A DNA stretch of 64,000 nt. Origin: Trichocoleus sp. FACHB-46. GTDB lineage: Bacteria; Cyanobacteriota; Cyanobacteriia; FACHB-46. The stretch is from the NCBI RefSeq assembly GCF_014695385.1, contig NZ_JACJOD010000076.1:1-64000 (forward strand). The letters run 5' to 3'. The notes beneath the pieces were generated by a model. It saw nothing but the letters and a program-made list of their open reading frames with translations. It was not told the DNA's origin and ran no database searches. The translations under genes were made by a program, and so were the position numbers. How positions within the stretch are numbered: the first letter of the stretch is position 1; every line of letters begins with the position of its first letter. Below, in pieces: positions 1 through 64,000 of the stretch.

Positions 1-1
1 C

Positions 2-106
2 TCTCGATTGGTACGCAAAACCTTATCCTTTTCCAAGTCACTAGAGAATCACATTGGTGCCATTTGGTATTTCATCCATCACTACAATGCATCATTACCT
101 GTGTAG
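2..106 (+). pseudogene. IS1-family transposase, C-terminal remnant
   Basis: Read from base 2, the plus strand encodes SRLVRKTLSFSKSLENHIGA and then a stretch ending IWYFIHHYN before a stop at 104-106. This is the C-terminal signature of IS1-family transposases and closely matches the minus-strand copy at 610-1313. The gene runs off the left edge, so only the last 34 codons are visible and completeness upstream is unknown. The two copies face opposite ways and bracket about 500 bases of gene debris. Confidence 0.7.
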
Positions 107-155
107 CACTACCCGCCTCAAATCATTGAGAGCTCAAGCGATCGCAACTCAAATA

Positions 156-250
156 ATGCCGAAGATAGTCATTTTCGGCAATCACAAAGGTGGTAACGGC
201 AAAAGTCAGCGGTTGCAAATTTCCTCAAACTCAGCATTAGGATAGCCATC
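156..250 (+). pseudogene. possible ParA-type ATPase N-terminal scrap
   Basis: From the ATG at 156 the reading is MPKIVIFGNHKGGNGKS, a good deviant Walker A motif as at the start of ParA/MinD-type ATPases. After the lysine-serine the frame breaks. Moving to another frame gives AVANFLKL, which would continue a helix of the ParA type. Nothing else of a ParA protein follows. It is therefore at most a frameshifted remnant among other debris; chance resemblance cannot be excluded for so short a stretch. Confidence 0.35.
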
Positions 251-269
251 AATCCGCTGCGCTTAAGGG

Positions 270-616
270 TTAGCTGGGTATTGCCAGAGCTTTTTGCATC
301 ACAGACTCGATGTACTCAGCTTTGCCTGTTGTTATGCTTCTCGATCGCTGAAGAAGCGTTGAGCAAGATGGTACTTCAATTGCGCATAACGTGCAGCTTC
401 ATCTGCATGCTTGCGGAGGTAGTCTCGAAACAACAAGCGCTCCCACAAAACGCTGTCTGGTTCAACCATATGGAGATGATGAGTGCGTGGACCGTTGGGG
501 GGTAATCCTTTGACAAAGAACATCCATTCAGGGTCGGGATTATCCAACCAGTAAGCATAGCCCAAGCGGGTAGTGCAATTTTGTAAAGGATGTAGAAAAA
601 CAGGTTGTCTCAACAT
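270..616 (-). pseudogene. GrpB-family protein, C-terminal remnant
   Basis: The minus-strand reading contains FFVKGLPPNGPRTHHLHMVE and LLFRDYLRKHADEAARYAQL, the conserved second half of the GrpB (UPF0157, nucleotidyltransferase-like) family. The N-terminal half is missing: the match begins at about 616, exactly where the IS1 transposase remnant ends. Near 332 the frame shifts after FSDREA; the next frame continues TTGKAEYIESVMQKALAIPS to a stop at 270-272, the expected family C-terminus. The gene was thus cut at its 5' side and carries a frameshift near its end. Confidence 0.7.
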
Positions 617-1313
617 CGTAACAACTTGGTTCTGATCATTTCGTTGTAATGATGAATAAAGTTCCAGATGGCTCCAACATGATTGTCGAGCTTTTTGGAG
701 AAGGACAATGTTTTCCTCACCAGGCGAGAGACTCGTTGGCGTAACGTGTTGTTGAACCCCTTAATATAGCTCGTCAACCCTGTCTTCTTACCAACGGCTC
801 GGTAGTGCAACCGGGTAGGAAACTCAGTGGTCAGTGTAGAGCACGGCACATTGCCGATACACCCCTGGCAGCGATTGCCATAGCGCAGTCGCTCCTCGTC
901 CAGAACGATCACCAATGGAACAACCCACAATCTCACGAGTGTCGGTATCGAGAGCCAGCCAAACCCATTGCTCATTGCCTTGATCATCGACGAAAGACCA
1001 CAGCCCATCCATCTGTACTTGCAATGATTGCTTCGCTTTGACGCGCACCTGCACCTGTTGTGGCAGCGTTGAGTAGTAAGAAGTTGACATAGTGCTGGAG
1101 CCAGTCCTGCGATACCTACATGACTCGGACGATGCCTGACAGAGGCAGCTTCTCTAGCAACAGACGCTCGATGAGGACTTTACTATCCGAAGGAATGACT
1201 CGCCACTGCGGGTCTTCGACGAACTGACGACCACAATCGCGGCACTTGTAGTTCTGCTTCGCTCGTCGGGTTAGACCCTTTTCGACGATATCGTCAGAAC
1301 CACAGGTTGGGCA
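610..1313 (-). pseudogene. IS1-family transposase (InsA + InsB), degraded
   Basis: Reading down from 1313, the minus strand gives a zinc-ribbon start (CPTCGSDDIVEKGL, then YKCRDCGRQFV), the InsA part of IS1-type transposases. An in-frame TAG at 1116-1118 interrupts it, followed by VSQDWLQHYV and the catalytic part with QMDGLWSFVDDQGNEQWVWL. A frameshift near 830 moves the remainder (RAVGKKTGLTSYIKGFNNTL through IHHYN) to another frame, ending at 610. No intact start codon precedes the first cysteines. With at least one stop and one frameshift it is inactive. It abuts the truncated GrpB remnant and so probably disrupted it. Confidence 0.8.
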
Positions 1314-1362
1314 TCACAAGTAGGCTTCCTGTTCCCCCTAGTCAAAGATTCAGTTATCATGC

Positions 1363-2823
1363 CTAAGTCTCCAGAAAACCGCCTTGTGCTAAAGCTCCAA
1401 TACTATTTTGGACGGCGCTGAGCAGGCGATCGCTGTCGGCATCGGTGTGGGCGGTTGAGAGAATGCCACTGCCATCAGGAAATAAAAGGATACCTTGGTC
1501 TTGCAGGTGATAAGACAGGAGGAGCATGGTGATCGAGGCTGCGGATTGCTCAGGCGTTTCGGTAGCCGCATCACCACTGACGGGGCCAAAGAGAGAACCA
1601 AAGTTCACCATTTGGATGGGAATACCCACCTGAGTAAAGTATTGGTTGAGGCGATCGCTTAATGCTTGGGTGCGTTGATTGAGCTGCTGTTGTAGCGCGG
1701 CTCCTTCAGCTTGAAGATGTTGCAAGATCGCTTTGGCTGCGGTCATGACTAAAGGATGTTTGCAGTAGGTACCCGCAAAGAAGGTTGTTTCCACTTGAGG
1801 AGCAGAGTCATCTCCATACTGCCATTGCCCCCCGTCGATTTTGTCGAGGTATTCAGCGCTTCCGGCGATCACACCAATCGGCATGCCTCCACCAATGATT
1901 TTGCCATAGATGGCAATGTCAGCCCGAACCCCAAACCAAGCTTGCGCTCCACCAGGATGAATGCGGAACCCAGTCAACATTTCGTCGAATATTAGAGCAA
2001 TTCCCTGATCCTGAGTCAGTTGACGGAGCTGTTGCAGAAAGGCTTGAGGCTGGAGATTTAAACGCCGTCTCTGCACAGGTTCTACTAAAACAGCTGCCAG
2101 TTGAGCGGCATGAGTTTTAATGATTTCTAACGATCGCGGATCATCATATTGCAACACCAAGACATCTTGAGCGATCGCAGCAGGAACTCCGGGAAAGCGA
2201 GGGATTGCTTGACCTGCCGCTGTTTGATCGGGATCTGCTTTGATTAAGGTGCCATCAAAATGCCCGTGGTAAGACCCGGCAAATAGAGCGATTTTCTGGC
2301 GTTTGGTGGTAGCCCGTGCCAATCGGATGGCAGTCATCACCGCTTCGGTGCCTGTATTGCTAAAGGCGACGCGCTCCATCCCAGTGAGATCGCTAATTAA
2401 GGCGGCAACTTCTCCGGCCAAGTCAGACTGAAGACCCAAGGCCATTCCTTGCTGCAAACGTTCGATCAGGGCTTGCTGTACCACTGGGGGATTGTGCCCC
2501 AAGAGATGCACACCGAACCCCATGAGGAAATCGACATATTCATTACCATCGGCATCCCAAGCTCTGGAGCCAGCTGCGCGATCGCCCACAATGGGATACA
2601 CCATTTCTTTTAGCAGTGGATCAAAATCAGCTGCCACCCGTGCATCTGCCAAAACTGGGCGATAGGTTTGGGCGAGTTGTTTAGAGGTGCGGTGTCGCTG
2701 ATCGTATTGAGTAATAAACTGCTCTAAATAAGCTTGCTGACGAGAATTTAAACCAGCACTGGCAGCACGGGCAGCCAAGACAGATGAGAAATCAGCGATC
2801 GGTTTAGCGAGAGGTGTTTGCAT
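1363..2823 (-). CDS. class III PLP aminotransferase (GSA/MxcL-like)
   Basis: A 486-residue pyridoxal-phosphate aminotransferase of the class III (glutamate-1-semialdehyde mutase-like) family. The glycine-rich GFGVHLLGHNPP region, FDEMLTGFR with the PLP-ring aspartate, and the Schiff-base lysine in YGKIIGGGMPIGV (about residue 306) are all visible. It is the last gene of the assembly line; its start overlaps the 3' end of the reductase-terminated NRPS gene by 20 bases, which implies translational coupling. Known parallel: in myxochelin biosynthesis the class III aminotransferase MxcL converts the aldehyde released by a reductase domain into a terminal amine. I infer the same job here. Alternatively it could make an amino-acid precursor. 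It ends about 50 bases from transposon debris, which may mark the cluster border. Confidence 0.85.
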   Translation of the reverse strand: MQTPLAKPIADFSSVLAARAASAGLNSRQQAYLEQFITQYDQRHRTSKQLAQTYRPVLADARVAADFDPLLKEMVYPIVGDRAAGSRAWDADGNEYVDFLMGFGVHLLGHNPPVVQQALIERLQQGMALGLQSDLAGEVAALISDLTGMERVAFSNTGTEAVMTAIRLARATTKRQKIALFAGSYHGHFDGTLIKADPDQTAAGQAIPRFPGVPAAIAQDVLVLQYDDPRSLEIIKTHAAQLAAVLVEPVQRRRLNLQPQAFLQQLRQLTQDQGIALIFDEMLTGFRIHPGGAQAWFGVRADIAIYGKIIGGGMPIGVIAGSAEYLDKIDGGQWQYGDDSAPQVETTFFAGTYCKHPLVMTAAKAILQHLQAEGAALQQQLNQRTQALSDRLNQYFTQVGIPIQMVNFGSLFGPVSGDAATETPEQSAASITMLLLSYHLQDQGILLFPDGSGILSTAHTDADSDRLLSAVQNSIGALAQGGFLET

Positions 2824-5800
2824 GGGCGGGTACAGGTGGGGTTAGGTGACCGTTTTCGATTAAGTAGGCAAAGTAAGTATCGAGGAGGGAGTCGGAAATG
2901 GCAGGACAGTGAATGGATGTGCCTGCTAAGCCTACTAAGGTGTTGCGGTAGTCAAATTCCAGTGAGGCAGGACGGGAGGCGGCTTCCGGGGCAGGGGGAA
3001 ACATGGGAACCAGCGGATACAGCGGATGATCTGGCTGGTGTTGGGCCATCTCTAGCAGTTGCGATCGCCATTCGCTATAAGGCAATCGCTGCAAGGGATA
3101 ACCGAGAGAGCGGATTTTGTGGATCAACTGCTCGGCAGATAGGGGACGAGGATTCACTAGATGGAATGCTTGCCCCAGTGCTCCTGGCTGGAGTGACAGA
3201 TGCACGATCGCCTGACTGACATAATCGACAGGTATGAAGTCGATGGGCATCTCTCCTTGTGGAGCACTACCGAGATGGACGCAACCAATGATGAGCTGAT
3301 AGAGAAAGTCATTGGCATTAAAGACTCCGGTTTGGCTATCTCCAGAAATACGTCCGGGACGATTGATGGTCACAGGGAGACCGCGATCGCGAGCATTCAT
3401 CACCTGCCGTTCCGCTACCCACTTCGTTTGCACATAACCATTATTGGGGACAGCTTCTAGGGTTGGGATATCTTGTTCCCAAATCGTCTGCACACCACTC
3501 TTAGCAGTTGGTGCAAAGACACTGTTAGTAGAAACTATGTGGACAGGTTTGGTGTGATGCTGACAGGCCAAGCGCAGCACGACTTCTGTCCCCACAACAT
3601 TGGCGGCTCTGAGGCTGGCATAGGGTAGAGCATGATGCACCCAGGCTCCGTTGTGATAAATGGCGTCCACCGTTTCAGCTAGGAATTGGAACTGAGCCGC
3701 AGACAACCCTAGATTGGGTTGAGCCAAATCGCCAGGAATTGCCACAATACGATCGCGCCACTCCTCTCGCCAGAGCTTGTAAGTTTGAAGCGATCGCTGT
3801 AATCGCTTGTAGGCAGCTTGTTCATCCTCAGCTCGTACCAAACAGTAGATAGTTGCCTTGGTTTGCCGTAACAGCTCAGCCAGCAGGAAAGCACCCAAAA
3901 AGCCAGTAGCTCCGGTGAGTAGCAGATGTTCAGGAGCCTTAGGCTGAAAAGGTGATGTGGGTTGAATATCCGCAGGCAGTACTGTATCTGCCATCAGCTC
4001 AGGGAACGAATTGCTAGAGCATGGCTCCGCTTGATCGGGATGTAGTTGTCGATCAATTAAGGCAGCTAAGGCGGCGATCGTAGGAGATGCAAATAACTGT
4101 CGCAGTGATAGATCAACGGCAAAGGTCGTTTGCATCCGGGAAAGCAGTTGTGTGGTGAGAAGAGAGTGACCGCCTAGCTCAAAGAAATTATCGTGAACGC
4201 CGATGGAACCGACATTGAGCAGCTCGCTCCAGATCTGCACCAACTGAATTTCGGTGGGAGTTGAGGGTGGGGCGATCGCGACTGATTCTAGCGAGTTAAA
4301 GTCAGGGGATGGGAGCGCTTTGCGATCGATTTTGCCGTTGGGTGTGAGCGGAAAGGCATCCAAAATCACAAACGCCGCAGGCACCATGTAGGCTGGTAAT
4401 CGCTGTCCCAGGTAATCGCGCCAGATTTGATGCAGGGATGTGGGTGGGCGATCGCGATTTATCGTTTCGGCAAGGACGATGTATGCCACGAGACGCACTT
4501 GATCGGGCTGATCTTCTCGGGTCACGGCAACGACTTCTTGAACGCTGGGATGTTGGCTGAGTACTGCTGAGATTTCACCCAGTTCAATCCGAAAGCCGCG
4601 AAGCTTGACCTGGTGGTCGATGCGTCCTAAGAACTCTAAGCTGCCATCAGAACGGTAACGGGCGAGATCTCCGGTTTTGTAAAGGTGGGAGGGAGGAGTG
4701 TTCGCTGAAAGCGTTCCCGTAGGGTGGAGTAAGGAGTGAGGAGTATTGAGCAGTGCTAATGGGTTGGGGATAAATCGTTCGTTCGTCAATTCGGGGCGAT
4801 TCAGGTATCCCCGTGCTAGTCCTGCACCACCAATGTAAATTTCTCCGGGTACTCCGATGGGAACGAGACGGAGATGAGTATCTAGGAGATAAATTTGGGT
4901 TTGGGCGATCGCGCGACCAATGGAAGGAGTGCTCCAATCCCCACGTTGCATCAGTGCCACGGTGGAATAGGTGGTGTCTTCCGATGGGCCGTAGAGGTTA
5001 TAGACTCGCTGAATCGTCGGTTGTTGGTAGAGCCGCTGCACTAGGGCTGGCTGTAGGGGTTCGCCAGCGAGGTTGACAGTGCGCACGGAATCCGGAATCG
5101 AGCCAGCTTGTAAGAGGGCGGCGATCGCAGAAGGTACTGTATTGACTAATGTCACTTGAGAGGCGGCAGGGATGGTAGGTAGGTGCAAAGCGTTCTCTGC
5201 TAGGATTACCCGACCGCCCCAACTTAAAGGCACAAAGATCTCAAAAACAGATAGATCAAAACAGATGGAAGTCGCTGCCAGAACCCCTGCTAACTCTGCG
5301 TTGGTGAAGACAGTTTTGGCCCACTCGACTAACACTACGGGGCTCGAGTGCTGAATTGCCACCCCTTTGGGCACGCCTGTAGAGCCAGAGGTATAAATCA
5401 CATAAGCTAGATTTGTAGCTGTGACCGTGCTTGCAGGGTCTGTATCGGGTAATTGGCTGATGTGCTCCCAGGCTGTGTCTAGGGCAACTCGGTGACAGTC
5501 GGGAACTGTGGGGATGCGATCGCCTTCCATCTGGTCTTGGGTGAGCAAGACTGCAACTTGGGCATCTGACAGCATGAACAAAAGCCGCTCTTCTGGGTAG
5601 TTGGGGTCAAGCGGCACATAAGCTCCTCCAGCTTTGAGGATTGCCAGGAGACTAAGGATTAGATGGGGCGATCGCGGTAAACAAACCCCGACAAGTACTT
5701 CCGGGCCAACGCCCAGAGATTGCAAATGATGTGCCAGTTGGTTGGTTCGCTGATTGAGTTCGCGATAGGTGAGTTGCTGAGCGTCGTGAATGAGCGCGAT

Positions 5801-7243
5801 CGCATCAGGTGTGCGTTCTACCTGAGCTTCAAAGAGATGATGTAAACAAAGGGTTGGGTCTGATATGGATGGATGTTCTAGATCATTCCACTCGATTAGA
5901 AGTTGATGCTGTTCACCAGGGGTGAGGAGGGAGATCTCTTGGAGGCGAGTTCGAGAGTGGATAATAAAGCCTTCCAAAAGCGTTTGCAAATGTCCAAGGA
6001 GACGAGCGATCGCGGCATTCGTAAACTGCTGTGCATTATAGATAGCCTGAAGCAGTAGCTCTTCACCAGGAACTACAGTGATTGTGAGCGGATAATTGGT
6101 CTGCTCGAAGGTGCTGACTCGCTCGATCGTGAGATCCGTAGCGGGCGATTGCACCGTGGTATCAATGGGATAATTCTCAAACACTAGAATGCTATTGAAG
6201 AGAGGCAAAGTAGCAGGCACCTCGCTCCAACGGCGAATTTGCACCAGAGAGCTATATTCATACGCCTGACGTTCTATCTGTTGAGCCTGAAGCTTTTGCA
6301 GCCAGGGAATCAGCTCTGCCTCTGGCGGCACTTGCACTCGCAGGGGTAGCGTGTTGATAAACAGCCCCACCATTGATTCTACACCAGGCAAGGTGGGCGG
6401 GCGACCTGCAACGACGGTACCGAAGACCACATCCGATTCACCGCTATAGCAACTCAGTGCCAAAGCCCAGGCCGCTTGAACTAATGTATTGAGTGTCAGT
6501 CGTTGCTGTTGGGCAAAGGATTTTAGAGCCTGAGTGGTGGCAACTGGGAGATAGATGCGTTGCTCACCGCGATCGCCTTCTGGGTTAGTGTTTTGTTGTT
6601 CTAAGTTGATTGCTGTGGGTGCCGTAAAGCCCCGAAGATACTGCCGCCAGAAGGGCTCAGCACTGAAGGGATTGTGCTGTTGTAACCAGAGAATATAATC
6701 GCGATAGGGACGGGATGGTTCTAATCTGAGGAATTGTTGCTGCGATAAAGCCTGATAATCCGCCAGAATCTCTTTGAACAACAACGCTGTAGACCAACCA
6801 TCTAACAGGAGATGATGGTGGCTCCAGATAAAGTAATGAGCTTGCTCAGCAGTTTGCATCAGCGTGCAGCGCGTCAGAGGTGCTTGAGGCAGGACAAAAC
6901 CGCGATCGCGATCTTCTTGCAAGAAACTTTGTAATTTCTCCTCTCGATCAGAAACATATACCTGTCGCCAATCTTGCTCCTCCCAGGGCAGTTCCACCTG
7001 TCGATACACCACCTGGTAGGGTTGCTCTAGCCCCTCCCAGCAAAAGGCAGTGCGGAGAATGGAGTGGCGATCGCACAACCGCTGCCAAGCTTGTTGGAAC
7101 GCAGACCGATGGAGCGGCCCATTTAGCTGCCAGCAAAACTGCTCAAAATAAACCCCAGACTTAGGCGCATGCAGGGTGTGAAACAGCAAGCCTTGCTGAG
7201 TGGGCGAAAGTTCGTAAATGTCTTCAATGTTTTCCATCTGCAT
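2804..7243 (-). CDS. NRPS, C-A-PCP-R (terminal module, reductive release)
   Basis: A 1479-residue terminal synthetase. Order: C domain (SHHHLLLDGWS near residue 140) starting ELSPTQQGLLFHTL, a type that usually follows an epimerase and accepts a D-residue; A domain (YTSGSTG near 618); PCP (FFELGGHSLL near 1023); thioester reductase domain starting LLLTGATGFLGAFLL (about 1114) with a YVQTK catalytic tyrosine-lysine pair. Specificity residues read by eye are D-L-F-N-N-A-L-T-Y-K, a code I associate with alanine in cyanobacterial synthetases. There is no thioesterase here or elsewhere in the cluster, so release is probably NAD(P)H-dependent to an aldehyde or alcohol. The ATG overlaps the preceding stop as TAATG. 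A repeat-derived stretch lies inside the A domain at 4686-4748. Confidence 0.93.
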   Translation of the reverse strand: MQMENIEDIYELSPTQQGLLFHTLHAPKSGVYFEQFCWQLNGPLHRSAFQQAWQRLCDRHSILRTAFCWEGLEQPYQVVYRQVELPWEEQDWRQVYVSDREEKLQSFLQEDRDRGFVLPQAPLTRCTLMQTAEQAHYFIWSHHHLLLDGWSTALLFKEILADYQALSQQQFLRLEPSRPYRDYILWLQQHNPFSAEPFWRQYLRGFTAPTAINLEQQNTNPEGDRGEQRIYLPVATTQALKSFAQQQRLTLNTLVQAAWALALSCYSGESDVVFGTVVAGRPPTLPGVESMVGLFINTLPLRVQVPPEAELIPWLQKLQAQQIERQAYEYSSLVQIRRWSEVPATLPLFNSILVFENYPIDTTVQSPATDLTIERVSTFEQTNYPLTITVVPGEELLLQAIYNAQQFTNAAIARLLGHLQTLLEGFIIHSRTRLQEISLLTPGEQHQLLIEWNDLEHPSISDPTLCLHHLFEAQVERTPDAIALIHDAQQLTYRELNQRTNQLAHHLQSLGVGPEVLVGVCLPRSPHLILSLLAILKAGGAYVPLDPNYPEERLLFMLSDAQVAVLLTQDQMEGDRIPTVPDCHRVALDTAWEHISQLPDTDPASTVTATNLAYVIYTSGSTGVPKGVAIQHSSPVVLVEWAKTVFTNAELAGVLAATSICFDLSVFEIFVPLSWGGRVILAENALHLPTIPAASQVTLVNTVPSAIAALLQAGSIPDSVRTVNLAGEPLQPALVQRLYQQPTIQRVYNLYGPSEDTTYSTVALMQRGDWSTPSIGRAIAQTQIYLLDTHLRLVPIGVPGEIYIGGAGLARGYLNRPELTNERFIPNPLALLNTPHSLLHPTGTLSANTPPSHLYKTGDLARYRSDGSLEFLGRIDHQVKLRGFRIELGEISAVLSQHPSVQEVVAVTREDQPDQVRLVAYIVLAETINRDRPPTSLHQIWRDYLGQRLPAYMVPAAFVILDAFPLTPNGKIDRKALPSPDFNSLESVAIAPPSTPTEIQLVQIWSELLNVGSIGVHDNFFELGGHSLLTTQLLSRMQTTFAVDLSLRQLFASPTIAALAALIDRQLHPDQAEPCSSNSFPELMADTVLPADIQPTSPFQPKAPEHLLLTGATGFLGAFLLAELLRQTKATIYCLVRAEDEQAAYKRLQRSLQTYKLWREEWRDRIVAIPGDLAQPNLGLSAAQFQFLAETVDAIYHNGAWVHHALPYASLRAANVVGTEVVLRLACQHHTKPVHIVSTNSVFAPTAKSGVQTIWEQDIPTLEAVPNNGYVQTKWVAERQVMNARDRGLPVTINRPGRISGDSQTGVFNANDFLYQLIIGCVHLGSAPQGEMPIDFIPVDYVSQAIVHLSLQPGALGQAFHLVNPRPLSAEQLIHKIRSLGYPLQRLPYSEWRSQLLEMAQHQPDHPLYPLVPMFPPAPEAASRPASLEFDYRNTLVGLAGTSIHCPAISDSLLDTYFAYLIENGHLTPPVPAHANTSR
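4686..4748. repeat. in-frame short-repeat insertion in A-domain loop
   Basis: GAGGAGTG-type sequence plus one copy of TTCGCTGAAAGCGTTCCCG (from 4701) lie inside the adenylation domain, between the coding for FIPNPL and YKTGDLARY (motif A7). The encoded peptide (LLHPTGTLSANTPPSHL) is unlike any core motif. The same two repeat types recur elsewhere in the cluster. The element keeps the frame open. Confidence 0.75.
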
Positions 7244-10200
7244 TAACGTTTCTTCCCGGATTGCAGTTGAGCCATGAGTTTCTGAAGGTCAGAGCCGCTG
7301 AGATTGGCAGCAGAGAAGCTAGGGGCCGATTGAGTTTGTTGAGCTAGGGAGAGGAGCGATCGCAAATTCTCCTGAAATTGTTGTGTCAGGTTTTCAATTG
7401 TTGGTGCTTGGTGAATGGCATTGCTAAACGTCCAATGCACCCGCAGCTGTTGCTCGGCAATAATGCAGTTGATTTCTAACAGGTGCGATCGCTGTCCCTG
7501 AGGACTCCGTGAGGCACCCATAGACTCCTGGGCTGGACGGAAGAGAGAGGCGGTGTTAAATGTTGCGTCAGTTTGTCCTAAATAATTGAAACAAACTTGA
7601 GGATGGGGAGCCGCTTGTAGCTCTGCTTCTTGGCTGAGATAACGGAGAATGCCATAACCGATGCCGTTGTTGGGCACCTGCCGCAGTTGGGTTTGTATCG
7701 ATTTGATCAGACTCAAGGCATCCTGTGGCTTGTAGCGCAGTAGGCACGGGAAGATGGCTGTAAACCAACCAACTGTGCGTGAGAGATCGATCGCCTCAGA
7801 AATTTCTTCGCGTCCGTGTCCTTCTAAGTCAACCCAAAGCGCTGATTTCCCTGTCCAGGCTGTTAGGGTTTGGGTCAGTGCCGTCAGCAGTACCTCCTGG
7901 ATCTGCACTTGATGCTTGGTAGAAAGGTCTCGCAGGAGAACTTGAGTTTCCTCAGCAGTCAGGGTGAGCGTGATAGTCTGCGATCGCCTTATAGTATTCT
8001 CTCCATGAGGATCATCGACGGGGAGAGATGCATCATGCTGTTGCGACTGTCGGGCTTGATTCAGCCAGAATGATTGCTCTTGTTGCAACGTCTGCGATCG
8101 CGCATAGGTTTGCAATGCTTCACCCCACTGTTGAAAGGAGGTGGTTTTGGCGGGTAGCTGGATAGGTTGCTGCTGTTGAAGTTGAGCGTAAGCGGTCTGG
8201 AAGTCTTCTAGTAAAATCCGCCAGGAAACGCCATCAATCAGCAAGTGATGAACGACGATCAGCAAACTGCTAGGTTGATTGATGCCCAACTGGAAGAGCG
8301 CCACCTGCATTAAGGGAGCTTGATCCAACTGGAGTTCAGCTTGTAGTTCGGAGGCGATCGCGGTTATCTTTTGGCGCTGAACAATTTCAGCTTCACCTAA
8401 CAGATCCACGACAGTCACAGGTGCAGGGATATCTTGATCTGCATGGGCGGCTGTCCAAGCATTTCCAGTTTGGGTAAATTGCGATCGCAACACATCATGA
8501 TGCTGAATCAAATGCGTCACGATCTGCTGGAGGGCTTCTGGTGTCAAGGGTTTCTGGACTTCCAATAGCAGCGATTGATTCCAGTGGTGCGCCTCGGCAA
8601 TATCTTGTTCAAAGAACCAGTGCTGAATTGGGGTGAATGGTAACGCTCCTGTGATCTTCCCTTGTTCGGCTATAACGGCAGTGGCAGGAGCGGCGATCGC
8701 AGCGAGTTTGGCGATCGTTTGATGTTCAAACACCTGCTTTGGCGTAATCCTTAGCCCTGCTTGATTGGCTCTGGCCGTCATTTGAATGCTGAGGATGGAG
8801 TCACCACCCAACTCAAAGAAGTTCTCATGAATATCAACTCGCTCTAAGCGCAGCAGTTGTGCCCAAATCTCGGCTAACTTAGCTTCAGCAGGTGTGGTAG
8901 GAGCAACAAACTGCGCCTGACGATTTTGCGTCTGAGTTTCGGGATTGGGTAATGCGCGGCGATCGACTTTGCCATTGGCAGTCAGCGGGAAGGCTGCGAC
9001 GGATATACAAATCGCAGGTACCATATATTCTGGCAATCGCGCTTGGAGATGCGATCGCAGGGTTTCAGAGGTTACTGTTTCAGCCGGAGATTCTGGCACC
9101 ACATAGGCGACCAAGCGTTGCTGACCCGATGTATTGGTGTGCACCAAGGCGATCGCATCTTGCACTTCAGGATGCTGCCGCAATACAGTCTCGATCTCAC
9201 CTAATTCAATCCGGAAGCCTTTGAGCTTGACTTGATGATCAGTGCGTCCCAAATATTCCAGCGTTCCATCGGGGCGATAGCGAGCCAGATCTCCGGTTTT
9301 GTAGACGAGTGAGGAGTGAGGAGTGAGGAGTGAGGGGTGAGAAGGATGGGGCAGCGCTAATGGGTTGGGGATAAAGCGTTCTGCGGTTAGCTCTGGACGG
9401 TTGAGATATCCTCTCGCCAGTCCTGTCCCACCAATGAACAGCTCCCCAACGACGCCGATCGGAACGGGTTGTAGTTGCTCATCTAGGATATAAAGCTGCG
9501 TATTGGCAATGGGGCGACCGATCGGCACTGATCCTGCTTCGGGGTCATCTGGTGCAACCGTGTAAACGCAGCAACCTACTACGGTTTCAGTAGGGCCATA
9601 CTCATTCACCAACAGCGTCTCTGGAGCTGCCTGCCGCCAGAAACTTAGTGACTCTGCTGTGAGATTTTCGCCACCAATAATAAATCGACGGGTACATCCC
9701 CGCACCTGCTCAGGAAATAACTGCTGGCTCAACACACCGAGGTGAGCAGGCGTAATCTTGACCAAACTGAGATTCTTCCGACGGACTAAGGCATCTCGCA
9801 ACGTTTCCAAACTGGGGTCATCGGGTAGCAACTCTACACTGCGCCCCACCAGTAAAGGAGACCACAGACTAGTGACGGTCAAGTCAAATGCCAGCGAGGA
9901 ATGCACCAGACTGCCTTCTCCTTGCGCTACTTCGTAAGCTTGAATTGCCCAGTTGAGATAGTTGGTCAACCCGCGATGATGAATTAGCGCTCCTTTCGGT
10001 TGCCCAGTCGAACCAGAGGTATAAATCACATAGGCCAAATAGTCAGGTTCCGTGACGGCATCAAGATTCTCAGTTGGGGATGTGGCAACAGTTTGCCAAT
10101 CGCGATCGAGGCAAAAGATCGGAGTTTGAGTGGCTGGTAGTTTAGACAACAGGTGCGACTGCGTCAGCAGCAAAGGTGTTTGCGTGTCTGACAAGATGAA

Positions 10201-11856
10201 GGCAATCCGATCGCGCGGGTAACCCGGATCGATCGGCACATAGGCTCCGCCCGCTTTGAGAATCCCCAGGAGGGCAACTACCATCTCTAGGGAACGCTCC
10301 ACACACAAGCCCACTAACGTATCCGCACCCACCCCTTGCGATCGCAGGTAATGCGCCAGTTGATTTGCTTGGGCATTGAGTTGAAAGTAGGTGAGCTGGC
10401 GATCGCCAAAAATCACGGCAATCTCATCAGACGTACGGCAAACTTGCGCCTCAAACCAAGGAGTCAAACACTCAAAAGGAGGTAGATCGGTTGCAGTTTG
10501 GTTGAACTTGACCAGCAGTTGTTCGCGTTCGGCGGGACTTAGAATCTCCAGTTGCGCGATCGCCGTATCCGGAGCCTGAATCGCACGGGTGAGGAGGGTT
10601 TGAAGTTCCTCAAACAACCGCTGCATGTCTATTGCCGTAAACTGGGTGGCGTTGTAATGTAGCTCAGCTGTGAGGCCATCCGTCCGCTGAATCCCGCACA
10701 GCTTAATCCAGAAATAATCAGTGCAACTTTCTACTTGGGCGATCGCGTAACGTATCCCGGCAGTTTCCCAAACGTCAGACTGATCGATAAACTCAAACGC
10801 TAACGGTAAAACTCGCGATTCTAGACCTGCGTTCTGAATTGGCAACCCCTGCGCGCAAACAAACGCATCTTGATGCAGCGCCATCTCCTGCCGAGTGGCT
10901 TGCACCTGCTTCAACGCTTGTTGAAAGGTCAAATCGGGTCGCAACTGACTCGACAAGGGCAAGGTACGAGCTAACAGACCAATCGCAGGTTCTAATTCCT
11001 CATAGTTGCGACCATCCAGACTTACACCCAGCGTCAGTGCTTCCTGCCCCGTCAGTCGCCACAGTAAAACTTGCCAAGCCGTGAGGAGAGCATCCGCGAT
11101 CGCGTCACTCCCCATTTGGTCAACCAAGACAGATGGCACTGTCCAGGTGAGCTTTTCCGGCTGTAACGCCGCATATCGCTCGGCAGGTTGAACAGGCAGC
11201 GAGAGCGTTTCTAGCCCAGCATCATCCAGCTTCCGCCAATAGTTCGGTGTGGCGCTGTTTTCCTGAAGCAGTTCATTTTGCCAGGTTGCTAAGTCTGCAT
11301 ACTGTAACGGTTCCTCTGCTTCTAATGAAGGAGACGCTTGCAGACACACAGCGTACTGTTGAACAATTTCCTGTACCAAATTCTTGAGAGTGGCAGCATC
11401 ACCGCAGAGAGCAGACAGACTCAGCATCAAGCAATGTTGCTCAGATGACTGACGAATTAAGCACCACTGCAAACTCTGCCCTAGGGGTAGATTCTGTGCT
11501 TGCCACTGTTGCCACAGCCTCTTCAGTTCAACTGCTTGATCGGGTTCTGACAGGTGGTTCCAATCGAGCGTCGCGATCGCCTCAGTAGGTGTTTCCTGAA
11601 TTACCTGAAGCGGCAGATCCAAACCGGGAACCAATTGAAAGGTTGTTCGCAATATCTCATAGCGATCGATCACATCGCGCAGTGCAAGTTGGAATGTGAT
11701 TGGATCGATCGCGCCTGAAATGGAGATGGCCGCCTGAACTCGATAAGGCTGAACGGCATTGGCTCCAGTGAGTTGATGCACAATCCACAGATGCTTTTGT
11801 TGCGGGGAAAGTTCGTAGCCTTCCAGGTTTGTTGAGGGTTGAGTGAGCTGTTGCAT
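7243..11856 (-). CDS. NRPS, interface-A-PCP-E (second beta-OH-Asx module)
   Basis: A 1537-residue synthetase. The N-terminal condensation-like domain has lost the HHxxxDG motif (it reads SLSALCGDAAT near residue 150). This is the state described for interface domains that recruit stand-alone aspartate beta-hydroxylases in siderophore synthetases. The A domain follows (YTSGSTG near 613), then PCP (FFELGGDSIL near 1018) and an epimerase (HHLLIDGVSW near 1203; later EGHGRE and RTVGWFT). Specificity residues by eye are D-L-T-K-I-G-E-V-G-K, closer to published asparagine than aspartate codes. The missing true C domain is at the end of the preceding protein. The inferred product residue is D-beta-hydroxy-Asp or -Asn. 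The 3' end overlaps the next start as TAATG. Confidence 0.92.
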   Translation of the reverse strand: MQQLTQPSTNLEGYELSPQQKHLWIVHQLTGANAVQPYRVQAAISISGAIDPITFQLALRDVIDRYEILRTTFQLVPGLDLPLQVIQETPTEAIATLDWNHLSEPDQAVELKRLWQQWQAQNLPLGQSLQWCLIRQSSEQHCLMLSLSALCGDAATLKNLVQEIVQQYAVCLQASPSLEAEEPLQYADLATWQNELLQENSATPNYWRKLDDAGLETLSLPVQPAERYAALQPEKLTWTVPSVLVDQMGSDAIADALLTAWQVLLWRLTGQEALTLGVSLDGRNYEELEPAIGLLARTLPLSSQLRPDLTFQQALKQVQATRQEMALHQDAFVCAQGLPIQNAGLESRVLPLAFEFIDQSDVWETAGIRYAIAQVESCTDYFWIKLCGIQRTDGLTAELHYNATQFTAIDMQRLFEELQTLLTRAIQAPDTAIAQLEILSPAEREQLLVKFNQTATDLPPFECLTPWFEAQVCRTSDEIAVIFGDRQLTYFQLNAQANQLAHYLRSQGVGADTLVGLCVERSLEMVVALLGILKAGGAYVPIDPGYPRDRIAFILSDTQTPLLLTQSHLLSKLPATQTPIFCLDRDWQTVATSPTENLDAVTEPDYLAYVIYTSGSTGQPKGALIHHRGLTNYLNWAIQAYEVAQGEGSLVHSSLAFDLTVTSLWSPLLVGRSVELLPDDPSLETLRDALVRRKNLSLVKITPAHLGVLSQQLFPEQVRGCTRRFIIGGENLTAESLSFWRQAAPETLLVNEYGPTETVVGCCVYTVAPDDPEAGSVPIGRPIANTQLYILDEQLQPVPIGVVGELFIGGTGLARGYLNRPELTAERFIPNPLALPHPSHPSLLTPHSSLVYKTGDLARYRPDGTLEYLGRTDHQVKLKGFRIELGEIETVLRQHPEVQDAIALVHTNTSGQQRLVAYVVPESPAETVTSETLRSHLQARLPEYMVPAICISVAAFPLTANGKVDRRALPNPETQTQNRQAQFVAPTTPAEAKLAEIWAQLLRLERVDIHENFFELGGDSILSIQMTARANQAGLRITPKQVFEHQTIAKLAAIAAPATAVIAEQGKITGALPFTPIQHWFFEQDIAEAHHWNQSLLLEVQKPLTPEALQQIVTHLIQHHDVLRSQFTQTGNAWTAAHADQDIPAPVTVVDLLGEAEIVQRQKITAIASELQAELQLDQAPLMQVALFQLGINQPSSLLIVVHHLLIDGVSWRILLEDFQTAYAQLQQQQPIQLPAKTTSFQQWGEALQTYARSQTLQQEQSFWLNQARQSQQHDASLPVDDPHGENTIRRSQTITLTLTAEETQVLLRDLSTKHQVQIQEVLLTALTQTLTAWTGKSALWVDLEGHGREEISEAIDLSRTVGWFTAIFPCLLRYKPQDALSLIKSIQTQLRQVPNNGIGYGILRYLSQEAELQAAPHPQVCFNYLGQTDATFNTASLFRPAQESMGASRSPQGQRSHLLEINCIIAEQQLRVHWTFSNAIHQAPTIENLTQQFQENLRSLLSLAQQTQSAPSFSAANLSGSDLQKLMAQLQSGKKR
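9306..9342. repeat. heptanucleotide tandem repeat in A-domain loop
   Basis: About five tandem units of the 7-mer GAGTGAG lie inside the A domain between the coding for FIPNPL and YKTGDLARY. They encode a Ser/Pro/His-rich stretch (SHPSLLTPHSSL). Short heptanucleotide tandem repeats (STRR) are known in filamentous cyanobacteria, normally between genes; here they are translated. Confidence 0.75.
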
Positions 11857-11890
11857 GGTGCGAGTTATTTGTTAAGGAAGAATTCTTGCT

Positions 11891-11917
11891 CCTCCCTCTC
11901 CTACGAGGAGAGGGAGG
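11891..11917. repeat. hairpin repeat between NRPS genes
   Basis: CCTCCCTCTCC, loop TACGA, then GGAGAGGGAGG: a perfect 11-bp stem in the 77-base gap between two synthetase genes, followed by CTGGGGGGGAGG. Similar hairpins occur at 44828 and 47695, so it looks like a dispersed intergenic repeat. As RNA it could damp transcription or stabilise mRNA ends inside the operon; there is no T-tract to make it a classical terminator. Confidence 0.7.
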
Positions 11918-11933
11918 CTGGGGGGGAGGTGAT

Positions 11934-14900
11934 TTACGAAATCGGGGTTACCTTGCGGCGCATTTGGCGTAGTTTTTGCTGCTGCGATCGCCGATGTTGG
12001 GCGCGATCGGCTTCAGTGAGGGCGATCGCCAATTCGCTCAGATGGCTTTCCGGTTGAGCCACCAGATATTGCAGGGCAAATTCAAATCGTTCCCAGAGTC
12101 GGGTCATACTGGCCACTTCAAACAAATCGGTGCTGTAGTAGAGCGAGCCTTGAATGCCCTCAGGCGTATCCGCCAAATTGATCAACAGGTCAAATTTGGC
12201 TGTGCCGCGATCGACTTCCAACACTTCCAAATTCAAATTGGCAAGCGACAGGGAAGGCATCGGCGCGTTTTGCAGCACAAACTTCGCCTGGAACAACGGG
12301 GTGCGGCTCAAATCCCGTGGCGGATTCAAAGCTTCAACCAAGTGATCAAACGGCAAGTCTTGATGGGTGTAGGCATCTAGTGTTATCTGGCGAACGCGAT
12401 GCAGCAAATCGGTCAAGGTGGGATTGCCTGAGGCATCCGTTCGCAATACCAGTTGATTCACGAAGAAACCAATTAAGCCCTCGGTTTCCACTGGGTGACG
12501 ATTAGCGATATCTGTGCCGACTACCAGATTTTCCTGCCCGGTATACCAATGCAGCAATGCCTCAAATGCCGTCAGTAAGGTCATGAACAAGGTCACGCCT
12601 GACTGCTGACTGAGCGATCGCAATTGCTGGGATAAATCCTTGGAAAGTTGAATCGTATGACTCGCTCCCCGGAAACTTTGCACCGCTGGACGGGGATGGT
12701 CAGTCGGCAGCGCTAAAACGGGCAATCCCCGAAGTTGCTGCTTCCAGTAATCCAGTTGGGCTTGGTAGCGATCGCCCTGTAACCATTGCTGTTGCCACAC
12801 CGCAAAGTCAGGATATTGAATCGATAGCGGAGCCAGTAGAGAAGGAGCCTGGCTCACAAAAGCCGCATACAAATCTGCCAGTTCTCGCACCAAAACGCCC
12901 ATCGACCAAGCATCTGAAATGATGTGGTGGAGGTTCAGCAACAGGATATGTTCAGAGTCACTGAGTTTGAGTAGTGTCGCCCGTAGCAGTGGCCCTTGAG
13001 ACAGATCAAAAGCATGTTGGGCCTCTTCACTGATGAGCCGCTGAACTTCAACAGTTTGTTCTGTTGCTGGCAAGGCTTGTAGATCGATGATGGGCAGCTC
13101 GAACGGGAGATGAGGCGCAATCGCCTGGACAGGTTCTCCCTCTACCGTGGTGAAGGTGGTTCGCAAGTTGGCATGGCGTTGGATAATTTCCTGAAAACTC
13201 TGCTCTAAAACAGCAATCTCTAACGCCCCACTCAGCTTCACCGCAATGGGAATGTTGTAAAAGGGATTCCCCGGTTCAAGCTGATCCAACACCCACAATC
13301 GCCGCTGAGCAAACGAGAGCGGAAAGATAGTCTGTTCTCTTGAGAGCGGCTGAATAGCTGGAATCGGTTCTCCTGAGGCAGACCGTAAGGTAGTTTCGAT
13401 TTGTGCTGCTAATCCTGCCACAGTCGGCGCTTCAAACAAATCCCTCAGCGGTAATTCAATCTCAAAGGCACGATTCAGGCGAGAGATCACTTGCGTCGCC
13501 AGAAGAGAATGTCCGCCCAAGTCAAAGAAGTTATCGTGAATGCCGACATTTTCTAATTCCAAAACCTGTGCCCAGATTCCGGTTAAGACTTCCTCCACAG
13601 GCGATCGCGCATGGTTGGAGATGGCAACCTCCTGACGCTCAGGTATTGGCAGAGCTTTGCGATCGATTTTGCCATTGGGTGTCAGCGGCAGCGTCTCCAA
13701 AACCACAATATCCGAGGGCATCATGTAGGATGGCAATTGTGCTTTTAGAGTGGTTCGGAGGGAATCTACCAGATCTACTGTCTGTGAGGGCGATACCACA
13801 TAGGCAATGAGTCTCTGGGGCTGGGATGCTTCCTCATGAAGAATGACAACGGCATCTTGCACCTCAGGATGCTGAGTGAGAATGGATGCGATCGCGCCCA
13901 ATTCCACCCGAAATCCGCGAATCTTAACCTGTTGATCTCGCCGTCCCAAATATTCAATGCTGCCATCCGGGAGATAACGTCCAAAGTCCCCGGTTTTGTA
14001 TAGGCGCTCTCCTAGAGCGTTAGTTCTTGAGATAAACCGTGCTTGAGTCAACGCCTCATCATTCAGATAACCTCGCGCTAAGTAGGGCGATCGCACATAA
14101 ATCTCCCCAACCTCACCAATTCCTGCTAACTGTTGTGACTCGTTGAGAATCAGTAATTGCACATCTGCAATCCCTTGACCAATAGGTAGGCGATCACGCA
14201 ATTCTTCAATCGGAACGGTCGGAGGAATCACATAATGCCCCATAATCTGCGGTGTTTCGGTTGTGCCATAGACATTGATGCAAGTCACAGCAGACGCGAT
14301 CGCCCGGAGTCGCTCAACTAGCGATCGCGTGAGGATGTCTCCACCACTGCAGACATAGCGTAGGGATGGGATGCCTTTAGGCTGAGTATCCTCTACACCT
14401 TCACTCAGCAGGAGTTGTGCCATTGCGGGCGTGAGGTGACTAATCGTGATCTCCTGCTGTCGTATCCAAGTTTGCAAGCATCCCGGTGTGCCGATCTGCT
14501 CAGCATCAGGGATATATAATGTTGCCCCAACCCACAGCGGTGCAAAGATATCTCGCAGGAGAGGATCATGAGCCAATCCAGAGAGGAGACTAAAGCGATC
14601 GCTGGGCTCTAGCTGCAAAGTCTTGTGATACCACTGGAAGAAGTGAGATAACGGCGCATGTTCTCCCAAAACCGCTTTTGGCTCTCCGGTTGTACCAGAG
14701 GTGAATGTCACATAAGCCAGATCGTGAGCCTCGACTTCAATGCCCGGATGATGTGAGCTATAGTCTTGCAGGCACTGCTCAATCGCAGATCGCAGCGATA
14801 AATCCAACTCACAACGACAGGAGAGTTCTTGTAAGACAACCTGCAATTCATCAGGCAACTCGGCACCGATTTGAATCCATCCTTGAGGACGAGCAATTTG

Positions 14901-17900
14901 TAGGCGATCGCGCAAAGCTCCCACCGGATAGGACGGGTCGAGAATCAAGAAAACAGCACCCGCTTTCCAGATGCCCAGCAATGCCAGCACCAAAGCGGCA
15001 CAGCGATCGCCATAGATTGCTACCACATCTTGAGATTGAATGCCGTGCAAGCGCAAGTAATGCGCCAGTTGATTACTCCAGGCATCTAGCTCAGCGTAGC
15101 TCCAAGTTTCATCGCGATCGACAATGGCAAGCTGATTGGGATGGCGTTTTGCCTGCTCTGTGAAATGGCTCTGAATCGAACCTGCCCAGCTTTCTAGTAA
15201 TGGAGCTTCTGGATTAGGCAGTAAGGTTTGGGTGGTCGGCGTTACCAGGGAGAACTGAGTAATGGCCTGCTCTGGATTGGTCACAACTTGCTCTAGCAAC
15301 TCCTGGAACTGCTCTTGCATGATGGCAATCCGTTCCGGGCAGAAGCGGTGCGCGTTGTAGACCCATTCCAGATGAATCTGATCCTCTTGCTCCCAGGCGT
15401 AGAAAGTTAGGTCAAACTTCGAGTGAGCGTGGTCATTTGCGATCGCCTCTACAGTAACTCCTGGTAATTCCAGCTTGGAATCACGATAGTTAAGCAAATT
15501 GAAAAACACCTGAAATAGGGGTGTTTGATTGAGCTGCCGTTCTGGTTGCAGCACTTCCACCAGCTTTTCAAACGGCACTTCTTGATGAGCATAAGCATCC
15601 AGCGTCACTCCCCGCACCCGCTGCAACAACTCCCGGAAGCTAGGTTGTCCACTCAGATCGGTTCGTAGCACCAGCGTATTCACGAAAAAGCCAATCAACG
15701 CTTCTGTGTCTTGTTGAGTGCGTCCGGCGATCGGAGAACCGACACAGAGATCGCTCTGATCTGTGTAGCGGTAGAGCAACAGCTTAAATGCAGCCAACAG
15801 AGTCATGAACAAAGTTGCGCCTTCTTTGTGCCCTAACCCTTTTATAGCAGCACTCAGAGCCGCAGGTAGGATATGCGATCGCTTTTCTCCCTTAAACCCA
15901 GGCGCTAAATGATCCGTAGGCAAGGCAAGCTGAGCAGATGCGTTTTGGAGCTGCTGTTTCCAGTAAGAAAGCTGTTGCTCTAGAAACTCTCCTTGTAAGC
16001 GCTGTCGTTGCCAAATGGCGAAGTCGGCATATTGAATCGGGAGAGGAGAGAGGGGTGAGGAGTGTTCGCTGAAAGCGTTCCCGCGGGGTGGAATGATGAA
16101 TGCTGTATATAGCTCGGTGAGTTCTTGCACAAAAGCATTCATTGACCAGCCATCGGTAATGATGTGGTGCATGGTCAAGACAGCTAGGTGATGAGTGGGA
16201 CTCAACCGCAGCAGCTTAATTCGGAATAGGGGTGCTTGACCCAGATCAAAAGCTTGCTCTATTTCAGCTTGAATGAACTGTGCGGTTTCGGCTTCCTGAA
16301 TAGAGGGTCGTAAATCTTGCCAATCCACAATTGGAATATTGATTTTTAAGGTGGGGGCGATCGCTTGTACTGGCTCCCCATCCAAAATTTGGAACCGAGT
16401 TCTGAGGATTTCGTGCCGCTCTAGAATTGCATTCAAGCTGCGCTCCAGCACCGTCACATCCAAATTTCCTGTGAATCGGAGTGCCGCTGAGAGGTGATAA
16501 GCAGAGCTGTTGGGCTCCAGTTGATGGAGAAACCAGAGGCGTTGCTGAGAGAGAGAAAGCGGCAAAGGAGCTGTATCGCGATCGACTGGTTTTAAGGGAG
16601 CTGAGGTATTAGTGCTGTCTTGGGTGCGCTGGCTAATGGTTGCCGCTAACTCCTCGACAGTGGGCGATTCAAACAAACACCGCAATGGCAGTTCCACCGC
16701 AAAGGCTTCCCGAATTCGGGACATGATCTGGGTTGCCAGCAGAGAATGTCCGCCCAACTCAAAGAAGTTATCGTGAATGCCAATGGTATTTACCCCCAAC
16801 ACTTGTGCCCAAAGTTTAGCGATCGCCGCTTCGGTGTCAGTTTGGGGCGCTACAAACGTCTTGGTGAGTTCCGTCCAATCTGGGGCAGGTAATTGTTTGC
16901 GATCGATCTTGCCATTGAGTGTGAGGGGTAGTGCCTCCAGGATTACGAAAGCACTCGGAACCATATACTCTGGCAGTTTTGCCTTTAGCCAATCTCGCAG
17001 TTGAGAGGGATCAGACTTAGCATCTGCTTGCGAAACCACATAAGCCACGAGCTGCTGATTGCCTCCCCCATCCTGCCGGAGAATCACTACCTGTTCCCGC
17101 ACATCCAGATGTTGACCTAGGACTGCCTCAATTTCACCCAGTTCAATCCGGAAACCCCGCAGCTTCACCTGATGGTCAATGCGTCCCAGAAATTCGAGTG
17201 TTCCGTCGGACAGGTAACGAACCAAATCCCCAGTTTTGTAGAGGCGATCGGCCCCCCCCACCTCTATTTCCCCCAGAATTGGGAGGCTAGACATATGCCG
17301 AAACGGATTGACGATAAACCTCTCCTGAGTCAGCTCAGGTCGATTGAGATATCCTCTTGCTAATCCTGCACCACCGATGTGTAACTCCCCTGGAACACCG
17401 ATTGGAACAGGTTGGAGGCTTTGATTGAGCACATAGATTTGGGTATTGGCGATCGCTCGACCTAAGCGCACCGACTCATTCCAAGGCTCCACCCGTTCCA
17501 CCATTGACCAAATCGTGGTTTCCGTTGGGCCGTACATATTCCAGAGTGACTGGCTTCTAACCAGGAGTTGATCCGCCAGTTCATGGGATAAAGCTTCACC
17601 ACCGCAGAGAATCTTGAGTTGGGGATTTCCCTGCCATCCTGCCGCTAACAACAGTCGCCAGGTAGCAGGAGTTGCTTGCATCACAGTTGCGCCAGATTGC
17701 CTCATCAGTTGGATGAGCTGTTGAGCATCCATTGCTGTCCCTCGGCTGGCAAGCACTAGGCGAGCACCCGTGATGAGGGGCAGATAGACTTCTAGCGCTG
17801 CAATGTCAAAACAGATGGTCGTGACAGATAACAGCACATCTTCTGCGGTGAGTCCTGGCTCTTGACGCATTGAGTGCAAGAAGTTGGTGAGGGCATGATG

Positions 17901-19817
17901 CGGGATCTGTACGCCTTTGGGCTTGCCCGTGGAGCCTGAGGTATAGATCGTGTAAGCCAGATTTTCACCTGTAGCCTGGCTCATGGGGTTCTCAGAGTTG
18001 CAACGGGCGTTGGCGAAGCCTGAGCTTGCTCGTATCGCGTCCCAATCGCTATCCAGACAAACAAACTGAGCGCTATGTTGAGGTAAGGTCTCTAACAGCG
18101 ATCGCTGCGTCACTAACACAGGAGCCTGGGAGTCCTCCAGCATCAAGGCAATGCGATCGGACGGATGGGCAGGGTCAATCGGCACATAGGCACCCCCCGC
18201 TTTCAGGATGCCTAATAAGCCAACGATGAGATTGAGCGATCGCTCTACCGCAATGGCAACCAGCACCTCTGGACCAACACCGAGAGAACGCAGATAGTGA
18301 GCTAGTTGATTGGCTCGTTGATTGAGTTCTTGATAGGTCAAGGATTGATCTACGTAGGTAACTGCAATCGCATCAGGGGTACGCTCAACCTGTATCTCAA
18401 ACCATTCATGAACACAGCCAGGGGGAATGGTTTGAGCCTCGCGATCGCGAGTATTCCACTCAAACAATAACTGATGTTGTTCCGCCGCAGTCAGGAGCGG
18501 GATCTCTGCCAGCGATTGCTCAGAATTGGCGATCATGCGCTCCAGTAAGCTGCGGAGATGACCGAGGAGACGGGCGATCGCCTGTGGCTCAAATCGTTGC
18601 TCGTTGTAGGTCAGTTCAATTTGCCAGGAAGTGCCTGGGTGAATGACCACGGTTAATGGATAGTTGGTCTGCTCAAATGTCCAGATATCCTGAACCGCCA
18701 CAGAATCTGTTGCCTGTTGGAGGCTAGTATCGATCGGATAATTCTCAAAAACCAAGAGGCTGTCAAATAGCGGCGTACCTTTAGGAATTTGGCTCCACGA
18801 TTGGATCTGTACCAGGGGTGTGTATTCGTATTGCCGCATCTCCGCCTGTTGCAGCTGCAGTTGTTGCAGCCAAGGCAGCAAGGTTGCTTCGGGTGACACC
18901 TGAACACAGACAGGCAAAGTGTTGATCAGCAATCCCACAATCGTTTCAGCAGCGGCTAAAGAGGGAGGACGACCGGAAACGGTGCTGCCAAACACAACCT
19001 GTGCTTCCCCGCTGTAGCAACTCAACAATAATGCCCAGGCTCCCTGCATCAAGGTGTTCAGGGTGAGCTGATGTTGGCGGGCAAATTGGCTTAGGGCATA
19101 GGTGATCTCTGAGTCCAGTTCGAGTGACTGACGGGCAATGGAATTGGATATGTGGCGATCGCCTTGGCGACGGTCAATCGCGAGTGCGGTTGGTGCAGCA
19201 ATATCCTTGAGACTGTCTTGCCAGAAGGTTTTCGCGGCGGCTAAGTCTTGCTGTTGTAGCCAAGCGATGTAGTCTCCAAAGGGGCGACTGTTGATAATGG
19301 GAAGTGCCTCTCCCTGACGCAATGCTGCATAGGTTGTCCAGACTTGCTGCAACACCATCGCGGTTGACCATCCATCCAAAATTAGATGGTGCTTGCTCCA
19401 AATTAAGTGATAGCGATCGTCACTCAACCAAATCAGGCTGAGCCGCATCAAGGGTGGGCAAGTGAGATCGAACCCTCGCTGTCGATCCTGCTGGATGTAT
19501 GTTTGTAACTGCTGGTGCTGTTGTTCCGGAGACTGCGATCGCCAATCGAACTGTTCGATCGTCAGCGTCACTTGCCGACAAACGATTTGCAAGGGCTTTT
19601 CTAACCCTTCCCACTGAAGCCCTGTGCGGAGGATAGCGTAGTGTTGGATGACCGTCTGCCATGCCTGTTCTAGTTGCTGTGGATGAACATCTCCCTGAAG
19701 CACACAGCCAAACTGACCTACGTAGATATCTGCTTCGGGCGTGTAGAGGCTGTGAAACAGAATCCCCTGTTGGGTAGGAGACAGCTCGTATAGGTTTTCA
19801 ATTTGGTTCAGGTTCAT
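11934..19817 (-). CDS. NRPS, C-A(Gly)-PCP-C-A(Lys2-like)-PCP-C
   Basis: A 2627-residue bimodular synthetase with an extra C domain. Order: C (SKHHLILDGWS near residue 140, post-epimerase type), A1 (YTSGSTG near 626), PCP (GGHSLL near 1021), C (MHHIITDGWS near 1219), A2 (FTSGTTG near 1707), PCP (GGHSLL near 2101), and a final C (LHHIISDAWS near 2297) that must serve the next, interface-headed protein. A1 reads D-I-L-Q-L-G-M-I-W-K, one residue from the classical glycine code. A2 is divergent: GLAHDPLLRDIFAPLWVGA resembles alpha-aminoadipate reductase (Lys2) adenylation domains, and its code D-P-R-H-C-G-V-Q-I-K shares DPRH with aminoadipate codes. Its substrate is unknown. The ATG overlaps the preceding stop by four bases (ATGA). 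Confidence 0.93.
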   Translation of the reverse strand: MNLNQIENLYELSPTQQGILFHSLYTPEADIYVGQFGCVLQGDVHPQQLEQAWQTVIQHYAILRTGLQWEGLEKPLQIVCRQVTLTIEQFDWRSQSPEQQHQQLQTYIQQDRQRGFDLTCPPLMRLSLIWLSDDRYHLIWSKHHLILDGWSTAMVLQQVWTTYAALRQGEALPIINSRPFGDYIAWLQQQDLAAAKTFWQDSLKDIAAPTALAIDRRQGDRHISNSIARQSLELDSEITYALSQFARQHQLTLNTLMQGAWALLLSCYSGEAQVVFGSTVSGRPPSLAAAETIVGLLINTLPVCVQVSPEATLLPWLQQLQLQQAEMRQYEYTPLVQIQSWSQIPKGTPLFDSLLVFENYPIDTSLQQATDSVAVQDIWTFEQTNYPLTVVIHPGTSWQIELTYNEQRFEPQAIARLLGHLRSLLERMIANSEQSLAEIPLLTAAEQHQLLFEWNTRDREAQTIPPGCVHEWFEIQVERTPDAIAVTYVDQSLTYQELNQRANQLAHYLRSLGVGPEVLVAIAVERSLNLIVGLLGILKAGGAYVPIDPAHPSDRIALMLEDSQAPVLVTQRSLLETLPQHSAQFVCLDSDWDAIRASSGFANARCNSENPMSQATGENLAYTIYTSGSTGKPKGVQIPHHALTNFLHSMRQEPGLTAEDVLLSVTTICFDIAALEVYLPLITGARLVLASRGTAMDAQQLIQLMRQSGATVMQATPATWRLLLAAGWQGNPQLKILCGGEALSHELADQLLVRSQSLWNMYGPTETTIWSMVERVEPWNESVRLGRAIANTQIYVLNQSLQPVPIGVPGELHIGGAGLARGYLNRPELTQERFIVNPFRHMSSLPILGEIEVGGADRLYKTGDLVRYLSDGTLEFLGRIDHQVKLRGFRIELGEIEAVLGQHLDVREQVVILRQDGGGNQQLVAYVVSQADAKSDPSQLRDWLKAKLPEYMVPSAFVILEALPLTLNGKIDRKQLPAPDWTELTKTFVAPQTDTEAAIAKLWAQVLGVNTIGIHDNFFELGGHSLLATQIMSRIREAFAVELPLRCLFESPTVEELAATISQRTQDSTNTSAPLKPVDRDTAPLPLSLSQQRLWFLHQLEPNSSAYHLSAALRFTGNLDVTVLERSLNAILERHEILRTRFQILDGEPVQAIAPTLKINIPIVDWQDLRPSIQEAETAQFIQAEIEQAFDLGQAPLFRIKLLRLSPTHHLAVLTMHHIITDGWSMNAFVQELTELYTAFIIPPRGNAFSEHSSPLSPLPIQYADFAIWQRQRLQGEFLEQQLSYWKQQLQNASAQLALPTDHLAPGFKGEKRSHILPAALSAAIKGLGHKEGATLFMTLLAAFKLLLYRYTDQSDLCVGSPIAGRTQQDTEALIGFFVNTLVLRTDLSGQPSFRELLQRVRGVTLDAYAHQEVPFEKLVEVLQPERQLNQTPLFQVFFNLLNYRDSKLELPGVTVEAIANDHAHSKFDLTFYAWEQEDQIHLEWVYNAHRFCPERIAIMQEQFQELLEQVVTNPEQAITQFSLVTPTTQTLLPNPEAPLLESWAGSIQSHFTEQAKRHPNQLAIVDRDETWSYAELDAWSNQLAHYLRLHGIQSQDVVAIYGDRCAALVLALLGIWKAGAVFLILDPSYPVGALRDRLQIARPQGWIQIGAELPDELQVVLQELSCRCELDLSLRSAIEQCLQDYSSHHPGIEVEAHDLAYVTFTSGTTGEPKAVLGEHAPLSHFFQWYHKTLQLEPSDRFSLLSGLAHDPLLRDIFAPLWVGATLYIPDAEQIGTPGCLQTWIRQQEITISHLTPAMAQLLLSEGVEDTQPKGIPSLRYVCSGGDILTRSLVERLRAIASAVTCINVYGTTETPQIMGHYVIPPTVPIEELRDRLPIGQGIADVQLLILNESQQLAGIGEVGEIYVRSPYLARGYLNDEALTQARFISRTNALGERLYKTGDFGRYLPDGSIEYLGRRDQQVKIRGFRVELGAIASILTQHPEVQDAVVILHEEASQPQRLIAYVVSPSQTVDLVDSLRTTLKAQLPSYMMPSDIVVLETLPLTPNGKIDRKALPIPERQEVAISNHARSPVEEVLTGIWAQVLELENVGIHDNFFDLGGHSLLATQVISRLNRAFEIELPLRDLFEAPTVAGLAAQIETTLRSASGEPIPAIQPLSREQTIFPLSFAQRRLWVLDQLEPGNPFYNIPIAVKLSGALEIAVLEQSFQEIIQRHANLRTTFTTVEGEPVQAIAPHLPFELPIIDLQALPATEQTVEVQRLISEEAQHAFDLSQGPLLRATLLKLSDSEHILLLNLHHIISDAWSMGVLVRELADLYAAFVSQAPSLLAPLSIQYPDFAVWQQQWLQGDRYQAQLDYWKQQLRGLPVLALPTDHPRPAVQSFRGASHTIQLSKDLSQQLRSLSQQSGVTLFMTLLTAFEALLHWYTGQENLVVGTDIANRHPVETEGLIGFFVNQLVLRTDASGNPTLTDLLHRVRQITLDAYTHQDLPFDHLVEALNPPRDLSRTPLFQAKFVLQNAPMPSLSLANLNLEVLEVDRGTAKFDLLINLADTPEGIQGSLYYSTDLFEVASMTRLWERFEFALQYLVAQPESHLSELAIALTEADRAQHRRSQQQKLRQMRRKVTPIS
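16040..16092. repeat. in-frame short-repeat insertion in C-domain loop
   Basis: GAGAGGAGAGAGGGGTGAGG followed by one copy of the TTCGCTGAAAGCGTTCCCG element, inside the second C domain, between the coding for ELYTAF and LPIQYADF. The encoded peptide includes PPRGNAFSEHSSPLSP. The final C domain of the same protein has a shorter, unrelated linker at this point, so the stretch is an insertion. Confidence 0.75.
17251..17287. repeat. C-rich repeat insertion in A-domain loop
   Basis: A C-rich block (GCCCCCCCCACC, then TTTCCCCCAGAATTGGG) lies just before motif A7 of the glycine-activating domain and encodes LPILGEIEVGGAD on the minus strand. It belongs with the blocks at 22636 and 32875 and occupies the same protein loop as the heptamer repeats in other modules. 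Confidence 0.6.
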
Positions 19818-22800
19818 TGGGCACCCCCACGGGTTTGGCTCATTCGGGCGAACAGTTTGTTGAGGTCAGCTTGGCTAACGTTGGCTTGCGGGAAGTCAGA
19901 AGGCGTGAAGTTACTCACTGGAGCTGCTTCAGGGTGGAGGATCGATCGCAAACTCGTCAGAAACTGCTGCGTCAGTCGCTCGATCACTGGCAGAGCATGA
20001 ATTTTTGGGTTGTAAATCCAATCCAACTGCAAACGCCCTTCTAACACCAAGGCATTGACTTCGAGCAAATACTGCCGCTGAGCTTGAGGACTGCGGGTGG
20101 CTCCGGTGTCAGTAGTCGCCATGCGGAATAGTGAGGAAGCGGCTAAGGTCGCGTCAAACTGTCCTAGATAGTTGAACAGAATCTCAGCTTGGGGTGCGTT
20201 TTGCAGGTTGGTTCGCACTAATTCATCGGAGCTGAGATAACGCAAAATGCCATAATCTACGCCACTGTGAGGTATCTGCCGCAACTGTTCTTTCACAGAC
20301 TTCAATACCTCACTCACTTCTGCCTGAGCATCCACCGCTAAACGGGCAGGGTAGATGGCAGTGAACCAGCCAACTGTCCGGGAGACATCTGCTTCTGACA
20401 GCACTTCCCGTCCATGTCCTTCCAAATCAATTAGAAAGTCTGTCTTGCCTGTCCAAGTCGCGAGGCTGTGGGCTAATGCCGTCAGTAATACTTCATCCAC
20501 CTGTGCCCGGTAAGTCTTGGGCATGGCCTGGAGTAAGGTTTGGGTTTCGTCTGCATTGAGCGAGACAGAGAGGGTTTGGGCAGAGGCGATCGCATTCTCT
20601 CCAGTTCCATCTCCCGGTAACATAGCCACAGAAGCATTCAAGGTTTGCAACCAGTAATCAACTGTTTTCTGGCAAGCTTCTGACTGCACATAGGTTTGCA
20701 ACTGCTTTGCCCACCGCTGGAAGGAGGTTGTTTTAGGAGATAACTGCACCAATTGGCCTTGCGCCAGTTGGTGATAGGCTGTTTGCAAATCCTCCAATAG
20801 TACCCGCCAAGACAGACCATCCACTGCCAAATGGTGAATCACAATCAGCAGTTGATCCGATTGCTGTGCCCCTCGCTGAAATAGCACCCCTCGCAGTAGT
20901 GGCCCTGTTTCTAAATTCAGGCTAGTTTGCGCCCGGTGAGCCGCTTGAGCGATCGCCTCTTGCTGACTTTCAACTTGATTCGATAGATCCATCACCGTGA
21001 ATGGAATCTCTTTTTCAAGACCACCATTCATCTGATGCCACGTATCCTCGACACGCTGAAATCTCAGCCGCAGCGCATCATGATGATTCATCAGATGTTG
21101 GATCGCCTGCTGCAAAATTTCAACTCGTAGCGGAGCTTGCGCTTCTAGGAAAACAGCTTGGTTCCAGTGGTGAGGTTCTGCCAAGTTTTGCTCAAAGAAG
21201 CGATGCTGAATTGGGGTCAAGAGAACTGCACCTGTAACGAGTGCTTGAGTTGCCGTTAAATCGCCCTGCGGCTGACTTTCAACTACTAGCGCCAATTGAG
21301 CGATCGTCTGGTGTTCAAACAACTGCCGAGGTGTGAAGCGTAACCCGATTTGGTTGGCTTTGGCGATCGCCTGAATGCTCAGGATGGAATCTCCCCCCAA
21401 CTCAAAGAAGTTGTCATAAATGCCCACCTCAGCGACATGCAAAACGCTTGACCAGATAGCACTCAGTTGTCGCTCAACTTCATTACGAGGCGCAGCAAAG
21501 GCAGGTTTGGCGATCGAATTTTGTGTTTTGGGAGCGGGTAAGGCTTGCCGATCTAATTTGCCATTGGCAGTCAGGGGCAAAGCTTTCAAGCTAACGAAAG
21601 CAGACGGCACCATATATTCTGGTAATCGTTCTGCTAAAAAGGAGCGCAGCGTCTCTGCCAAGCCTGGGGTATCCGGAGTCTGTGGTACAACATAGGCTAC
21701 CAATTGCGGCTGATTCGGTTGATCTTCTCGTTTGATTACTGCTAGCGATCGCATGTCTGGATGCTGTCGCAAAACGCTCTCTACTTCTCCCAGTTCAATC
21801 CGAAAGCCACGAATTTTTACCTGATCATCTGCCCGACCCAAAAACTCAATCGTGCCATCCGGGAGATAACGAGCCAGATCTCCGGTTTTATATAGGAGTG
21901 AGGAGTGAGGGATGAGGAGTGAGGAGTGACGAATAAAGCGTTCTTGGGTTAACTCAGGTTGTTGCCAATATCCTCGTGCTACATTCGCTCCGCCAATGTA
22001 GATTTCGCCAGGAACACCGACGGGAACAGGTTGTCGGCACTCGTTGAGGAGATAGATTTGGATATTAGCGATCGGAGTTCCCAAAGGCACTATCTCGGAC
22101 TCAGGCAATGTCTCAGGAACTGCATAGGTGAGAACGCCCACAGCTGTCTCTGTAGGGCCGTAGTGATTGAAGATTTGGCAACTAGGAGCCTGCTGCCGCA
22201 CTTGCTCAACCAACGCTCCACTCAATGCTTCTCCGCCTAGAATCAAGCGCTGACGTGGGAGAAAGCGATGTACATCAGGTGAGGTCAGCAGTGCCCGTAA
22301 ATGGGATGGCACAATCTTGAGACAGTCGATGGGGTAGCGATCGCCATATTCCGCTAAGGCTGCTGGGTTCATCACCCGATCTTGGGAGAGGATATGGAGA
22401 CATCCCCCAAAACAGAGGGAGGCAAAAATCATCGTGTTGCCCAGATCTGCTGCGAAGGTAGAGACGAGGGCAAAATTAGCGCCTAGAGGTAGTTCGTCGA
22501 ATTTGAGCGATCGCTGCACCCCATACAAATAGTTGCTGAGCTGCCGATGTTCAACTGCCACACCTTTAGGTTTCCCGGTGGAGCCAGAGGTAAACAGGAT
22601 ATAGGCTAGATTTGCAGGCGTGATTACAGCAGTTTTAGCCCCCCCACCCCCCCAACTTTGGGAAGAAACGGAGTCAAACTCACACGCTGAGGCAATCTCA
22701 TGATCCAAACGAATCACGGTTGATGCTGCATCGGCAGGAAGTTTTGTCAGTAAAGAGGATTGCGTGATCAGAACTGGAATCTCTGCCTCTTGCAGTCGTG

Positions 22801-24394
22801 CTGCTAAGGCCGCAGGTGGCAAGTTAGGATCGAAAGGAACATACGCGCCCCCCGCCTTGAGGATGGCAAGCAAGCTAATGATCATTTCTAGCGATCGCTC
22901 CAGGTAAATCGCTACCGGAGTTTCTAGCTCCACACCTCGTTGCTGCAACTCATATGCAAGTTGATTCGCCTTATCGTTGAGCTGTTGGTAGGTGAGCGAC
23001 TCGTCTTCAAAGACCACCGCAACTTGACCTGGCGATCGCTCGACCTGCGTCTCAAACAGCTCATGAATGCAGAGTTCCGGATACTCTACAGCGGTTTGAT
23101 TGAGGGTAAGGAGGTGCTGGCGATCGCTCTCGGTTAGGATCTTCAATTTGCCAATAGCTGTCTGCGGATCGCGAATCACGTTCTCCAAGAGAACTGTCAA
23201 GCGTCCTGCCAATTGCTGAACAGCCCCAGCTTCAAATGCTTGAGCGTTATAGTGTAGTTCCAGGTTTAGTTCTTCACGCTGCTGACCTACCAGCTTGAGC
23301 TGAAACGGCTCGATGTGAATTTGCCGCTGCTGGATTGTCCAGTTGAGATTGTTAGACGCAAAGGATGGTGATTGATCCAGCCATTCAAAGCTAAAAGGGA
23401 GAAAAGGTGGATGATGGGCGATCGCTAGTTCTGGCACATCCTTCCAAGTAAAGGCTTCTTGCCATTGGGCTGTGGTTTGGAGGGAGGTGTGGATTTGTTG
23501 GAGCAGGGTGGCAAAGGGCAGAGTTGCTTCTAGCTCAGAGCCGATCGGCAGAACTTTTGCCAGTAGACCCAGAGCCGCTTCCAGCTCCTCATAGTGCCGC
23601 CCCGCATCCGTCACACCCAAGATAAAAGTGGATTGATCGGTGTGTCGCCACAGCAGGGCTTGCCAAGCCACTAGAAGTAAGGTGGAAAGAGAAACTTGAT
23701 GAGATTGGGCGATCGCGGTTAGCGCTTGAGTCTGTTCGCCAGAAATAGTTAGGGTCACTTGCTGAAATTGAAATCCTAGTTTTTCAGGCGATCGCTGTTG
23801 GCAGGGTAGTTGCAAACGCTCTAAGGGAATCCAAGGTTGCTGTCGCCAGTAGACTCTCCCTGTTGCGGCCTCCTCACTTTCTAGCAGTTCACATTGCCAA
23901 GCAGCGAGATCGGCATACTGCACTGGATCAACCACATATTCTTCTCCCTGCCCAATCGCGGCATAGGCTTGACTGATTTGATCGACTAAATGCGTCAGGG
24001 CGATCGCATCGGTACACCAAATCGAGAGAATTAGTTGCAGGAGATGTTGATCAGTTGCCAGTTGGGTTAAACGTACTGTCAGCGGAGAGCAATCCGTGGT
24101 CAAAGCACCTGGCTCGAACCCCATTGCTTGTCCATCCCAAGATTCCAGGGTGGGGAGATGGTCTGTAATCACCTGCAAAGGGAGATCCGTTCCGGGCAAA
24201 ACGGCGATCGCAGTGCGGAGAATTTCGTGCTGCTGCGCTACCTGCTGGATCGCTGCTTCTAAAACCTGAAATTGCAGATCTCCCTCAATGCGAATCAGAC
24301 AGGTTGCCCACTTGGCGGACTGTTGATCTTGCTGAAACTGACATCGCTGTTGCTGCGGTGAAAGCTGGAATCCTTCAAGGGTTGGAGTTTGCAT
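19814..24394 (-). CDS. NRPS, interface-A(Asp)-PCP-E
   Basis: A 1526-residue synthetase. The N-terminal condensation-like domain lacks HHxxxDG (it reads ILSIWCTDAIA near residue 123), as in interface domains of beta-hydroxyaspartate siderophore synthetases. The A domain (FTSGSTG near 600) has the variant core TFAADLGNTMIF. Aligned to GrsA its code is D-L-T-K-I-G-H-V-G-K, essentially the aspartate code. PCP (FFELGGDSIL near 1000) and epimerase (HHLAVDGLSW near 1188; EGHGRE; RTVGWFT) follow. The gene lies directly downstream of the stand-alone hydroxylase at 24531-25586, the predicted partner that would hydroxylate Asp on this carrier protein. The condensing C domain is supplied by the Thr-module protein. 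The inferred residue is D-beta-hydroxyaspartate. The stop overlaps the next ATG (ATGA). Confidence 0.93.
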   Translation of the reverse strand: MQTPTLEGFQLSPQQQRCQFQQDQQSAKWATCLIRIEGDLQFQVLEAAIQQVAQQHEILRTAIAVLPGTDLPLQVITDHLPTLESWDGQAMGFEPGALTTDCSPLTVRLTQLATDQHLLQLILSIWCTDAIALTHLVDQISQAYAAIGQGEEYVVDPVQYADLAAWQCELLESEEAATGRVYWRQQPWIPLERLQLPCQQRSPEKLGFQFQQVTLTISGEQTQALTAIAQSHQVSLSTLLLVAWQALLWRHTDQSTFILGVTDAGRHYEELEAALGLLAKVLPIGSELEATLPFATLLQQIHTSLQTTAQWQEAFTWKDVPELAIAHHPPFLPFSFEWLDQSPSFASNNLNWTIQQRQIHIEPFQLKLVGQQREELNLELHYNAQAFEAGAVQQLAGRLTVLLENVIRDPQTAIGKLKILTESDRQHLLTLNQTAVEYPELCIHELFETQVERSPGQVAVVFEDESLTYQQLNDKANQLAYELQQRGVELETPVAIYLERSLEMIISLLAILKAGGAYVPFDPNLPPAALAARLQEAEIPVLITQSSLLTKLPADAASTVIRLDHEIASACEFDSVSSQSWGGGGAKTAVITPANLAYILFTSGSTGKPKGVAVEHRQLSNYLYGVQRSLKFDELPLGANFALVSTFAADLGNTMIFASLCFGGCLHILSQDRVMNPAALAEYGDRYPIDCLKIVPSHLRALLTSPDVHRFLPRQRLILGGEALSGALVEQVRQQAPSCQIFNHYGPTETAVGVLTYAVPETLPESEIVPLGTPIANIQIYLLNECRQPVPVGVPGEIYIGGANVARGYWQQPELTQERFIRHSSLLIPHSSLLYKTGDLARYLPDGTIEFLGRADDQVKIRGFRIELGEVESVLRQHPDMRSLAVIKREDQPNQPQLVAYVVPQTPDTPGLAETLRSFLAERLPEYMVPSAFVSLKALPLTANGKLDRQALPAPKTQNSIAKPAFAAPRNEVERQLSAIWSSVLHVAEVGIYDNFFELGGDSILSIQAIAKANQIGLRFTPRQLFEHQTIAQLALVVESQPQGDLTATQALVTGAVLLTPIQHRFFEQNLAEPHHWNQAVFLEAQAPLRVEILQQAIQHLMNHHDALRLRFQRVEDTWHQMNGGLEKEIPFTVMDLSNQVESQQEAIAQAAHRAQTSLNLETGPLLRGVLFQRGAQQSDQLLIVIHHLAVDGLSWRVLLEDLQTAYHQLAQGQLVQLSPKTTSFQRWAKQLQTYVQSEACQKTVDYWLQTLNASVAMLPGDGTGENAIASAQTLSVSLNADETQTLLQAMPKTYRAQVDEVLLTALAHSLATWTGKTDFLIDLEGHGREVLSEADVSRTVGWFTAIYPARLAVDAQAEVSEVLKSVKEQLRQIPHSGVDYGILRYLSSDELVRTNLQNAPQAEILFNYLGQFDATLAASSLFRMATTDTGATRSPQAQRQYLLEVNALVLEGRLQLDWIYNPKIHALPVIERLTQQFLTSLRSILHPEAAPVSNFTPSDFPQANVSQADLNKLFARMSQTRGGAQ
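21896..21930. repeat. heptanucleotide repeat in A-domain loop
   Basis: GGAGTGAGGAGTGAGG, then an imperfect repeat of the same 7-mer, sits between the coding for ERFIRH and LYKTGDLARY and encodes SSLLIPHSSL. Same loop and same repeat type as at 9306, 27769 and 36920. Confidence 0.7.
22636..22664. repeat. C-rich repeat insertion in A domain
   Basis: AGCCCCCCCACCCCCCCAAC followed by TTTGGG lies just upstream (in protein order) of the YILFTSGSTG core and encodes SQSWGGGGAKT. This type (runs of C, then a G run) resembles a common intergenic repeat of cyanobacteria and recurs at 17251 and 32875. Confidence 0.6.
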
Positions 24395-24530
24395 GATTGA
24401 ATCTGAAGTATCGGGTCTAGAGGAAGCGATCGCAGAGGCAGACGGGTAACGATTAGAGTAGGGGCGGCTTTAGGAGGAGATATCGAATCAGTTCAGCAAG
24501 GGATAGCCAAAACCCGCCCGTACGAGGTAT

Positions 24531-25586
24531 CTAATTGGTGTCAGGCAATCGCGATTCATAAGGTTCTGCCATCCCTACCACCACATTGCGGAGGCCGACA
24601 AAGGGAGTGCGTCCGTGAGCAGCGAGAAGGTTGTCGAGCAGCAGAATATCGCCTTGCTGCCAGGGGAAAATCACCATTTCTTGCTGATAGACTTCACGAA
24701 TCTCATCCAGAATGGAATCTTCAATGGGCGTTCCATCACCGTAGTAGGCATTGCGAGGCAGTTCTTCCGGGGGAACCACTGCCAGCAAAGACTCTCGCAC
24801 TGCTGGCGCTAAACTCGATACATGAAACAAATGGGCTTGATTAAACCAAACGCGATCGCCTGTGACTGGATGAGTCGCGATCGCTTGACAGACCTGTCGC
24901 GTTCTAAGGCGATCCTCACTGCGCCATTTCCACTCAATTCCTGCTTGCCGACAATAGACTTCTACTTCTGAGTGCTTTGAGGTTTGGAAAACTGTCTGCC
25001 AAGGAAGATCTAGACCACCGCCATAGTTGCGAACATACATTACCCGCTTCTCGATGAAGCGCTCCTTAATCTGGGAATCTAATTTTTGGAAAATTATGCG
25101 GCTATCCGCGATCGGGGTAGCTCCGTCTTCAACGGCGGGCTGTACGCAGTAAAAGGCGATTCTCAAAGGATAGCTACGGCTATAGGCCATCTCATTGTGG
25201 AGGGGAATCCACTGATCAGCTGGATATTCCGTTGAGGTATAGATCTTGCCGCTGACCGTGCTGCGGGGTGTGGAGCGATAGGAGTAATCGAGCAAGGAAC
25301 CATAAAGAGACTGCATCCATTGTTCAAAAGCGGGCACGCTGTTGATATTGAAGTTGCGAAACAGAATGCCGCCATGTTGCAACAGTTGGGATTCGAGCCA
25401 CTGCCGCTGATTCAGTGCCCAGGTTTCTAAATTCAAGCCTTCTACTTGGGGTTGAATGATCAGGGGTAAGGGCTGGTCTGGCTGCAGTTGGCTCGTCGTG
25501 ACTAGTTCTGTCGAAGCCGAAAAACTGACAGCTCGGCGTTTGATGCCTTGGAGTTTGAGACGGGAAGGGGATTCTGGGTGACTCAT
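24531..25586 (-). CDS. TauD/SyrP-like Fe(II)/2-oxoglutarate aspartyl beta-hydroxylase
   Basis: A 351-residue TauD/TfdA-family dioxygenase. GGILFRNFNI opens the core. The iron ligands appear as HNEMAYS (H-x-E) in the middle and AAHGRTPF near the end, and the arginine of that last motif is the expected 2-oxoglutarate ligand. The length and the HNEMAYS motif match the SyrP-type enzymes that hydroxylate carrier-bound aspartate at the beta carbon. The only hydroxylase of this type in the cluster, it would have to serve both interface-containing modules in trans (19814-24394 and 7243-11856). It lies 16 bases after the Thr-module gene and 136 bases before the Asp-module gene, same strand. The threo or erythro outcome cannot be told from sequence by eye. 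Confidence 0.88.
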   Translation of the reverse strand: MSHPESPSRLKLQGIKRRAVSFSASTELVTTSQLQPDQPLPLIIQPQVEGLNLETWALNQRQWLESQLLQHGGILFRNFNINSVPAFEQWMQSLYGSLLDYSYRSTPRSTVSGKIYTSTEYPADQWIPLHNEMAYSRSYPLRIAFYCVQPAVEDGATPIADSRIIFQKLDSQIKERFIEKRVMYVRNYGGGLDLPWQTVFQTSKHSEVEVYCRQAGIEWKWRSEDRLRTRQVCQAIATHPVTGDRVWFNQAHLFHVSSLAPAVRESLLAVVPPEELPRNAYYGDGTPIEDSILDEIREVYQQEMVIFPWQQGDILLLDNLLAAHGRTPFVGLRNVVVGMAEPYESRLPDTN

Positions 25587-25602
25587 GGTTTAAAGGTGTT
25601 TT

Positions 25603-28600
25603 TTAAGACCGTTTACGTTTAATTTGGCTGAGTTTTTGTCGCTGAGTGGCTTTAAAGGCTTGCCCTGCCTGCTGTTGCTGCTGTTTCTCGGTTTCGGCTA
25701 AGATCTGCGTTAAACGACTCAGGCGGATATCCGGTTGGGCAATGACAGTTTCTAGTAAGGTTTGGTAGAGGCTGGCTAGGCGAGTAATGGCGATCGCCTC
25801 AAATTGAGCGGTTTTGTATTCAAAAAAGCCCTCCAACCCAGCCGTGGTTTCCGTGAGATCCAGCTTTAGGTCATGCCGTACCACACCCACATCCAGATCA
25901 GACAGTGCTAACTGCAATCCAGGTAACTCAATGCTGGGCATGGGGGTGTTTTGCAGTACAAACCAAGTCTGGAAGAGTGGCGATTGCCCCAGTTGGCGAT
26001 CGATCTGGAGTTCGGTTACTAGTCGCTCAAACGGCACATCCTGATTGGCATAAGCTCCTAGCGCCGTTTCTCGCACCCGCAGCACCAATTCTCGAAAAGT
26101 AGGATCACCAGATAAGTCGGTTCGCAGCACCAGCGTATTCACGAAGAAGCCAATCAAGCCCTCAATCTCTCGGCGATTGCGATTGGCGATCGGGGAACCC
26201 ACGGCAATATCCATTTGCTGGGTGGCGTAGTGGAGCAAGGCATTGAACCCTGCCAGCAACGTCATAAATAAGGTGGCGTCAGTTTCTTGACTCAACGTTT
26301 TCAAAGCGGTAGTCAAGTGAGTTGTGAGGGTGAGAGGATGACGTGCGCCTTGGGAAGTAGCTGGTGCTTCTGGGGAGGTATTGGCGATCGCAAACTTCAG
26401 GGGTGGCGGAATCTCCCTAAACTGGGTTTTCCAATAGGCAAGCTGTGATTCCAGCACCTCTCCTTGCAACCATTGACGCTGCCAAACGGCAAAGTCGGCA
26501 TATTGAATGGGGAGAGGAGTGAGGAGTGTTCGCTGAAAGCGTTCCCGCAGGGTGGGGTGAGGAGCGTTCGCTGAAAGCGTTCCCGCAGGGTGGGGTGAGG
26601 AGCGTTCGCTGAAAGCGTTCCCGCAGGGTGGGGTGATAAAAACTGTATATAGCTCGGCGAGTTCTTGCAGGAAGACTCCGATCGACCAAGCATCTGAAAT
26701 GATATGGTGCAGGCTCATCAGTAGCGTATGGTTGGTATCCGTCAGGCGCAAGAGGGTGAATCGGAAGAGAGGGGCTTGGGTGAGGTCAAAGCGTTGTTGG
26801 GTTGCCTTCTGGAGCCACGAGCTGAGATCAGCGTTGTCTTGGCGCAAATCTACCACAGGCAAACTGATCTGGAGTGTCGGCAAAATCACCTGGATCGGTT
26901 GCCCTTCCTCGACCACAAACTGTGTCCGTAATACCTCATGCCGTTGAATCAGTGCATTCAAACTTTGCTCTAGCGCTGCAATATTGAGCTGTCCCTGAAG
27001 CTGAATTGCGCCTGCACAGTTATAGGACAAATCATCGGGGTTCAGTTGATGCAAGAACCAGAGCCGTTGCTGGGCAAAAGAGAGAGGCAGTTGCTGCCGC
27101 TGGGCGAGGCGTTGTAGAGGCGGAACTGCTGTGGTTGTATTGCTGGCTTGCTCTACCTGAACGGCAAATTCCACGATCGTGGGATAAGCAAATATTTGTC
27201 GCAGGGAGATGTCAATGCCCAGTGTTTCCCGAATGCGAGAGATCACCTGAGTGGCCAAGAGGGAATGCCCACCCAGTTCAAAGAAATTGTCTTGAATGCC
27301 AATAGCTTCAATGCCGAGCAGTTGCGACCAGATCTCAGCCAGTTGTTTTTCGGTAGCGGTGCGAGGTGCAATCAGTTGCGATCGCACTACAGCATCGCCT
27401 GTAGGAGCAGGTAAGTTCTTGCGATCGAGCTTGCCATTGGGGGTCAGCGGGATTGAGTCCAAAGCCACAAAGGCAGTGGGAACCATATATTCCGGTAGTC
27501 TTGCCTTCAGCCAATCTCGTAACTGAGAAATCAGATCTGGTGTAGCTTCTGCTTGCGGCACAATATAGGCCACCAGTTGCTCACTTTCATCTTGTCCCTC
27601 TCGCACGATCACTGCCTGCTCCTGCACGCCAGAATGTTGGCCAAGAGCGGCTTCAATTTCACCCAATTCAATGCGGAAGCCGCGTAGCTTCACCTGATGA
27701 TCAATGCGTCCCAAGTACTCAATCGTGCCATCGGGAAGATACCGCGCCAAGTCTCCGCTTCTGTAGAGAAGTGAGGAGAGAGGAGAGAGGGGTGAGGAGT
27801 GTTCGCTGAAGGGATTGGTAATGAATCGTTCTTGGGTTAACTCAGGACGGTTGAGATAGCCACGAGCGACACCTGCTCCACCCACATACATTTCACCGGG
27901 TACACCGATGGGAACTGGTTGCTGATACTGGTTCAGGATATATACCTGGAGGTCTGGAATCGGCTTGCCGACTACACTTTTGGTGGCATCAGAAACCACC
28001 ATTGAGAGCGGGTGATATGTCACATGCACCGTGGTTTCTGTAATGCCGTACATGTTGACGAGCTGAGGTGATTGATCACCATGCCGCTCAAGCCAGGGCT
28101 GCAAGCTGGAATAAGATAGCGCTTCTCCACCAAAAATGACTAAACGGAGACTGAGATCTGGAGACATCCCCAAAGCTGTTTCTGCTTGAATTAACTGGCG
28201 GAACGCCGAAGGTGTTTGGTTGAGGACAGTCACCCGTTCTTGGCACAACAACTTATAAAATGCTTCCGGCGATCGCGTGTTCCAATAAGACACCACGACC
28301 AATCGCCCACCATACAGCAATGCTCCCCAGATCTCCCAAACGGAGAAGTCAAAGGCGTAGGAGTGAAAGAGCGTCCAAACATCCTGATCGTTGAAGTGGT
28401 ACCAGGGTTGAGTGGCGGTAAAGAGACGCACGACATTGCGATGGTTGACCAACACGCCTTTCGGTTTACCTGTGGAGCCAGACGTGTAAATGACATAGGC
28501 GAGATGGTCGGCTGTCACGCCACTCACCAGATTGTCAAGGCTTTGTTGGCTGATGACGGTAGCATCGCGATCGAGGCAAATTACAGTTTTCTGAATAGAT

Positions 28601-30465
28601 AACTGTTGCTCGTAGCTGCTCATAGTTACCAATACTGGCACCTGAGCATCATGGAGCATGAACGCTAAACGCTCTAGTGGGTAGGAGGGGTCTAACGGCA
28701 CATAGGCAGCACCTGCTTTGAGAATCGCGAGGATGCCAACGATCATCTCTAGCGATCGCTCAACGCAAAGACCGACCAGCACTTCTGGGCGAACACCGAG
28801 CGATCGCAGATAGTGAGCCAGTTGGTTAGCGCGCTGGTTGAGTTCGCTATAGGTGAGAGATTGGTCTTCATAGGTAACCGCGATCGCATTAGGAGTTCGC
28901 GCTACCTGGGCTTCAAACAGTTCAACCAGTGTAGATTCTGACTCTAAAGCATCAACCTGTGGATCAGTCTGATTCCAGCTGGTGATCTGCTCCCACTCCG
29001 CTGCTGTTAGTAAAGAGAACTCACAAAGATGGCGATCGGGATGCGCCACAACCTGCTCCAACAGATGCTGGAAGTGTCCCAACAGGCGTTGCACGGTGGC
29101 TGCTACAAACAGATCGGTGTTGTACTCGATCGCTCCCACCAGACCTTGCTCAGTTTCAGAGAGAGCAAAGAACAAATCTAATGTTGCCGTTTGGGTATCG
29201 ATCTCCTCCAGGGGTGTCACGGTTAAACCGGGGAGAGCCAGGGGTGGCATTGGGGCGTTTTGTAGGACAAACTTAACCTGGAACAGTGGCGATCGCCCTG
29301 AGGCTCGATTGGGGTTGAGGGCTTCTACCAGCGTGTTGAAGGGGAGATCTTGATGGGCGTAGGCATCTACTGTGACTTGGCGTACCCGCGCCAACAATTG
29401 CCGAAAGGTAGGGTTTCCAGATAGGTCAGTTCGCAACACCAACTGATTGACAAACAGCCCAATCAGGCGCTCAGTTTCAGTGCGGTTGCGATTGGCGACA
29501 TCCGTGCCCACGACCACATCCTCTTGCCCACTGTAGTAGTGCAGCAGCAGGTTAAAAGCGGTGAGGAGCGTCATAAATAGCGTCGTACCCTCTTGCTGGC
29601 TTAAGGCTTTCAGCGATCGCGTTAGGAAATCTGAAAGCTGCACCGGAAGTTTCGCGCCGTTAAAAGTTTGGGAGGATGGGCGCGACTTGTCTGTGGGCAA
29701 ATTGAGAATTGGCAGATCCTGTAACTGCTGCTGCCAGTAGGTGAGTTGAGATTTTGCAGCCTCACTCTCTAGCCATTGCCGTTGCCAAACGGCCACATCA
29801 CCATATTGAATCGGTAATTCTGGCAAAGACACAGGCACTTGACGGTTAAACGCCTGATAGCAAGCCGCCAATTCTTCAATAAATACACCCCGCGACCAAC
29901 CATCAGCAATCAGGTGATGGAGAACCACCAACAGCACATGGTGAGTCGGATTGAGGCGCAGCAAAACCGCTCGCAGCAAGGGGCCATGAGCGAGGTCAAA
30001 GGGGCGCTGAGATTCTTGGAATAGGAGAGATGCCAGCTCAGATTCTTGAGATTCGAGGATTTGGCGATCGCTAATCTCTCTGAGTACTAACTGGCAAGCT
30101 AATGTAGGATGAATGACTTGAATCGGTTGACCATCTTGTGTAGTGAAGGTGGTCCGCAGGCTTTCGTGGCGCTGCATGATGGCACTAAAACTTTGCTGAA
30201 GGGCGATCGCGTCCAGTGTCCCTTCTAACCGCACAGCAAAGGGAATGTTGTAGAGGCAACTATTGGGTTCTAGCTGTTCAAAAAACCAAATCCGCTCCTG
30301 GTCAAAGGATAAGGGTAGCGAATTGCCAGATTGCCGACGCGGAATCATGAAAACCTGAGCAGACTGTTCTCTTTGTTGTTTGAGTCGCTGCTCAAATAGC
30401 TTTCGTTGTTCTGGAGAGAGAGCCGCAATTCGTTTAGCCAGGTCATTCATCGTTTCAGCGCTCAT
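25603..30465 (-). CDS. NRPS, C-A(Thr)-PCP-C
   Basis: About 1620 residues. A short N-terminal helix (ALSPEQRKLFEQRLKQQ) is a likely docking element. It is followed by C (LHHLIADGWS near residue 183), A (YTSGSTG near 661), PCP (FFELGGHSLL near 1065) and a second C (LHHIISDAWS near 1255). The code D-F-W-N-I-G-M-V-H-K is identical to the classical threonine code. The last C domain has no A domain on the same chain and must work with the interface-A-PCP-E protein encoded two genes downstream. I chose the ATG at 30465 over an in-frame TTG at 30474 that overlaps the preceding stop. The second C domain carries a triple repeat insertion (26511-26640). Confidence 0.93.
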   Translation of the reverse strand: MSAETMNDLAKRIAALSPEQRKLFEQRLKQQREQSAQVFMIPRRQSGNSLPLSFDQERIWFFEQLEPNSCLYNIPFAVRLEGTLDAIALQQSFSAIMQRHESLRTTFTTQDGQPIQVIHPTLACQLVLREISDRQILESQESELASLLFQESQRPFDLAHGPLLRAVLLRLNPTHHVLLVVLHHLIADGWSRGVFIEELAACYQAFNRQVPVSLPELPIQYGDVAVWQRQWLESEAAKSQLTYWQQQLQDLPILNLPTDKSRPSSQTFNGAKLPVQLSDFLTRSLKALSQQEGTTLFMTLLTAFNLLLHYYSGQEDVVVGTDVANRNRTETERLIGLFVNQLVLRTDLSGNPTFRQLLARVRQVTVDAYAHQDLPFNTLVEALNPNRASGRSPLFQVKFVLQNAPMPPLALPGLTVTPLEEIDTQTATLDLFFALSETEQGLVGAIEYNTDLFVAATVQRLLGHFQHLLEQVVAHPDRHLCEFSLLTAAEWEQITSWNQTDPQVDALESESTLVELFEAQVARTPNAIAVTYEDQSLTYSELNQRANQLAHYLRSLGVRPEVLVGLCVERSLEMIVGILAILKAGAAYVPLDPSYPLERLAFMLHDAQVPVLVTMSSYEQQLSIQKTVICLDRDATVISQQSLDNLVSGVTADHLAYVIYTSGSTGKPKGVLVNHRNVVRLFTATQPWYHFNDQDVWTLFHSYAFDFSVWEIWGALLYGGRLVVVSYWNTRSPEAFYKLLCQERVTVLNQTPSAFRQLIQAETALGMSPDLSLRLVIFGGEALSYSSLQPWLERHGDQSPQLVNMYGITETTVHVTYHPLSMVVSDATKSVVGKPIPDLQVYILNQYQQPVPIGVPGEMYVGGAGVARGYLNRPELTQERFITNPFSEHSSPLSPLSSLLYRSGDLARYLPDGTIEYLGRIDHQVKLRGFRIELGEIEAALGQHSGVQEQAVIVREGQDESEQLVAYIVPQAEATPDLISQLRDWLKARLPEYMVPTAFVALDSIPLTPNGKLDRKNLPAPTGDAVVRSQLIAPRTATEKQLAEIWSQLLGIEAIGIQDNFFELGGHSLLATQVISRIRETLGIDISLRQIFAYPTIVEFAVQVEQASNTTTAVPPLQRLAQRQQLPLSFAQQRLWFLHQLNPDDLSYNCAGAIQLQGQLNIAALEQSLNALIQRHEVLRTQFVVEEGQPIQVILPTLQISLPVVDLRQDNADLSSWLQKATQQRFDLTQAPLFRFTLLRLTDTNHTLLMSLHHIISDAWSIGVFLQELAELYTVFITPPCGNAFSERSSPHPAGTLSANAPHPTLRERFQRTLLTPLPIQYADFAVWQRQWLQGEVLESQLAYWKTQFREIPPPLKFAIANTSPEAPATSQGARHPLTLTTHLTTALKTLSQETDATLFMTLLAGFNALLHYATQQMDIAVGSPIANRNRREIEGLIGFFVNTLVLRTDLSGDPTFRELVLRVRETALGAYANQDVPFERLVTELQIDRQLGQSPLFQTWFVLQNTPMPSIELPGLQLALSDLDVGVVRHDLKLDLTETTAGLEGFFEYKTAQFEAIAITRLASLYQTLLETVIAQPDIRLSRLTQILAETEKQQQQQAGQAFKATQRQKLSQIKRKRS
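26511..26640. repeat. three tandem 38-bp repeats read in three frames inside a C domain
   Basis: Three near-identical units, each containing TTCGCTGAAAGCGTTCCCGC and then AGGGTGGGGTGAGGAG, start at 26529, 26567 and 26605, giving a period of 38. Because 38 is not a multiple of three, each copy is translated in a different frame (NAFSERSSP, GTLSANAPH, LRERFQRTLL). Three copies total 114 bases, so the overall frame is kept. They lie between the coding for ELYTVF and LPIQYADF, the same loop that holds the insertion at 16040. Confidence 0.9.
27769..27810. repeat. heptamer repeat plus truncated 38-bp-type unit in A domain
   Basis: GAAGTGAGGAGAGAGGAGAG and GGGTGAGGAGTG lead into TTCGCTGAA, the first half of the 38-bp element, which then stops. 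It encodes NPFSEHSSPLSPLSS just before LYRSGDLARY (motif A7) of the Thr-activating domain. Confidence 0.7.
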
Positions 30466-30470
30466 GATAA

Positions 30471-31577
30471 TCAAAAGAAACTCAAAGCTGAATATTGGCC
30501 TGAAGAGGCAGCCGCGACAGGTTCAGGAGAGAGAGATTGTTGGATGCGATCTTTGAAATGGTTGAGATGCTCCAGACTGGCGATCGCCAAATCAAAGTCA
30601 ATGCCAAAATCAATTAGGCAGGCGACTTCATCGACCCCAATCTCCCGAAGGCGTTGAATCACGGGTTCACAGGTTTCAACGGTGCCAATTAGGGTTTTGC
30701 CGTCGAGATAACGCTCAAAGCCAAATTGCAGCAGCGTCTCAATATCGCTTTCGGTAAATTGCGCTAGGTTAACAGGCAGATTCTCTCGCTTGACCAGGCT
30801 TTCAATCAGGTCAAAGTGAGTTTTCAAATAATTACAAAAAGGAGCTTGTACCTGCCGCTTCACCTGCTCATAGTCCTCACCGATAAAGGTATGCATCATT
30901 AGCGAGACCTTTCCTGCCGCTGGGTCGTGACCATGCTGAACACGAGATTGCCGATAAAGCTGGATTTTAGGTGCCAGTTCTTCTACCGATGAGTGCAGCA
31001 GGGAAGTTAAGACATTGGCACCGAGCCGTCCTGCTTCTGTAAAGGTGTAATCAGAATGGCAGGTAATCCAAATCGGCAGTTTGGGCTGGACTGGGCGAGG
31101 CAAGGTGCGAACTTGCACAGGCTGCCCCGATCCATTTTTGCGTTCAATGGTTTGACCTTCCCAGAGTCGTTGCACCGTCTCGATTTCGCGCCACATCACG
31201 GCTTGGCGATCGCGGTAATTTTCGGGGAGCAACACAAAGTCATCCACATGCCAGCCATAGGCAAAGGTGAGACCCACCCGACCGTTGGATAAGTTATCCA
31301 CCACTGCCCATTCTTCGGCCACTCGCAACGGCTCTTGCAGAGGCAAAACAACACTGCCCGATCGCAACTGCACCCGCTCGGTAATCATCGCCAGAGCGGC
31401 ATTAATCACTGCTGGGTTGGGATACAGTCCGCCAAAATCATGAAAGTGTCGTTCGGGAATCCAGATAGAAGAAAACCCGTGGCGATCAGCGAATTTTGCC
31501 CCTTCGGTCAGGAGCCGATATTTATCGGCACTATGGGTAGAACCGTCGCCAGAGAAGTAGAAGAGACCAAACTGCAT
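30471..31577 (-). CDS. luciferase-like flavin-dependent monooxygenase (MupA/Atu3671 type)
   Basis: A luciferase-like (LLM) flavin oxidoreductase of 368 residues from the chosen ATG at 31577; the upstream in-frame ATG at 31637 would overlap the PKS gene. QFGLFYFSGDG at the start, GFSSIWIPERHFHDFGGLYPNP and VGLTFAYGWHVDDF are typical of the MupA/Atu3671 subgroup, which is found inside or next to NRPS/PKS genes. These enzymes use reduced FMN and oxygen. It lies between the PKS gene (8 bases away) and the Thr-module gene. An attractive guess is hydroxylation of the carrier-bound intermediate near the ketide, but the position of oxidation cannot be read from sequence. It is not an ornithine N-hydroxylase of the SidA/PvdA family. 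Confidence 0.85.
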   Translation of the reverse strand: MQFGLFYFSGDGSTHSADKYRLLTEGAKFADRHGFSSIWIPERHFHDFGGLYPNPAVINAALAMITERVQLRSGSVVLPLQEPLRVAEEWAVVDNLSNGRVGLTFAYGWHVDDFVLLPENYRDRQAVMWREIETVQRLWEGQTIERKNGSGQPVQVRTLPRPVQPKLPIWITCHSDYTFTEAGRLGANVLTSLLHSSVEELAPKIQLYRQSRVQHGHDPAAGKVSLMMHTFIGEDYEQVKRQVQAPFCNYLKTHFDLIESLVKRENLPVNLAQFTESDIETLLQFGFERYLDGKTLIGTVETCEPVIQRLREIGVDEVACLIDFGIDFDLAIASLEHLNHFKDRIQQSLSPEPVAAASSGQYSALSFF

Positions 31578-31584
31578 GATTAAT

Positions 31585-34500
31585 TTAGCGAGAGGTTTCC
31601 AATTGGGTTTGAAGTTGCTCAGGCGTGAGATTTTCAATATCTGCCAGGAGTTGCGCGATCGCCTCTAAATCCTCACCTTGCGGTTGCTGAGATTCAATCC
31701 ACTGCGTCAATTCCGCGATCGTGGAAGCCTCGCTCAACAGCACTCGCAGAGGCAATTCCACCTGGAATAGATCTCGCAATCGAGAGACCGCCTGGACTGC
31801 CAAAAGGGAATGCCCACCCAACTCAAAGAAACTGTCATGAATGCCAATCGGTTCAACCCCCAAGAGGTCTTGCCAGATATCAGCAATCTGTTGTTCTACG
31901 GCACTGTGAGGCGCTGCATAGGCACTGTGGGGCAGGAGGTGATGCCGCGATCGCCCTTCTGATGCGGAGACAAACTGATCGATAGAAGCAGACTGAGTTT
32001 GCTGCAACACCGCTTGCTGATGCTGCTCAACCACGGCCTGGAGATCTTGGGTCGAGACAATCACCTGCGGCAAGCCACTGTGGAGAATTCGTTGGAAGAC
32101 CTCAACGCCCTCCTCTGTGGTCAATCCCTGCTGTAAACTGGCTGCTCGCTGTTGCTGCAAGGCTTCTGGAAGCGTTGTATTTACTGCCATGCCGACCTGT
32201 TGCCAGGTATCCCAATTAATCGCGATCGCCGGAGAGCCATATTTCGCTGTCCAATAGTGAGCGAACGCATCGAGGAAGGCATTGGCGGCACAGTAATCAG
32301 TCTGTCCGAATTCGCCAATGATGCTGCTGAGGGAAGAACACAGGCAGAGGAAATCCAGCGAGATGCCTTGTAGTACTTCCTCCAAAACGAGGGTTCCTTG
32401 CACTTTCGGCGCGAGAACAGATGCAGCGGCTTCAGATGTTTTCAGTTGGGCAATGCCACCTCCCGCAATCCCGGCGGCATGAATTACTCCGTTTAGCCTG
32501 CCAAAGCGTTGCAGCGTTTGAGCGATCGCATCTTTCATCTGTTCTCGATTCGTTACATCTGCTTGAACGACCAGAACTTCTGCGCCCAAGGACTCCAATG
32601 CTTGTAGGGTTTGAGATTCTGCTTGTCCCGAACGGCTGACTAAAACTAGCTTGGCCTGCACCGATTCAGCCAGATAGTGAGCCAGAGATAAACCAATGCC
32701 GCCCAATCCTCCGGTAATCAGGTATACACCACCCGGTTGCAATTGAATTTGAGGGATTGATGAGGATTCCAGAGAGACAGGTTCTAGAGATTGCACCCAA
32801 CGATGCCGCCCTCTGTAGGCAATCTGTTGAAAGGATGACTCTGGAGCATTGGAACCAATTTCTGCGGTGAGTTGCGCCCCCCTAGCCCCCCAATGCTGGG
32901 GGGAACAAGAATCGAGGTCGATGTGAGAGCAAGTCAGGTTGGGCTGTTCTCTAGGCAAGACACGACAGAAGCCTAAACTGGTGGCTGCGGCTGGATCAAG
33001 CACTTCTTGACCTGTGATGTCGTATAGGTTTTGCGTAGTTAGGATTAGCCGCACCGGATCGCTAAAATTCTGTTGCGTCAAAGCTTGGGACAGATAAAGC
33101 AGACTGTAGAATCCTAAAGATTGCTGATCTTCAGGCGATCGCGCTTCTCCCTCTAAGTTCCAGCAGTGAGCGATCGCCGTTGGCTGTTGAGAGATTGTCT
33201 GAAAGAGTGTTTGATAGTCTTCTGGCGTTTGGGGATTGATGGTGTAGGTGTGCTCATCTTTCTGAGTAAAGCGATCGCCCATCATCACGATCGCCACTGT
33301 ATGTCCCGCTTGTTCTAATTGACTGGCAAGCTCAGATCCAACGCCTGATGAGTCTGCCAAGATCAGGTAGTGCTGGGGAGGGGCGATCGCGGGTGCGACT
33401 AGCGGCGATTGCTGCCAAGAAGGGACATACAACCAATCGCTCATGTGGGGCTTTTTGCCTAACGTTGGGGCTGCTGGCGTGGAATTTGTCTGCTTGCTAG
33501 GCGGATCAATCCAGTAGCGTTGACGCTCAAAGGGATAGGTGGGCAGGGGTAAACGTCGCCGTTGCTCATGGGCATAGAAGCTTAACCAGTCAATTTCTAC
33601 GCCTGCCAACCACAGCCGTCCTAAAACATTGAGCAAGAAAGCAATATCTGATTCGATATCCTTCGGAGCATCTTTGGGATGACGCAGAGAGGAAAGAACA
33701 ATTTGTCCGCTGGCTTGCGATTGATGCTGGCGGATCAGGGTGCTGAGGGTGCGACCGGGGCCAACTTCAAGCAGAATGCAGTTTGGCTCTTGCAACAGTT
33801 GGCTGACTCCTGCCGAAAAGCGTACTGGTTGCCGTAGATGCTGCACCCAATAGTCAGGGCTGGTTGCTTCTGCTGGGGTCATCCAGGTGCCTGTCAGGTT
33901 CGACAGTAGCCGCAGAGTCGGAGGCTGCAACTTCACCTGACTCACCGCTGCTCGGAAAGAGACCAAAATCGGTTCCATCATGGCAGAGTGGAATGCGTGA
34001 GATGTGTGGAGCAAGCGACATTCTACGTTTTGGGCGGTTAGGCGATCGCGCAATTCTTCAATCGCCGTCATCGTACCCGATACTACACATAGATTCGGGG
34101 CATTGATGGCTGCTAAGGAGATCTCCTCGTTTAGCCAGGGTTTGATTTGTGTCTCAGATAGTGAAACCGCTAGCATTGAACCCGTGGGTAGGGATTGCAT
34201 GAGCTGACCCCGTTTTGCCACCAAGCTGAGAGCATCCTCAAAGGAGAACACACCCGCCAAACAAGCCGCGATATATTCGCCCACACTATGCCCAGTCAAG
34301 GTTTGCGGCCGTACTCCCCACGACATCCAGAGTTGCGCTAGGGCATATTCCACTAAGAAAATCGCAGGTTGAGCGATCGCCGTCTGTTGTAGCTGTTCGG
34401 TGACATCGGTTTCTGAGCGATATAGGAGATCTTGTAAATCTACTCCTAACGTGGATTTCAACAGCTCGGAGCCGCGATCGACCCACTCTTGGAAGATAGG

Positions 34501-36156
34501 TTCAGTTTGATAGAGATCCCGCCCCATACCAACATATTGCGTTCCCTGTCCTGGAAATAGGAAGGTAATGGAGCGACTTTGCGGCGCTTCTATGTGGGTG
34601 ACAATCTGTTTGGGATCTTGCGATCGCAAGATTTGGATTGCTTCAGCGTTATCCTGACAGACTACCATCCGCCGATGATTAAACCGCTGCCGTCCTACCT
34701 GGAGAGTATAGGCAGCATCCGCCAAATCTTGCTCTGGGTGCTGGGCTAAATGATCGCTCAAGCGAGTCGTTGCGGCATCTAAGGCAGAGGCAGTTTTAGC
34801 AGATAACAAAAGCAGTTGCCAGGGTCGGAAAGTACCAGATGAGGGGAGTTTTGGCGCTTCTTCGAGTACCGCATGGGCATTCGTGCCACCAATTCCAAAC
34901 GAACTCACCCCCGCCCGTCGCGGTATATGATTCGTTTTCCAATCTGTGAGTTTGGTATTCACATAAAACGGACTGTTGGCAAAATCAATTTGCGGATTCG
35001 GTTGCTCAAAATGCAGACTCGGCGGAATTTGTTGGTGATGAAGCGCCAGTGTTGTTTTGATCAGGCTGGTCACACCCGCTGCCGCATCCAAATGGCCGAT
35101 ATTTGTCTTAACGGAACCGATCGCGCAGAACTGTTTTTTCTGAGTTTGGCTGCGGAAGGCTTGCGTCAGGGCGCTAATTTCAATCGGATCGCCTAATGCA
35201 GTTCCAGTGCCGTGAGTTTCGATATAGCTAACGGTCTCTGGTTCAATCTCTGCCACTGCCAGGGCTTCCGCGATCGCCTCGGCTTGTCCTTCCACGCTGG
35301 GAGCCGTATATCCCACTTTCACCGCGCCATCATTGTTGATCGCAGCGCCCTTAATTACGGCATAGATCATGGCTCGGTCGGCGATCGCATCTTCCAATCG
35401 CTTCAGTACCACCACACCGACACCATTACCTGCCACGGTTCCCGCTGCCTGAGCATCAAAGGCGCGACAGTGACCATCGGGGGAGAGAATGCCGCCTGTT
35501 TGGTGTAAATATCCGGTGCGATGAGGCACGGAGATCGTTACTCCACCTGCCAAAGCCATATCACACTGGTAGCTGAGCAAGCTCTGACAAGCCAGATTAG
35601 TGGCGACCAAAGAGGTAGAGCAAGCGGTTTGAATATCGAGGCTCGGTCCCTTTAAGTTGAGCTTGTAAGAAACTCGTGTGGTGAGATGATCCTTTTCATT
35701 GCCGATTACGGTTTGATAGCCGTGGGTTTGATCTAGCAGATGTGGATGTCCCGCCAGATTAAAAACTAAATAGCTATCCCAACCGACGCCTGCATAGACC
35801 CCGATCCGCCCGTCAAAGCGTTGCGGATCATATCCAGCGTGTTCTAATCCTTCCCAGGCACACTCCAAAAACAAGCGCTGTTGGGGGTCTAGCGTCTCCG
35901 CTTCCCGGGGGCTATAGCCAAAGAAGGTTGCATCAAATTGATCAATGCCTTCTAAAATAGCACCCGCTTTCACATAGTTGGGATGCTGTAAGAGATCAGG
36001 ATCGACTCCCGCAGCCAACAATTCCTCATCGCTAAACCAGGCGATCGCTTCTACGCCATTTTGCAAGTTGTGCCAGAATTCCTGAATGTTTTTCGCGCCT
36101 GGAAAGCGACCTGTCATGCCGATAATGGCGATTCCATCGAGTGAGTTGGTCGTCAT
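31585..36156 (-). CDS. type I PKS, KS-AT-KR-ACP
   Basis: A 1523-residue modular polyketide synthase. KS has the active cysteine in QTACSTSLVA (about 177) and the histidines of ETHGTGTALGDP and KTNIGHLDAAAG. AT has GHSVGEY (about 622) and HAFH, the malonyl-CoA signature. A structural half-domain precedes the KR (TGGLGGIGLSLA near 1149; catalytic Ser and Tyr in the CSSLSSIIGEFGQTDY region). ACP has GGHSLLAVQ (about 1447). No DH or ER is visible, so the extension should leave a beta-hydroxyl. Its place after the FAAL-C-A-PCP gene implies it elongates an acyl-aminoacyl intermediate with one C2 unit, giving a beta-hydroxy gamma-amino acid (statine-like) element. A C-rich repeat lies in frame at 32875. 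Confidence 0.93.
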   Translation of the reverse strand: MTTNSLDGIAIIGMTGRFPGAKNIQEFWHNLQNGVEAIAWFSDEELLAAGVDPDLLQHPNYVKAGAILEGIDQFDATFFGYSPREAETLDPQQRLFLECAWEGLEHAGYDPQRFDGRIGVYAGVGWDSYLVFNLAGHPHLLDQTHGYQTVIGNEKDHLTTRVSYKLNLKGPSLDIQTACSTSLVATNLACQSLLSYQCDMALAGGVTISVPHRTGYLHQTGGILSPDGHCRAFDAQAAGTVAGNGVGVVVLKRLEDAIADRAMIYAVIKGAAINNDGAVKVGYTAPSVEGQAEAIAEALAVAEIEPETVSYIETHGTGTALGDPIEISALTQAFRSQTQKKQFCAIGSVKTNIGHLDAAAGVTSLIKTTLALHHQQIPPSLHFEQPNPQIDFANSPFYVNTKLTDWKTNHIPRRAGVSSFGIGGTNAHAVLEEAPKLPSSGTFRPWQLLLLSAKTASALDAATTRLSDHLAQHPEQDLADAAYTLQVGRQRFNHRRMVVCQDNAEAIQILRSQDPKQIVTHIEAPQSRSITFLFPGQGTQYVGMGRDLYQTEPIFQEWVDRGSELLKSTLGVDLQDLLYRSETDVTEQLQQTAIAQPAIFLVEYALAQLWMSWGVRPQTLTGHSVGEYIAACLAGVFSFEDALSLVAKRGQLMQSLPTGSMLAVSLSETQIKPWLNEEISLAAINAPNLCVVSGTMTAIEELRDRLTAQNVECRLLHTSHAFHSAMMEPILVSFRAAVSQVKLQPPTLRLLSNLTGTWMTPAEATSPDYWVQHLRQPVRFSAGVSQLLQEPNCILLEVGPGRTLSTLIRQHQSQASGQIVLSSLRHPKDAPKDIESDIAFLLNVLGRLWLAGVEIDWLSFYAHEQRRRLPLPTYPFERQRYWIDPPSKQTNSTPAAPTLGKKPHMSDWLYVPSWQQSPLVAPAIAPPQHYLILADSSGVGSELASQLEQAGHTVAIVMMGDRFTQKDEHTYTINPQTPEDYQTLFQTISQQPTAIAHCWNLEGEARSPEDQQSLGFYSLLYLSQALTQQNFSDPVRLILTTQNLYDITGQEVLDPAAATSLGFCRVLPREQPNLTCSHIDLDSCSPQHWGARGAQLTAEIGSNAPESSFQQIAYRGRHRWVQSLEPVSLESSSIPQIQLQPGGVYLITGGLGGIGLSLAHYLAESVQAKLVLVSRSGQAESQTLQALESLGAEVLVVQADVTNREQMKDAIAQTLQRFGRLNGVIHAAGIAGGGIAQLKTSEAAASVLAPKVQGTLVLEEVLQGISLDFLCLCSSLSSIIGEFGQTDYCAANAFLDAFAHYWTAKYGSPAIAINWDTWQQVGMAVNTTLPEALQQQRAASLQQGLTTEEGVEVFQRILHSGLPQVIVSTQDLQAVVEQHQQAVLQQTQSASIDQFVSASEGRSRHHLLPHSAYAAPHSAVEQQIADIWQDLLGVEPIGIHDSFFELGGHSLLAVQAVSRLRDLFQVELPLRVLLSEASTIAELTQWIESQQPQGEDLEAIAQLLADIENLTPEQLQTQLETSR
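32875..32909. repeat. C/G-run hairpin repeat within the PKS gene
   Basis: CGCCCCCCTAGCCCCCCAAT then GCTGGGGGGAACA: six C and six G flank a 6-base loop (32886-32903). It encodes SPQHWGARGAQL in the linker before the KR. This form (CCCCCTAGCCCCCCAA...GGGGGG) resembles a repeat that is common between genes in cyanobacteria. Confidence 0.65.
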
Positions 36157-36202
36157 GGATTTCGTTCTCGCGATGAATGAAGGTTAGAGGCGAAGAGAGA
36201 CG

Positions 36203-39200
36203 TTAGCGCCTTGCAGATCTGCTAGCCTGTCGGTCTTGTAAAGCGGCTTTGCGACGTTGGGCTCGGTCATAAACAGGCTGCAAATCGGTTGGGATGTCTT
36301 GCTGATTGAGATACTGCGCCAACGATCGCACGGTTGGATATTTGAACAAATCAATGACGGCGATCTCTCGCTTCAAACTTGATTGCAGCGCATGTTGTAC
36401 CTGAATCACTAAAAGAGAATGTCCGCCCAATTCAAAGAAGTTGTCATCAATGCCGACTTGCTCTACTGCCAAAGCAGTTTGCCAAATGCCTGCGATCGCT
36501 TGCTCTAGCTCATTTTGCGGTGCGACATAGTTGACTTCAAGTGTGGGGCGATCGCCTTCTGGAGCGGGGAGTGAGCGGCGATCTATCTTACCGTTGGGAG
36601 TGAGCGGAAACGCGTCCAACATCACATAAGCAGCAGGCAACATGTAAGCAGGGAGCCGCTGTGTGAGAAAATCGCGTAACTCTTGCTGGGCTTCAGGGTT
36701 GCTGTTAACTAGGACCACATAAGCAACCAAACGAACTTGACCCGGTTGATCTTCTCGCGCCACCACCAAAGCTTCTTGCACATTAAGATGTTGAGCGAGG
36801 GCCGCTTCAATTTCTCCCAACTCAATCCGAAAACCCCGAATTTTAGCCTGATTATCCACCCGTCCTAAGAACTCTAAATGTCCATCAGTGCGGTAGCGGA
36901 CGCGATCGCCAGTTTTGTAGAGAAGTGAGGAGTGAGGGGGGAGGAGTGAGGAGGAGTGAGGGAGAGCTTGGAATGGGTTGGGGATAAATCGCTCGTTGGT
37001 GAGATCAGGGCGATTGAGGTAGCCTCTGGCGATACCTGCGCCACCGATATAGAGTTCAGCAGGAATTCCAATAGGTACGGGTTGTTGATGGGTATCCAGC
37101 ACATACAGTTGCACATTGGGAAGCGATCGCCCAATGGGAACCTCCTGCTCAAATGGCACAGCCCGTGGCCCCGCAATATCGCAATAGGTCGCTGTTACCG
37201 TGGTTTCTGTTGGCCCGTAGGCATTCACTAATCGGATCTGCGAATTTGCGTGTTGCTTCCACAGATGCACTGAGTCAGGGAGTGCCTTTTCACTCCCAAT
37301 CATCACCAGTCGCACCGATTCGGGTAGGGTGAGGGTTGCCGTAGAGAGAGCATGAACCAGTTGTTGCCAAAAGGCGGTTGGCAAATTTAGAACAGTAATG
37401 GCTTGGTGACGACACTGCTGCAAGAAACTAGCCATTGACTCAATCATGGAACCTGTGCGCAAAACCAGAGTTGCTCCTGCTGCCAAGGTTGGAAAAATCT
37501 CTTCTACTGCCACATCAAAGCTAATCGAGGCAAATTGCAGCACCCGATCGCCTGGTTTAATTTCGTAGATCTGAATGGCACTATCAACAAAGTGAGTTAG
37601 CGATCGCCGCTTAATCATCACGCCCTTGGGCTTACCTGTAGAGCCAGAAGTGTAGATGAGATAAGCTAAATCGTCTTCTGTCGCGGCACAAGGGGGAGTA
37701 ATGATAGGATACTGGGCAACCTCCATCCAGCTTGTGTCGAGGTTGATGCGCTGAAGGCTTGAAGGAACAGATAAAGTGATATCTTGTTGAGTCAGCAAGA
37801 CGGCAACCTGGGCATCTTTCAGCATGAACAAGAGACGTTCTTCTGGATAGTTGGGGTCCAGTGGTACATAAGCGCCCCCAGCCTTAAGAATTGCCAGAAT
37901 GCTAATAATCAGATTAGGCGATCGCTCTAAACAAACTCCTACAAACGTGCTTTTTGCTACTCCTAAGCTTTGCAAATAGTGAGTAAGCTGATTAACACGC
38001 TCATTTAGTTCTCTGTAAGTTAATGATGTCTCTGCATCAACTAGCGCTGGCATATCCGGAGTGGCGATCGCCTGTTGCTCAAATCGTTCCTGGAAGGGTA
38101 GTTGTGGCAGATCATGAGCTTCTGAGTTCCAATCCACCAAAAGCTGTTGACGCTCGGCAGATGGCAGAATTGGCAGCGTGGCGATCGATTGATCGGGTGT
38201 TTGAAGAATACTAGTGAGGAGAGTCTGGAAATGCTCTACAAAGCGGGCGATCGCTACCTGATCAAACAAATCGGTGCTGTATTCCACCCAGCCCATCAGT
38301 GTACCGTGGCGCTCTTCCATATCCAAGCTGAGGTCAAACTGAGAGGTTCCCGTATCCACATCTAAGGATTCTAAGGAAAGCCCTGCAAACTCTAGGCTAG
38401 AAGCTGGCATGTTTTGCAGCGAAAACCAGGTTTGGAAGAAAGGGTTGCGGCTGATATCGCGATCGGGATGCAGTTGTTGCACAAGTTGATCGAAGGGTAA
38501 ATCTTGATGCAGATAAGCATCTAACGCTACCCGTCGCACTCGCTTCAACAGTTCTTGAAAGCTGGGATTACCGCTTAATTCAGTTCGCAACACAATGGTA
38601 TTGACGAAGCAACCCATCAAGTCTTCCAGCGCAGGCTGATTGCGGTTGGCAATAGGAGAACCGACCAATAGATCGGTTTGACCACTGTAGCGATATAGCA
38701 ATACCTTAAAGGCTGCCAACAGCGTCATAAACAGCGTCACGCCTTCTCGCTGACTCAACGCTTTGAGCGCAGTAGTTTGATCAGCCGAGAGGGTAAAGGC
38801 AAGTTTAGCGCCTCGGAAACTGGGTACGGCTGGGCGTGGATAAGTCGTGGGCAGTTGCAGTACAGGTAATCCCTCTAACTGCTGCTGCCAATAGGCTTGA
38901 TGTGGTTGGAAGGCTCCGGTTTGCCACTGTTGCCGCTGCCACAGCGCGAAGTCTACATATTGAATGGGTAACCCTGGGAGAGCAGGAGCTTGGCCTAACT
39001 GAATGGCTTCGTAGTGAACCGCTAATTCCTCAATCAATACCCGTGTCATCGACCAACCATCGGCGATCGTGTGATGGAAGGCGAGCAATAACACATGATG
39101 AGTGTCACTCAAGCGCAACAACTGCACCCGCCAAAGAGGATACTGCTCTAGATCAAAAGGTTTGCTGGCCTCCGATTGCAGCAGCGATCGCAGTTCTGTT

Positions 39201-41566
39201 TCTGGATCATCAAGTGATGTGCAATCCACAATTGCCAGTTGGAATGCCAAGTCAGGCTCAATGATCTGCACAGGTTGTTTATCCTGGGAGACAAAGCGAG
39301 TCCGCAGAATTTCATGGTGTTGAGCGATCGCCTGCAAACTCTGCTCTAGCACCGGAACGGATAACGCCCCGGTGAGCTGAATTGCCACGGGCAGATTGTA
39401 GAACGGGCTATCTGGCTCCAGTTGATGCACAAACCAGAGACGTTGTTGGGCAAAAGATAAGGGATAGGTGTCAGCAATCGCATCCCGTTTGGGAATGCCT
39501 GAGTGCGATCGCTCAACCCCTTCTCCAATCTGAGCTAGAATCCGCTGTGTCAATTCTGTCAGACTCACATCATCTAAGAAATCGATCGCGGAAATCGTCA
39601 CTCCTAGATTGATCTCTAGATCATTTTTCAGCGTCACCGCCATAATCGAGTCAATCCCCAGCGTGTTTAGGGGTTGCTTATGATTGATTTGATCAGGATG
39701 CACCCCTACCACAGAAGCCACCTGCCGCTGGAGTTCAGCTTGCAAAACAGCTTGCCGGTCTGCGGGAGCGATCGCCAACAAGCCAGCGCGAGTTAATTCA
39801 TTCGCTGCACTGCCATCGTGTATGACATCGATAATGCTGCTACCCGCAACAGCTAAACTTCCCGCTAAAAAATCAGCGCGACAGGCGCGACGTTGAATTT
39901 TGCCACTGGTGGTTTTGGGGATATGTCCCGGTTTTAGCAACACCACCGCATACACCTGCACTTCAAAAGCTTGGGCGATCGCGCCTCGAATCGCGCCTGT
40001 CACTTCCTCAATGTCAGGCTGCTGGCGAAACTCTAATTCCTGAACGACAACTAAGCGTTCTTCCTGATTTACCTCAACGGTAAACGCAGCCCCAGCTCCA
40101 GGTCTCAAAGAAGGATGGCTTTGCTCGGTAGTACGCTCAATATCTTGCGGATAGAAATTGCGACCGCGAATGATGACCAGGTCTTTTACCCGTCCGGTGA
40201 TAAACAGTTCTCCCTCTTGCAAGAAGCCGAGATCTCCAGTTCTCAAGAAGGGGCCTGCACCTGTATCCGCTAGATAAGCCCCAAAAGTTGACTGAGTTTC
40301 TTCAGGGCGATTCCAGTAGCCTTGACCGACGCTGGGGCCTGCTACCCAGACTTCCCCGACTTGACCATCTATACAGGACGTCAAGTTTTGGGGATGGGCG
40401 ATCGCCACGGTTTGATCCGGGATACTTTGACCGCAACCCACCAGCAAGCGCGTGTCCTCGGTTTCGGATGTGGCCTCAAGGATCTGATCTTGCTCTAGGG
40501 CGATCGCTTGCACTGTTTTGATTGGTGGTGCGCTCGCAGATGAACCGCCTGATACCATTAATGTTGCCTCTGCCATGCCATAGCAAGGATAAAAGGCTTC
40601 TGGGCGAAATCCGCATTCGGCAAAGGTTTCAGCAAAGGCTTTCAGTGTTTCACCCCGCACAGGTTCTGCACCATTAAAGGCTACTTTCCAGTTGCTTAAA
40701 TCCAGAGTTTGTCGCTGTTCTGGCGTGATTTTTTGCGCACAAAGGTCGTAGGCAAAATTGGGGCCGCCGCTGGTCGTGGCTTTGTAGCGGGAGATCGCCT
40801 GGAGCCAACGATAAGGGCGCTGCAAAAACGTCGCAGGTGGCATCAGCACACAAGGAAACCCACCATAGAGCGGTTGTAAGATCCCCCCGATCAAGCCCAT
40901 ATCGTGATAAGCAGGCAACCAGGAGACAAACACGCTCTCAGGAGTATGCCCCATATATTGATAGGTCGTAGCGGCGTTGTGGAGTAAGTTGCCGTGGCTG
41001 ACCATCACCCCCTTGGGAGTACCGGTGGAGCCAGAAGTATATTGTAGAAAAGCCAGCGTATCCTTGTCTAATTGCGGCTCTTGCCAATCGTTTGCCAGAT
41101 GCTTTGGTAGTTGATCAGTCGTCAACCATTGCAGCGAATCTAGTGCCGTATGCTCGCTTAGCAAAGATTGAATCTTATCAACCAAACTAGAAGTGGTGAG
41201 GGCGATCGCAGCTTCGGCATCCTGCACCATGCTGAGGATTCGAGGGGTATTGCGAGCATTGCGGGGGGGATACGCCGGAACTGCTACAACCCCTGCATAG
41301 AGACAGCCAAAGAAGGCGGTTAGATAATCTAACCCAGGGGGATATAACAGTAATGCCCGTTCTCCTTGCAAGTTCAAGGCTTGGAGTTGAGCCGCGATCG
41401 CTCGACTTCGTTGAGCAAAGTCTGCATAAGTGAGCCAGTCTGACTCAGTTTCGCCATCCGCTAAGAATGTAAATGCTTGTTGGTTCGATTGCTGGGATGC
41501 CCGCTCACAGAGCAGTTCCATCATCGTTGAATAACCAATTGCCAATTCCAGATGATGCTGAGTCAC
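36203..41566 (-). CDS. FAAL-ACP-C-A-PCP, starter module of the lipopeptide
   Basis: A 1787-residue starter protein. Fatty acyl-AMP ligase (about 1-580; QYTSGSTGTPKGVMVSHGN; GRNFYPQDIE) activates a free fatty acid and loads it on the ACP (LGIDSIMAVTLKN, Ser near 639). C (FHHTIADGWS near 832) couples it to the residue activated by the A domain (YTSGSTG near 1304), held on the PCP (FFELGGHSLL near 1714). The A-domain code by eye is D-V-E-N-M-G-A-V-T-K, which I cannot assign; D-x-E-N-x-G recalls ornithine codes but not closely. The GTG start at 41566 is chosen because AAGGAAGG stands five bases upstream. It is the first gene of the minus-strand operon, with a Fur-box-like promoter about 270 bases upstream. 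Confidence 0.93.
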   Translation of the reverse strand: MTQHHLELAIGYSTMMELLCERASQQSNQQAFTFLADGETESDWLTYADFAQRSRAIAAQLQALNLQGERALLLYPPGLDYLTAFFGCLYAGVVAVPAYPPRNARNTPRILSMVQDAEAAIALTTSSLVDKIQSLLSEHTALDSLQWLTTDQLPKHLANDWQEPQLDKDTLAFLQYTSGSTGTPKGVMVSHGNLLHNAATTYQYMGHTPESVFVSWLPAYHDMGLIGGILQPLYGGFPCVLMPPATFLQRPYRWLQAISRYKATTSGGPNFAYDLCAQKITPEQRQTLDLSNWKVAFNGAEPVRGETLKAFAETFAECGFRPEAFYPCYGMAEATLMVSGGSSASAPPIKTVQAIALEQDQILEATSETEDTRLLVGCGQSIPDQTVAIAHPQNLTSCIDGQVGEVWVAGPSVGQGYWNRPEETQSTFGAYLADTGAGPFLRTGDLGFLQEGELFITGRVKDLVIIRGRNFYPQDIERTTEQSHPSLRPGAGAAFTVEVNQEERLVVVQELEFRQQPDIEEVTGAIRGAIAQAFEVQVYAVVLLKPGHIPKTTSGKIQRRACRADFLAGSLAVAGSSIIDVIHDGSAANELTRAGLLAIAPADRQAVLQAELQRQVASVVGVHPDQINHKQPLNTLGIDSIMAVTLKNDLEINLGVTISAIDFLDDVSLTELTQRILAQIGEGVERSHSGIPKRDAIADTYPLSFAQQRLWFVHQLEPDSPFYNLPVAIQLTGALSVPVLEQSLQAIAQHHEILRTRFVSQDKQPVQIIEPDLAFQLAIVDCTSLDDPETELRSLLQSEASKPFDLEQYPLWRVQLLRLSDTHHVLLLAFHHTIADGWSMTRVLIEELAVHYEAIQLGQAPALPGLPIQYVDFALWQRQQWQTGAFQPHQAYWQQQLEGLPVLQLPTTYPRPAVPSFRGAKLAFTLSADQTTALKALSQREGVTLFMTLLAAFKVLLYRYSGQTDLLVGSPIANRNQPALEDLMGCFVNTIVLRTELSGNPSFQELLKRVRRVALDAYLHQDLPFDQLVQQLHPDRDISRNPFFQTWFSLQNMPASSLEFAGLSLESLDVDTGTSQFDLSLDMEERHGTLMGWVEYSTDLFDQVAIARFVEHFQTLLTSILQTPDQSIATLPILPSAERQQLLVDWNSEAHDLPQLPFQERFEQQAIATPDMPALVDAETSLTYRELNERVNQLTHYLQSLGVAKSTFVGVCLERSPNLIISILAILKAGGAYVPLDPNYPEERLLFMLKDAQVAVLLTQQDITLSVPSSLQRINLDTSWMEVAQYPIITPPCAATEDDLAYLIYTSGSTGKPKGVMIKRRSLTHFVDSAIQIYEIKPGDRVLQFASISFDVAVEEIFPTLAAGATLVLRTGSMIESMASFLQQCRHQAITVLNLPTAFWQQLVHALSTATLTLPESVRLVMIGSEKALPDSVHLWKQHANSQIRLVNAYGPTETTVTATYCDIAGPRAVPFEQEVPIGRSLPNVQLYVLDTHQQPVPIGIPAELYIGGAGIARGYLNRPDLTNERFIPNPFQALPHSSSLLPPHSSLLYKTGDRVRYRTDGHLEFLGRVDNQAKIRGFRIELGEIEAALAQHLNVQEALVVAREDQPGQVRLVAYVVLVNSNPEAQQELRDFLTQRLPAYMLPAAYVMLDAFPLTPNGKIDRRSLPAPEGDRPTLEVNYVAPQNELEQAIAGIWQTALAVEQVGIDDNFFELGGHSLLVIQVQHALQSSLKREIAVIDLFKYPTVRSLAQYLNQQDIPTDLQPVYDRAQRRKAALQDRQASRSARR
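36920..36962. repeat. heptamer repeat in A-domain loop
   Basis: AGTGAGGAGTGAGGGGGGAG then GAGTGAGGAGGAGTGAGG encodes LPHSSSLLPPHSSLL immediately before YKTGDRVRY (motif A7). This is the fourth A domain carrying the heptamer-type repeat at exactly this loop. Confidence 0.75.
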
Positions 41567-41838
41567 ACTTTACCTTCCTTGTAGATGCATCAGGCAGAAA
41601 ACTGAGGGCTGATGTGAGTCATCACTCCTCGAGCCGATTGGAACTGGGCGTGACGATCGCGATCCCGTTGGTCATTCCAAAATTCAAGCCAAGGAGATGA
41701 GTCAATAGATTGCTAAAAATTCCGTTGAATGACTGATTGCCTTGTCAGGCAAGGCTTCTAGCGTTTTAGCCAGCCATGATGTAATCGCTAAATTGAAACA
41801 TTTCTAGAATTTCAAGATAAACACAAACTGTTGGTAAA

Positions 41839-41853
41839 TGACATTAGTTCTCA
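41839..41853. promoter_or_regulatory. Fur-box-like site for the biosynthetic operon
   Basis: TGACATT-A-GTTCTCA, a 7-1-7 inverted repeat matching TGAGAAT-N-ATTCTCA at 11 of 14 positions. It covers the predicted minus-strand -10 element, as expected for iron-dependent repression by Fur. Assigned by pattern only. Confidence 0.55.
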
Positions 41854-41869
41854 ATTAATATAGGTTCAA
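41841..41869 (-). promoter_or_regulatory. predicted promoter of the NRPS/PKS operon
   Basis: On the minus strand TTGAAC (41869-41864) is followed after 17 bases by TAATGT (41846-41841). The start codon of the FAAL gene is about 270 bases downstream, leaving a long 5' leader. Both boxes are imperfect; the overlap with a Fur-like site supports the call. Confidence 0.45.
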
Positions 41870-42018
41870 CTTAAACCCTTGGCAACCCCTAAAAGAAAAT
41901 TATTGTCAACTAGGAGCAAGTTTTATCTAGCCATCCATCCAATCTCCTACCTTTGAACCCACTTGGAATATCTTCCAAGTACTGGCAGTGAATGGAATAC
42001 AGGATTGAATCAAATTTC

Positions 42019-42046
42019 TTGACACAATTTTGTTGAGAACTATTCT
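42019..42046 (+). promoter_or_regulatory. predicted promoter of the receptor operon
   Basis: TTGACA (42019-42024), a 16-base spacer, then TATTCT (42041-42046). The -10 element lies inside the Fur-like inverted repeat at 42034-42048. The leader to the receptor ATG would be about 160 bases. Confidence 0.55.
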
Positions 42047-42048
42047 AA
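42034..42048. promoter_or_regulatory. Fur-box-like site for the receptor operon
   Basis: TGAGAAC-T-ATTCTAA matches the 7-1-7 form TGAGAAT-N-ATTCTCA at 12 of 14 positions and overlaps the -10 box. This is the best of three related sites in the 650-base divergent region. Confidence 0.65.
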
Positions 42049-42088
42049 GTGTAGTAAGATGCCATTCAGACTTCCTATGACTTCTAAT

Positions 42089-42103
42089 TGAGAATTAGTC
42101 TAG
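42089..42103. promoter_or_regulatory. third Fur-like half-site, embedded in a palindrome
   Basis: TGAGAAT-T-AGTCTAG: one half is perfect, the other weak. The same place holds a perfect CTAATT-GAG-AATTAG palindrome (42084-42098). It lies downstream of the predicted receptor promoter, where a bound repressor would block elongation. Confidence 0.4.
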
Positions 42104-42215
42104 TCAAGGTTCTAGATACCCAGCGAGTTCATCGTTGATGAGGTGTCTCAGAATATGCTGCTGATAAATCAGCCAGTTGCAGTTAACGTGCTTTTCATTA
42201 GATACGTGAGGAGAT

Positions 42216-44810
42216 ATGACCAGTAGACCGCAGTTCCTGAGTTGTAGCCTTGGCCTGCTTGGGGTGGTGCCCGCTCTGATTGCTAGCCCTGCTTGGGCAC
42301 AGAGCAGCCAAATTACAAACGTTCAACTAAATCCCAAGGATGGCGGCTTAGAAGTTGTCTTGGAAACCAGCAATGGTGCTGCGGTTCGAGCTTTGACCAC
42401 CAGTTCTGGAAATACGCTCACCACGGATATCACAAATGCACAACTGCGCTTAGCGGGCCAAGAATCTTTTCGTCAAACCAATCCAGCGACGGGTATTGCC
42501 GAAGTCACTGTCACCTCACTGACCACAAATAGCGTACGGGTGACAATCGTTGGAGAGTCGGCTGTCCCCATCAGTGCGCTAACTCGTCAGGGAAATACAG
42601 TATTTTTAAACATCAATTCTGCGGGCGCGATCGCGACTGAAACATCTCCCACAGAATCCAACACGACAGAATCTGCCACCACTGAAACAAATACAACCGA
42701 GGCAGATACAACCGGGGCAGATACTGAAACCACCACAGAAGCGGAAGCTACTACTGAAGACGATAGTGCCGCAGATAGTAGCGCTGATGATGAGAGCGCT
42801 GAGGGTGAGAGTGATGCAATTCGGATTGTCGCGACCGATGATGAGGAGGAAGGTTACACAGTTAGACGCGCCACCTCTGCCACCAGAACAGAAGCTCCGC
42901 TGCGAGATACACCCCGTTCAATCCAGGTGGTACCAGAGCAAGTCTTAGAAGATCAGCGAGCAATTCGCGTTGGGGAGGCGCTCCAGAACGTTGCGGGTGT
43001 CGCTCAAGATGATAGCTTTGGAGGAACGCGCGATCGCTTTACCATTCGCGGATTCTCTCAGGACACCTTTTTGCGGAATGGCTTCCGCCAAAACCAACGC
43101 AGCTTACGAGAAAGCGTCAACGTTGAGCGGATTGAAGTTTTGCGCGGCCCAGCTTCGGTTCTCTATGGACAGCTAGAACCTGGCGGGGTAGTCAACCTGG
43201 TTACTGAGCAACCCTTATTTGATCCCGCTTATAGTGCTGAGTTATCGGTTGGTAGTTTTGGGCTGTTCCGTCCCAGCGTAGACCTAACAGGCCCAGTTAA
43301 TAACGATGGTTCGGTGCGCTATCGCCTCAACGCTGTGTTTGAAGGCGGCGGTAACTTCCGCGATTTTGATCAAGATACCGATCGCTTCTTTGTGGCTCCT
43401 GTTCTGGCTTGGGATATTGGCGATCGCACCTCTGTAGTGTTTGAGGCTGACTACCTCAAAGACAAGCGCCCCTTTGACCGAGGCATTGTCGCCATTGGTG
43501 AAGGAATTGCCGATATCCCCTACGATCGCGTGTTGGGTCATCCCGATGACGAAGGTGAAGTTGAAGAATTTTCGGTTGGTTACCAGCTAGAACATGAACT
43601 CAACGATAACTGGAAAATCCGCAACGGTTTACGGTTTACCAAGGCGGATACCTTTGACTACCGCGCTGACTCCTGGTTTATTCAAGATAGCGGTCAACTC
43701 GATCGCCGCTTCTTATCTAACGATGACGAGTCAGACACCCTAGACGTGCAGACCAACATCACCGGGAAGTTTTCGACGGGTGCGATCGACCACACCCTCT
43801 TGGTTGGGGTAGATTTTGGTCGGACATCGCGAGAAGGGACACAAAAATCTTTACCTGGTGATCCTGACTTCCCGATTGATATCTTTAATCCGGTTTATGG
43901 CGATCGCCCTGATATCTCGGAACTGACTGAGCCAGTTCGGGACGATGGCAGTCGGATCAATACGGTAGGGCTTTATCTGCAAGACCAAATTGACCTGACT
44001 GATAACTTGATCTTGCTTGCGGGTGGACGCATCGACTTCTTTGATCAATCCACCACCAACAACTTGTCAGGCCGAGAGTTTGAGCAGGACGATAATGCCT
44101 TCAGTCCACAAGTTGGTTTGGTCTACCAGCCAATTGAACCGATTTCTCTTTATGGCAGCTTCAGCCGCTCCTTTGTCCCCTCTCGATCCATCCGGGCCGA
44201 CGGCTCTCCCCTAGATCCCGAACGTGGTACTCAGTATGAAGTTGGGGTGCGGGGTGAGTTTCTAGATGGTCGGTTGGTTACGAACTTAGCTGCTTTTGAG
44301 CTGACGAAAACCAACATTGCCACCCGTGACCCCAACAACAGACGCTTTAGCGTGCCTGTCGGTGAAGTGCGTAGCCGAGGGATTGAACTGGATGTCACCG
44401 GAGAGCTAGCTCCAGGTTGGAATGTCATTGCCTCCTATGCCAACATTGATGCCGAAATCACCAAAGATAACTTGTTGACCGTAGGCAATCGGCTGACCAA
44501 CGTTCCCCGCAACAGTGGCAGCTTATGGTCTACCTATGAGATTCAGAGCGGCAACTTGCAAGGCTTCGGCTTTGGGGCTGGCTTGTTCTTTGTGGGCGAT
44601 CGCGCAGGGGATCTCGATGCTACCTTTGAGCTACCTAGCTATGTCCGCACCGATGCGGTTGTCTTCTACCGTCGGGATAACTGGCGAGCTGCGATTAACA
44701 TCAAGAACCTGTTTGATATCAATTATGTCGAGAACAGTGAAGGCTTCCGCGAATATATCAGCCCCGGCGAGCCCCTCACGATCATTGGTTCCTTGTCTGT
44801 ATCGTTCTAA
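42216..44810 (+). CDS. TonB-dependent siderophore receptor with AMIN domain
   Basis: An 864-residue outer-membrane receptor. The signal peptide ends near SPAWAQS (about 30). An AMIN domain follows (about 32-140), then a Thr/Glu/Asp-rich spacer (about 145-205), a TonB-box-like AIRIVAT, the plug (TPRSIQVVPEQVLEDQRA; ERIEVLRGPASVLYGQLEPG) and a beta-barrel ending in VSF with the C-terminal phenylalanine needed for BAM insertion. AMIN-headed receptors are characteristic of cyanobacteria. GAGGAG just before the ATG supports the start. It is divergent from the NRPS operon behind Fur-like sites and is the likely importer of the cluster's own ferric siderophore. Confidence 0.95.
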   Translation: MTSRPQFLSCSLGLLGVVPALIASPAWAQSSQITNVQLNPKDGGLEVVLETSNGAAVRALTTSSGNTLTTDITNAQLRLAGQESFRQTNPATGIAEVTVTSLTTNSVRVTIVGESAVPISALTRQGNTVFLNINSAGAIATETSPTESNTTESATTETNTTEADTTGADTETTTEAEATTEDDSAADSSADDESAEGESDAIRIVATDDEEEGYTVRRATSATRTEAPLRDTPRSIQVVPEQVLEDQRAIRVGEALQNVAGVAQDDSFGGTRDRFTIRGFSQDTFLRNGFRQNQRSLRESVNVERIEVLRGPASVLYGQLEPGGVVNLVTEQPLFDPAYSAELSVGSFGLFRPSVDLTGPVNNDGSVRYRLNAVFEGGGNFRDFDQDTDRFFVAPVLAWDIGDRTSVVFEADYLKDKRPFDRGIVAIGEGIADIPYDRVLGHPDDEGEVEEFSVGYQLEHELNDNWKIRNGLRFTKADTFDYRADSWFIQDSGQLDRRFLSNDDESDTLDVQTNITGKFSTGAIDHTLLVGVDFGRTSREGTQKSLPGDPDFPIDIFNPVYGDRPDISELTEPVRDDGSRINTVGLYLQDQIDLTDNLILLAGGRIDFFDQSTTNNLSGREFEQDDNAFSPQVGLVYQPIEPISLYGSFSRSFVPSRSIRADGSPLDPERGTQYEVGVRGEFLDGRLVTNLAAFELTKTNIATRDPNNRRFSVPVGEVRSRGIELDVTGELAPGWNVIASYANIDAEITKDNLLTVGNRLTNVPRNSGSLWSTYEIQSGNLQGFGFGAGLFFVGDRAGDLDATFELPSYVRTDAVVFYRRDNWRAAINIKNLFDINYVENSEGFREYISPGEPLTIIGSLSVSF

Positions 44811-44827
44811 GGATACCTAACCCCCAG

Positions 44828-44850
44828 CCCCTTCCCTATGAGGGAAGGGG
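44828..44850. repeat. hairpin repeat after the receptor gene
   Basis: CCCCTTCCCT, loop ATG, AGGGAAGGGG: a perfect 10-bp stem 18 bases after the receptor stop. It could cap the receptor mRNA. The ATG in the loop opens a reading frame into the next gene, but that is unlikely to be its true start. Related hairpins lie at 11891 and 47695. Confidence 0.7.
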
Positions 44851-44933
44851 AGCTAGAGATATTTGATCCATATTTTACGTATGTCATGAACATGCTCAGG
44901 GTGGTTCGACAACTCAAGTTCTACTCACAAGAG

Positions 44934-45977
44934 ATGGGAAAGATCTGGCGATCGCAACTGCCATCAGTCATGCAGGGATATCGCGATCGCTGGCTGCGGT
45001 TGAGTCTGCTGCTCTTGCTCACCCTCATGACAACAGTTGCCTGTGGTCGAGATGTCGTTTCTGATTCTGACTCTCAACCGTCATTAAGCACTCCTACCAC
45101 TACCGAGACGCGATCGGTTCAACATGCGATGGGGACGACTCAAGTGCCTGCCGCTCCCCAGCGAGTTGTGTCTTTGAGTTGGTTAGATACTGTGCTCTCC
45201 CTCGGTGTACAACCGATTGGTAGCAACCAAGTGAATGACTCTTATCTGCAGGAGCGGGCGGCGGGTATTCCCAATGTGGGGCGGTCTGGTGCTCCGAGTC
45301 TAGAAAAGATTTTGGCACTCAAGCCTGATCTGATTTTGGGGTGGCAGACAGACCACAAAGCCATCTATCCGCAATTGTCTCGCATTGCGTCTACGGTAAT
45401 TGATAGTGGAGAGGGTAGCGGAGCTTGGAAGAAGACATTGCAACTTTATGCCCAAGCCCTTGGCAAAACGGCTGAAGCTGAGCAACTAATGGCCAAGTAC
45501 AAAGCCCGTTTAGCAGAGTTCAAACAAAAGATGGGTGCCTCTGGTTCCCAGCCAGATCAAACCCAGGTATCAGTGGTGCGTGTTTATCCAGATGGCATCA
45601 GCCTTTATTTAAAGGACTCCTTCTGTGGCACGATTTTGGCGGATGCGGGGTTATCTCGTCCGTCTACTCAAAGTTTGAGTGCTTCAGAAGCAAAGGCTTT
45701 GGGTGGCAATCCGGTGCAGTTGTCGATTAGTCGAGAGCTATTGAGTCAGGCAGATGGAGATGTCTTGTTTGTCTGGACAGGGGAGAATGATGCCAAATCA
45801 GCTCAGGCTGCTCAGAAGCAATTGGAGCAACTCAAGTCTGATCCCCTCTGGGCGAATCTAAAAGCTGTGAAACAAAACCGTGTTTATCAAGTACCCAAGT
45901 ACTGGATTGGCAGTGGCCCGATCGCAGCCAATTTGGTTATTGATGACTTGTTCAAATATTTGGTCGATGAGGCTTAG
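44934..45977 (+). CDS. iron-siderophore ABC transporter substrate-binding lipoprotein (FecB-like)
   Basis: A periplasmic binding protein of the FecB/FhuD (Peripla_BP_2) type. A hydrophobic run (LRLSLLLLLTLMTTVACG) ends in a lipobox with the lipidated cysteine. PQRVVSLSWLDTVLSLGVQP and IGSNQV start the first lobe, GRSGAPSLEKILALKPDLIL follows, and the second lobe ends with VYQVPKYWIGSG. It would hand the ferric siderophore from the receptor to the permeases encoded at 53246-55367. Start is uncertain: ATGs at 44838 (in a hairpin loop), 44886, 44934 and 44967 are all in frame and none has a clear ribosome site; 44934 leaves a usual lipoprotein leader. The next gene starts two bases after the stop. 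Confidence 0.9.
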   Translation: MGKIWRSQLPSVMQGYRDRWLRLSLLLLLTLMTTVACGRDVVSDSDSQPSLSTPTTTETRSVQHAMGTTQVPAAPQRVVSLSWLDTVLSLGVQPIGSNQVNDSYLQERAAGIPNVGRSGAPSLEKILALKPDLILGWQTDHKAIYPQLSRIASTVIDSGEGSGAWKKTLQLYAQALGKTAEAEQLMAKYKARLAEFKQKMGASGSQPDQTQVSVVRVYPDGISLYLKDSFCGTILADAGLSRPSTQSLSASEAKALGGNPVQLSISRELLSQADGDVLFVWTGENDAKSAQAAQKQLEQLKSDPLWANLKAVKQNRVYQVPKYWIGSGPIAANLVIDDLFKYLVDEA

Positions 45978-45979
45978 AT

Positions 45980-46330
45980 ATGTCTCAGCACACCTTGTTT
46001 ATTTGTAAAGGCTGTGGTCCTGACCGCAAGGGCAGTTCGCCTCATCTCCTCGATGAAGTATTGGCATCTAATGCAGATCAAGCATCCGGGTTGCAGATTG
46101 AAGCAACAAGTTGTTTATGGACCTGCGATCGCCCCTGCTCTGCCTCCTTGATCTGTCCCGGCAAGTACAGCTATCACTTCACAGATTTGTCACCGGATCA
46201 AGCCAGCGATCTGTTGACTTTTGCCGCTCAGTACCAGGACAGTGGAGATGGCTATGTCAAACCGCCCAAGATGCCAGAATCGTTGCTGCCTAAACTGCTA
46301 GTCCGTATTCCTTCGCCTCCGGCTGCTTGA
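45980..46330 (+). CDS. DUF1636 ferredoxin-like metal-binding protein
   Basis: A 116-residue protein of the DUF1636 family. Cysteines at 9, 12, 45, 49, 53 and 59 (FICKGCG; CLWTCDRPCSASLIC) suggest a metal site or a [2Fe-2S] cluster on a thioredoxin-like ferredoxin fold. There is no signal peptide, so it is cytoplasmic. It is packed between the binding-protein gene (2 bases) and the exporter gene (contiguous), hence co-transcribed with siderophore transport genes. A role in reduction or release of iron from the imported complex, or in iron sensing, is inference; I know of no proven function for the family. Confidence 0.75.
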   Translation: MSQHTLFICKGCGPDRKGSSPHLLDEVLASNADQASGLQIEATSCLWTCDRPCSASLICPGKYSYHFTDLSPDQASDLLTFAAQYQDSGDGYVKPPKMPESLLPKLLVRIPSPPAA

Positions 46331-47686
46331 ATGGAACCCAATCAACCTACTAGCCTGCGGAAATTTCTCATTCTTTGGAGTGGGCAGGTAGCCTCAGTGC
46401 TCGGCACAGAGATGACCAACTTTGCGATCACGCTTTGGGCTTGGGAACTCACAGGTCAGGCAACTCCGCTAGCTTTGATTTTTTTCTTTACTCGCACTCC
46501 GAAGGTAATTGCGGCTTCCTTTGCAGGTGTACTCGTCGATCGCTGGAATCGCAAGCAATTGATGATGATCGGCGATGGCATGGCAGGGATATCTACGGTG
46601 GTGCTTCTCAGCTTGCTGCTCACTGATCAGTTAGCGATTTGGCATCTGTATGTTGCGGGAGCAGTGAATGGTCTGTTTGGTTACTTCCAAGACCTGGCCT
46701 ATTCTACTTCCATGTCGCAGATTGTGCCTAAGCAGCACTATGCCAGAGCCACCGCGATGGATTCCTATCTCACCTATTCCGGTTCGGCAATCTTAGCTCC
46801 GGCGATCGCAGGTATTCTCTATCCACTGATTAAGCTTCCAGGCATCCTCCTGATTGATCTGGTCACTTTTCTGATAGCGGTTGGCACCGTTTGGTTTACG
46901 ACCATTCCTCAACCCAAAGTTGAAGCGAAACCGTTCTCCAGAGAGCAGCTTTGGGAAGAGTTTACCTTTGGTTTTCGCTATATTTTCCGCCATCCCAGTT
47001 TATTAGCAATTCTCCTGTTTTTATTAAATTCTAATCTCCTTACCAATGCAGCCTGGGCGATTCAACCTGTGATGATCTTGGCGCGTAGTCAAGATAATGC
47101 CACAGCCCTTGCTAGTGTTCAAGCCGCGATCGGGATTGGGGGCGTGGTTGGCGGTGTCCTGCTGAGTGTCTGGGGCGGTCCCAAACGACGCATTCATGGT
47201 CTACTCCTAGGCCAAACTTTTGGTGAACTCAGCAGTGTATTTTTGGGATTATCAAACTCCTTACCGCTTTGGATGGGCACAGGGTTTCTGGCTGCTATCT
47301 TTTCTCCGTTTATTGGTAGCTCCAATCAAGCGATTTGGCTCTCCAAGGTTGATCCAGCGGTTCAGGGAAAGGTGTTTGCCTCGCGTTATCTGATTGCGCA
47401 ATTGGCGGCACCTCTAGGACTGGCGATCGCGGGTCCCTTAGCTGATAAAGTCTTTGAGCCTGCCATGCAACCCGGAGGCTTTCTCACGCCTCTTTTTAGC
47501 GGTATCTTCGGCACAGGAAACGGTGCAGGCATGGCGCTGCAATTCACTTTATTCTCTATTTTAGGCGTGCTGGTAGGTGTAGGCGGATATGCTTTTCGTA
47601 CTTTACGAGATGTAGAAACACTGGTACCTGATTATGACATTAAGACCTCTGACCCAACCCGTTCTCTAGTAGGAAAGGAGCGCTAA
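46331..47686 (+). CDS. MFS exporter, EntS-like (siderophore export)
   Basis: A 451-residue major facilitator protein of the EntS/MFS_3 type with about 12 hydrophobic segments. The start SLRKFLILWSGQVASVLGTE and the loop FAGVLVDRWNRKQLMM (motif A equivalent) are typical. It follows the DUF1636 gene with no gap. Relatives in enterobacteria (EntS) and in cyanobacterial schizokinen clusters export siderophores across the inner membrane; the context points to the same role here. A hairpin repeat follows nine bases after the stop. Confidence 0.9.
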   Translation: MEPNQPTSLRKFLILWSGQVASVLGTEMTNFAITLWAWELTGQATPLALIFFFTRTPKVIAASFAGVLVDRWNRKQLMMIGDGMAGISTVVLLSLLLTDQLAIWHLYVAGAVNGLFGYFQDLAYSTSMSQIVPKQHYARATAMDSYLTYSGSAILAPAIAGILYPLIKLPGILLIDLVTFLIAVGTVWFTTIPQPKVEAKPFSREQLWEEFTFGFRYIFRHPSLLAILLFLLNSNLLTNAAWAIQPVMILARSQDNATALASVQAAIGIGGVVGGVLLSVWGGPKRRIHGLLLGQTFGELSSVFLGLSNSLPLWMGTGFLAAIFSPFIGSSNQAIWLSKVDPAVQGKVFASRYLIAQLAAPLGLAIAGPLADKVFEPAMQPGGFLTPLFSGIFGTGNGAGMALQFTLFSILGVLVGVGGYAFRTLRDVETLVPDYDIKTSDPTRSLVGKER

Positions 47687-47694
47687 GTTCAAAG

Positions 47695-47717
47695 CCCCTC
47701 GCCTGTGAGGCGAGGGG
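47695..47717. repeat. hairpin repeat after the exporter gene
   Basis: CCCCTCGCCT, loop GTG, AGGCGAGGGG: a perfect 10-bp stem with a 3-base loop, same layout as at 44828 but different arm sequence. There is no T-run, so it is not a classical terminator; it may act as an mRNA end or be a dispersed repeat. Confidence 0.65.
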
Positions 47718-47788
47718 TTCGGGGAGGAGTTGGCAAGAGCTTTAAGTTGCTCCAAAGAACTTATATATTTACAGTTCATATTTAGCTT

Positions 47789-49918
47789 ATGAAATATTTC
47801 CTTTCTCGCCTGTCTCAGCGGCAACTTATTCGGCTGTACTCATTGCTGCTAGCCATTGTATTGATATTAATCATCATCACCTCTGGCCCGTTGGGTCAAG
47901 CTGCCAGCACCGAGATTTTGTGGGATACCTATGGAGTGCCACATATCTCTAGCAACCGCACACCCGATCTGTTTCGCGCTTTTGGCTGGGCACAGATGCA
48001 GAGCCACGCCAATCTCCTATTGCGGCTCTATGGTCAGGCTCGCGGGCGGGCAGCGGAATACTGGGGCGAAGACTATGCGGAATCGGATCAATGGGTGCGT
48101 AAAATGGGCATCCCAGAGCGATCGCAAGCTTGGTACAAAGCCCAAACGCCCAAGTTTCGCCAATATCTGGATACCTTTGCTGCTGGGATCAACGCCTATG
48201 CCAAAGCTCATCCTGACCAGATCGAGGACGATCTGAAAGCTGTACTTCCTATCTCACCTGTAGATGTGCTGGCACATACTCAGCGAGTACTGCACTTCAC
48301 ATTTGTCGTCAATCCAGAAGAACTGCAAGCGACACTCGCCAAAGCAGATCCCGGAGAACCCGTAGGCGGATCAAATGGTTGGGCGATCGCACCCTCTCAC
48401 TCGGCCAGTGGTAAAGCGATGTTGCTGGCGAACCCCCATCTCCCTTGGGCAGATTTGTTTCTTTGGTACGAAGCTCAAATAACGGCTCTTGGTATCGATG
48501 CTTATGGTGCAACTCTGGTGGGCGTTCCAGTGCTAGCGATCGCCTTTAATGACGCGATGGGCTGGACTCACACCGTCAACACCTATGACGGCTGGGACGC
48601 TTACGCATTAACTTCGCGAGATGGCGGCTATGAGTTTGATGGGCAAGTGCGTCCCTTCGATACGGAGACTCAAACCCTCAAAGTCAAGCAAAAAGATGGT
48701 TCTTGGCAAGAGCAAACCCTAACTATTCAACGCTCGGTGCATGGCCCCGTGGTCGCAGAACCCAAGGGACAAGCGATCGCCCTTCGAGTATCAGGTTTAG
48801 ATAGAGCTAGAGGTTTAGAGCAATGGTGGAAAATGGCCTGCGCCACCAACTTAAGCGAGTTTGAAACAGCTCTCAAGCGTATGCAGCTTCCCATGTTTAC
48901 GGTTCTGTATGCCGATCGCGACGGACATATTCTCAACTTTTTCAATGGTCAAGTTCCGGTTCGCCAAGAAGGTACTTTTGCAGATTGGTCAGGCGTAATT
49001 CCTGGTAATACCTCAAAGACGCTGTGGACTCGTATCCATGCTTACGAAGATCTCCCTCGTGTTGTTGACCCCAAAACCGGTTGGTTGCAAAATGCCAATG
49101 ATGCACCCTGGACAACCACCTTACCCGCAGCCCTAAATCCTGATGATTTTCCCGCTTATATCGCCCCTCGTGATGTCCTTTACTTCCGCGCCCAGCGATC
49201 GCTGCGAATGTTGATGGAAGACCCGAAGATCTCCTTTGAGGAATTGATTCGCTACAAGCACTCCACCCGCATGGAACTAGCCGATCGGATTCTGGATGAT
49301 CTCACGACTGCTGCCAAATCCTCCACTGATCCCCTCATCAAACAAGCGATCGCAGTTTTGCAAAAGTGGGATCGCCAAGCCGAAGCCAAGAGTCGCGGTG
49401 CTGTTCTCTTCAAAGCCTGGAATGATTTAATGGATCGCTCCAAATTATTTGCCATCCCTTGGGATGAGAAATCTCCTCTTACGACCCCAGATGGCTTAGC
49501 TGATCCTGAAGCGGCGATCACTGCTCTCAAAACTGCTGCCACTGAACTTCTCAAGAACTATGGAGCGCTAGATATTGCTTGGGGAGACGTTTTTCGGCTC
49601 AAGTCCGAGGCTAATAATCTGCCTGCTAATGGAGGCCCTGGTGGGTTGGGCATCTTCCGCACTGTCAACTATACCCCTGCCGAGGAAGGCCAGTTTCAAG
49701 CCATCGATGGAGATAGCTTCGTTGCCGTGATCGAATTCTCTAATCCAGTTCGGGCGCAGGCTCTAACCAGCTACGGCAATGCCACCCAGCCCGATATGCT
49801 GCAAGGCAGCGATCAGCTCACCTTGATGTCCCAGAAAAAACTTCGCCCCGTCTGGCGATCGCGTCGGGATATCCTAGCTCATCTGAAATCTCGAACTGTC
49901 AACTTTGGCAAAGACTGA
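47789..49918 (+). CDS. penicillin acylase/PvdQ-family Ntn hydrolase, periplasmic
   Basis: A 709-residue precursor of an N-terminal-nucleophile acylase. A signal anchor (RLYSLLLAIVLILIIITSG) precedes an alpha subunit with DTYGVPHISS and FRAFGWAQMQ. The autoprocessing point is at GGSNGWAIAPS, making Ser195 the nucleophile of the beta subunit; SGKAMLLANPHLPW follows. Known parallel: PvdQ removes the myristoyl group from the pyoverdine precursor in the periplasm. As the cluster opens with a fatty acyl-AMP ligase, this enzyme could trim the acyl tail of the siderophore after export; alternatively it hydrolyses acyl-homoserine lactones. It has its own 100-base upstream gap after the exporter gene. 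Confidence 0.88.
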   Translation: MKYFLSRLSQRQLIRLYSLLLAIVLILIIITSGPLGQAASTEILWDTYGVPHISSNRTPDLFRAFGWAQMQSHANLLLRLYGQARGRAAEYWGEDYAESDQWVRKMGIPERSQAWYKAQTPKFRQYLDTFAAGINAYAKAHPDQIEDDLKAVLPISPVDVLAHTQRVLHFTFVVNPEELQATLAKADPGEPVGGSNGWAIAPSHSASGKAMLLANPHLPWADLFLWYEAQITALGIDAYGATLVGVPVLAIAFNDAMGWTHTVNTYDGWDAYALTSRDGGYEFDGQVRPFDTETQTLKVKQKDGSWQEQTLTIQRSVHGPVVAEPKGQAIALRVSGLDRARGLEQWWKMACATNLSEFETALKRMQLPMFTVLYADRDGHILNFFNGQVPVRQEGTFADWSGVIPGNTSKTLWTRIHAYEDLPRVVDPKTGWLQNANDAPWTTTLPAALNPDDFPAYIAPRDVLYFRAQRSLRMLMEDPKISFEELIRYKHSTRMELADRILDDLTTAAKSSTDPLIKQAIAVLQKWDRQAEAKSRGAVLFKAWNDLMDRSKLFAIPWDEKSPLTTPDGLADPEAAITALKTAATELLKNYGALDIAWGDVFRLKSEANNLPANGGPGGLGIFRTVNYTPAEEGQFQAIDGDSFVAVIEFSNPVRAQALTSYGNATQPDMLQGSDQLTLMSQKKLRPVWRSRRDILAHLKSRTVNFGKD

Positions 49919-49957
49919 AACCATAACATTCACCCAAGTCATCTGAATAGAAATAAT

Positions 49958-49996
49958 ATGCCGCCTAAACACTCAGCTTGAGCAACTAGGCGGCAT
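49958..49996. terminator. hairpin between convergent genes (acylase side)
   Basis: ATGCCGCCTA and TAGGCGGCAT form a 10-bp perfect stem with a 19-base loop, 40 bases after the acylase stop. The loop itself contains CTCA...TGAG. No T-run follows, so termination efficiency is uncertain. Confidence 0.5.
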
Positions 49997-50071
49997 TACT
50001 AATATGGATGAAATCAAAAGCTATAAACGTCTTGCGGTTCTTCATCCTCCGCAGCGTTTGCTACAGCATTA

Positions 50072-50114
50072 ACCCATGTCTAGCAACCATCTCATAAAGC
50101 TACTAGACATGGGT
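50072..50114. terminator. hairpin between convergent genes (TonB side)
   Basis: ACCCATGTCTAG and CTAGACATGGGT form a perfect 12-bp stem with a 19-base loop, 37 bases after the TonB stop on the minus strand. It could act in both directions between the converging acylase and TonB genes. Confidence 0.5.
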
Positions 50115-50130
50115 CAATTGACCAGGTTAG

Positions 50131-51830
<1,700 letters not shown>

Positions 51831-52056
51831 TTGCTGTATTGATGAGAAAGCTTATTGCAAATATTTCTAGCTGACTTGCCCATCCTAAAATTCAACTGCT
51901 GTGCTGTCAATCCATTAAAGGGGATTAACTGGATATTAGGCTTAAATCTGCGATCGCCAGGCTCCCAGGGATTTCTGAATGCTGAAATATTGAGATACAA
52001 GGAGTTCAGGGATTTTATTAGTTCTAAAATTATCACTTCTTAGTAAATGCGAATGC

Positions 52057-52085
52057 TTGACATTAACTACCACAAGACCTAATCT
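52057..52085 (+). promoter_or_regulatory. predicted promoter of the exbB operon
   Basis: TTGACA (52057-52062), 17 bases, TAATCT (52080-52085), about 100 bases before the exbB ATG, inside the 355-base TonB/exbB intergenic region. Apart from this promoter and the adjoining inverted repeat I see no other defined element there. Confidence 0.5.
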
Positions 52086-52104
52086 CTTTTGAGAAGAGAT
52101 GTCA
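52082..52104. promoter_or_regulatory. inverted repeat and weak Fur-like site at the exbB promoter
   Basis: ATCTCTT-TTGAG-AAGAGAT is a perfect 7-bp inverted repeat overlapping the -10 box. TGAGAAG-A-GATGTCA (52090-52104) shares one good Fur half-site. Either an operator or an RNA hairpin at the start of the leader. Confidence 0.4.
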
Positions 52105-52185
52105 ATAGTAGGTCTCTTCTGTCATCGTCCTCTCAAATAACTTCGCTGGCTGAAGAGGTCAGCTCTATTTCCGCGTGAGCTAGAA

Positions 52186-52836
52186 ATGCTAATTGTTGAA
52201 TTATTTATTGCTGGTGGCATCGTCATGATCCCCTTGGTGGGGTTCTCGATTGTGGCGACTGCCCTGATCATCGAACGTTTGGTTTTTTGGTACCGAGTGA
52301 AGCGGCGGCAAAAGCGGGTGATTCGTGATGTACTACGCATTTACCAACATGACGGTGATGCTGCATTGCTTAAGCTCAAACAAAACGCTGACCTACCGAT
52401 CGCTCGCATTTTTCTAGAAGCTGTGGAAGTCGATCATTTTCCGCCTCATGCCTTTCGTCTGACGATGGAAGGAGCCACCCAAGCAGAGCTACCAACGCTC
52501 AGACGGTTTAACTCACTCTTTGACATGGTGATTGCAATTGCTCCTTTGTTGGGGTTGTTGGGAACCGTTCTAGGTCTGATTCGCTCATTTGCCTCGCTCA
52601 ATTTGGGAAGTGCTGGTAGTGAAACTGCTGTGCAAGTAACATCAGGGATCAGCGAAGCGCTAGTCTCAACGGCGGCGGGCTTAATCGTAGCGCTGTTCAC
52701 TCTCTTCTTTGCCAGTATTTTTCGAGGCTTTTATAAGCGGCAAATTGCAGCCATTCAAGAATATTGCAGCCAACTTGAGGTTCTGCATTTGGGTCGTTAT
52801 GAAGGTTTTAGCTCAGTCTCAAAAGTATTGCAGTAG
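52186..52836 (+). CDS. exbB: ExbB-type proton channel subunit
   Basis: A 216-residue MotA/TolQ/ExbB-family inner-membrane protein with three hydrophobic segments (start ELFIAGGIVMIPLVGFSIV; IAPLLGLLGTVLGLIRSF; ISEALVSTAAGLIVALFTL). The TAAGLIVA segment with its conserved threonine is the proton-path helix. With ExbD and TonB it uses the proton gradient to energise outer-membrane receptors. First gene of a five-gene operon: exbD follows after 6 bases, then two permeases and an ATPase. The grouping with an iron ABC importer supports a siderophore role rather than a motility one. Confidence 0.93.
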   Translation: MLIVELFIAGGIVMIPLVGFSIVATALIIERLVFWYRVKRRQKRVIRDVLRIYQHDGDAALLKLKQNADLPIARIFLEAVEVDHFPPHAFRLTMEGATQAELPTLRRFNSLFDMVIAIAPLLGLLGTVLGLIRSFASLNLGSAGSETAVQVTSGISEALVSTAAGLIVALFTLFFASIFRGFYKRQIAAIQEYCSQLEVLHLGRYEGFSSVSKVLQ

Positions 52837-52842
52837 GCGGTT

Positions 52843-53244
52843 ATGAACATTCCTGAAGAGGCGGATGACATTCCCCAAATTAATATTGTCCCGATGATTG
52901 ATGTCATCTTTGCAATTTTGACATTCTTCATCATGTCATCTTTGTTTTTGACTCGCTCTGAGGGTCTACCTGTGAACCTACCCAAGGCACAGACCGCTCA
53001 ATCACAGCAGCAAAGCAAGATGGCAGTCACGGTGGATGAGAAAGGAAATGTATTTCTAAATCGCCAACCGATTACGGTTCAAGAGCTACCAGCAAAAGTG
53101 AAAGCGGCGATGGCGAACAACTCAGAAGCGTTAGTGGTGGTTAATGCTGATGAAAGGGTTCCACATGGTCAGGTGATTACTGTCATGGATCAGTTAAGAA
53201 CCGTTCAAGGTGTGAAGCTAGGAATTGCAACTCGTCGTCCTTAA
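52843..53244 (+). CDS. exbD: ExbD-type biopolymer transport protein
   Basis: A 133-residue ExbD/TolR protein: a short cytoplasmic start, one membrane helix with the essential aspartate (NIVPMIDVIFAILTFFIM, Asp20) and a periplasmic domain ending VMDQLRTVQGVKLGIATR. The length is usual for the family. Partner of ExbB six bases upstream. The next gene (permease) begins one base after the stop if the ATG at 53246 is used. Confidence 0.94.
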   Translation: MNIPEEADDIPQINIVPMIDVIFAILTFFIMSSLFLTRSEGLPVNLPKAQTAQSQQQSKMAVTVDEKGNVFLNRQPITVQELPAKVKAAMANNSEALVVVNADERVPHGQVITVMDQLRTVQGVKLGIATRRP

Positions 53245-53245
53245 C

Positions 53246-54301
53246 ATGGTGAACAAGGAGATGAGGATATGGGGAGAGGATGGCAGGTCCTCGGCTAGGG
53301 GCAAGCATCGACCCCATAAGTTCCAGCTTGTCGGTCTGGTTGTGGGAATTGTTCTGTTAATTGGCTGTTTCATCGCCAGCATTACCTGGGGCGCAGCCGA
53401 TGTTAATCCCAGCACTGTGTGGCAAGCCTTAACGGCTTTTGATGGTTCCACCAATCACTTAATTATCACGAACGTACGATTGCCGAGAGCCTTGGTGGCG
53501 CTGCTGGTCGGAGCTGCGTTGGCTGTGGCAGGCGCTCTCATGCAAGGCTTAACTCGCAACCCTCTAGCCGATCCTGGCATTTTGGGCATTAGTGCTGGGG
53601 CGGCTTTAGCTGTGGTGCTATCGACGTTTTTCTTGGGAACTGTCTCCGTGCAGGTGCAGGCTTGGGTGGCTTTTGCTGGAGGAGCGATCGCGGCGATTAG
53701 TGTCTATCTCTTAGGTTCTGTCGGACGCAGTGGCAGCACCCCCCTCAAACTAATTTTGGCGGGATCTGTGTTGAGCTATCTGTTATTTTCGCTCACCACC
53801 GGAACTTTAATTCTCAGCCAGCGCACTTTAGATGAAGTACGGTTTTGGCTGGCAGGTTCAGTCGCCGGACGCGATCTCAACGTCCTCTTACAGATTCTCC
53901 CTTACCTCCTGGTTGGCTTCATCTTGGCCTTTGGTATGGGCAAACAGATAACAGCTCTGACATTGGGGGAAGATGTCGCGAAAGGACTAGGGCTGCAAAC
54001 TGGCTGGATCAAGGCGATCGCGGCAATGGTGGTGGTGCTGCTTGCAGGTAGCGCTGTAGCATTAGCAGGCCCGATTGGCTTCATCGGTTTGGTAGTGCCT
54101 CACATGGTGCGCTTTTGGGTAGGAGTCGATTATCGTTGGTTGCTGCCTCATGCAGCTGTGTGGGGGGCGATTTTACTGTCTCTTGCTGATCTCGCGGCCC
54201 GCTTAGTCATCAAACCCCAGGAGCTACCCGTTGGCATTATGACCGCTTTGGTCGGGGCTCCATTTTTTATCTACTTGGCGCGATCGCAAGTCAAACGGTA
54301 A
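53246..54301 (+). CDS. iron-siderophore ABC transporter permease 1 (FecCD family)
   Basis: A FecCD/BtuC-type permease of about 350 residues with some nine to ten hydrophobic segments. The motifs [37 protein letters not shown], and PIGFIGLVVPHMVR (contact with the ATPase) are present. I chose the ATG at 53246 over an in-frame TTG at 53225 that overlaps exbD; a further ATG at 53261 is possible. It is followed after 10 bases by a second permease, so the channel is a heterodimer. Confidence 0.92.
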   Translation: MVNKEMRIWGEDGRSSARGKHRPHKFQLVGLVVGIVLLIGCFIASITWGAADVNPSTVWQALTAFDGSTNHLIITNVRLPRALVALLVGAALAVAGALMQGLTRNPLADPGILGISAGAALAVVLSTFFLGTVSVQVQAWVAFAGGAIAAISVYLLGSVGRSGSTPLKLILAGSVLSYLLFSLTTGTLILSQRTLDEVRFWLAGSVAGRDLNVLLQILPYLLVGFILAFGMGKQITALTLGEDVAKGLGLQTGWIKAIAAMVVVLLAGSAVALAGPIGFIGLVVPHMVRFWVGVDYRWLLPHAAVWGAILLSLADLAARLVIKPQELPVGIMTALVGAPFFIYLARSQVKR

Positions 54302-54311
54302 AAGGAATGCA

Positions 54312-55367
54312 ATGAAACCAATAGAACTGCCTTGGCTAGTCATTCGTTCCTCCGCTTGGCCGCTCTCTTTTAAGATCAACCGCCGAGTGCCACTGGTGCT
54401 CTTGGGGCTTACAGTTGCGACGTTGCTGGTCATGGTCTGGAGCGTCAGCTATGGCGAATATCCCATTGCTCCCCTAGATGTTATTAAAAGTATTTTAGGA
54501 TTGCCAACTACCAATCCTGATGATGGTTTTGTGATCAACACCTTACGCTTGCCCCGCGTCATCGTAGCGTTTTTGGTAGGCACTGGGTTAGCGATCGCCG
54601 GAACCATCCTACAAGGACTCACTCGTAATCCCTTGGCATCTCCAGAAATTGTGGGTGTACAAGCTGGGGCAGGCTTAGCAGCAGTAGCTCTGATTGTACT
54701 ATTTCCCTCACTTCCCGCCTTCGCTTTACCCATTGCTGCCTTTGCAGGTGCTTTGGTCGCAGCGTTGCTAGTTTATGGTTTGGCTTGGGATCGAGGTGCA
54801 GCACCCATTCGCTTAATTTTGGTTGGCGTGGGTGTAGCGGCGATTGCCTCGGCTCTAAGTAGTTTGTTGATTACCTTTGGTAATATTGAGGATGTCAGTC
54901 AAGCCTTGGTGTGGTTAGCTGGCAGCGTCTATGGCCGAACTTGGGAGCATGTGCAAGCGTTACTTCCTTGGTTGGGTGTGTTTATTCCACTCTCTTTGCT
55001 TTGTGCTCGTGATTTAAATACGCTCCATTTAGGAGATGAGGTTGCCCGTGGTTTAGGCGTTCCGATCGAGCGGCAGCGGGGCTTATTGCTGATCACTTGT
55101 GTGGCTCTATCGGGAGCAAGTGTAGCGACAGCAGGTACAATCGGGTTTGTGGGTCTAATGTCACCCCACTTAGCGCGTCAGTTAGTCGGTCCTGCCCATG
55201 AAGGACTGCTACCAACCGCAGCTTTAGTGGGTGGATTGATGGTAGCTCTCGCTGACTTTTTGGGCCGATCGCTCTTTGCCCCCATCGAACTGCCCTGTGG
55301 GGTGATTACTGCTGTAGTGGGTGCGCCCTATTTTTTCTACCTGCTCTATCGAAACCGGAATGCATAA
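54312..55367 (+). CDS. iron-siderophore ABC transporter permease 2 (FecCD family)
   Basis: A 351-residue FecCD-family permease, paralogous to the gene before it. [36 protein letters not shown] and [16 protein letters not shown] are the equivalent motifs. The 3' end overlaps the start of the ATPase gene by 8 bases (ATGCATAA), which indicates coupled translation and a matched complex. Confidence 0.93.
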
Positions 55368-56199
55368 CAGCACCTCAATGGAATCAGCACTCACCGCTCG
55401 CAAACTCACCCTGGCATACGATCGCGCAACCATTATTCGAGATTTGCATGTAGACATTCCAGCCCATCAAATCACTGCTTTGGTTGGTCCTAACGGCTGT
55501 GGCAAATCTACGTTGCTCAAGGGACTCGCCCGATTAATCAAGCCTCAGAGTGGTGTGGTGTATCTCGATAGCGCCGCGATCGCTAAGCTCTCCACCAAAG
55601 AAGTCGCCAAGCGCTTGGGCATGCTGCCCCAAAACCCATCAGCTCCCGAAGGTTTAACGGTGCGCGAATTAGTCGCACAAGGGCGCTATCCTCACCAAAG
55701 CTGGTTGCAACAATGGTCAAAAGAAGATGAACAGTTGACCGAGCAGGCGCTAGTAATTACAGGGATGACCGAGCTGAGCGATCGCCCTCTAGATAGCCTG
55801 TCGGGAGGACAGCGCCAGCGGGCCTGGATTGCAATGGCTTTAGCTCAAAACACAGACATTCTATTACTGGATGAACCCACTACATTTCTAGATCTAGCGC
55901 ATCAAATCGAAGTTCTAGATTTGCTGTATGAACTGAACCAAACCCAAGGCCGCACGATCGTCATGGTGCTGCATGATTTAAACCAAGCTTGTCGCTATGC
56001 AGATTATTTAGTGGTGATGCGGCAAGGAAATATCTATGCTCAGGGTGTGCCGCCAGAAATCATGACTGAAGCAATGGTAGAAGAGGTGTTTGGGCTAAAG
56101 AGCAGCATTGTCCGCGATCCCGTCGCAGGCACCCCTATGTGCATCCCGATTAGCCAAAAAATGCCTATGAAACGAGACTATGTAGGACAGCAGCTCTAA
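55360..56199 (+). CDS. iron-siderophore ABC transporter ATPase (FecE-like)
   Basis: A cytoplasmic ABC ATPase of about 279 residues. Walker [11 protein letters not shown]-loop LGMLPQNP, signature LSGGQRQRA, Walker [13 protein letters not shown] and the switch histidine in [14 protein letters not shown] are all present. It is of the FepC/FecE class. The start is taken at the ATG at 55360 that overlaps the permease stop; 55378 is an alternative. It closes the operon; the 200 bases after it hold no gene I recognise, then an IS630 remnant. Confidence 0.94.
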
Positions 56200-56399
56200 C
56201 CAACGAAATCCCAGGGCAAACGCATCTAAATCCTGGTTTAGGCTGCGAAAGAGTCGTGATAAGTTCAGCTCCTCGTGCCGGATTAATCTTCCCCCAGCCT
56301 ACTAACTCACTTCGCTGAGCTAAGAGACCTACGCAGCAATCGCAGTAAAGAACATTTACTTCTCAATATTGTAGCGATCACCATCGTTTCTAACTCTAC

Positions 56400-56891
56400 C
56401 CAATATGCCGCGTTTCGTGCTTTTTGGGCTCATACGCTGTTTCTCCTTCAGCCAAGGCTTGAGGCCATTTTTTTCAGAGTGCGACGCACCGTCTCATCCG
56501 AAATTTGCTCAACCAGGTTCACTTCGACCAATCGATCTGCCAACAGTTGCATGGTCCACTCACCTCGCCCTGCCGGAGGGGCACTACAGGTCGTGGCAAC
56601 TAAAAAGGCTTCTGCTTTGCCATCGAGTTTACGTTTCCCCCCGGTCGCGGCAACTCACTCAAGGCAAACTCAACACCACCCGTAACAAATTTCTGCCGAG
56701 TCCGATGAACCGTCGATTCGCCGAAATGCTATGTGTCGGCGAATCGACGGTTCATCCCGATGTCCTTCGTCTGCGAGGAGCAGAATTTGAGCCCGCTTCA
56801 ATCTTCTCGCACCAAGCTTGTTTTGATGAGTGAATTGAAACAGTTGCTGACGTTCTTCAGGGGTGAGGATGACAGTATACTTTTCTGACAT
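56400..56891 (-). pseudogene. IS630-family transposase remnant
   Basis: From the ATG at 56891 the minus strand reads SEKYTVILTPEERQQLFQF and RRLKRAQILLLADEGHRDE, the helix-turn-helix start of an IS630-type transposase. Further pieces are in other frames: GESTVHRTRQKFVTGGVEF, then KRKLDGKAEAFLVATT and WTMQLLADRLVEVNLVEQ, and a last piece near 56450. At least three frame changes are needed, and the catalytic DDE part is missing, so it is dead. The first break coincides with a perfect hairpin at 56704-56756. Confidence 0.75.
56704..56756. repeat. perfect 21-bp inverted repeat inside the IS630 remnant
   Basis: Arms 56704-56724 and 56736-56756 are exact reverse complements around the 11-base loop AATGCTATGTG. 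The arm nearer 56704, read on the minus strand, encodes the expected GESTVH of the transposase; the other arm is its inverted copy and replaces normal coding. This looks like a templated inversion or duplication, not an IS end. Confidence 0.8.
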
Positions 56892-56947
56892 GAGGAGGGG
56901 ATTCCTGATTTTCAACAGTTTCCCTGACTTCTCTCTACCTGTCAAAA

Positions 56948-59128
56948 TCATTGTGGTGAACTACTAGGCTGCAACTCCCCGAACTTAGGACTCCACCAGC
57001 CTTGGGCTGTATGGAAGTAGACCGCTTCTTTATGTTGACTATTACCCCTAGCCTGAGCATCGGAGCAACGCAGCAATTGCTTGGCTTGACCTGCTTTTTC
57101 GTAGGTATAGGTTTCTAAAGGCTTTTGGCAAATCGGGCAAGGATATTCTGTGAGCTGAGATGGCAGTGAGGCTGACGCCTGGGTTTGGTTGCGGGGACGC
57201 TCCCACTTACGACTGCGATCGCTCCAAAATAGCACTACGTCTTCACAACCACTGACGCACTTGAGGAAGTACTTTTTCTTGACTTTGCTGCTAGGAATTT
57301 TAGCCAAGTAATTTTGGCATTGCGGGCAACGAGTCCGCGACAAGTTCAATGCTTTTTCGGGGTGCGGGGCAGGATTCGTCGTCAGATGTGCTGGGATCAC
57401 TTGTCTCGCTTTTGTCAGTGCAGGCGTGAAGTACTCCCGATTCCAGGTGGTGAGGTAGGTTTGCCAATCCTGTTTCCCGTCAGCAATTTGGTCTAGAGCC
57501 TGCTCCATCTGGGCTGTAAATTTAGCTTCTAGCAGATCGGGTAAGGCATCTTGCAAAAAGCTATCCACTTCTAACCCTAAACTGGTAGGTTGCAAATGCC
57601 CTTTGACGACCTCCACATACAGCCGTTGCTTCAGTGTCTGGATGGTAGGAGCGTAGGTGCTGGGACGACCAATGCCTCTGCGCTCCATCACTTGTACTAG
57701 CTTGGGTTCGCTGTAGCGCGGTGGGGGTTGAGTTTGCTTCTGCTCATGTGCTGCCTGTTGCAGCGTCAGGGCTTGCTGAGGAGCTAGCGTGGGTAGCTCG
57801 GCATCTGCACTCAGGTTAGGCCAATACTTGCTGTAACCCAAAAACTCGATCACCTGCCCTTTCGCTTGCCAAAATATGGAACCTGATTGAGTAACAATTT
57901 GCGTTTGCCGTAGTCGAGCCGCCTGGCATTGCGAAGCGATCGCCCGTTTCCAAATCAGCACATATAAGTCGAAGGCATCGGCAGCCAATTCGACCCGCAA
58001 TTCTTTAGAAGGACGATAAACATCTGTCGGTCGAATCGCTTCATGAGCTTCCTGTGCGCCTTTCGCTTTGCGGTGCTGGGTCACTTTTTTCGGCACGTTG
58101 TCTGGGTCATGGGCCTCTAACCACTGTCTTGCTTGGGTACAAAACTCAGGGCTGAGGGCAATGCTATCGGTTCGCATGTAGGTAATCAGTCCCGCTTCGT
58201 AGAGAGATTGGGCCACCTGCATGGTCTTCTCAGGACTGAACCGCAAGCGAGACCCTGCCGCTTGTTGCAGCGTTGAAGTGATAAATGGGGGGGGTGGAGT
58301 GCGAGTTGCCGTCTTACCTTCCACAGAAACGACGTGATGCGGATTTTGTTGAGCAATTTCGACTAAGCGATCGGCAGCCGCTTGAGAGGTCACGCGATCG
58401 GATTCCGGAATTTGTCCTTCTGCTTTTTGGGCCGCATCATCAGGTTGGGCCGTCTCAGCCTTGGCTTCTGTCGGTTGGCTGCGGTAATAAGCTCGCAAAC
58501 CTTCGGCATAATCGACAAACACGCTCCAATAGTCTTGGGACACAAAGGCTTGAATTTGCCGCTCGCGATCGCAAACGATATGCAATGTCGCACTTTGAAC
58601 ACGACCCATACTTTTAGCGCCGTTGTGCAATTGCCAAAGCAAAGGAGAGCCTTTGAACCCAACCAGCTTATCTAGAACCGTACGGCACAAACCAGAGTTC
58701 ACTAGATTGAGATCGATCGAGCGGGGTTGGGCGATCGCGGCTCGCACGGCATTCGGGGTGATTTCTGTGTAAACCACTCGTTGAGGCTGTTTGAGATTGA
58801 GCGCTTGCTGAATGTGCCAGGCGATCGTTTCTCCCTCGCGATCGTAGTCGGTTGCTAGCACCACAGTTTTAACTTGCTTCACCGCCGATCGCAGTTGTTG
58901 AATGGTTTCTTTGCCTCTAGTGCCTCGCGCCATAAAGCGGCACTTCACGGAGTTATGGTCTAGATCAAAGCCCAAAGCATCTTCACCATCATGGGCGAGT
59001 TCGCGAATATGCCCCATGCTGGCCTTGACTAGCCAATCTGATCCCAGAATTTGACTCAGCTTTTTGACTTTACCAGGACTTTCAACGATTAGCAGCTTGG
59101 TTGCCAAGACAGATTCCCTTTCGCTCAC
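56948..59128 (-). CDS. topA: type IA DNA topoisomerase I
   Basis: A 726-residue type IA topoisomerase that relaxes negative supercoils. The TOPRIM domain (LLIVESPGKVKKLSQIL; LATDYDREGETIAWH) is followed by the core with the active tyrosine in LITYMRTDSIALSPEF and RRGIGRPSTYAPTIQ. At the C-terminus are two cysteine clusters (CPQCQNYLAKI, LKCVSGCEDV; CPICQKPLE) of the zinc-ribbon type. The region usually written QQARRxLDRLVGY reads NSGLCRTVLDKLVGF, an oddity. It is shorter than many cyanobacterial TopA proteins, so it may be a second paralogue. GTG start at 59128; ATG is absent nearby. Confidence 0.92.
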   Translation of the reverse strand: MSERESVLATKLLIVESPGKVKKLSQILGSDWLVKASMGHIRELAHDGEDALGFDLDHNSVKCRFMARGTRGKETIQQLRSAVKQVKTVVLATDYDREGETIAWHIQQALNLKQPQRVVYTEITPNAVRAAIAQPRSIDLNLVNSGLCRTVLDKLVGFKGSPLLWQLHNGAKSMGRVQSATLHIVCDRERQIQAFVSQDYWSVFVDYAEGLRAYYRSQPTEAKAETAQPDDAAQKAEGQIPESDRVTSQAAADRLVEIAQQNPHHVVSVEGKTATRTPPPPFITSTLQQAAGSRLRFSPEKTMQVAQSLYEAGLITYMRTDSIALSPEFCTQARQWLEAHDPDNVPKKVTQHRKAKGAQEAHEAIRPTDVYRPSKELRVELAADAFDLYVLIWKRAIASQCQAARLRQTQIVTQSGSIFWQAKGQVIEFLGYSKYWPNLSADAELPTLAPQQALTLQQAAHEQKQTQPPPRYSEPKLVQVMERRGIGRPSTYAPTIQTLKQRLYVEVVKGHLQPTSLGLEVDSFLQDALPDLLEAKFTAQMEQALDQIADGKQDWQTYLTTWNREYFTPALTKARQVIPAHLTTNPAPHPEKALNLSRTRCPQCQNYLAKIPSSKVKKKYFLKCVSGCEDVVLFWSDRSRKWERPRNQTQASASLPSQLTEYPCPICQKPLETYTYEKAGQAKQLLRCSDAQARGNSQHKEAVYFHTAQGWWSPKFGELQPSSSPQ

Positions 59129-59480
59129 CCAGGAGCAATAACTCCATGTACAATTGTACTATCTGGTATCTAGGAGCTGCACCAAGTTCTTTTCAACATG
59201 CATTTTCAACATACATAAGATACAACTCAAACAACGCATAAAATCCCCCTATCGTTACCAGCCTTAAATCCTTAAACCAGTTGCAATTTCGCTAAGCAGG
59301 CAGAGCTTGAGTCAAAATCAGAGCATTGCATCACTAGAGTCATCCCCTTAAGACAAGACCCTAGCAGTAGAGAAGATGCCGAGGAGCATCTGCCACAACA
59401 GCAACATCTGCTCACAAGCTCAGCGCTTCGCAAGATTAACTTATTTAGAAGTCATCAGGCTGATACAGGCTGACAGTAGA
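59129..59480. other. intergenic region between topA and a hypothetical gene
   Basis: About 350 bases without a convincing gene. It contains a TACAAT sequence near 59150 (minus strand) that could be the topA -10 element, without a good -35. I see no RNA gene, repeat or terminator I could defend. Confidence 0.5.
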
Positions 59481-60110
59481 CTAACGGCTACCCTCAGCAG
59501 CGGCCTTAGTCAAACTATATTGACCTTTTTTGCCTCGAAACCATTGTCCATCCTTCGCTCCAGTAGAGAGGATATTTAACATGCGATCGCGAGCCTTGTT
59601 CCGCACATCTTGAGGAATCTCAGCCGTGAAGATGGCGTTGATCAGATCAGGAACGCTTAAGAGCTGCTTAGGTTGCTGCTGGAAAACCGTAGTAATAGCT
59701 ACAGGCAACGAAGTCTGACGAAATGGGTCTTGCAAGTAATCCTGCCAATTTCTAGATTGCCGGGGTTTCTTGGTGGCCTTGGTCGCTTGACGGCCTCTGG
59801 TGGCAGTCGGTTCGGGAGCCGTAGCGGGTTCGGGAGCCGCAGTAGATGCAGCCGTGGCCTCAGGAGTAGCTGTAGGTTTAGGCGCAGCTGTAGCAGGTGG
59901 CTTTGATGCAGAGAGAGCAGTGGCTGCTTGAGTAGATGTCGCAGGAGCCGTTGTGGTAGAAAATAGATCAATCACTGTTTTGAGGCTCTGACGCTTCTCC
60001 CGCAAGGCCTCTAGTTGTATTGTGATTTCTGCTTCTTGAGTTGCGAGAGTAGCATCTGCTTCCAGGAGATTGGTGAGGATAGCGGTAGGAGAAGTTGAAG
60101 AATTAGCCAT
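59481..60110 (-). CDS. hypothetical protein, coiled coil + Ala/Pro linker + C-terminal domain
   Basis: 209 residues, family not recognised. Residues about 10-50 are charged and helical (LATQEAEITIQLEALREKRQ), a likely coiled coil. A low-complexity Ala/Thr/Pro linker (about 55-110) follows, then a basic patch (RGRQATKATKKPRQSRNW). A folded C-terminal part (about 120-205) contains LLSVPDLINAIFTAEIPQD and ends WFRGKKGQYSLTK, which reads like a winged-helix domain. This suggests a nucleic-acid-associated protein, but that is inference. It stands alone, divergent from the HU gene. Confidence 0.75.
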   Translation of the reverse strand: MANSSTSPTAILTNLLEADATLATQEAEITIQLEALREKRQSLKTVIDLFSTTTAPATSTQAATALSASKPPATAAPKPTATPEATAASTAAPEPATAPEPTATRGRQATKATKKPRQSRNWQDYLQDPFRQTSLPVAITTVFQQQPKQLLSVPDLINAIFTAEIPQDVRNKARDRMLNILSTGAKDGQWFRGKKGQYSLTKAAAEGSR

Positions 60111-60236
60111 AGGAAGTGCTGTCTTAGCAATTAGAGTTCAAGAGCATCATACAAAGCTCTGATATTTTCAGGAAGCCTCAAGAGGATAAGTCTTTAGACT
60201 TAGTGAGAACTTGTGATCACTGGTAAGAACCTGAAC

Positions 60237-60242
60237 TATAAT
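60237..60242 (+). promoter_or_regulatory. -10 element of the HU gene
   Basis: A consensus TATAAT 27 bases before the ATG. No good -35 at 17 bases; a GTGATCAC palindrome lies just upstream at 60213-60220. Confidence 0.45.
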
Positions 60243-60268
60243 CACACCAAGTGTTGTGAGGTTTTTAA

Positions 60269-60550
60269 ATGAACAAGGGAGAATTGGTAGATGCAGTCGC
60301 TGCAAAAGCCAACGTGACCAAAAAACAAGCTGACGCCATCTTGAGTGCTGTGTTTGACACCATTCAGGAAACGGTCGCTTCAGGTGAAAAGGTCACCCTG
60401 ATTGGATTTGGTACTTTTGAACCCAGAGAACGCCAAGCACGGGAAGGCCGCAATCCTAAGACTGGCGAAACGATGAAGATTCCAGCGACTAAAGTTCCAG
60501 CCTTCAGTGCTGGCAAAGTCTTCAAAGACAAGGTTTCTCCAACCGCTTAA
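60269..60550 (+). CDS. hup: HU-family DNA-binding protein
   Basis: A 93-residue HU protein, full usual length. MNKGELVDAVAAKANVTKKQ starts the dimer helices, and GFGTFEPRERQAREGRNPKT holds the DNA-binding arm, followed by GETMKIPATKVPAFSAGKVF. It bends and packs DNA as a dimer in the nucleoid. It is a single-gene unit with its own -10 element and a strong terminator. Confidence 0.97.
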   Translation: MNKGELVDAVAAKANVTKKQADAILSAVFDTIQETVASGEKVTLIGFGTFEPRERQAREGRNPKTGETMKIPATKVPAFSAGKVFKDKVSPTA

Positions 60551-60576
60551 GCGGTTTTCTCAAAGATTAGTCACTT

Positions 60577-60601
60577 GCCTCCTCATTGCAGGAGGCTTTT
60601 T
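60577..60601 (+). terminator. rho-independent terminator of the HU gene
   Basis: GCCTCCT-CATTGC-AGGAGGC followed by TTTTT. A second small palindrome, AACCGCTTAAGCGGTT, covers the stop codon just upstream (60541-60556). Confidence 0.9.
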
Positions 60602-60641
60602 CGTCCCAGTACTCCTGCTCTAACAGCTAGTTAAAGGAAGC

Positions 60642-61463
60642 ATGGAAGTGGTGATGTCATTAGTGGACATTGGGGTTAATCTGACCAACGCTGCCTTCGA
60701 TCACGATCGCCCACTCGTCATTGAACGAGCGATCGCCGCAGGAGTTGGCACTATGATCCTCACAGGCACTACTGTAGATACCAGCCAGGCAGCTCAAGTT
60801 TTAGCCAGGCACTATCCAGGCACTTTGTACTCAACCGCAGGGGTGCATCCTCATGATGTGCGCCACTGTGATGCAGCCACCGCTAGCCACTTACGAGAGC
60901 TAAGCATTCATCCGGAAGTGGTTGCGATCGGTGAATGCGGGCTGGACTATAACCGTGATTATTCACCTCGTCCCGAGCAGGAATACTGGTTTGAGGCCCA
61001 ACTTCAACTCGCTTGCGAACTAAAGTTACCCCTCTTTCTCCATGAACGAGATGCCCATCAACGCTTCTTGGAAATTCTCCAGCCGTACCGTAGCCAATTA
61101 ACCGCAGCTGTAGTGCATTGTTTCACGGGCAACGCGGAAGAACTAAAAGCTTATCTAGACTGGGATTTACACATTGGTATCACTGGCTGGCTCTGTGATG
61201 AGCGGCGGGGTTTACATCTGCAAGAGTTAGTAGCCCAAATTCCCTTAGATCGATTGATGCTAGAAACAGATGCACCTTACTTAACCCCTAGAACGCTGCG
61301 CCCTAAGCCCAAGGGGGGACGGAATGAGCCTGCCTTTCTACCCCAGGTTTTGCAGACTGTAGCCAGCGCGATCGCCAAACCCGTTGAGGAAGTCGCTCAA
61401 GCTACTACGGCAACCGCTTACCAATTTTTCCAGCTACCACCTGACAAAAATAATTCCGGTTAG
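60642..61463 (+). CDS. tatD: TatD-family metal-dependent DNase
   Basis: A 273-residue TatD hydrolase on a TIM barrel. Metal-binding motifs are seen: a variant VDIGVNLTN start (family form is D-x-H-x-N), TAGVHPHDV, AIGECGLDYNRD, PLFLHERDA, VVHCFTGN and LMLETDAPYLTP. AAAGGAAG precedes the ATG at 60642; the ATG at 60654 (MSLVDIG) fits the family start better and is an alternative. It ends 7 bases from the convergent histidine kinase gene. Confidence 0.93.
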   Translation: MEVVMSLVDIGVNLTNAAFDHDRPLVIERAIAAGVGTMILTGTTVDTSQAAQVLARHYPGTLYSTAGVHPHDVRHCDAATASHLRELSIHPEVVAIGECGLDYNRDYSPRPEQEYWFEAQLQLACELKLPLFLHERDAHQRFLEILQPYRSQLTAAVVHCFTGNAEELKAYLDWDLHIGITGWLCDERRGLHLQELVAQIPLDRLMLETDAPYLTPRTLRPKPKGGRNEPAFLPQVLQTVASAIAKPVEEVAQATTATAYQFFQLPPDKNNSG

Positions 61464-61470
61464 CCGTTTC

Positions 61471-63816
61471 TTACCCTAGGGCGTGACTTTGCTGATGTAA
61501 AGGAATCTCAATGACAAATTGGGTGCCTTGTCCCGGAATGGAGATACAATCCAGCGAGCCACCGTGATTCTCTGTGATAATTTGGTAGCTAATAGACATG
61601 CCCATGCCCGTTCCCTTGCCCACTGGTTTGGTTGTGAAGAAGGGATCAAAGATTCGCTGCTTTACTTCTGGTGGCATACCTGGACCATTGTCAGAGATCT
61701 TGATCAACACTCGATTGTTGCGGTTGAGGTGGGTGCTGATGTGGATATGCCTCGGTGACGCTACCAACTCTTGTCCGCTGGCTCGATTGTTTTGCTCCAA
61801 AGCATCGATCGCATTCGTTAGTACATTCATAAACACTTGGTTGAGCTGCCCTGCGTAGCACTCCACCAACGGCAAGTTGCCATATTCTTTAGTCACAGCG
61901 ATCGCGGGGTGTTCTGGCTTAGCTTTGAGGCGATTCTCCAAAATAATCAAGGTACTATCAATTCCTTGGTGGATGTCAACCGCTTTAAATTCGGCTTCAT
62001 CCAGGCGAGAGAAGTTGCGGAGCGAAAGCACAATCTGTCGAATCCGCTCGGCCCCCATCTGCATAGAAGACATCAACTTGGGTAAATCTGCCCTGAGAAA
62101 CTCTAGATCCATTGCCTCTGCCTCAACCGCGATCGCAGCAACTGGCTGAGGATAGTGCTCTTGATACAAACTAATCAGGTTCAGTAGCTCCTGAGTGTAA
62201 TCATGAGCAGGAGCCAGATTGCCATAGATAAAATTGACGGGATTGTTGATCTCATGCGCCACACCTGCCACCAGTTGTCCAAGACTCGACATCTTCTCGC
62301 TTTGAATCAACCGTGACTGAGTTTGTTGCAGTTCTTGCAAAGCACTTTCCAAATCTTGAGTTTGCTGACGCAATGTTGCAATCACCTGTTGCAGCTGATT
62401 AGTTCGTTCCTCCACTTGCTGTTCTAGATTGCGATTATTTTCAGCTAGCAAGTTTTCTGTGGTTTGGAGGGCGGCATTTTTGGCCTCTAGTTCTTGGGTA
62501 TAGGCTTCTAGGGTTTGCAACAAGCTGCGGTTTTCATCAAAAATCCGAGAAATTCTCTCAAACCAAGGTTGCCAACTTCTAGGGATATCTAATTTTTTAG
62601 AGATAGATGCTTGACCAGATCCTTGGCTGGCAGTTTCAATATGTTCTACCAATTTGCGAGCAGGCTCAATGAAATCTCGGCGTGTCAGATGACTTGCAGC
62701 TACGAGAATTAAACCTAGTCCAGGGAGAAGCACTAGAAATAGCCAACTCGTCCCAGACAAAGCCTTCAAGACGATCGCTTGCTGAGGTATCCAGAGAACT
62801 AACTGCCAGGGAGCGTTGGTTAAGGGATGATGCAAAACTAAGTAGGAATCAACAGCATTAACTTGGTCTGCTGGAGCTTGTAAGATTTGCTTTAATTGGC
62901 TTTGGAGCTTGGGTGGCAATGCCACTTGAGCTGGTTTCACGTCCTTATCTGTAGAGCTGACTAAATAGGGGTGAGCCAACAACTGATCGTATTGGTTAAT
63001 TACAAATAAATTTGCTTGGCGATCGCGCTGAGTTTCCGCGTTTTTAATAAAATCGTTCAGGACATCTAAGGTGAAATCTAAAGCGACGGTTCCGAGAAAA
63101 GTATCTTTGTCGTAGATAGGCTCGGCAACTGTCACCATCAAACCTTTACCCGCTGTATCTGTATAAGCACGGGTCCAAAAACGCTGACGTTGGGGATTAT
63201 TTTCGGGTAATCCTAGCTTGTAAAAATCTTGGTTGTAATCACTCTCCACAAACAAATGATTTTTGCTGGACACCCAAGGATAAAGACTCTGAAACTTATT
63301 TTTCGACAGGTAATACACCCAAGCCAGATTGGGTATATTTTTTTTGGATGATTGAAAAAGAGCATTGAGCGCGATCGCCATCTCCACATCTCGCTTGACC
63401 TCTGGTGACATCTGCTCTAGCGAGCCTTTGCCGCTCAAGCCTGCTACCATCTCCTCGGTAAAAGGAAGCTGGATACGATCCAGAGCGTAGTGGTCTTTAC
63501 CGGGCAAATTTTCTAGTTGAGAAAAGAGTTTGGAAGATGGCTCACCTAGAGCATGAGTTGCTAGATGGAATTCTGCCTCGGTGTTCAGGGCACTAATATG
63601 GTCAGAGGCCCCTTTAACCATATAGTTGAGGCTTGATGCTTCTTCTAAAAACTTGGTTTGCAACTGTGCAACTTCATTCTGATAACGAGAACGAAATTGT
63701 AAGTAAAATAGCCCGCATGAGACGACAGTGACTAACGAAAAGGTAGCCAGGATAATCCGGTTATATCCTCCGAAGAAATTCGCGCTCGGATGCTTGACTC
63801 GGATACTCTGCGGCAT
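61471..63816 (-). CDS. sensor histidine kinase with periplasmic Cache domain
   Basis: 781 residues. A first membrane helix (IILATFSLVTVVSCGLFYL, about 20-40) is followed by a large periplasmic Cache-type sensor (about 45-350; GLMVTVAEPIY, LGTVALDFTLDVL), a second membrane helix (LFLVLLPGLGLILVA) and a long coiled coil (about 430-500). The HisKA dimerisation helix has the phosphorylated histidine in GVAHEINNPVNF (about 517). The ATPase domain carries NVLTNAIDAL, DNGPGMP, DPFFTTKPVGKGTGMGM. No response regulator is adjacent, so the pathway is unknown; Cache sensors usually bind small molecules such as amino or carboxylic acids. Confidence 0.92.
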   Translation of the reverse strand: MPQSIRVKHPSANFFGGYNRIILATFSLVTVVSCGLFYLQFRSRYQNEVAQLQTKFLEEASSLNYMVKGASDHISALNTEAEFHLATHALGEPSSKLFSQLENLPGKDHYALDRIQLPFTEEMVAGLSGKGSLEQMSPEVKRDVEMAIALNALFQSSKKNIPNLAWVYYLSKNKFQSLYPWVSSKNHLFVESDYNQDFYKLGLPENNPQRQRFWTRAYTDTAGKGLMVTVAEPIYDKDTFLGTVALDFTLDVLNDFIKNAETQRDRQANLFVINQYDQLLAHPYLVSSTDKDVKPAQVALPPKLQSQLKQILQAPADQVNAVDSYLVLHHPLTNAPWQLVLWIPQQAIVLKALSGTSWLFLVLLPGLGLILVAASHLTRRDFIEPARKLVEHIETASQGSGQASISKKLDIPRSWQPWFERISRIFDENRSLLQTLEAYTQELEAKNAALQTTENLLAENNRNLEQQVEERTNQLQQVIATLRQQTQDLESALQELQQTQSRLIQSEKMSSLGQLVAGVAHEINNPVNFIYGNLAPAHDYTQELLNLISLYQEHYPQPVAAIAVEAEAMDLEFLRADLPKLMSSMQMGAERIRQIVLSLRNFSRLDEAEFKAVDIHQGIDSTLIILENRLKAKPEHPAIAVTKEYGNLPLVECYAGQLNQVFMNVLTNAIDALEQNNRASGQELVASPRHIHISTHLNRNNRVLIKISDNGPGMPPEVKQRIFDPFFTTKPVGKGTGMGMSISYQIITENHGGSLDCISIPGQGTQFVIEIPLHQQSHALG

Positions 63817-64000
63817 AGGTTAAAGTCACTACTTTCATACATTAGCCTGCCCATTTGCAGAGTACTAATATTTGCAGTGAGATAACTTCAGCCATTTCAT
63901 TTAACAAACTAAGTAATCTAAGCAACTAAACCAACAGTTGGATTGGCGCTACGCCTTGGCGTAACTGATGCTGGCGTTTGACCCAAGAGTATCGCACCAA

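Follow-up and report, generated by a model that had tools for sequence, protein, structure and literature searches.

One stand-alone aspartyl beta-hydroxylase and two interface-headed modules in a predicted cyanochelin-type siderophore cluster of Trichocoleus

In the 2019 PNAS account of Reitz and colleagues, interface domains and the IbetaH and TbetaH hydroxylases are said to be described together, a condensation-like domain without HHxxxDG in an Asp module reportedly working with a beta-hydroxylase; interface domains are reportedly tied there mainly to fused enzymes, whereas the locus analysed here has a stand-alone enzyme facing two interface domains. Published work already covers interface domains, siderophore Asp hydroxylases of the fused and the stand-alone type, and the CyanoBH_Asp1 and CyanoBH_Asp2 classes (PMC12971057, PMC12230676, PMC12628792). 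The last two (eLife 2026, PMC12971057) are, like the present enzyme, cyanobacterial siderophore Asp hydroxylases of the TauD family. The cyanochelin B cluster of Leptolyngbya sp. NIES-3755 (AP017310.1; PMC12628792) resembles the present locus in its FAAL, PKS and NRPS parts and its terminal reductase, and it is flanked by a block of the same type, with TonB receptor, binding protein, MFS and permease genes. In that cluster a CcsK-type stand-alone hydroxylase is followed by the I-A-T-E protein CcsL, which has the same Asp code as one of the modules described below (I2). The residues of CcsL and CcsI are beta-OH-Asp in cyanochelin B, and the CcsK/CcsL pair, with its stand-alone enzyme, performs 3R hydroxylation of carrier-bound Asp, giving R at the beta carbon (PMC12628792). 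However, a second, NRPS-fused hydroxylase feeds a second interface module, CcsI, which has no E domain, so that the numbers of hydroxylases and interface domains are 2:2; the present locus lacks a fused enzyme, and E domains are found in the two interface modules alike. In the plasmid cluster of Leptolyngbya boryana NIES-2135 (AP018205.1), a stand-alone hydroxylase directly precedes an I-A-T module with an E-type code, which is the source of the closest relative (61%) of the A domain of the other module (I1), but an additional fused hydroxylase again makes the numbers 2:2.

The window analysed here is a stretch of 64,000 nucleotides from Trichocoleus sp. FACHB-46 (contig NZ_JACJOD010000076.1, positions 1 to 64,000), in which the biosynthetic genes lie on the minus strand at about 1363-41566 and transport genes extend to 56199. 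The features are given below, the biosynthetic genes in their minus-strand order.

36203-41566, minus strand: fatty acyl-AMP-ligase-like (FAAL-like) loading domain, then C-A-T (lipid loading; domain scan)
31585-36156, minus strand: PKS module KS-AT-KR-ACP
30471-31637, minus strand: luciferase-like flavin monooxygenase (PF00296)
25603-30474, minus strand: NRPS C-A-T-C; A domain with Thr code DFWNIGMVHK; the terminal C domain precedes the hydroxylase and I2
24531-25586, minus strand: stand-alone Fe(II)/alpha-ketoglutarate TauD-family amino-acid beta-hydroxylase, CcsK-like (PF02668, E=1e-44)
25191-25199, minus strand: HxE of the hydroxylase; its distal His/Arg (AHGR) at 24609-24620
19814-24394, minus strand: NRPS I2-A-T-E, directly downstream of the hydroxylase; A code DLTKIGHVGK (Asp; domain scan)
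23096-24394, minus strand: interface domain I2, with SIWCTDA at 24005-24025 in place of HHxxxDG
19862-21247, minus strand: epimerization domain of the I2 module (HHLAVDG; tree)
11934-19817, minus strand: NRPS C-A-T-C-A-T-C; A codes DILQLGMIWK (Gly), then DPRHCGVQIK
7243-11856, minus strand: NRPS I1-A-T-E, with no hydroxylase upstream; A code DLTKIGEVGK (Asn-like)
10501-11856, minus strand: orphan interface domain I1, with SALCGDA at 11395-11415 in place of HHxxxDG
7261-8664, minus strand: epimerization domain of the I1 module (HHLLIDG; tree)
2804-7243, minus strand: NRPS C-A-T with terminal thioester reductase (PF07993)
1363-2823, minus strand: class III aminotransferase (PF00202)
42216-56199, plus strand: siderophore handling genes, namely TonB receptor, periplasmic binding protein, MFS exporter, penicillin-amidase-like protein, ExbB-like protein, two permeases and ABC ATPase

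Acyl loading, two modules of the beta-OH-Asp type (the Asp specificity of the second being uncertain) and iron-uptake genes are all present, and the locus is, judged from this gene content, a cyanochelin-type lipopeptide siderophore cluster. In addition, the E domains of the I1 and I2 modules cluster with those of the cyanochelin B synthetases (support 100), and the aminotransferase at 1363-2823 presumably acts on the reduced C-terminus of the product. The range 7243-25586, which the first-pass annotation had delimited, takes in the three key genes.

The hydroxylase keeps the motif H130-x-E132 ... H324; its metal- and cosubstrate-binding residues are intact, H130, E132, H324 and R333 being invariant in an alignment of 25 sequences. 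It is 92% identical to its counterpart in a congener (G002) and about 56% identical to CcsK. In the tree, for which CcsK and proteobacterial stand-alone enzymes served as references, it falls with CcsK in a stand-alone clade separate from the NRPS-fused clade, on branches with support of 95 and 99. On this phylogeny it belongs to the siderophore aspartyl hydroxylases, in the clade of CcsK of cyanochelin B; the first-pass annotation had named a position outside the SyrP/aspartyl clade as refuting its reading, and the enzyme falls inside the aspartyl clade as represented by CcsK and these proteobacterial enzymes. A search of the whole genome (6.56 Mb, 99.98% complete) with the hydroxylase protein gave a single match, the hydroxylase itself, in agreement with the earlier claim that only one such gene is present. 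A second TauD protein of the genome lies on another contig, is most like taurine dioxygenase and was set aside, and the genome-wide search found no Asp_Arg_Hydrox protein. The 77-nt gap before I1 holds no hydroxylase remnant, only a short palindrome; the terminal C domain of the protein at 11934-19817 abuts I1 at the spot where relatives have a hydroxylase.

Both I1 and I2 match the condensation superfamily (PF00668). In an alignment of all domains, SIWCTDA and SALCGDA occupy the HHxxxDG columns, as had been read from the sequence of the two synthetases, and HHxxxD is intact throughout the window's remaining C and E domains. The congener has the same arrangement, its motifs being PVWCTDA and SALCGDM, and motifs of a related form, most of them [PS]-x-x-C-x-D, recur in some 120 homologous interface domains; given that gene order and motif type are both conserved in the congener and that such motifs recur among the homologues, the changes in the window are not due to chance. 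In a quick tree of 90 rows, both domains lie in one 68-row clade (SH-aLRT support 100), which excludes the C, E and Cy domains of the window and of NIES-3755, so that the phylogenetic check suggested earlier places them with interface domains and not with ordinary C domains. By motif and phylogeny, I1 and I2 are interface domains. A common clade of I1 and I2 is not rejected by the AU test (p 0.88), so the branch of I1 within the interface clade is provisional, and I1 may share an ancient origin with I2. Identities of 39-59% per domain, by comparison, rule out that the I-A-T-E gene was duplicated in tandem recently.

The two modules have diverged considerably, with 39% identity between I1 and I2 and 49% between their A domains. 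Interface domains typically head an Asp-type or His-type module beside a beta-hydroxylase. The I2 module fits this pattern, with an Asp code, identical to those of CcsL and CcsI, and an adjoining hydroxylase, whereas the I1 module has the code DLTKIGEVGK, in both the window and the congener, and no adjoining hydroxylase. The consensus codes are DLTKLGEVGK for Asn and DLTKVGHIGK for Asp, and it is for its likeness to the former that the I1 code is called Asn-like, as a predicted specificity only; the residue of the I1 module may be beta-OH-Asp, beta-OH-Asn or unhydroxylated. E-type codes are found in about a dozen other interface modules with hydroxylase neighbours, and the E-type code of I1 is therefore compatible with hydroxylation; Glu at the same code position together with an adjacent hydroxylase occurs, among others, at the loci L058 and L070/L071, within the wider clade of the window enzyme. 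In a leave-out profile test, I1 scores on the side of domains with stand-alone partners, where 93% of stand-alone-partnered and 24% of fused-partnered interface domains are placed.

Between the window and the congener, dN/dS is 0.14 for I1, 0.21 for I2, 0.07-0.10 for ordinary C domains and 0.05 for the hydroxylase; the carrier domain of the I1 module, at 0.045, is the only part of the synthetases as low as the hydroxylase. These low values imply that I1 and its module are maintained, and the purifying selection on I1 is consistent with a shared enzyme and also with a structural role. In a mirror-tree comparison of tree-distance vectors over all pairs, the hydroxylase gives 0.53 with I1 and 0.58 with I2, against a cognate median of 0.62, and both pairings thus resemble cognate ones. 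Within the stand-alone group only, the values are 0.14 for I1, no better than for non-cognate pairs, and 0.27 for I2, a weak fit; since the signal within this group is weak, the comparison is not taken as proof.

The main survey comprised 79 loci, about 40 longer stretches and a set of plasmid regions, to which four plasmid regions were added later. Over the whole set, an interface-headed protein lies directly behind a stand-alone hydroxylase in 90 contexts and behind a fused one in 53, counts in which some genomes were entered twice and a few contexts are non-cyanobacterial. The statement of the first-pass annotation that interface domains pair with stand-alone hydroxylases thus holds for the former contexts but is not a full account, fused partners being found as well. 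Essentially all cyanobacterial hydroxylases with an intact downstream neighbour directly precede an interface-headed protein; among the proteobacterial enzymes, several of the stand-alone type are not followed by an interface domain, whereas the fused ones and, of the stand-alone ones, those of Methylocystis and Alteromonas are. Hydroxylases and interface domains are equal in number in 36 other clusters (22 at 2:2, 12 at 1:1 and two at 3:3), which are mostly complete and mostly cyanobacterial; G242, G286 and G372 are short contigs whose counts are for those stretches, and in one genome pair at least, that of L. boryana, an entry may be close kin of another. Among the cyanobacterial clusters found, only the window and its congener are 1:2. 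The G005 cluster is truncated at the end of its contig, and five stretches, in which hydroxylases occur but no interface domain does, represent other contexts or fragments. Gloeothece citriformis PCC 7424, considered as another 1:2 case, was rejected, as a second (fused) hydroxylase is present. A contig of the Holophagales bacterium UBA5704 (G390 contig 91, L106) has, like the window, one hydroxylase and two interface-headed modules; it differs in that its orphan module lies ahead of the hydroxylase, the contig begins within the cluster, and other hydroxylases occur elsewhere in the genome.

Based on these results, the best reading, which we hold with moderate confidence, is that the single stand-alone hydroxylase acts in trans on both the I1 and I2 modules; it is favoured because the orphan I1 resembles domains with stand-alone partners and is under purifying selection. 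Each interface domain would recruit the hydroxylase to the amino acid on the carrier of its own module, where the beta-hydroxyl would be added before chain extension; the terminal C domain of the upstream protein would then form the peptide bond, and conversion of the residue to the D form would fall to the E domain. The partner hydroxylase may have been lost from the orphan I1 module or never gained there, and the remaining enzyme would serve both modules, yielding two beta-hydroxylated iron-binding residues. By analogy with CcsK/CcsL both residues would be D-threo, and such a pair would give the siderophore two bidentate ligands of the kind that cyanochelin B has. One enzyme for two residues may have a precedent in alterobactin, whose beta-OH-Asp residues are reportedly assigned to a single fused domain. 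In favour of sharing we count the single relative in the genome, the interface clade, the CcsK clade, the 36 equal-number clusters, the profile score of I1, the constraint on it, the A-domain match in L. boryana, the Holophagales contig, and the retention of E domains in both modules, as in CcsL. Against it stand the Asn-like code of I1, unlike the Asp code of I2, the weak mirror-tree signal within the stand-alone group, and the fact that the selection is explicable by a structural role.

The first-pass annotation held that a single enzyme must serve both modules, and this necessity is not borne out: the I1 module has an Asn-like code, and its residue could stay unhydroxylated. The main rival is accordingly that the hydroxylase serves the adjacent I2 only and that I1 is kept structurally, its D-Asn or D-Asp residue being unhydroxylated; we regard this as a substantial possibility, though a minority one. 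The hydroxylase gene directly precedes I2 alone, and wherever else the cyanobacterial context is intact, an interface module has a hydroxylase of its own next to it, which together with the I1 code speaks for service to I2 only; but the interface-type motif of I1, including its Cys and Asp, is kept in both species under purifying selection, modules with Glu codes do adjoin hydroxylases elsewhere, and loss of the second hydroxyl would probably remove an iron ligand. Sharing itself has a variant, tentative in our view and already included in the likelihood given to sharing as a whole, in which the one enzyme would give beta-OH-Asp from I2 and beta-OH-Asn from I1. It draws on the difference between DLTKIGHVGK and DLTKIGEVGK and on the E-type codes of the dozen or so hydroxylase-neighboured modules, but the specificity call follows Stachelhaus-type rules and, to our knowledge, beta-OH-Asn is not an established siderophore ligand. 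Hydroxylation of the I1 residue by a second, unrelated oxygenase elsewhere is very improbable: no positive support for it was found, and although the cluster contains the luciferase-like monooxygenase, that enzyme adjoins the PKS gene and not the I1 gene, and protein, TauD and Asp_Arg_Hydrox searches gave no candidate genome-wide. That I1 and I2 are degenerate ordinary C domains is scarcely credible; membership of the condensation superfamily would agree with it, but in the tree both are nested among the interface domains and separate from C, E and Cy domains, each upstream protein already ends with a normal C domain, and the modules carry Asp/Asn codes like interface modules.

The kind of system is known, and it is the stoichiometry that is unusual; what is new here is a one-to-one rule measured in the relatives surveyed, which is no published definition of such clusters, with this genus and its stand-alone enzyme as the exception. 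Docking of the hydroxylase by interface domains is a proposal of which we know no direct proof, and the 1:2 ratio, set against equal numbers in the 36 relatives, makes the window cluster a natural test of one enzyme serving two docking sites. One trans enzyme might act through two diverged interface domains on two carrier-bound residues, Asp and Asn, with the interface domain and not gene adjacency addressing the enzyme, a picture that we put forward only as a possibility. One enzyme with two interface domains makes the docking idea testable, and it bears on the sharing of hydroxylases in re-engineered siderophore synthetases.

In many A domains, the loop that lies between ERF(I/V)xNPF and YKTGD is lengthened in frame (22-38 aa in the window, 35-55 aa in the congener G002 and 19-22 aa in relatives). 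In the window, the A domains concerned belong to the following proteins:

36206-41566, A-domain protein
25603-30474, minus strand, NRPS (C-A-T-C)
11934-19817, minus strand, C-A-T-C-A-T-C
19814-24394, minus strand, with interface domain I2
7243-11856, minus strand, headed by the orphan interface domain I1
2804-7243, A-domain protein

The extensions consist of repeat-like peptides, such as PHSSLL, HPAGTLSAN and TLRERFQRTLL, and these peptides are not the same in the window as in G002. Dispersed repeats have apparently been inserted here in frame, the loop being a permissive site. Around position 26600, one C domain of protein 25603-30474 carries an in-frame insert, SERSSPHPAGTLSANAPHPTLRERFQRTLLTP, similar to the A-domain loop inserts. 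A palindrome, CCTCCCTCTCCTACGAGGAGAGGGAGG, lies within 11857-11933, the gap preceding the orphan I1 gene.

Another observation concerns the tail (Q)KL..(I/M)(K/R)RK, which is frequent at the end of proteins whose terminal C domain precedes a hydroxylase or an interface module and resembles the N-terminus of hydroxylases. The sites concerned in the window are as follows:

25603-30474, minus strand, C-terminus
11934-19817, minus strand, C-terminus
near 25530-25586, minus strand, hydroxylase N-terminus

It is possible that this tail is a docking or fusion relic.

A penicillin-amidase-like gene (47789-49918), possibly encoding a PvdQ-like deacylase, adjoins the lipopeptide siderophore cluster; such a gene is likewise present in the L. 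boryana cluster. Elsewhere in the genome, contigs C71 and C10 hold two more NRPS loci with condensation domains, at neither of which was a relative of the hydroxylase found.

Within the comparison set, some interface modules (loci L099, L105 and L056; genomes G115, G224 and G215) carry the specificity code DSALIAEVWK or SSRDLAMGIK instead of an Asp code, and stand-alone hydroxylases adjoin them. These modules probably give rise to other hydroxylated residues, such as His.

Follow-up and report, generated by a model that had tools for sequence, protein, structure and literature searches.

A GL-7-ACA-type acylase encoded with a FAAL-initiated siderophore cluster in cyanobacteria: a probable role in removal of the fatty-acyl tail

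The Siderophore Locus

The window, as we call the whole stretch of 64,000 nucleotides that was analysed from the cyanobacterium Trichocoleus sp. FACHB-46 (contig NZ_JACJOD010000076.1), holds the following genes and features:

1363..2823, minus strand: GSA-type aminotransferase
2804..7243, minus strand: last NRPS, with a C-terminal thioester reductase (NAD_binding_4)
7243..11856, minus strand: NRPS, A-domain code DLTKIGEVGK
11934..19817, minus strand: NRPS with two A domains, codes DILQLGMIWK and DPRHCGVQIK
19814..24394, minus strand: NRPS, A-domain code DLTKIGHVGK
24531..25586, minus strand: TauD-family dioxygenase
25603..30474, minus strand: NRPS, A-domain code DFWNIGMVHK
30471..31637, minus strand: MupA/Atu3671-type luciferase-like monooxygenase (TIGR04020 above cut-off)
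31585..36156, minus strand: PKS with domains KS-AT-KR-ACP
36203..41566, minus strand: starter NRPS with domains FAAL-ACP-C-A-PCP, joining a fatty acyl group to residue 1 via an amide
41567..42215, no strand: divergent promoter region between the FAAL and TonB-receptor (TBDR) genes, with a Fur-like site, AGAAAATTATTGTCA, at 41894-41908
42216..44810, plus strand: TonB-dependent siderophore receptor with an AMIN domain (TIGR01783 above cut-off)
44838..45977, plus strand: Fe-siderophore periplasmic binding protein (Peripla_BP_2)
45980..46330, plus strand: DUF1636 protein, between the binding protein and the MFS exporter
46331..47686, plus strand: MFS exporter, with curated relatives including TIGR00900 and the enterobactin exporter EntS, below cut-offs
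47789..49918, plus strand: GL-7-ACA-type Ntn acylase (PF01804), predicted to be exported, with Ser195 as nucleophile, His217 (beta23) and Val263 (beta70)
50151..51830, minus strand: probable TonB-like protein, by its position and its proline/glutamate repeats
52186..52836 and 52843..53244, plus strand: ExbB and ExbD, named from sequence, with homologues that recur beside the acylase
53225..56199, plus strand: Fe-siderophore ABC importer of the FecC, FecD, FecE type, named from sequence, with homologues that recur beside the acylase

The initiation of the cluster by a FAAL, claimed in an earlier note on this DNA, was borne out by the first 590 residues of the starter protein, which matched the solved FAALs 7r7g and 3kxw best (683 and 466 bits), against at most 194 bits for NRPS adenylation domains, and which are closer to FAALs than to either A domains or CoA ligases. 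Read in order, the A-domain codes presumably stand for no match (residue 1), Thr (DFWNIGMVHK), Asp (DLTKIGHVGK), Gly (DILQLGMIWK), no match again (DPRHCGVQIK), Asn/Asp (DLTKIGEVGK) and, in the last A domain of the cluster, Ala. The TauD dioxygenase is probably an Asp beta-hydroxylase. The terminal thioester reductase lies beside the GSA-type aminotransferase (1363-7243), an arrangement that would suit a peptide with an amine end; the aminotransferase probably aminates the aldehyde released by the reductase, and the pair recurs in relatives. The Atu3671-type monooxygenase is common to the window, the cyanochelin B plasmid and an Agrobacterium cluster.

On the transport side, DUF1636 recurs beside receptor and binding protein genes among relatives. 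The product of 50151-51830, a probable TonB-like protein, gave no match in the Pfam and NCBIfam searches; opposite its repeats runs a long antisense ORF (50218-51267) that mirrors them. The MFS gene ends 102 bp upstream of the acylase gene, and the latter does come right after the exporter gene, as previously noted. A perfect hairpin without a T run (CCCCTCGCC-n5-GGCGAGGGG, 47695-47717), which has one further copy in the genome, lies in this gap and may uncouple the acylase gene from those before it; this gap of its own, with a strong hairpin, counts against assuming operon membership. An MFS gene directly before the acylase is not a general rule, since such an arrangement (within 1.5 kb, same strand) occurs at only 2 of 80 loci and in none of 37 regions beyond the window.

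Signs of iron control are weak. The Fur-like site of the divergent promoter has one mismatch to TGAWAATNATTNTCA and two to its W variant, no such motif lies directly before the acylase gene, the strict 19-base Fur box gave no match, and the looser 15-base form occurs four times in the window versus 3.35 expected. Across genomes, motifs with up to three mismatches precede the FAAL gene in 21 of 31 cases (7 expected) and, with less enrichment, the acylase gene in 33 of 101 (19 expected), both weak signals measured against plain shuffles that do not preserve dinucleotides.

The Acylase and Its Active Site

The acylase gene is an uninterrupted frame of 709 codons with an ATG start, and the 6.56-Mb source genome encodes no PF01804 protein besides its product. 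Penicil_amidase (PF01804) is also its sole Pfam family, with a profile match along the full length of the protein (residues 41-695, 443.9 bits, cut-off 21.3). Ser195 comes directly after Gly193-Gly194 and lines up with the residue that opens the beta chain in the solved Ntn acylases, given that in GL-7-ACA acylase, PvdQ and penicillin G acylase this chain starts at query residues 194-196; the nucleophile is therefore intact, as the earlier note had proposed. His217 and Val263 align with His beta23 and Val beta70 of the solved acylases, positions that we take to have the catalytic roles usually named for them, and a Ser nucleophile after Gly together with His beta23 is found in all 109 siderophore-group sequences. 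The signal anchor also described before is upheld by a strongly hydrophobic N-terminus, MKYFLSRLSQRQLIRLYSLLLAIVLILIIITSGPLGQAAS, the first 40 residues being predicted to form an export signal, which would be cleaved, or a retained anchor; a hydrophobic stretch occupies the same place in 118 of the 122 acylase sequences scored. An AlphaFold model built from 24 aligned window and locus proteins reached a pLDDT of 49.8 and was set aside.

The label 'PvdQ-like' given previously to this enzyme has to be replaced. Its sole curated match is the NCBIfam PvdQ model, at 254.3 bits versus a cut-off of 950, and PvdQ is not its closest solved relative: a GL-7-ACA/cephalosporin acylase (3s8r) comes first with 632 bits versus 192 for PvdQ, at 45% identity over 672 aligned positions versus 26%. 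On these grounds of sequence kinship the acylase is a GL-7-ACA-type enzyme, outside the PvdQ family and no orthologue of PvdQ, although it shares with PvdQ the property of being encoded with an acyl-initiated siderophore NRPS.

The substrate pocket differs from that of its closest solved relatives. Arg57b, Gln50b and Tyr33b of GL-7-ACA acylase, which we take to bind the glutaryl carboxylate, correspond in the alignment to Ala250, Leu243 and Trp226, so that this pocket is absent from the window acylase. Among the 109 siderophore-group sequences, a set that omits two rows shorter than 600 residues (G334, G385) and includes three sequences near or among unlinked acylases in a quick tree (PCC 7424, G306, G062b), the Tyr33b position is always Trp and the Gln50b position always Leu, while position 250 is Ala in 80, Asn in 11, Thr in 10, Glu in 5 and Ser in 2, with one further sequence not itemised. 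The same positions (beta33, beta50, beta57) in PvdQ hold Phe, Leu and Asn; in the siderophore-linked acylases, the polar pocket residues are thus swapped for PvdQ-like, mostly hydrophobic ones. This replacement would fit a fatty-acyl substrate better than a glutaryl one.

Occurrence with Amide-Type Starters

A FAAL-ACP-C starter produces an amide, which an amidase can cleave, whereas a FAAL-ACP-KS starter produces a carbon-carbon link, which it cannot. We surveyed 386 cyanobacterial genomes, of which 36 have the acylase type of the window and 26 a FAAL-ACP-C starter: 23 full-length matches of at least 49% identity (a limit set after viewing the list), G062 (62%, residues 10-793), G334, whose starter is split in two frames, and G385, whose starter is broken. 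The acylase type is present in 25 of the 26 starter genomes versus 10 of the 360 others (Fisher p about 3e-30, treating genomes as independent of shared descent), and any PF01804 acylase in 26 of 26 versus 24 of 360. Four more genomes with FAAL-ACP-C at 40-47% identity (G042, G044, G004, G360) are without the acylase type, bringing the count to 25 of 30. In no case among the 386 genomes was the siderophore-linked acylase type found without a FAAL-ACP-C starter.

The two genes are also close to each other. Of the 25 pairs, 22 have acylase and starter on one contig, separated by 0.9 to about 61 kb; the distance exceeds 400 kb in G125, and in G078 and G278 the two genes lie on separate contigs. 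Siderophore-transport or NRPS/PKS markers surround the acylase in 23 of 24 starter-genome regions of up to 40 kb (G172, G334 and G385 set aside), at 64 of 80 named acylase loci and at 42 of the 49 that span 20 kb or more, the other 7 having no marker within 10 kb; they are found in none of the 10 regions around acylases of starter-less genomes and in 1 of 20 stretches of 20 kb placed arbitrarily in genomes of the same kind. Since the position of the acylase varies from cluster to cluster, be it beside the FAAL and receptor genes, beyond the reductase end or beside ExbBD or Fec genes, its link to them survives rearrangement. Several relatives are on plasmids; on plasmids of Leptolyngbya boryana and Nostoc sp. 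NIES-3756 the acylase gene has NRPS and TonB-receptor genes as neighbours.

In G172, the remaining starter genome, an 808-residue PF01804 acylase of another subfamily (G172:C38, locus L161, 17422-19845, minus strand; 764.7 bits), 24% identical to that of the window, is found within the FAAL-ACP-C cluster, about 21 kb downstream of the FAAL and on the same strand; it takes the place of the usual acylase there. Moreover, acylase and FAAL are both broken in G385 (C1:4569840-4576008) and each split into two frames in G334 (C1:1105786-1115701), as joint decay would give, with sequencing error also possible for G334.

Genomes with carbon-linked starters offer a control. Near-full-length FAAL-ACP-KS proteins were found in 17 genomes, 14 of them without a FAAL-ACP-C starter as defined (G004 has a 40% match), and none of these 14 has a PF01804 protein at E 1e-20; a siderophore context was seen for G289 only of the 14, and by frame length we take many of the controls to be olefin synthases. 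G289 and G284, siderophore clusters by context, have no PF01804 protein in their genomes. In this line, no acylase was found in the 41 kb examined of each of the cyanochelin B plasmid cluster, the Agrobacterium cluster and a Pseudanabaena cluster in which a salicylate synthase is annotated, or in 40 kb of G199 and of G338, the latter genome having at another site a PF01804 gene that belongs to a different subfamily.

The family has members of another kind too. Ten related acylases (43-54% identity) from starter-less genomes show no siderophore genes in the stretches searched, which rules out a siderophore link for every relative and means that the family also does something else. This second set of cyanobacterial GL-7-ACA-type acylases (G014, G076, G080, G093, G105, G143 and others) sits among other genes, as read at four of the ten loci. 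In a quick tree of 59 sequences, nine of the ten group with two others, including the siderophore-linked G306, GL-7-ACA acylase pairs with a Sphingobium sequence away from the bulk of the cyanobacterial ones, and the window acylase lacks a firm position.

Proposed Role and Alternative Explanations

The gene content, the intact catalytic residues, the residues of the pocket and the coupling to amide-type starters were observed directly, and with these in view we consider it likely that the product is a peptide/polyketide siderophore acylated at its first residue, exported and then deacylated by the GL-7-ACA-type periplasmic acylase, which would do the work of PvdQ while belonging to another subfamily. 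The FAAL-ACP-C starter would acylate the first amino acid with a fatty acid, and the MFS protein would carry this precursor across the inner membrane in its acylated form. Once exported, the acylase would cleave itself between Gly194 and Ser195; the latter, now N-terminal, would attack the fatty-acyl amide, leaving a free-amine siderophore for secretion, whose iron form would return through the TonB receptor, the binding protein and the Fec importer. From the acylase being present where there is an acyl amide, absent otherwise, replaced once and never found retained with uptake genes only, we infer periplasmic removal of the tail after export; the self-cleavage, the substrate, the tail-less product and the order of the steps are put forward in the same spirit. 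The lipopeptide siderophore with deacylation by a secreted acylase advanced in the earlier note gains strong and independent support from co-occurrence, co-location, joint decay and the tie to amide starters, with deacylation itself read from these patterns, and loses its PvdQ-like label.

Among the alternatives, the best is that the periplasmic acylase cuts the tail of the imported ferric siderophore, for iron release or recycling, which would lower its affinity or mark it for the latter, the secreted form keeping its tail. We regard it as unlikely: the acylase is often beside Fec, receptor or ExbBD genes and 25 of the 80 named loci have only transport markers in the flanks covered, but uptake genes often spread alone, and cyanobacterial clusters whose tail is carbon-linked or whose product starts from salicylate have the same uptake genes with no acylase nearby. 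The finding that no siderophore-linked acylase type occurs without the starter in 386 genomes favours a role in biosynthesis over one in uptake.

It seems still less probable that the acylase strips the tail from an excess of membrane-active lipopeptide, the acylated form being the working siderophore. Deacylation is reported to act as detoxification for the glidonins through the PvdQ-like GdnD (PMC10587159), but the gene for the latter lies roughly 1 Mb away from its cluster, versus the 22 of 25 pairs clustered here; moreover, the FAAL-ACP-C genomes of low identity are without this acylase type. Quorum quenching by an AHL acylase that is in the cluster by chance would agree with the cleavage of AHLs by PvdQ and other PF01804 enzymes and with the bifunctional label of PvdQ in NCBIfam, but AHL cleavage could be a side activity and neither the tie to FAAL-ACP-C starters nor the joint decay would be explained, which makes this reading very improbable. 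A mobile or chance neighbourhood without shared function, suggested by the several plasmid-borne relatives, is hardly credible when markers are at 1 of 20 arbitrary stretches versus 42 of 49 loci and 23 of 24 regions, and when positions in the clusters differ.

Returning to tail removal before secretion, we lean, with less assurance than for the window itself, towards GL-7-ACA-type acylases being dedicated siderophore tail removers throughout cyanobacteria, the acylase gene predicting a tail-less free-amine product for FAAL-ACP-C metallophore clusters that are at present taken for lipopeptide producers and FAAL-ACP-KS products keeping their tail. If so, an industrial enzyme class would gain a natural substrate, and PvdQ and the GL-7-ACA-type acylases would have been recruited separately to the same job. 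Should acylation followed by deacylation operate in many cyanobacteria through another acylase subfamily and a different starter, this route would have been recruited more than once, structure prediction for a class of cyanobacterial metallophores would change (tail on or off), and one gene would give a genomic rule for tail removal.

Comparison with Known Systems

The link of an acylase to a cyanobacterial siderophore is apparently undescribed so far. No paper making this connection was found in a search of mostly openly accessible literature, and the word 'acylase' is absent from the main text of the papers on cyanochelin B (PMC12628792) and lusichelin (PMC12210259), of reviews on siderophores (PMC6562677) and on FAALs (PMC11837247), of a survey across the phylum (PMC4247773) and of a study on metallophore mining (PMC12971057).

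The cyanochelin B cluster of Leptolyngbya NIES-3755 resembles the window in its FAAL start, luciferase-like monooxygenase, TauD, receptor, binding protein, MFS and Fec genes, and the fabrubactin-type cluster of Agrobacterium pAt15955 in its FAAL, PKS, Atu3671-type monooxygenase, NRPS with reductase and aminotransferase; in both, unlike the window, the FAAL feeds a KS, giving a carbon-linked tail in cyanochelin B, and the 41 kb examined are devoid of an acylase. For fabrubactin, PMC11837247 lists a C10 fatty acid. As for the glidonins, GdnD is described in PMC10587159 as a PvdQ-like acylase that likewise deacylates a nonribosomal lipopeptide, but its gene lies outside the cluster and the lipopeptide is no siderophore.

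With respect to the enzyme itself, the GL-7-ACA/cephalosporin acylases (PDB 3s8r, 1keh) are the closest solved relatives and share length class and catalytic residues, differing in the three pocket residues replaced by Ala, Leu and Trp. The route of acylation followed by deacylation is best known from pyoverdine, and PvdQ of Pseudomonas is, like the window acylase, an exported PF01804 Ntn acylase with a siderophore pathway that starts from a fatty acyl amide, with Leu at beta50 and a residue other than Arg at beta57; the window differs in the low identity of its acylase to PvdQ, in its FAAL-ACP-C starter and in making another siderophore.
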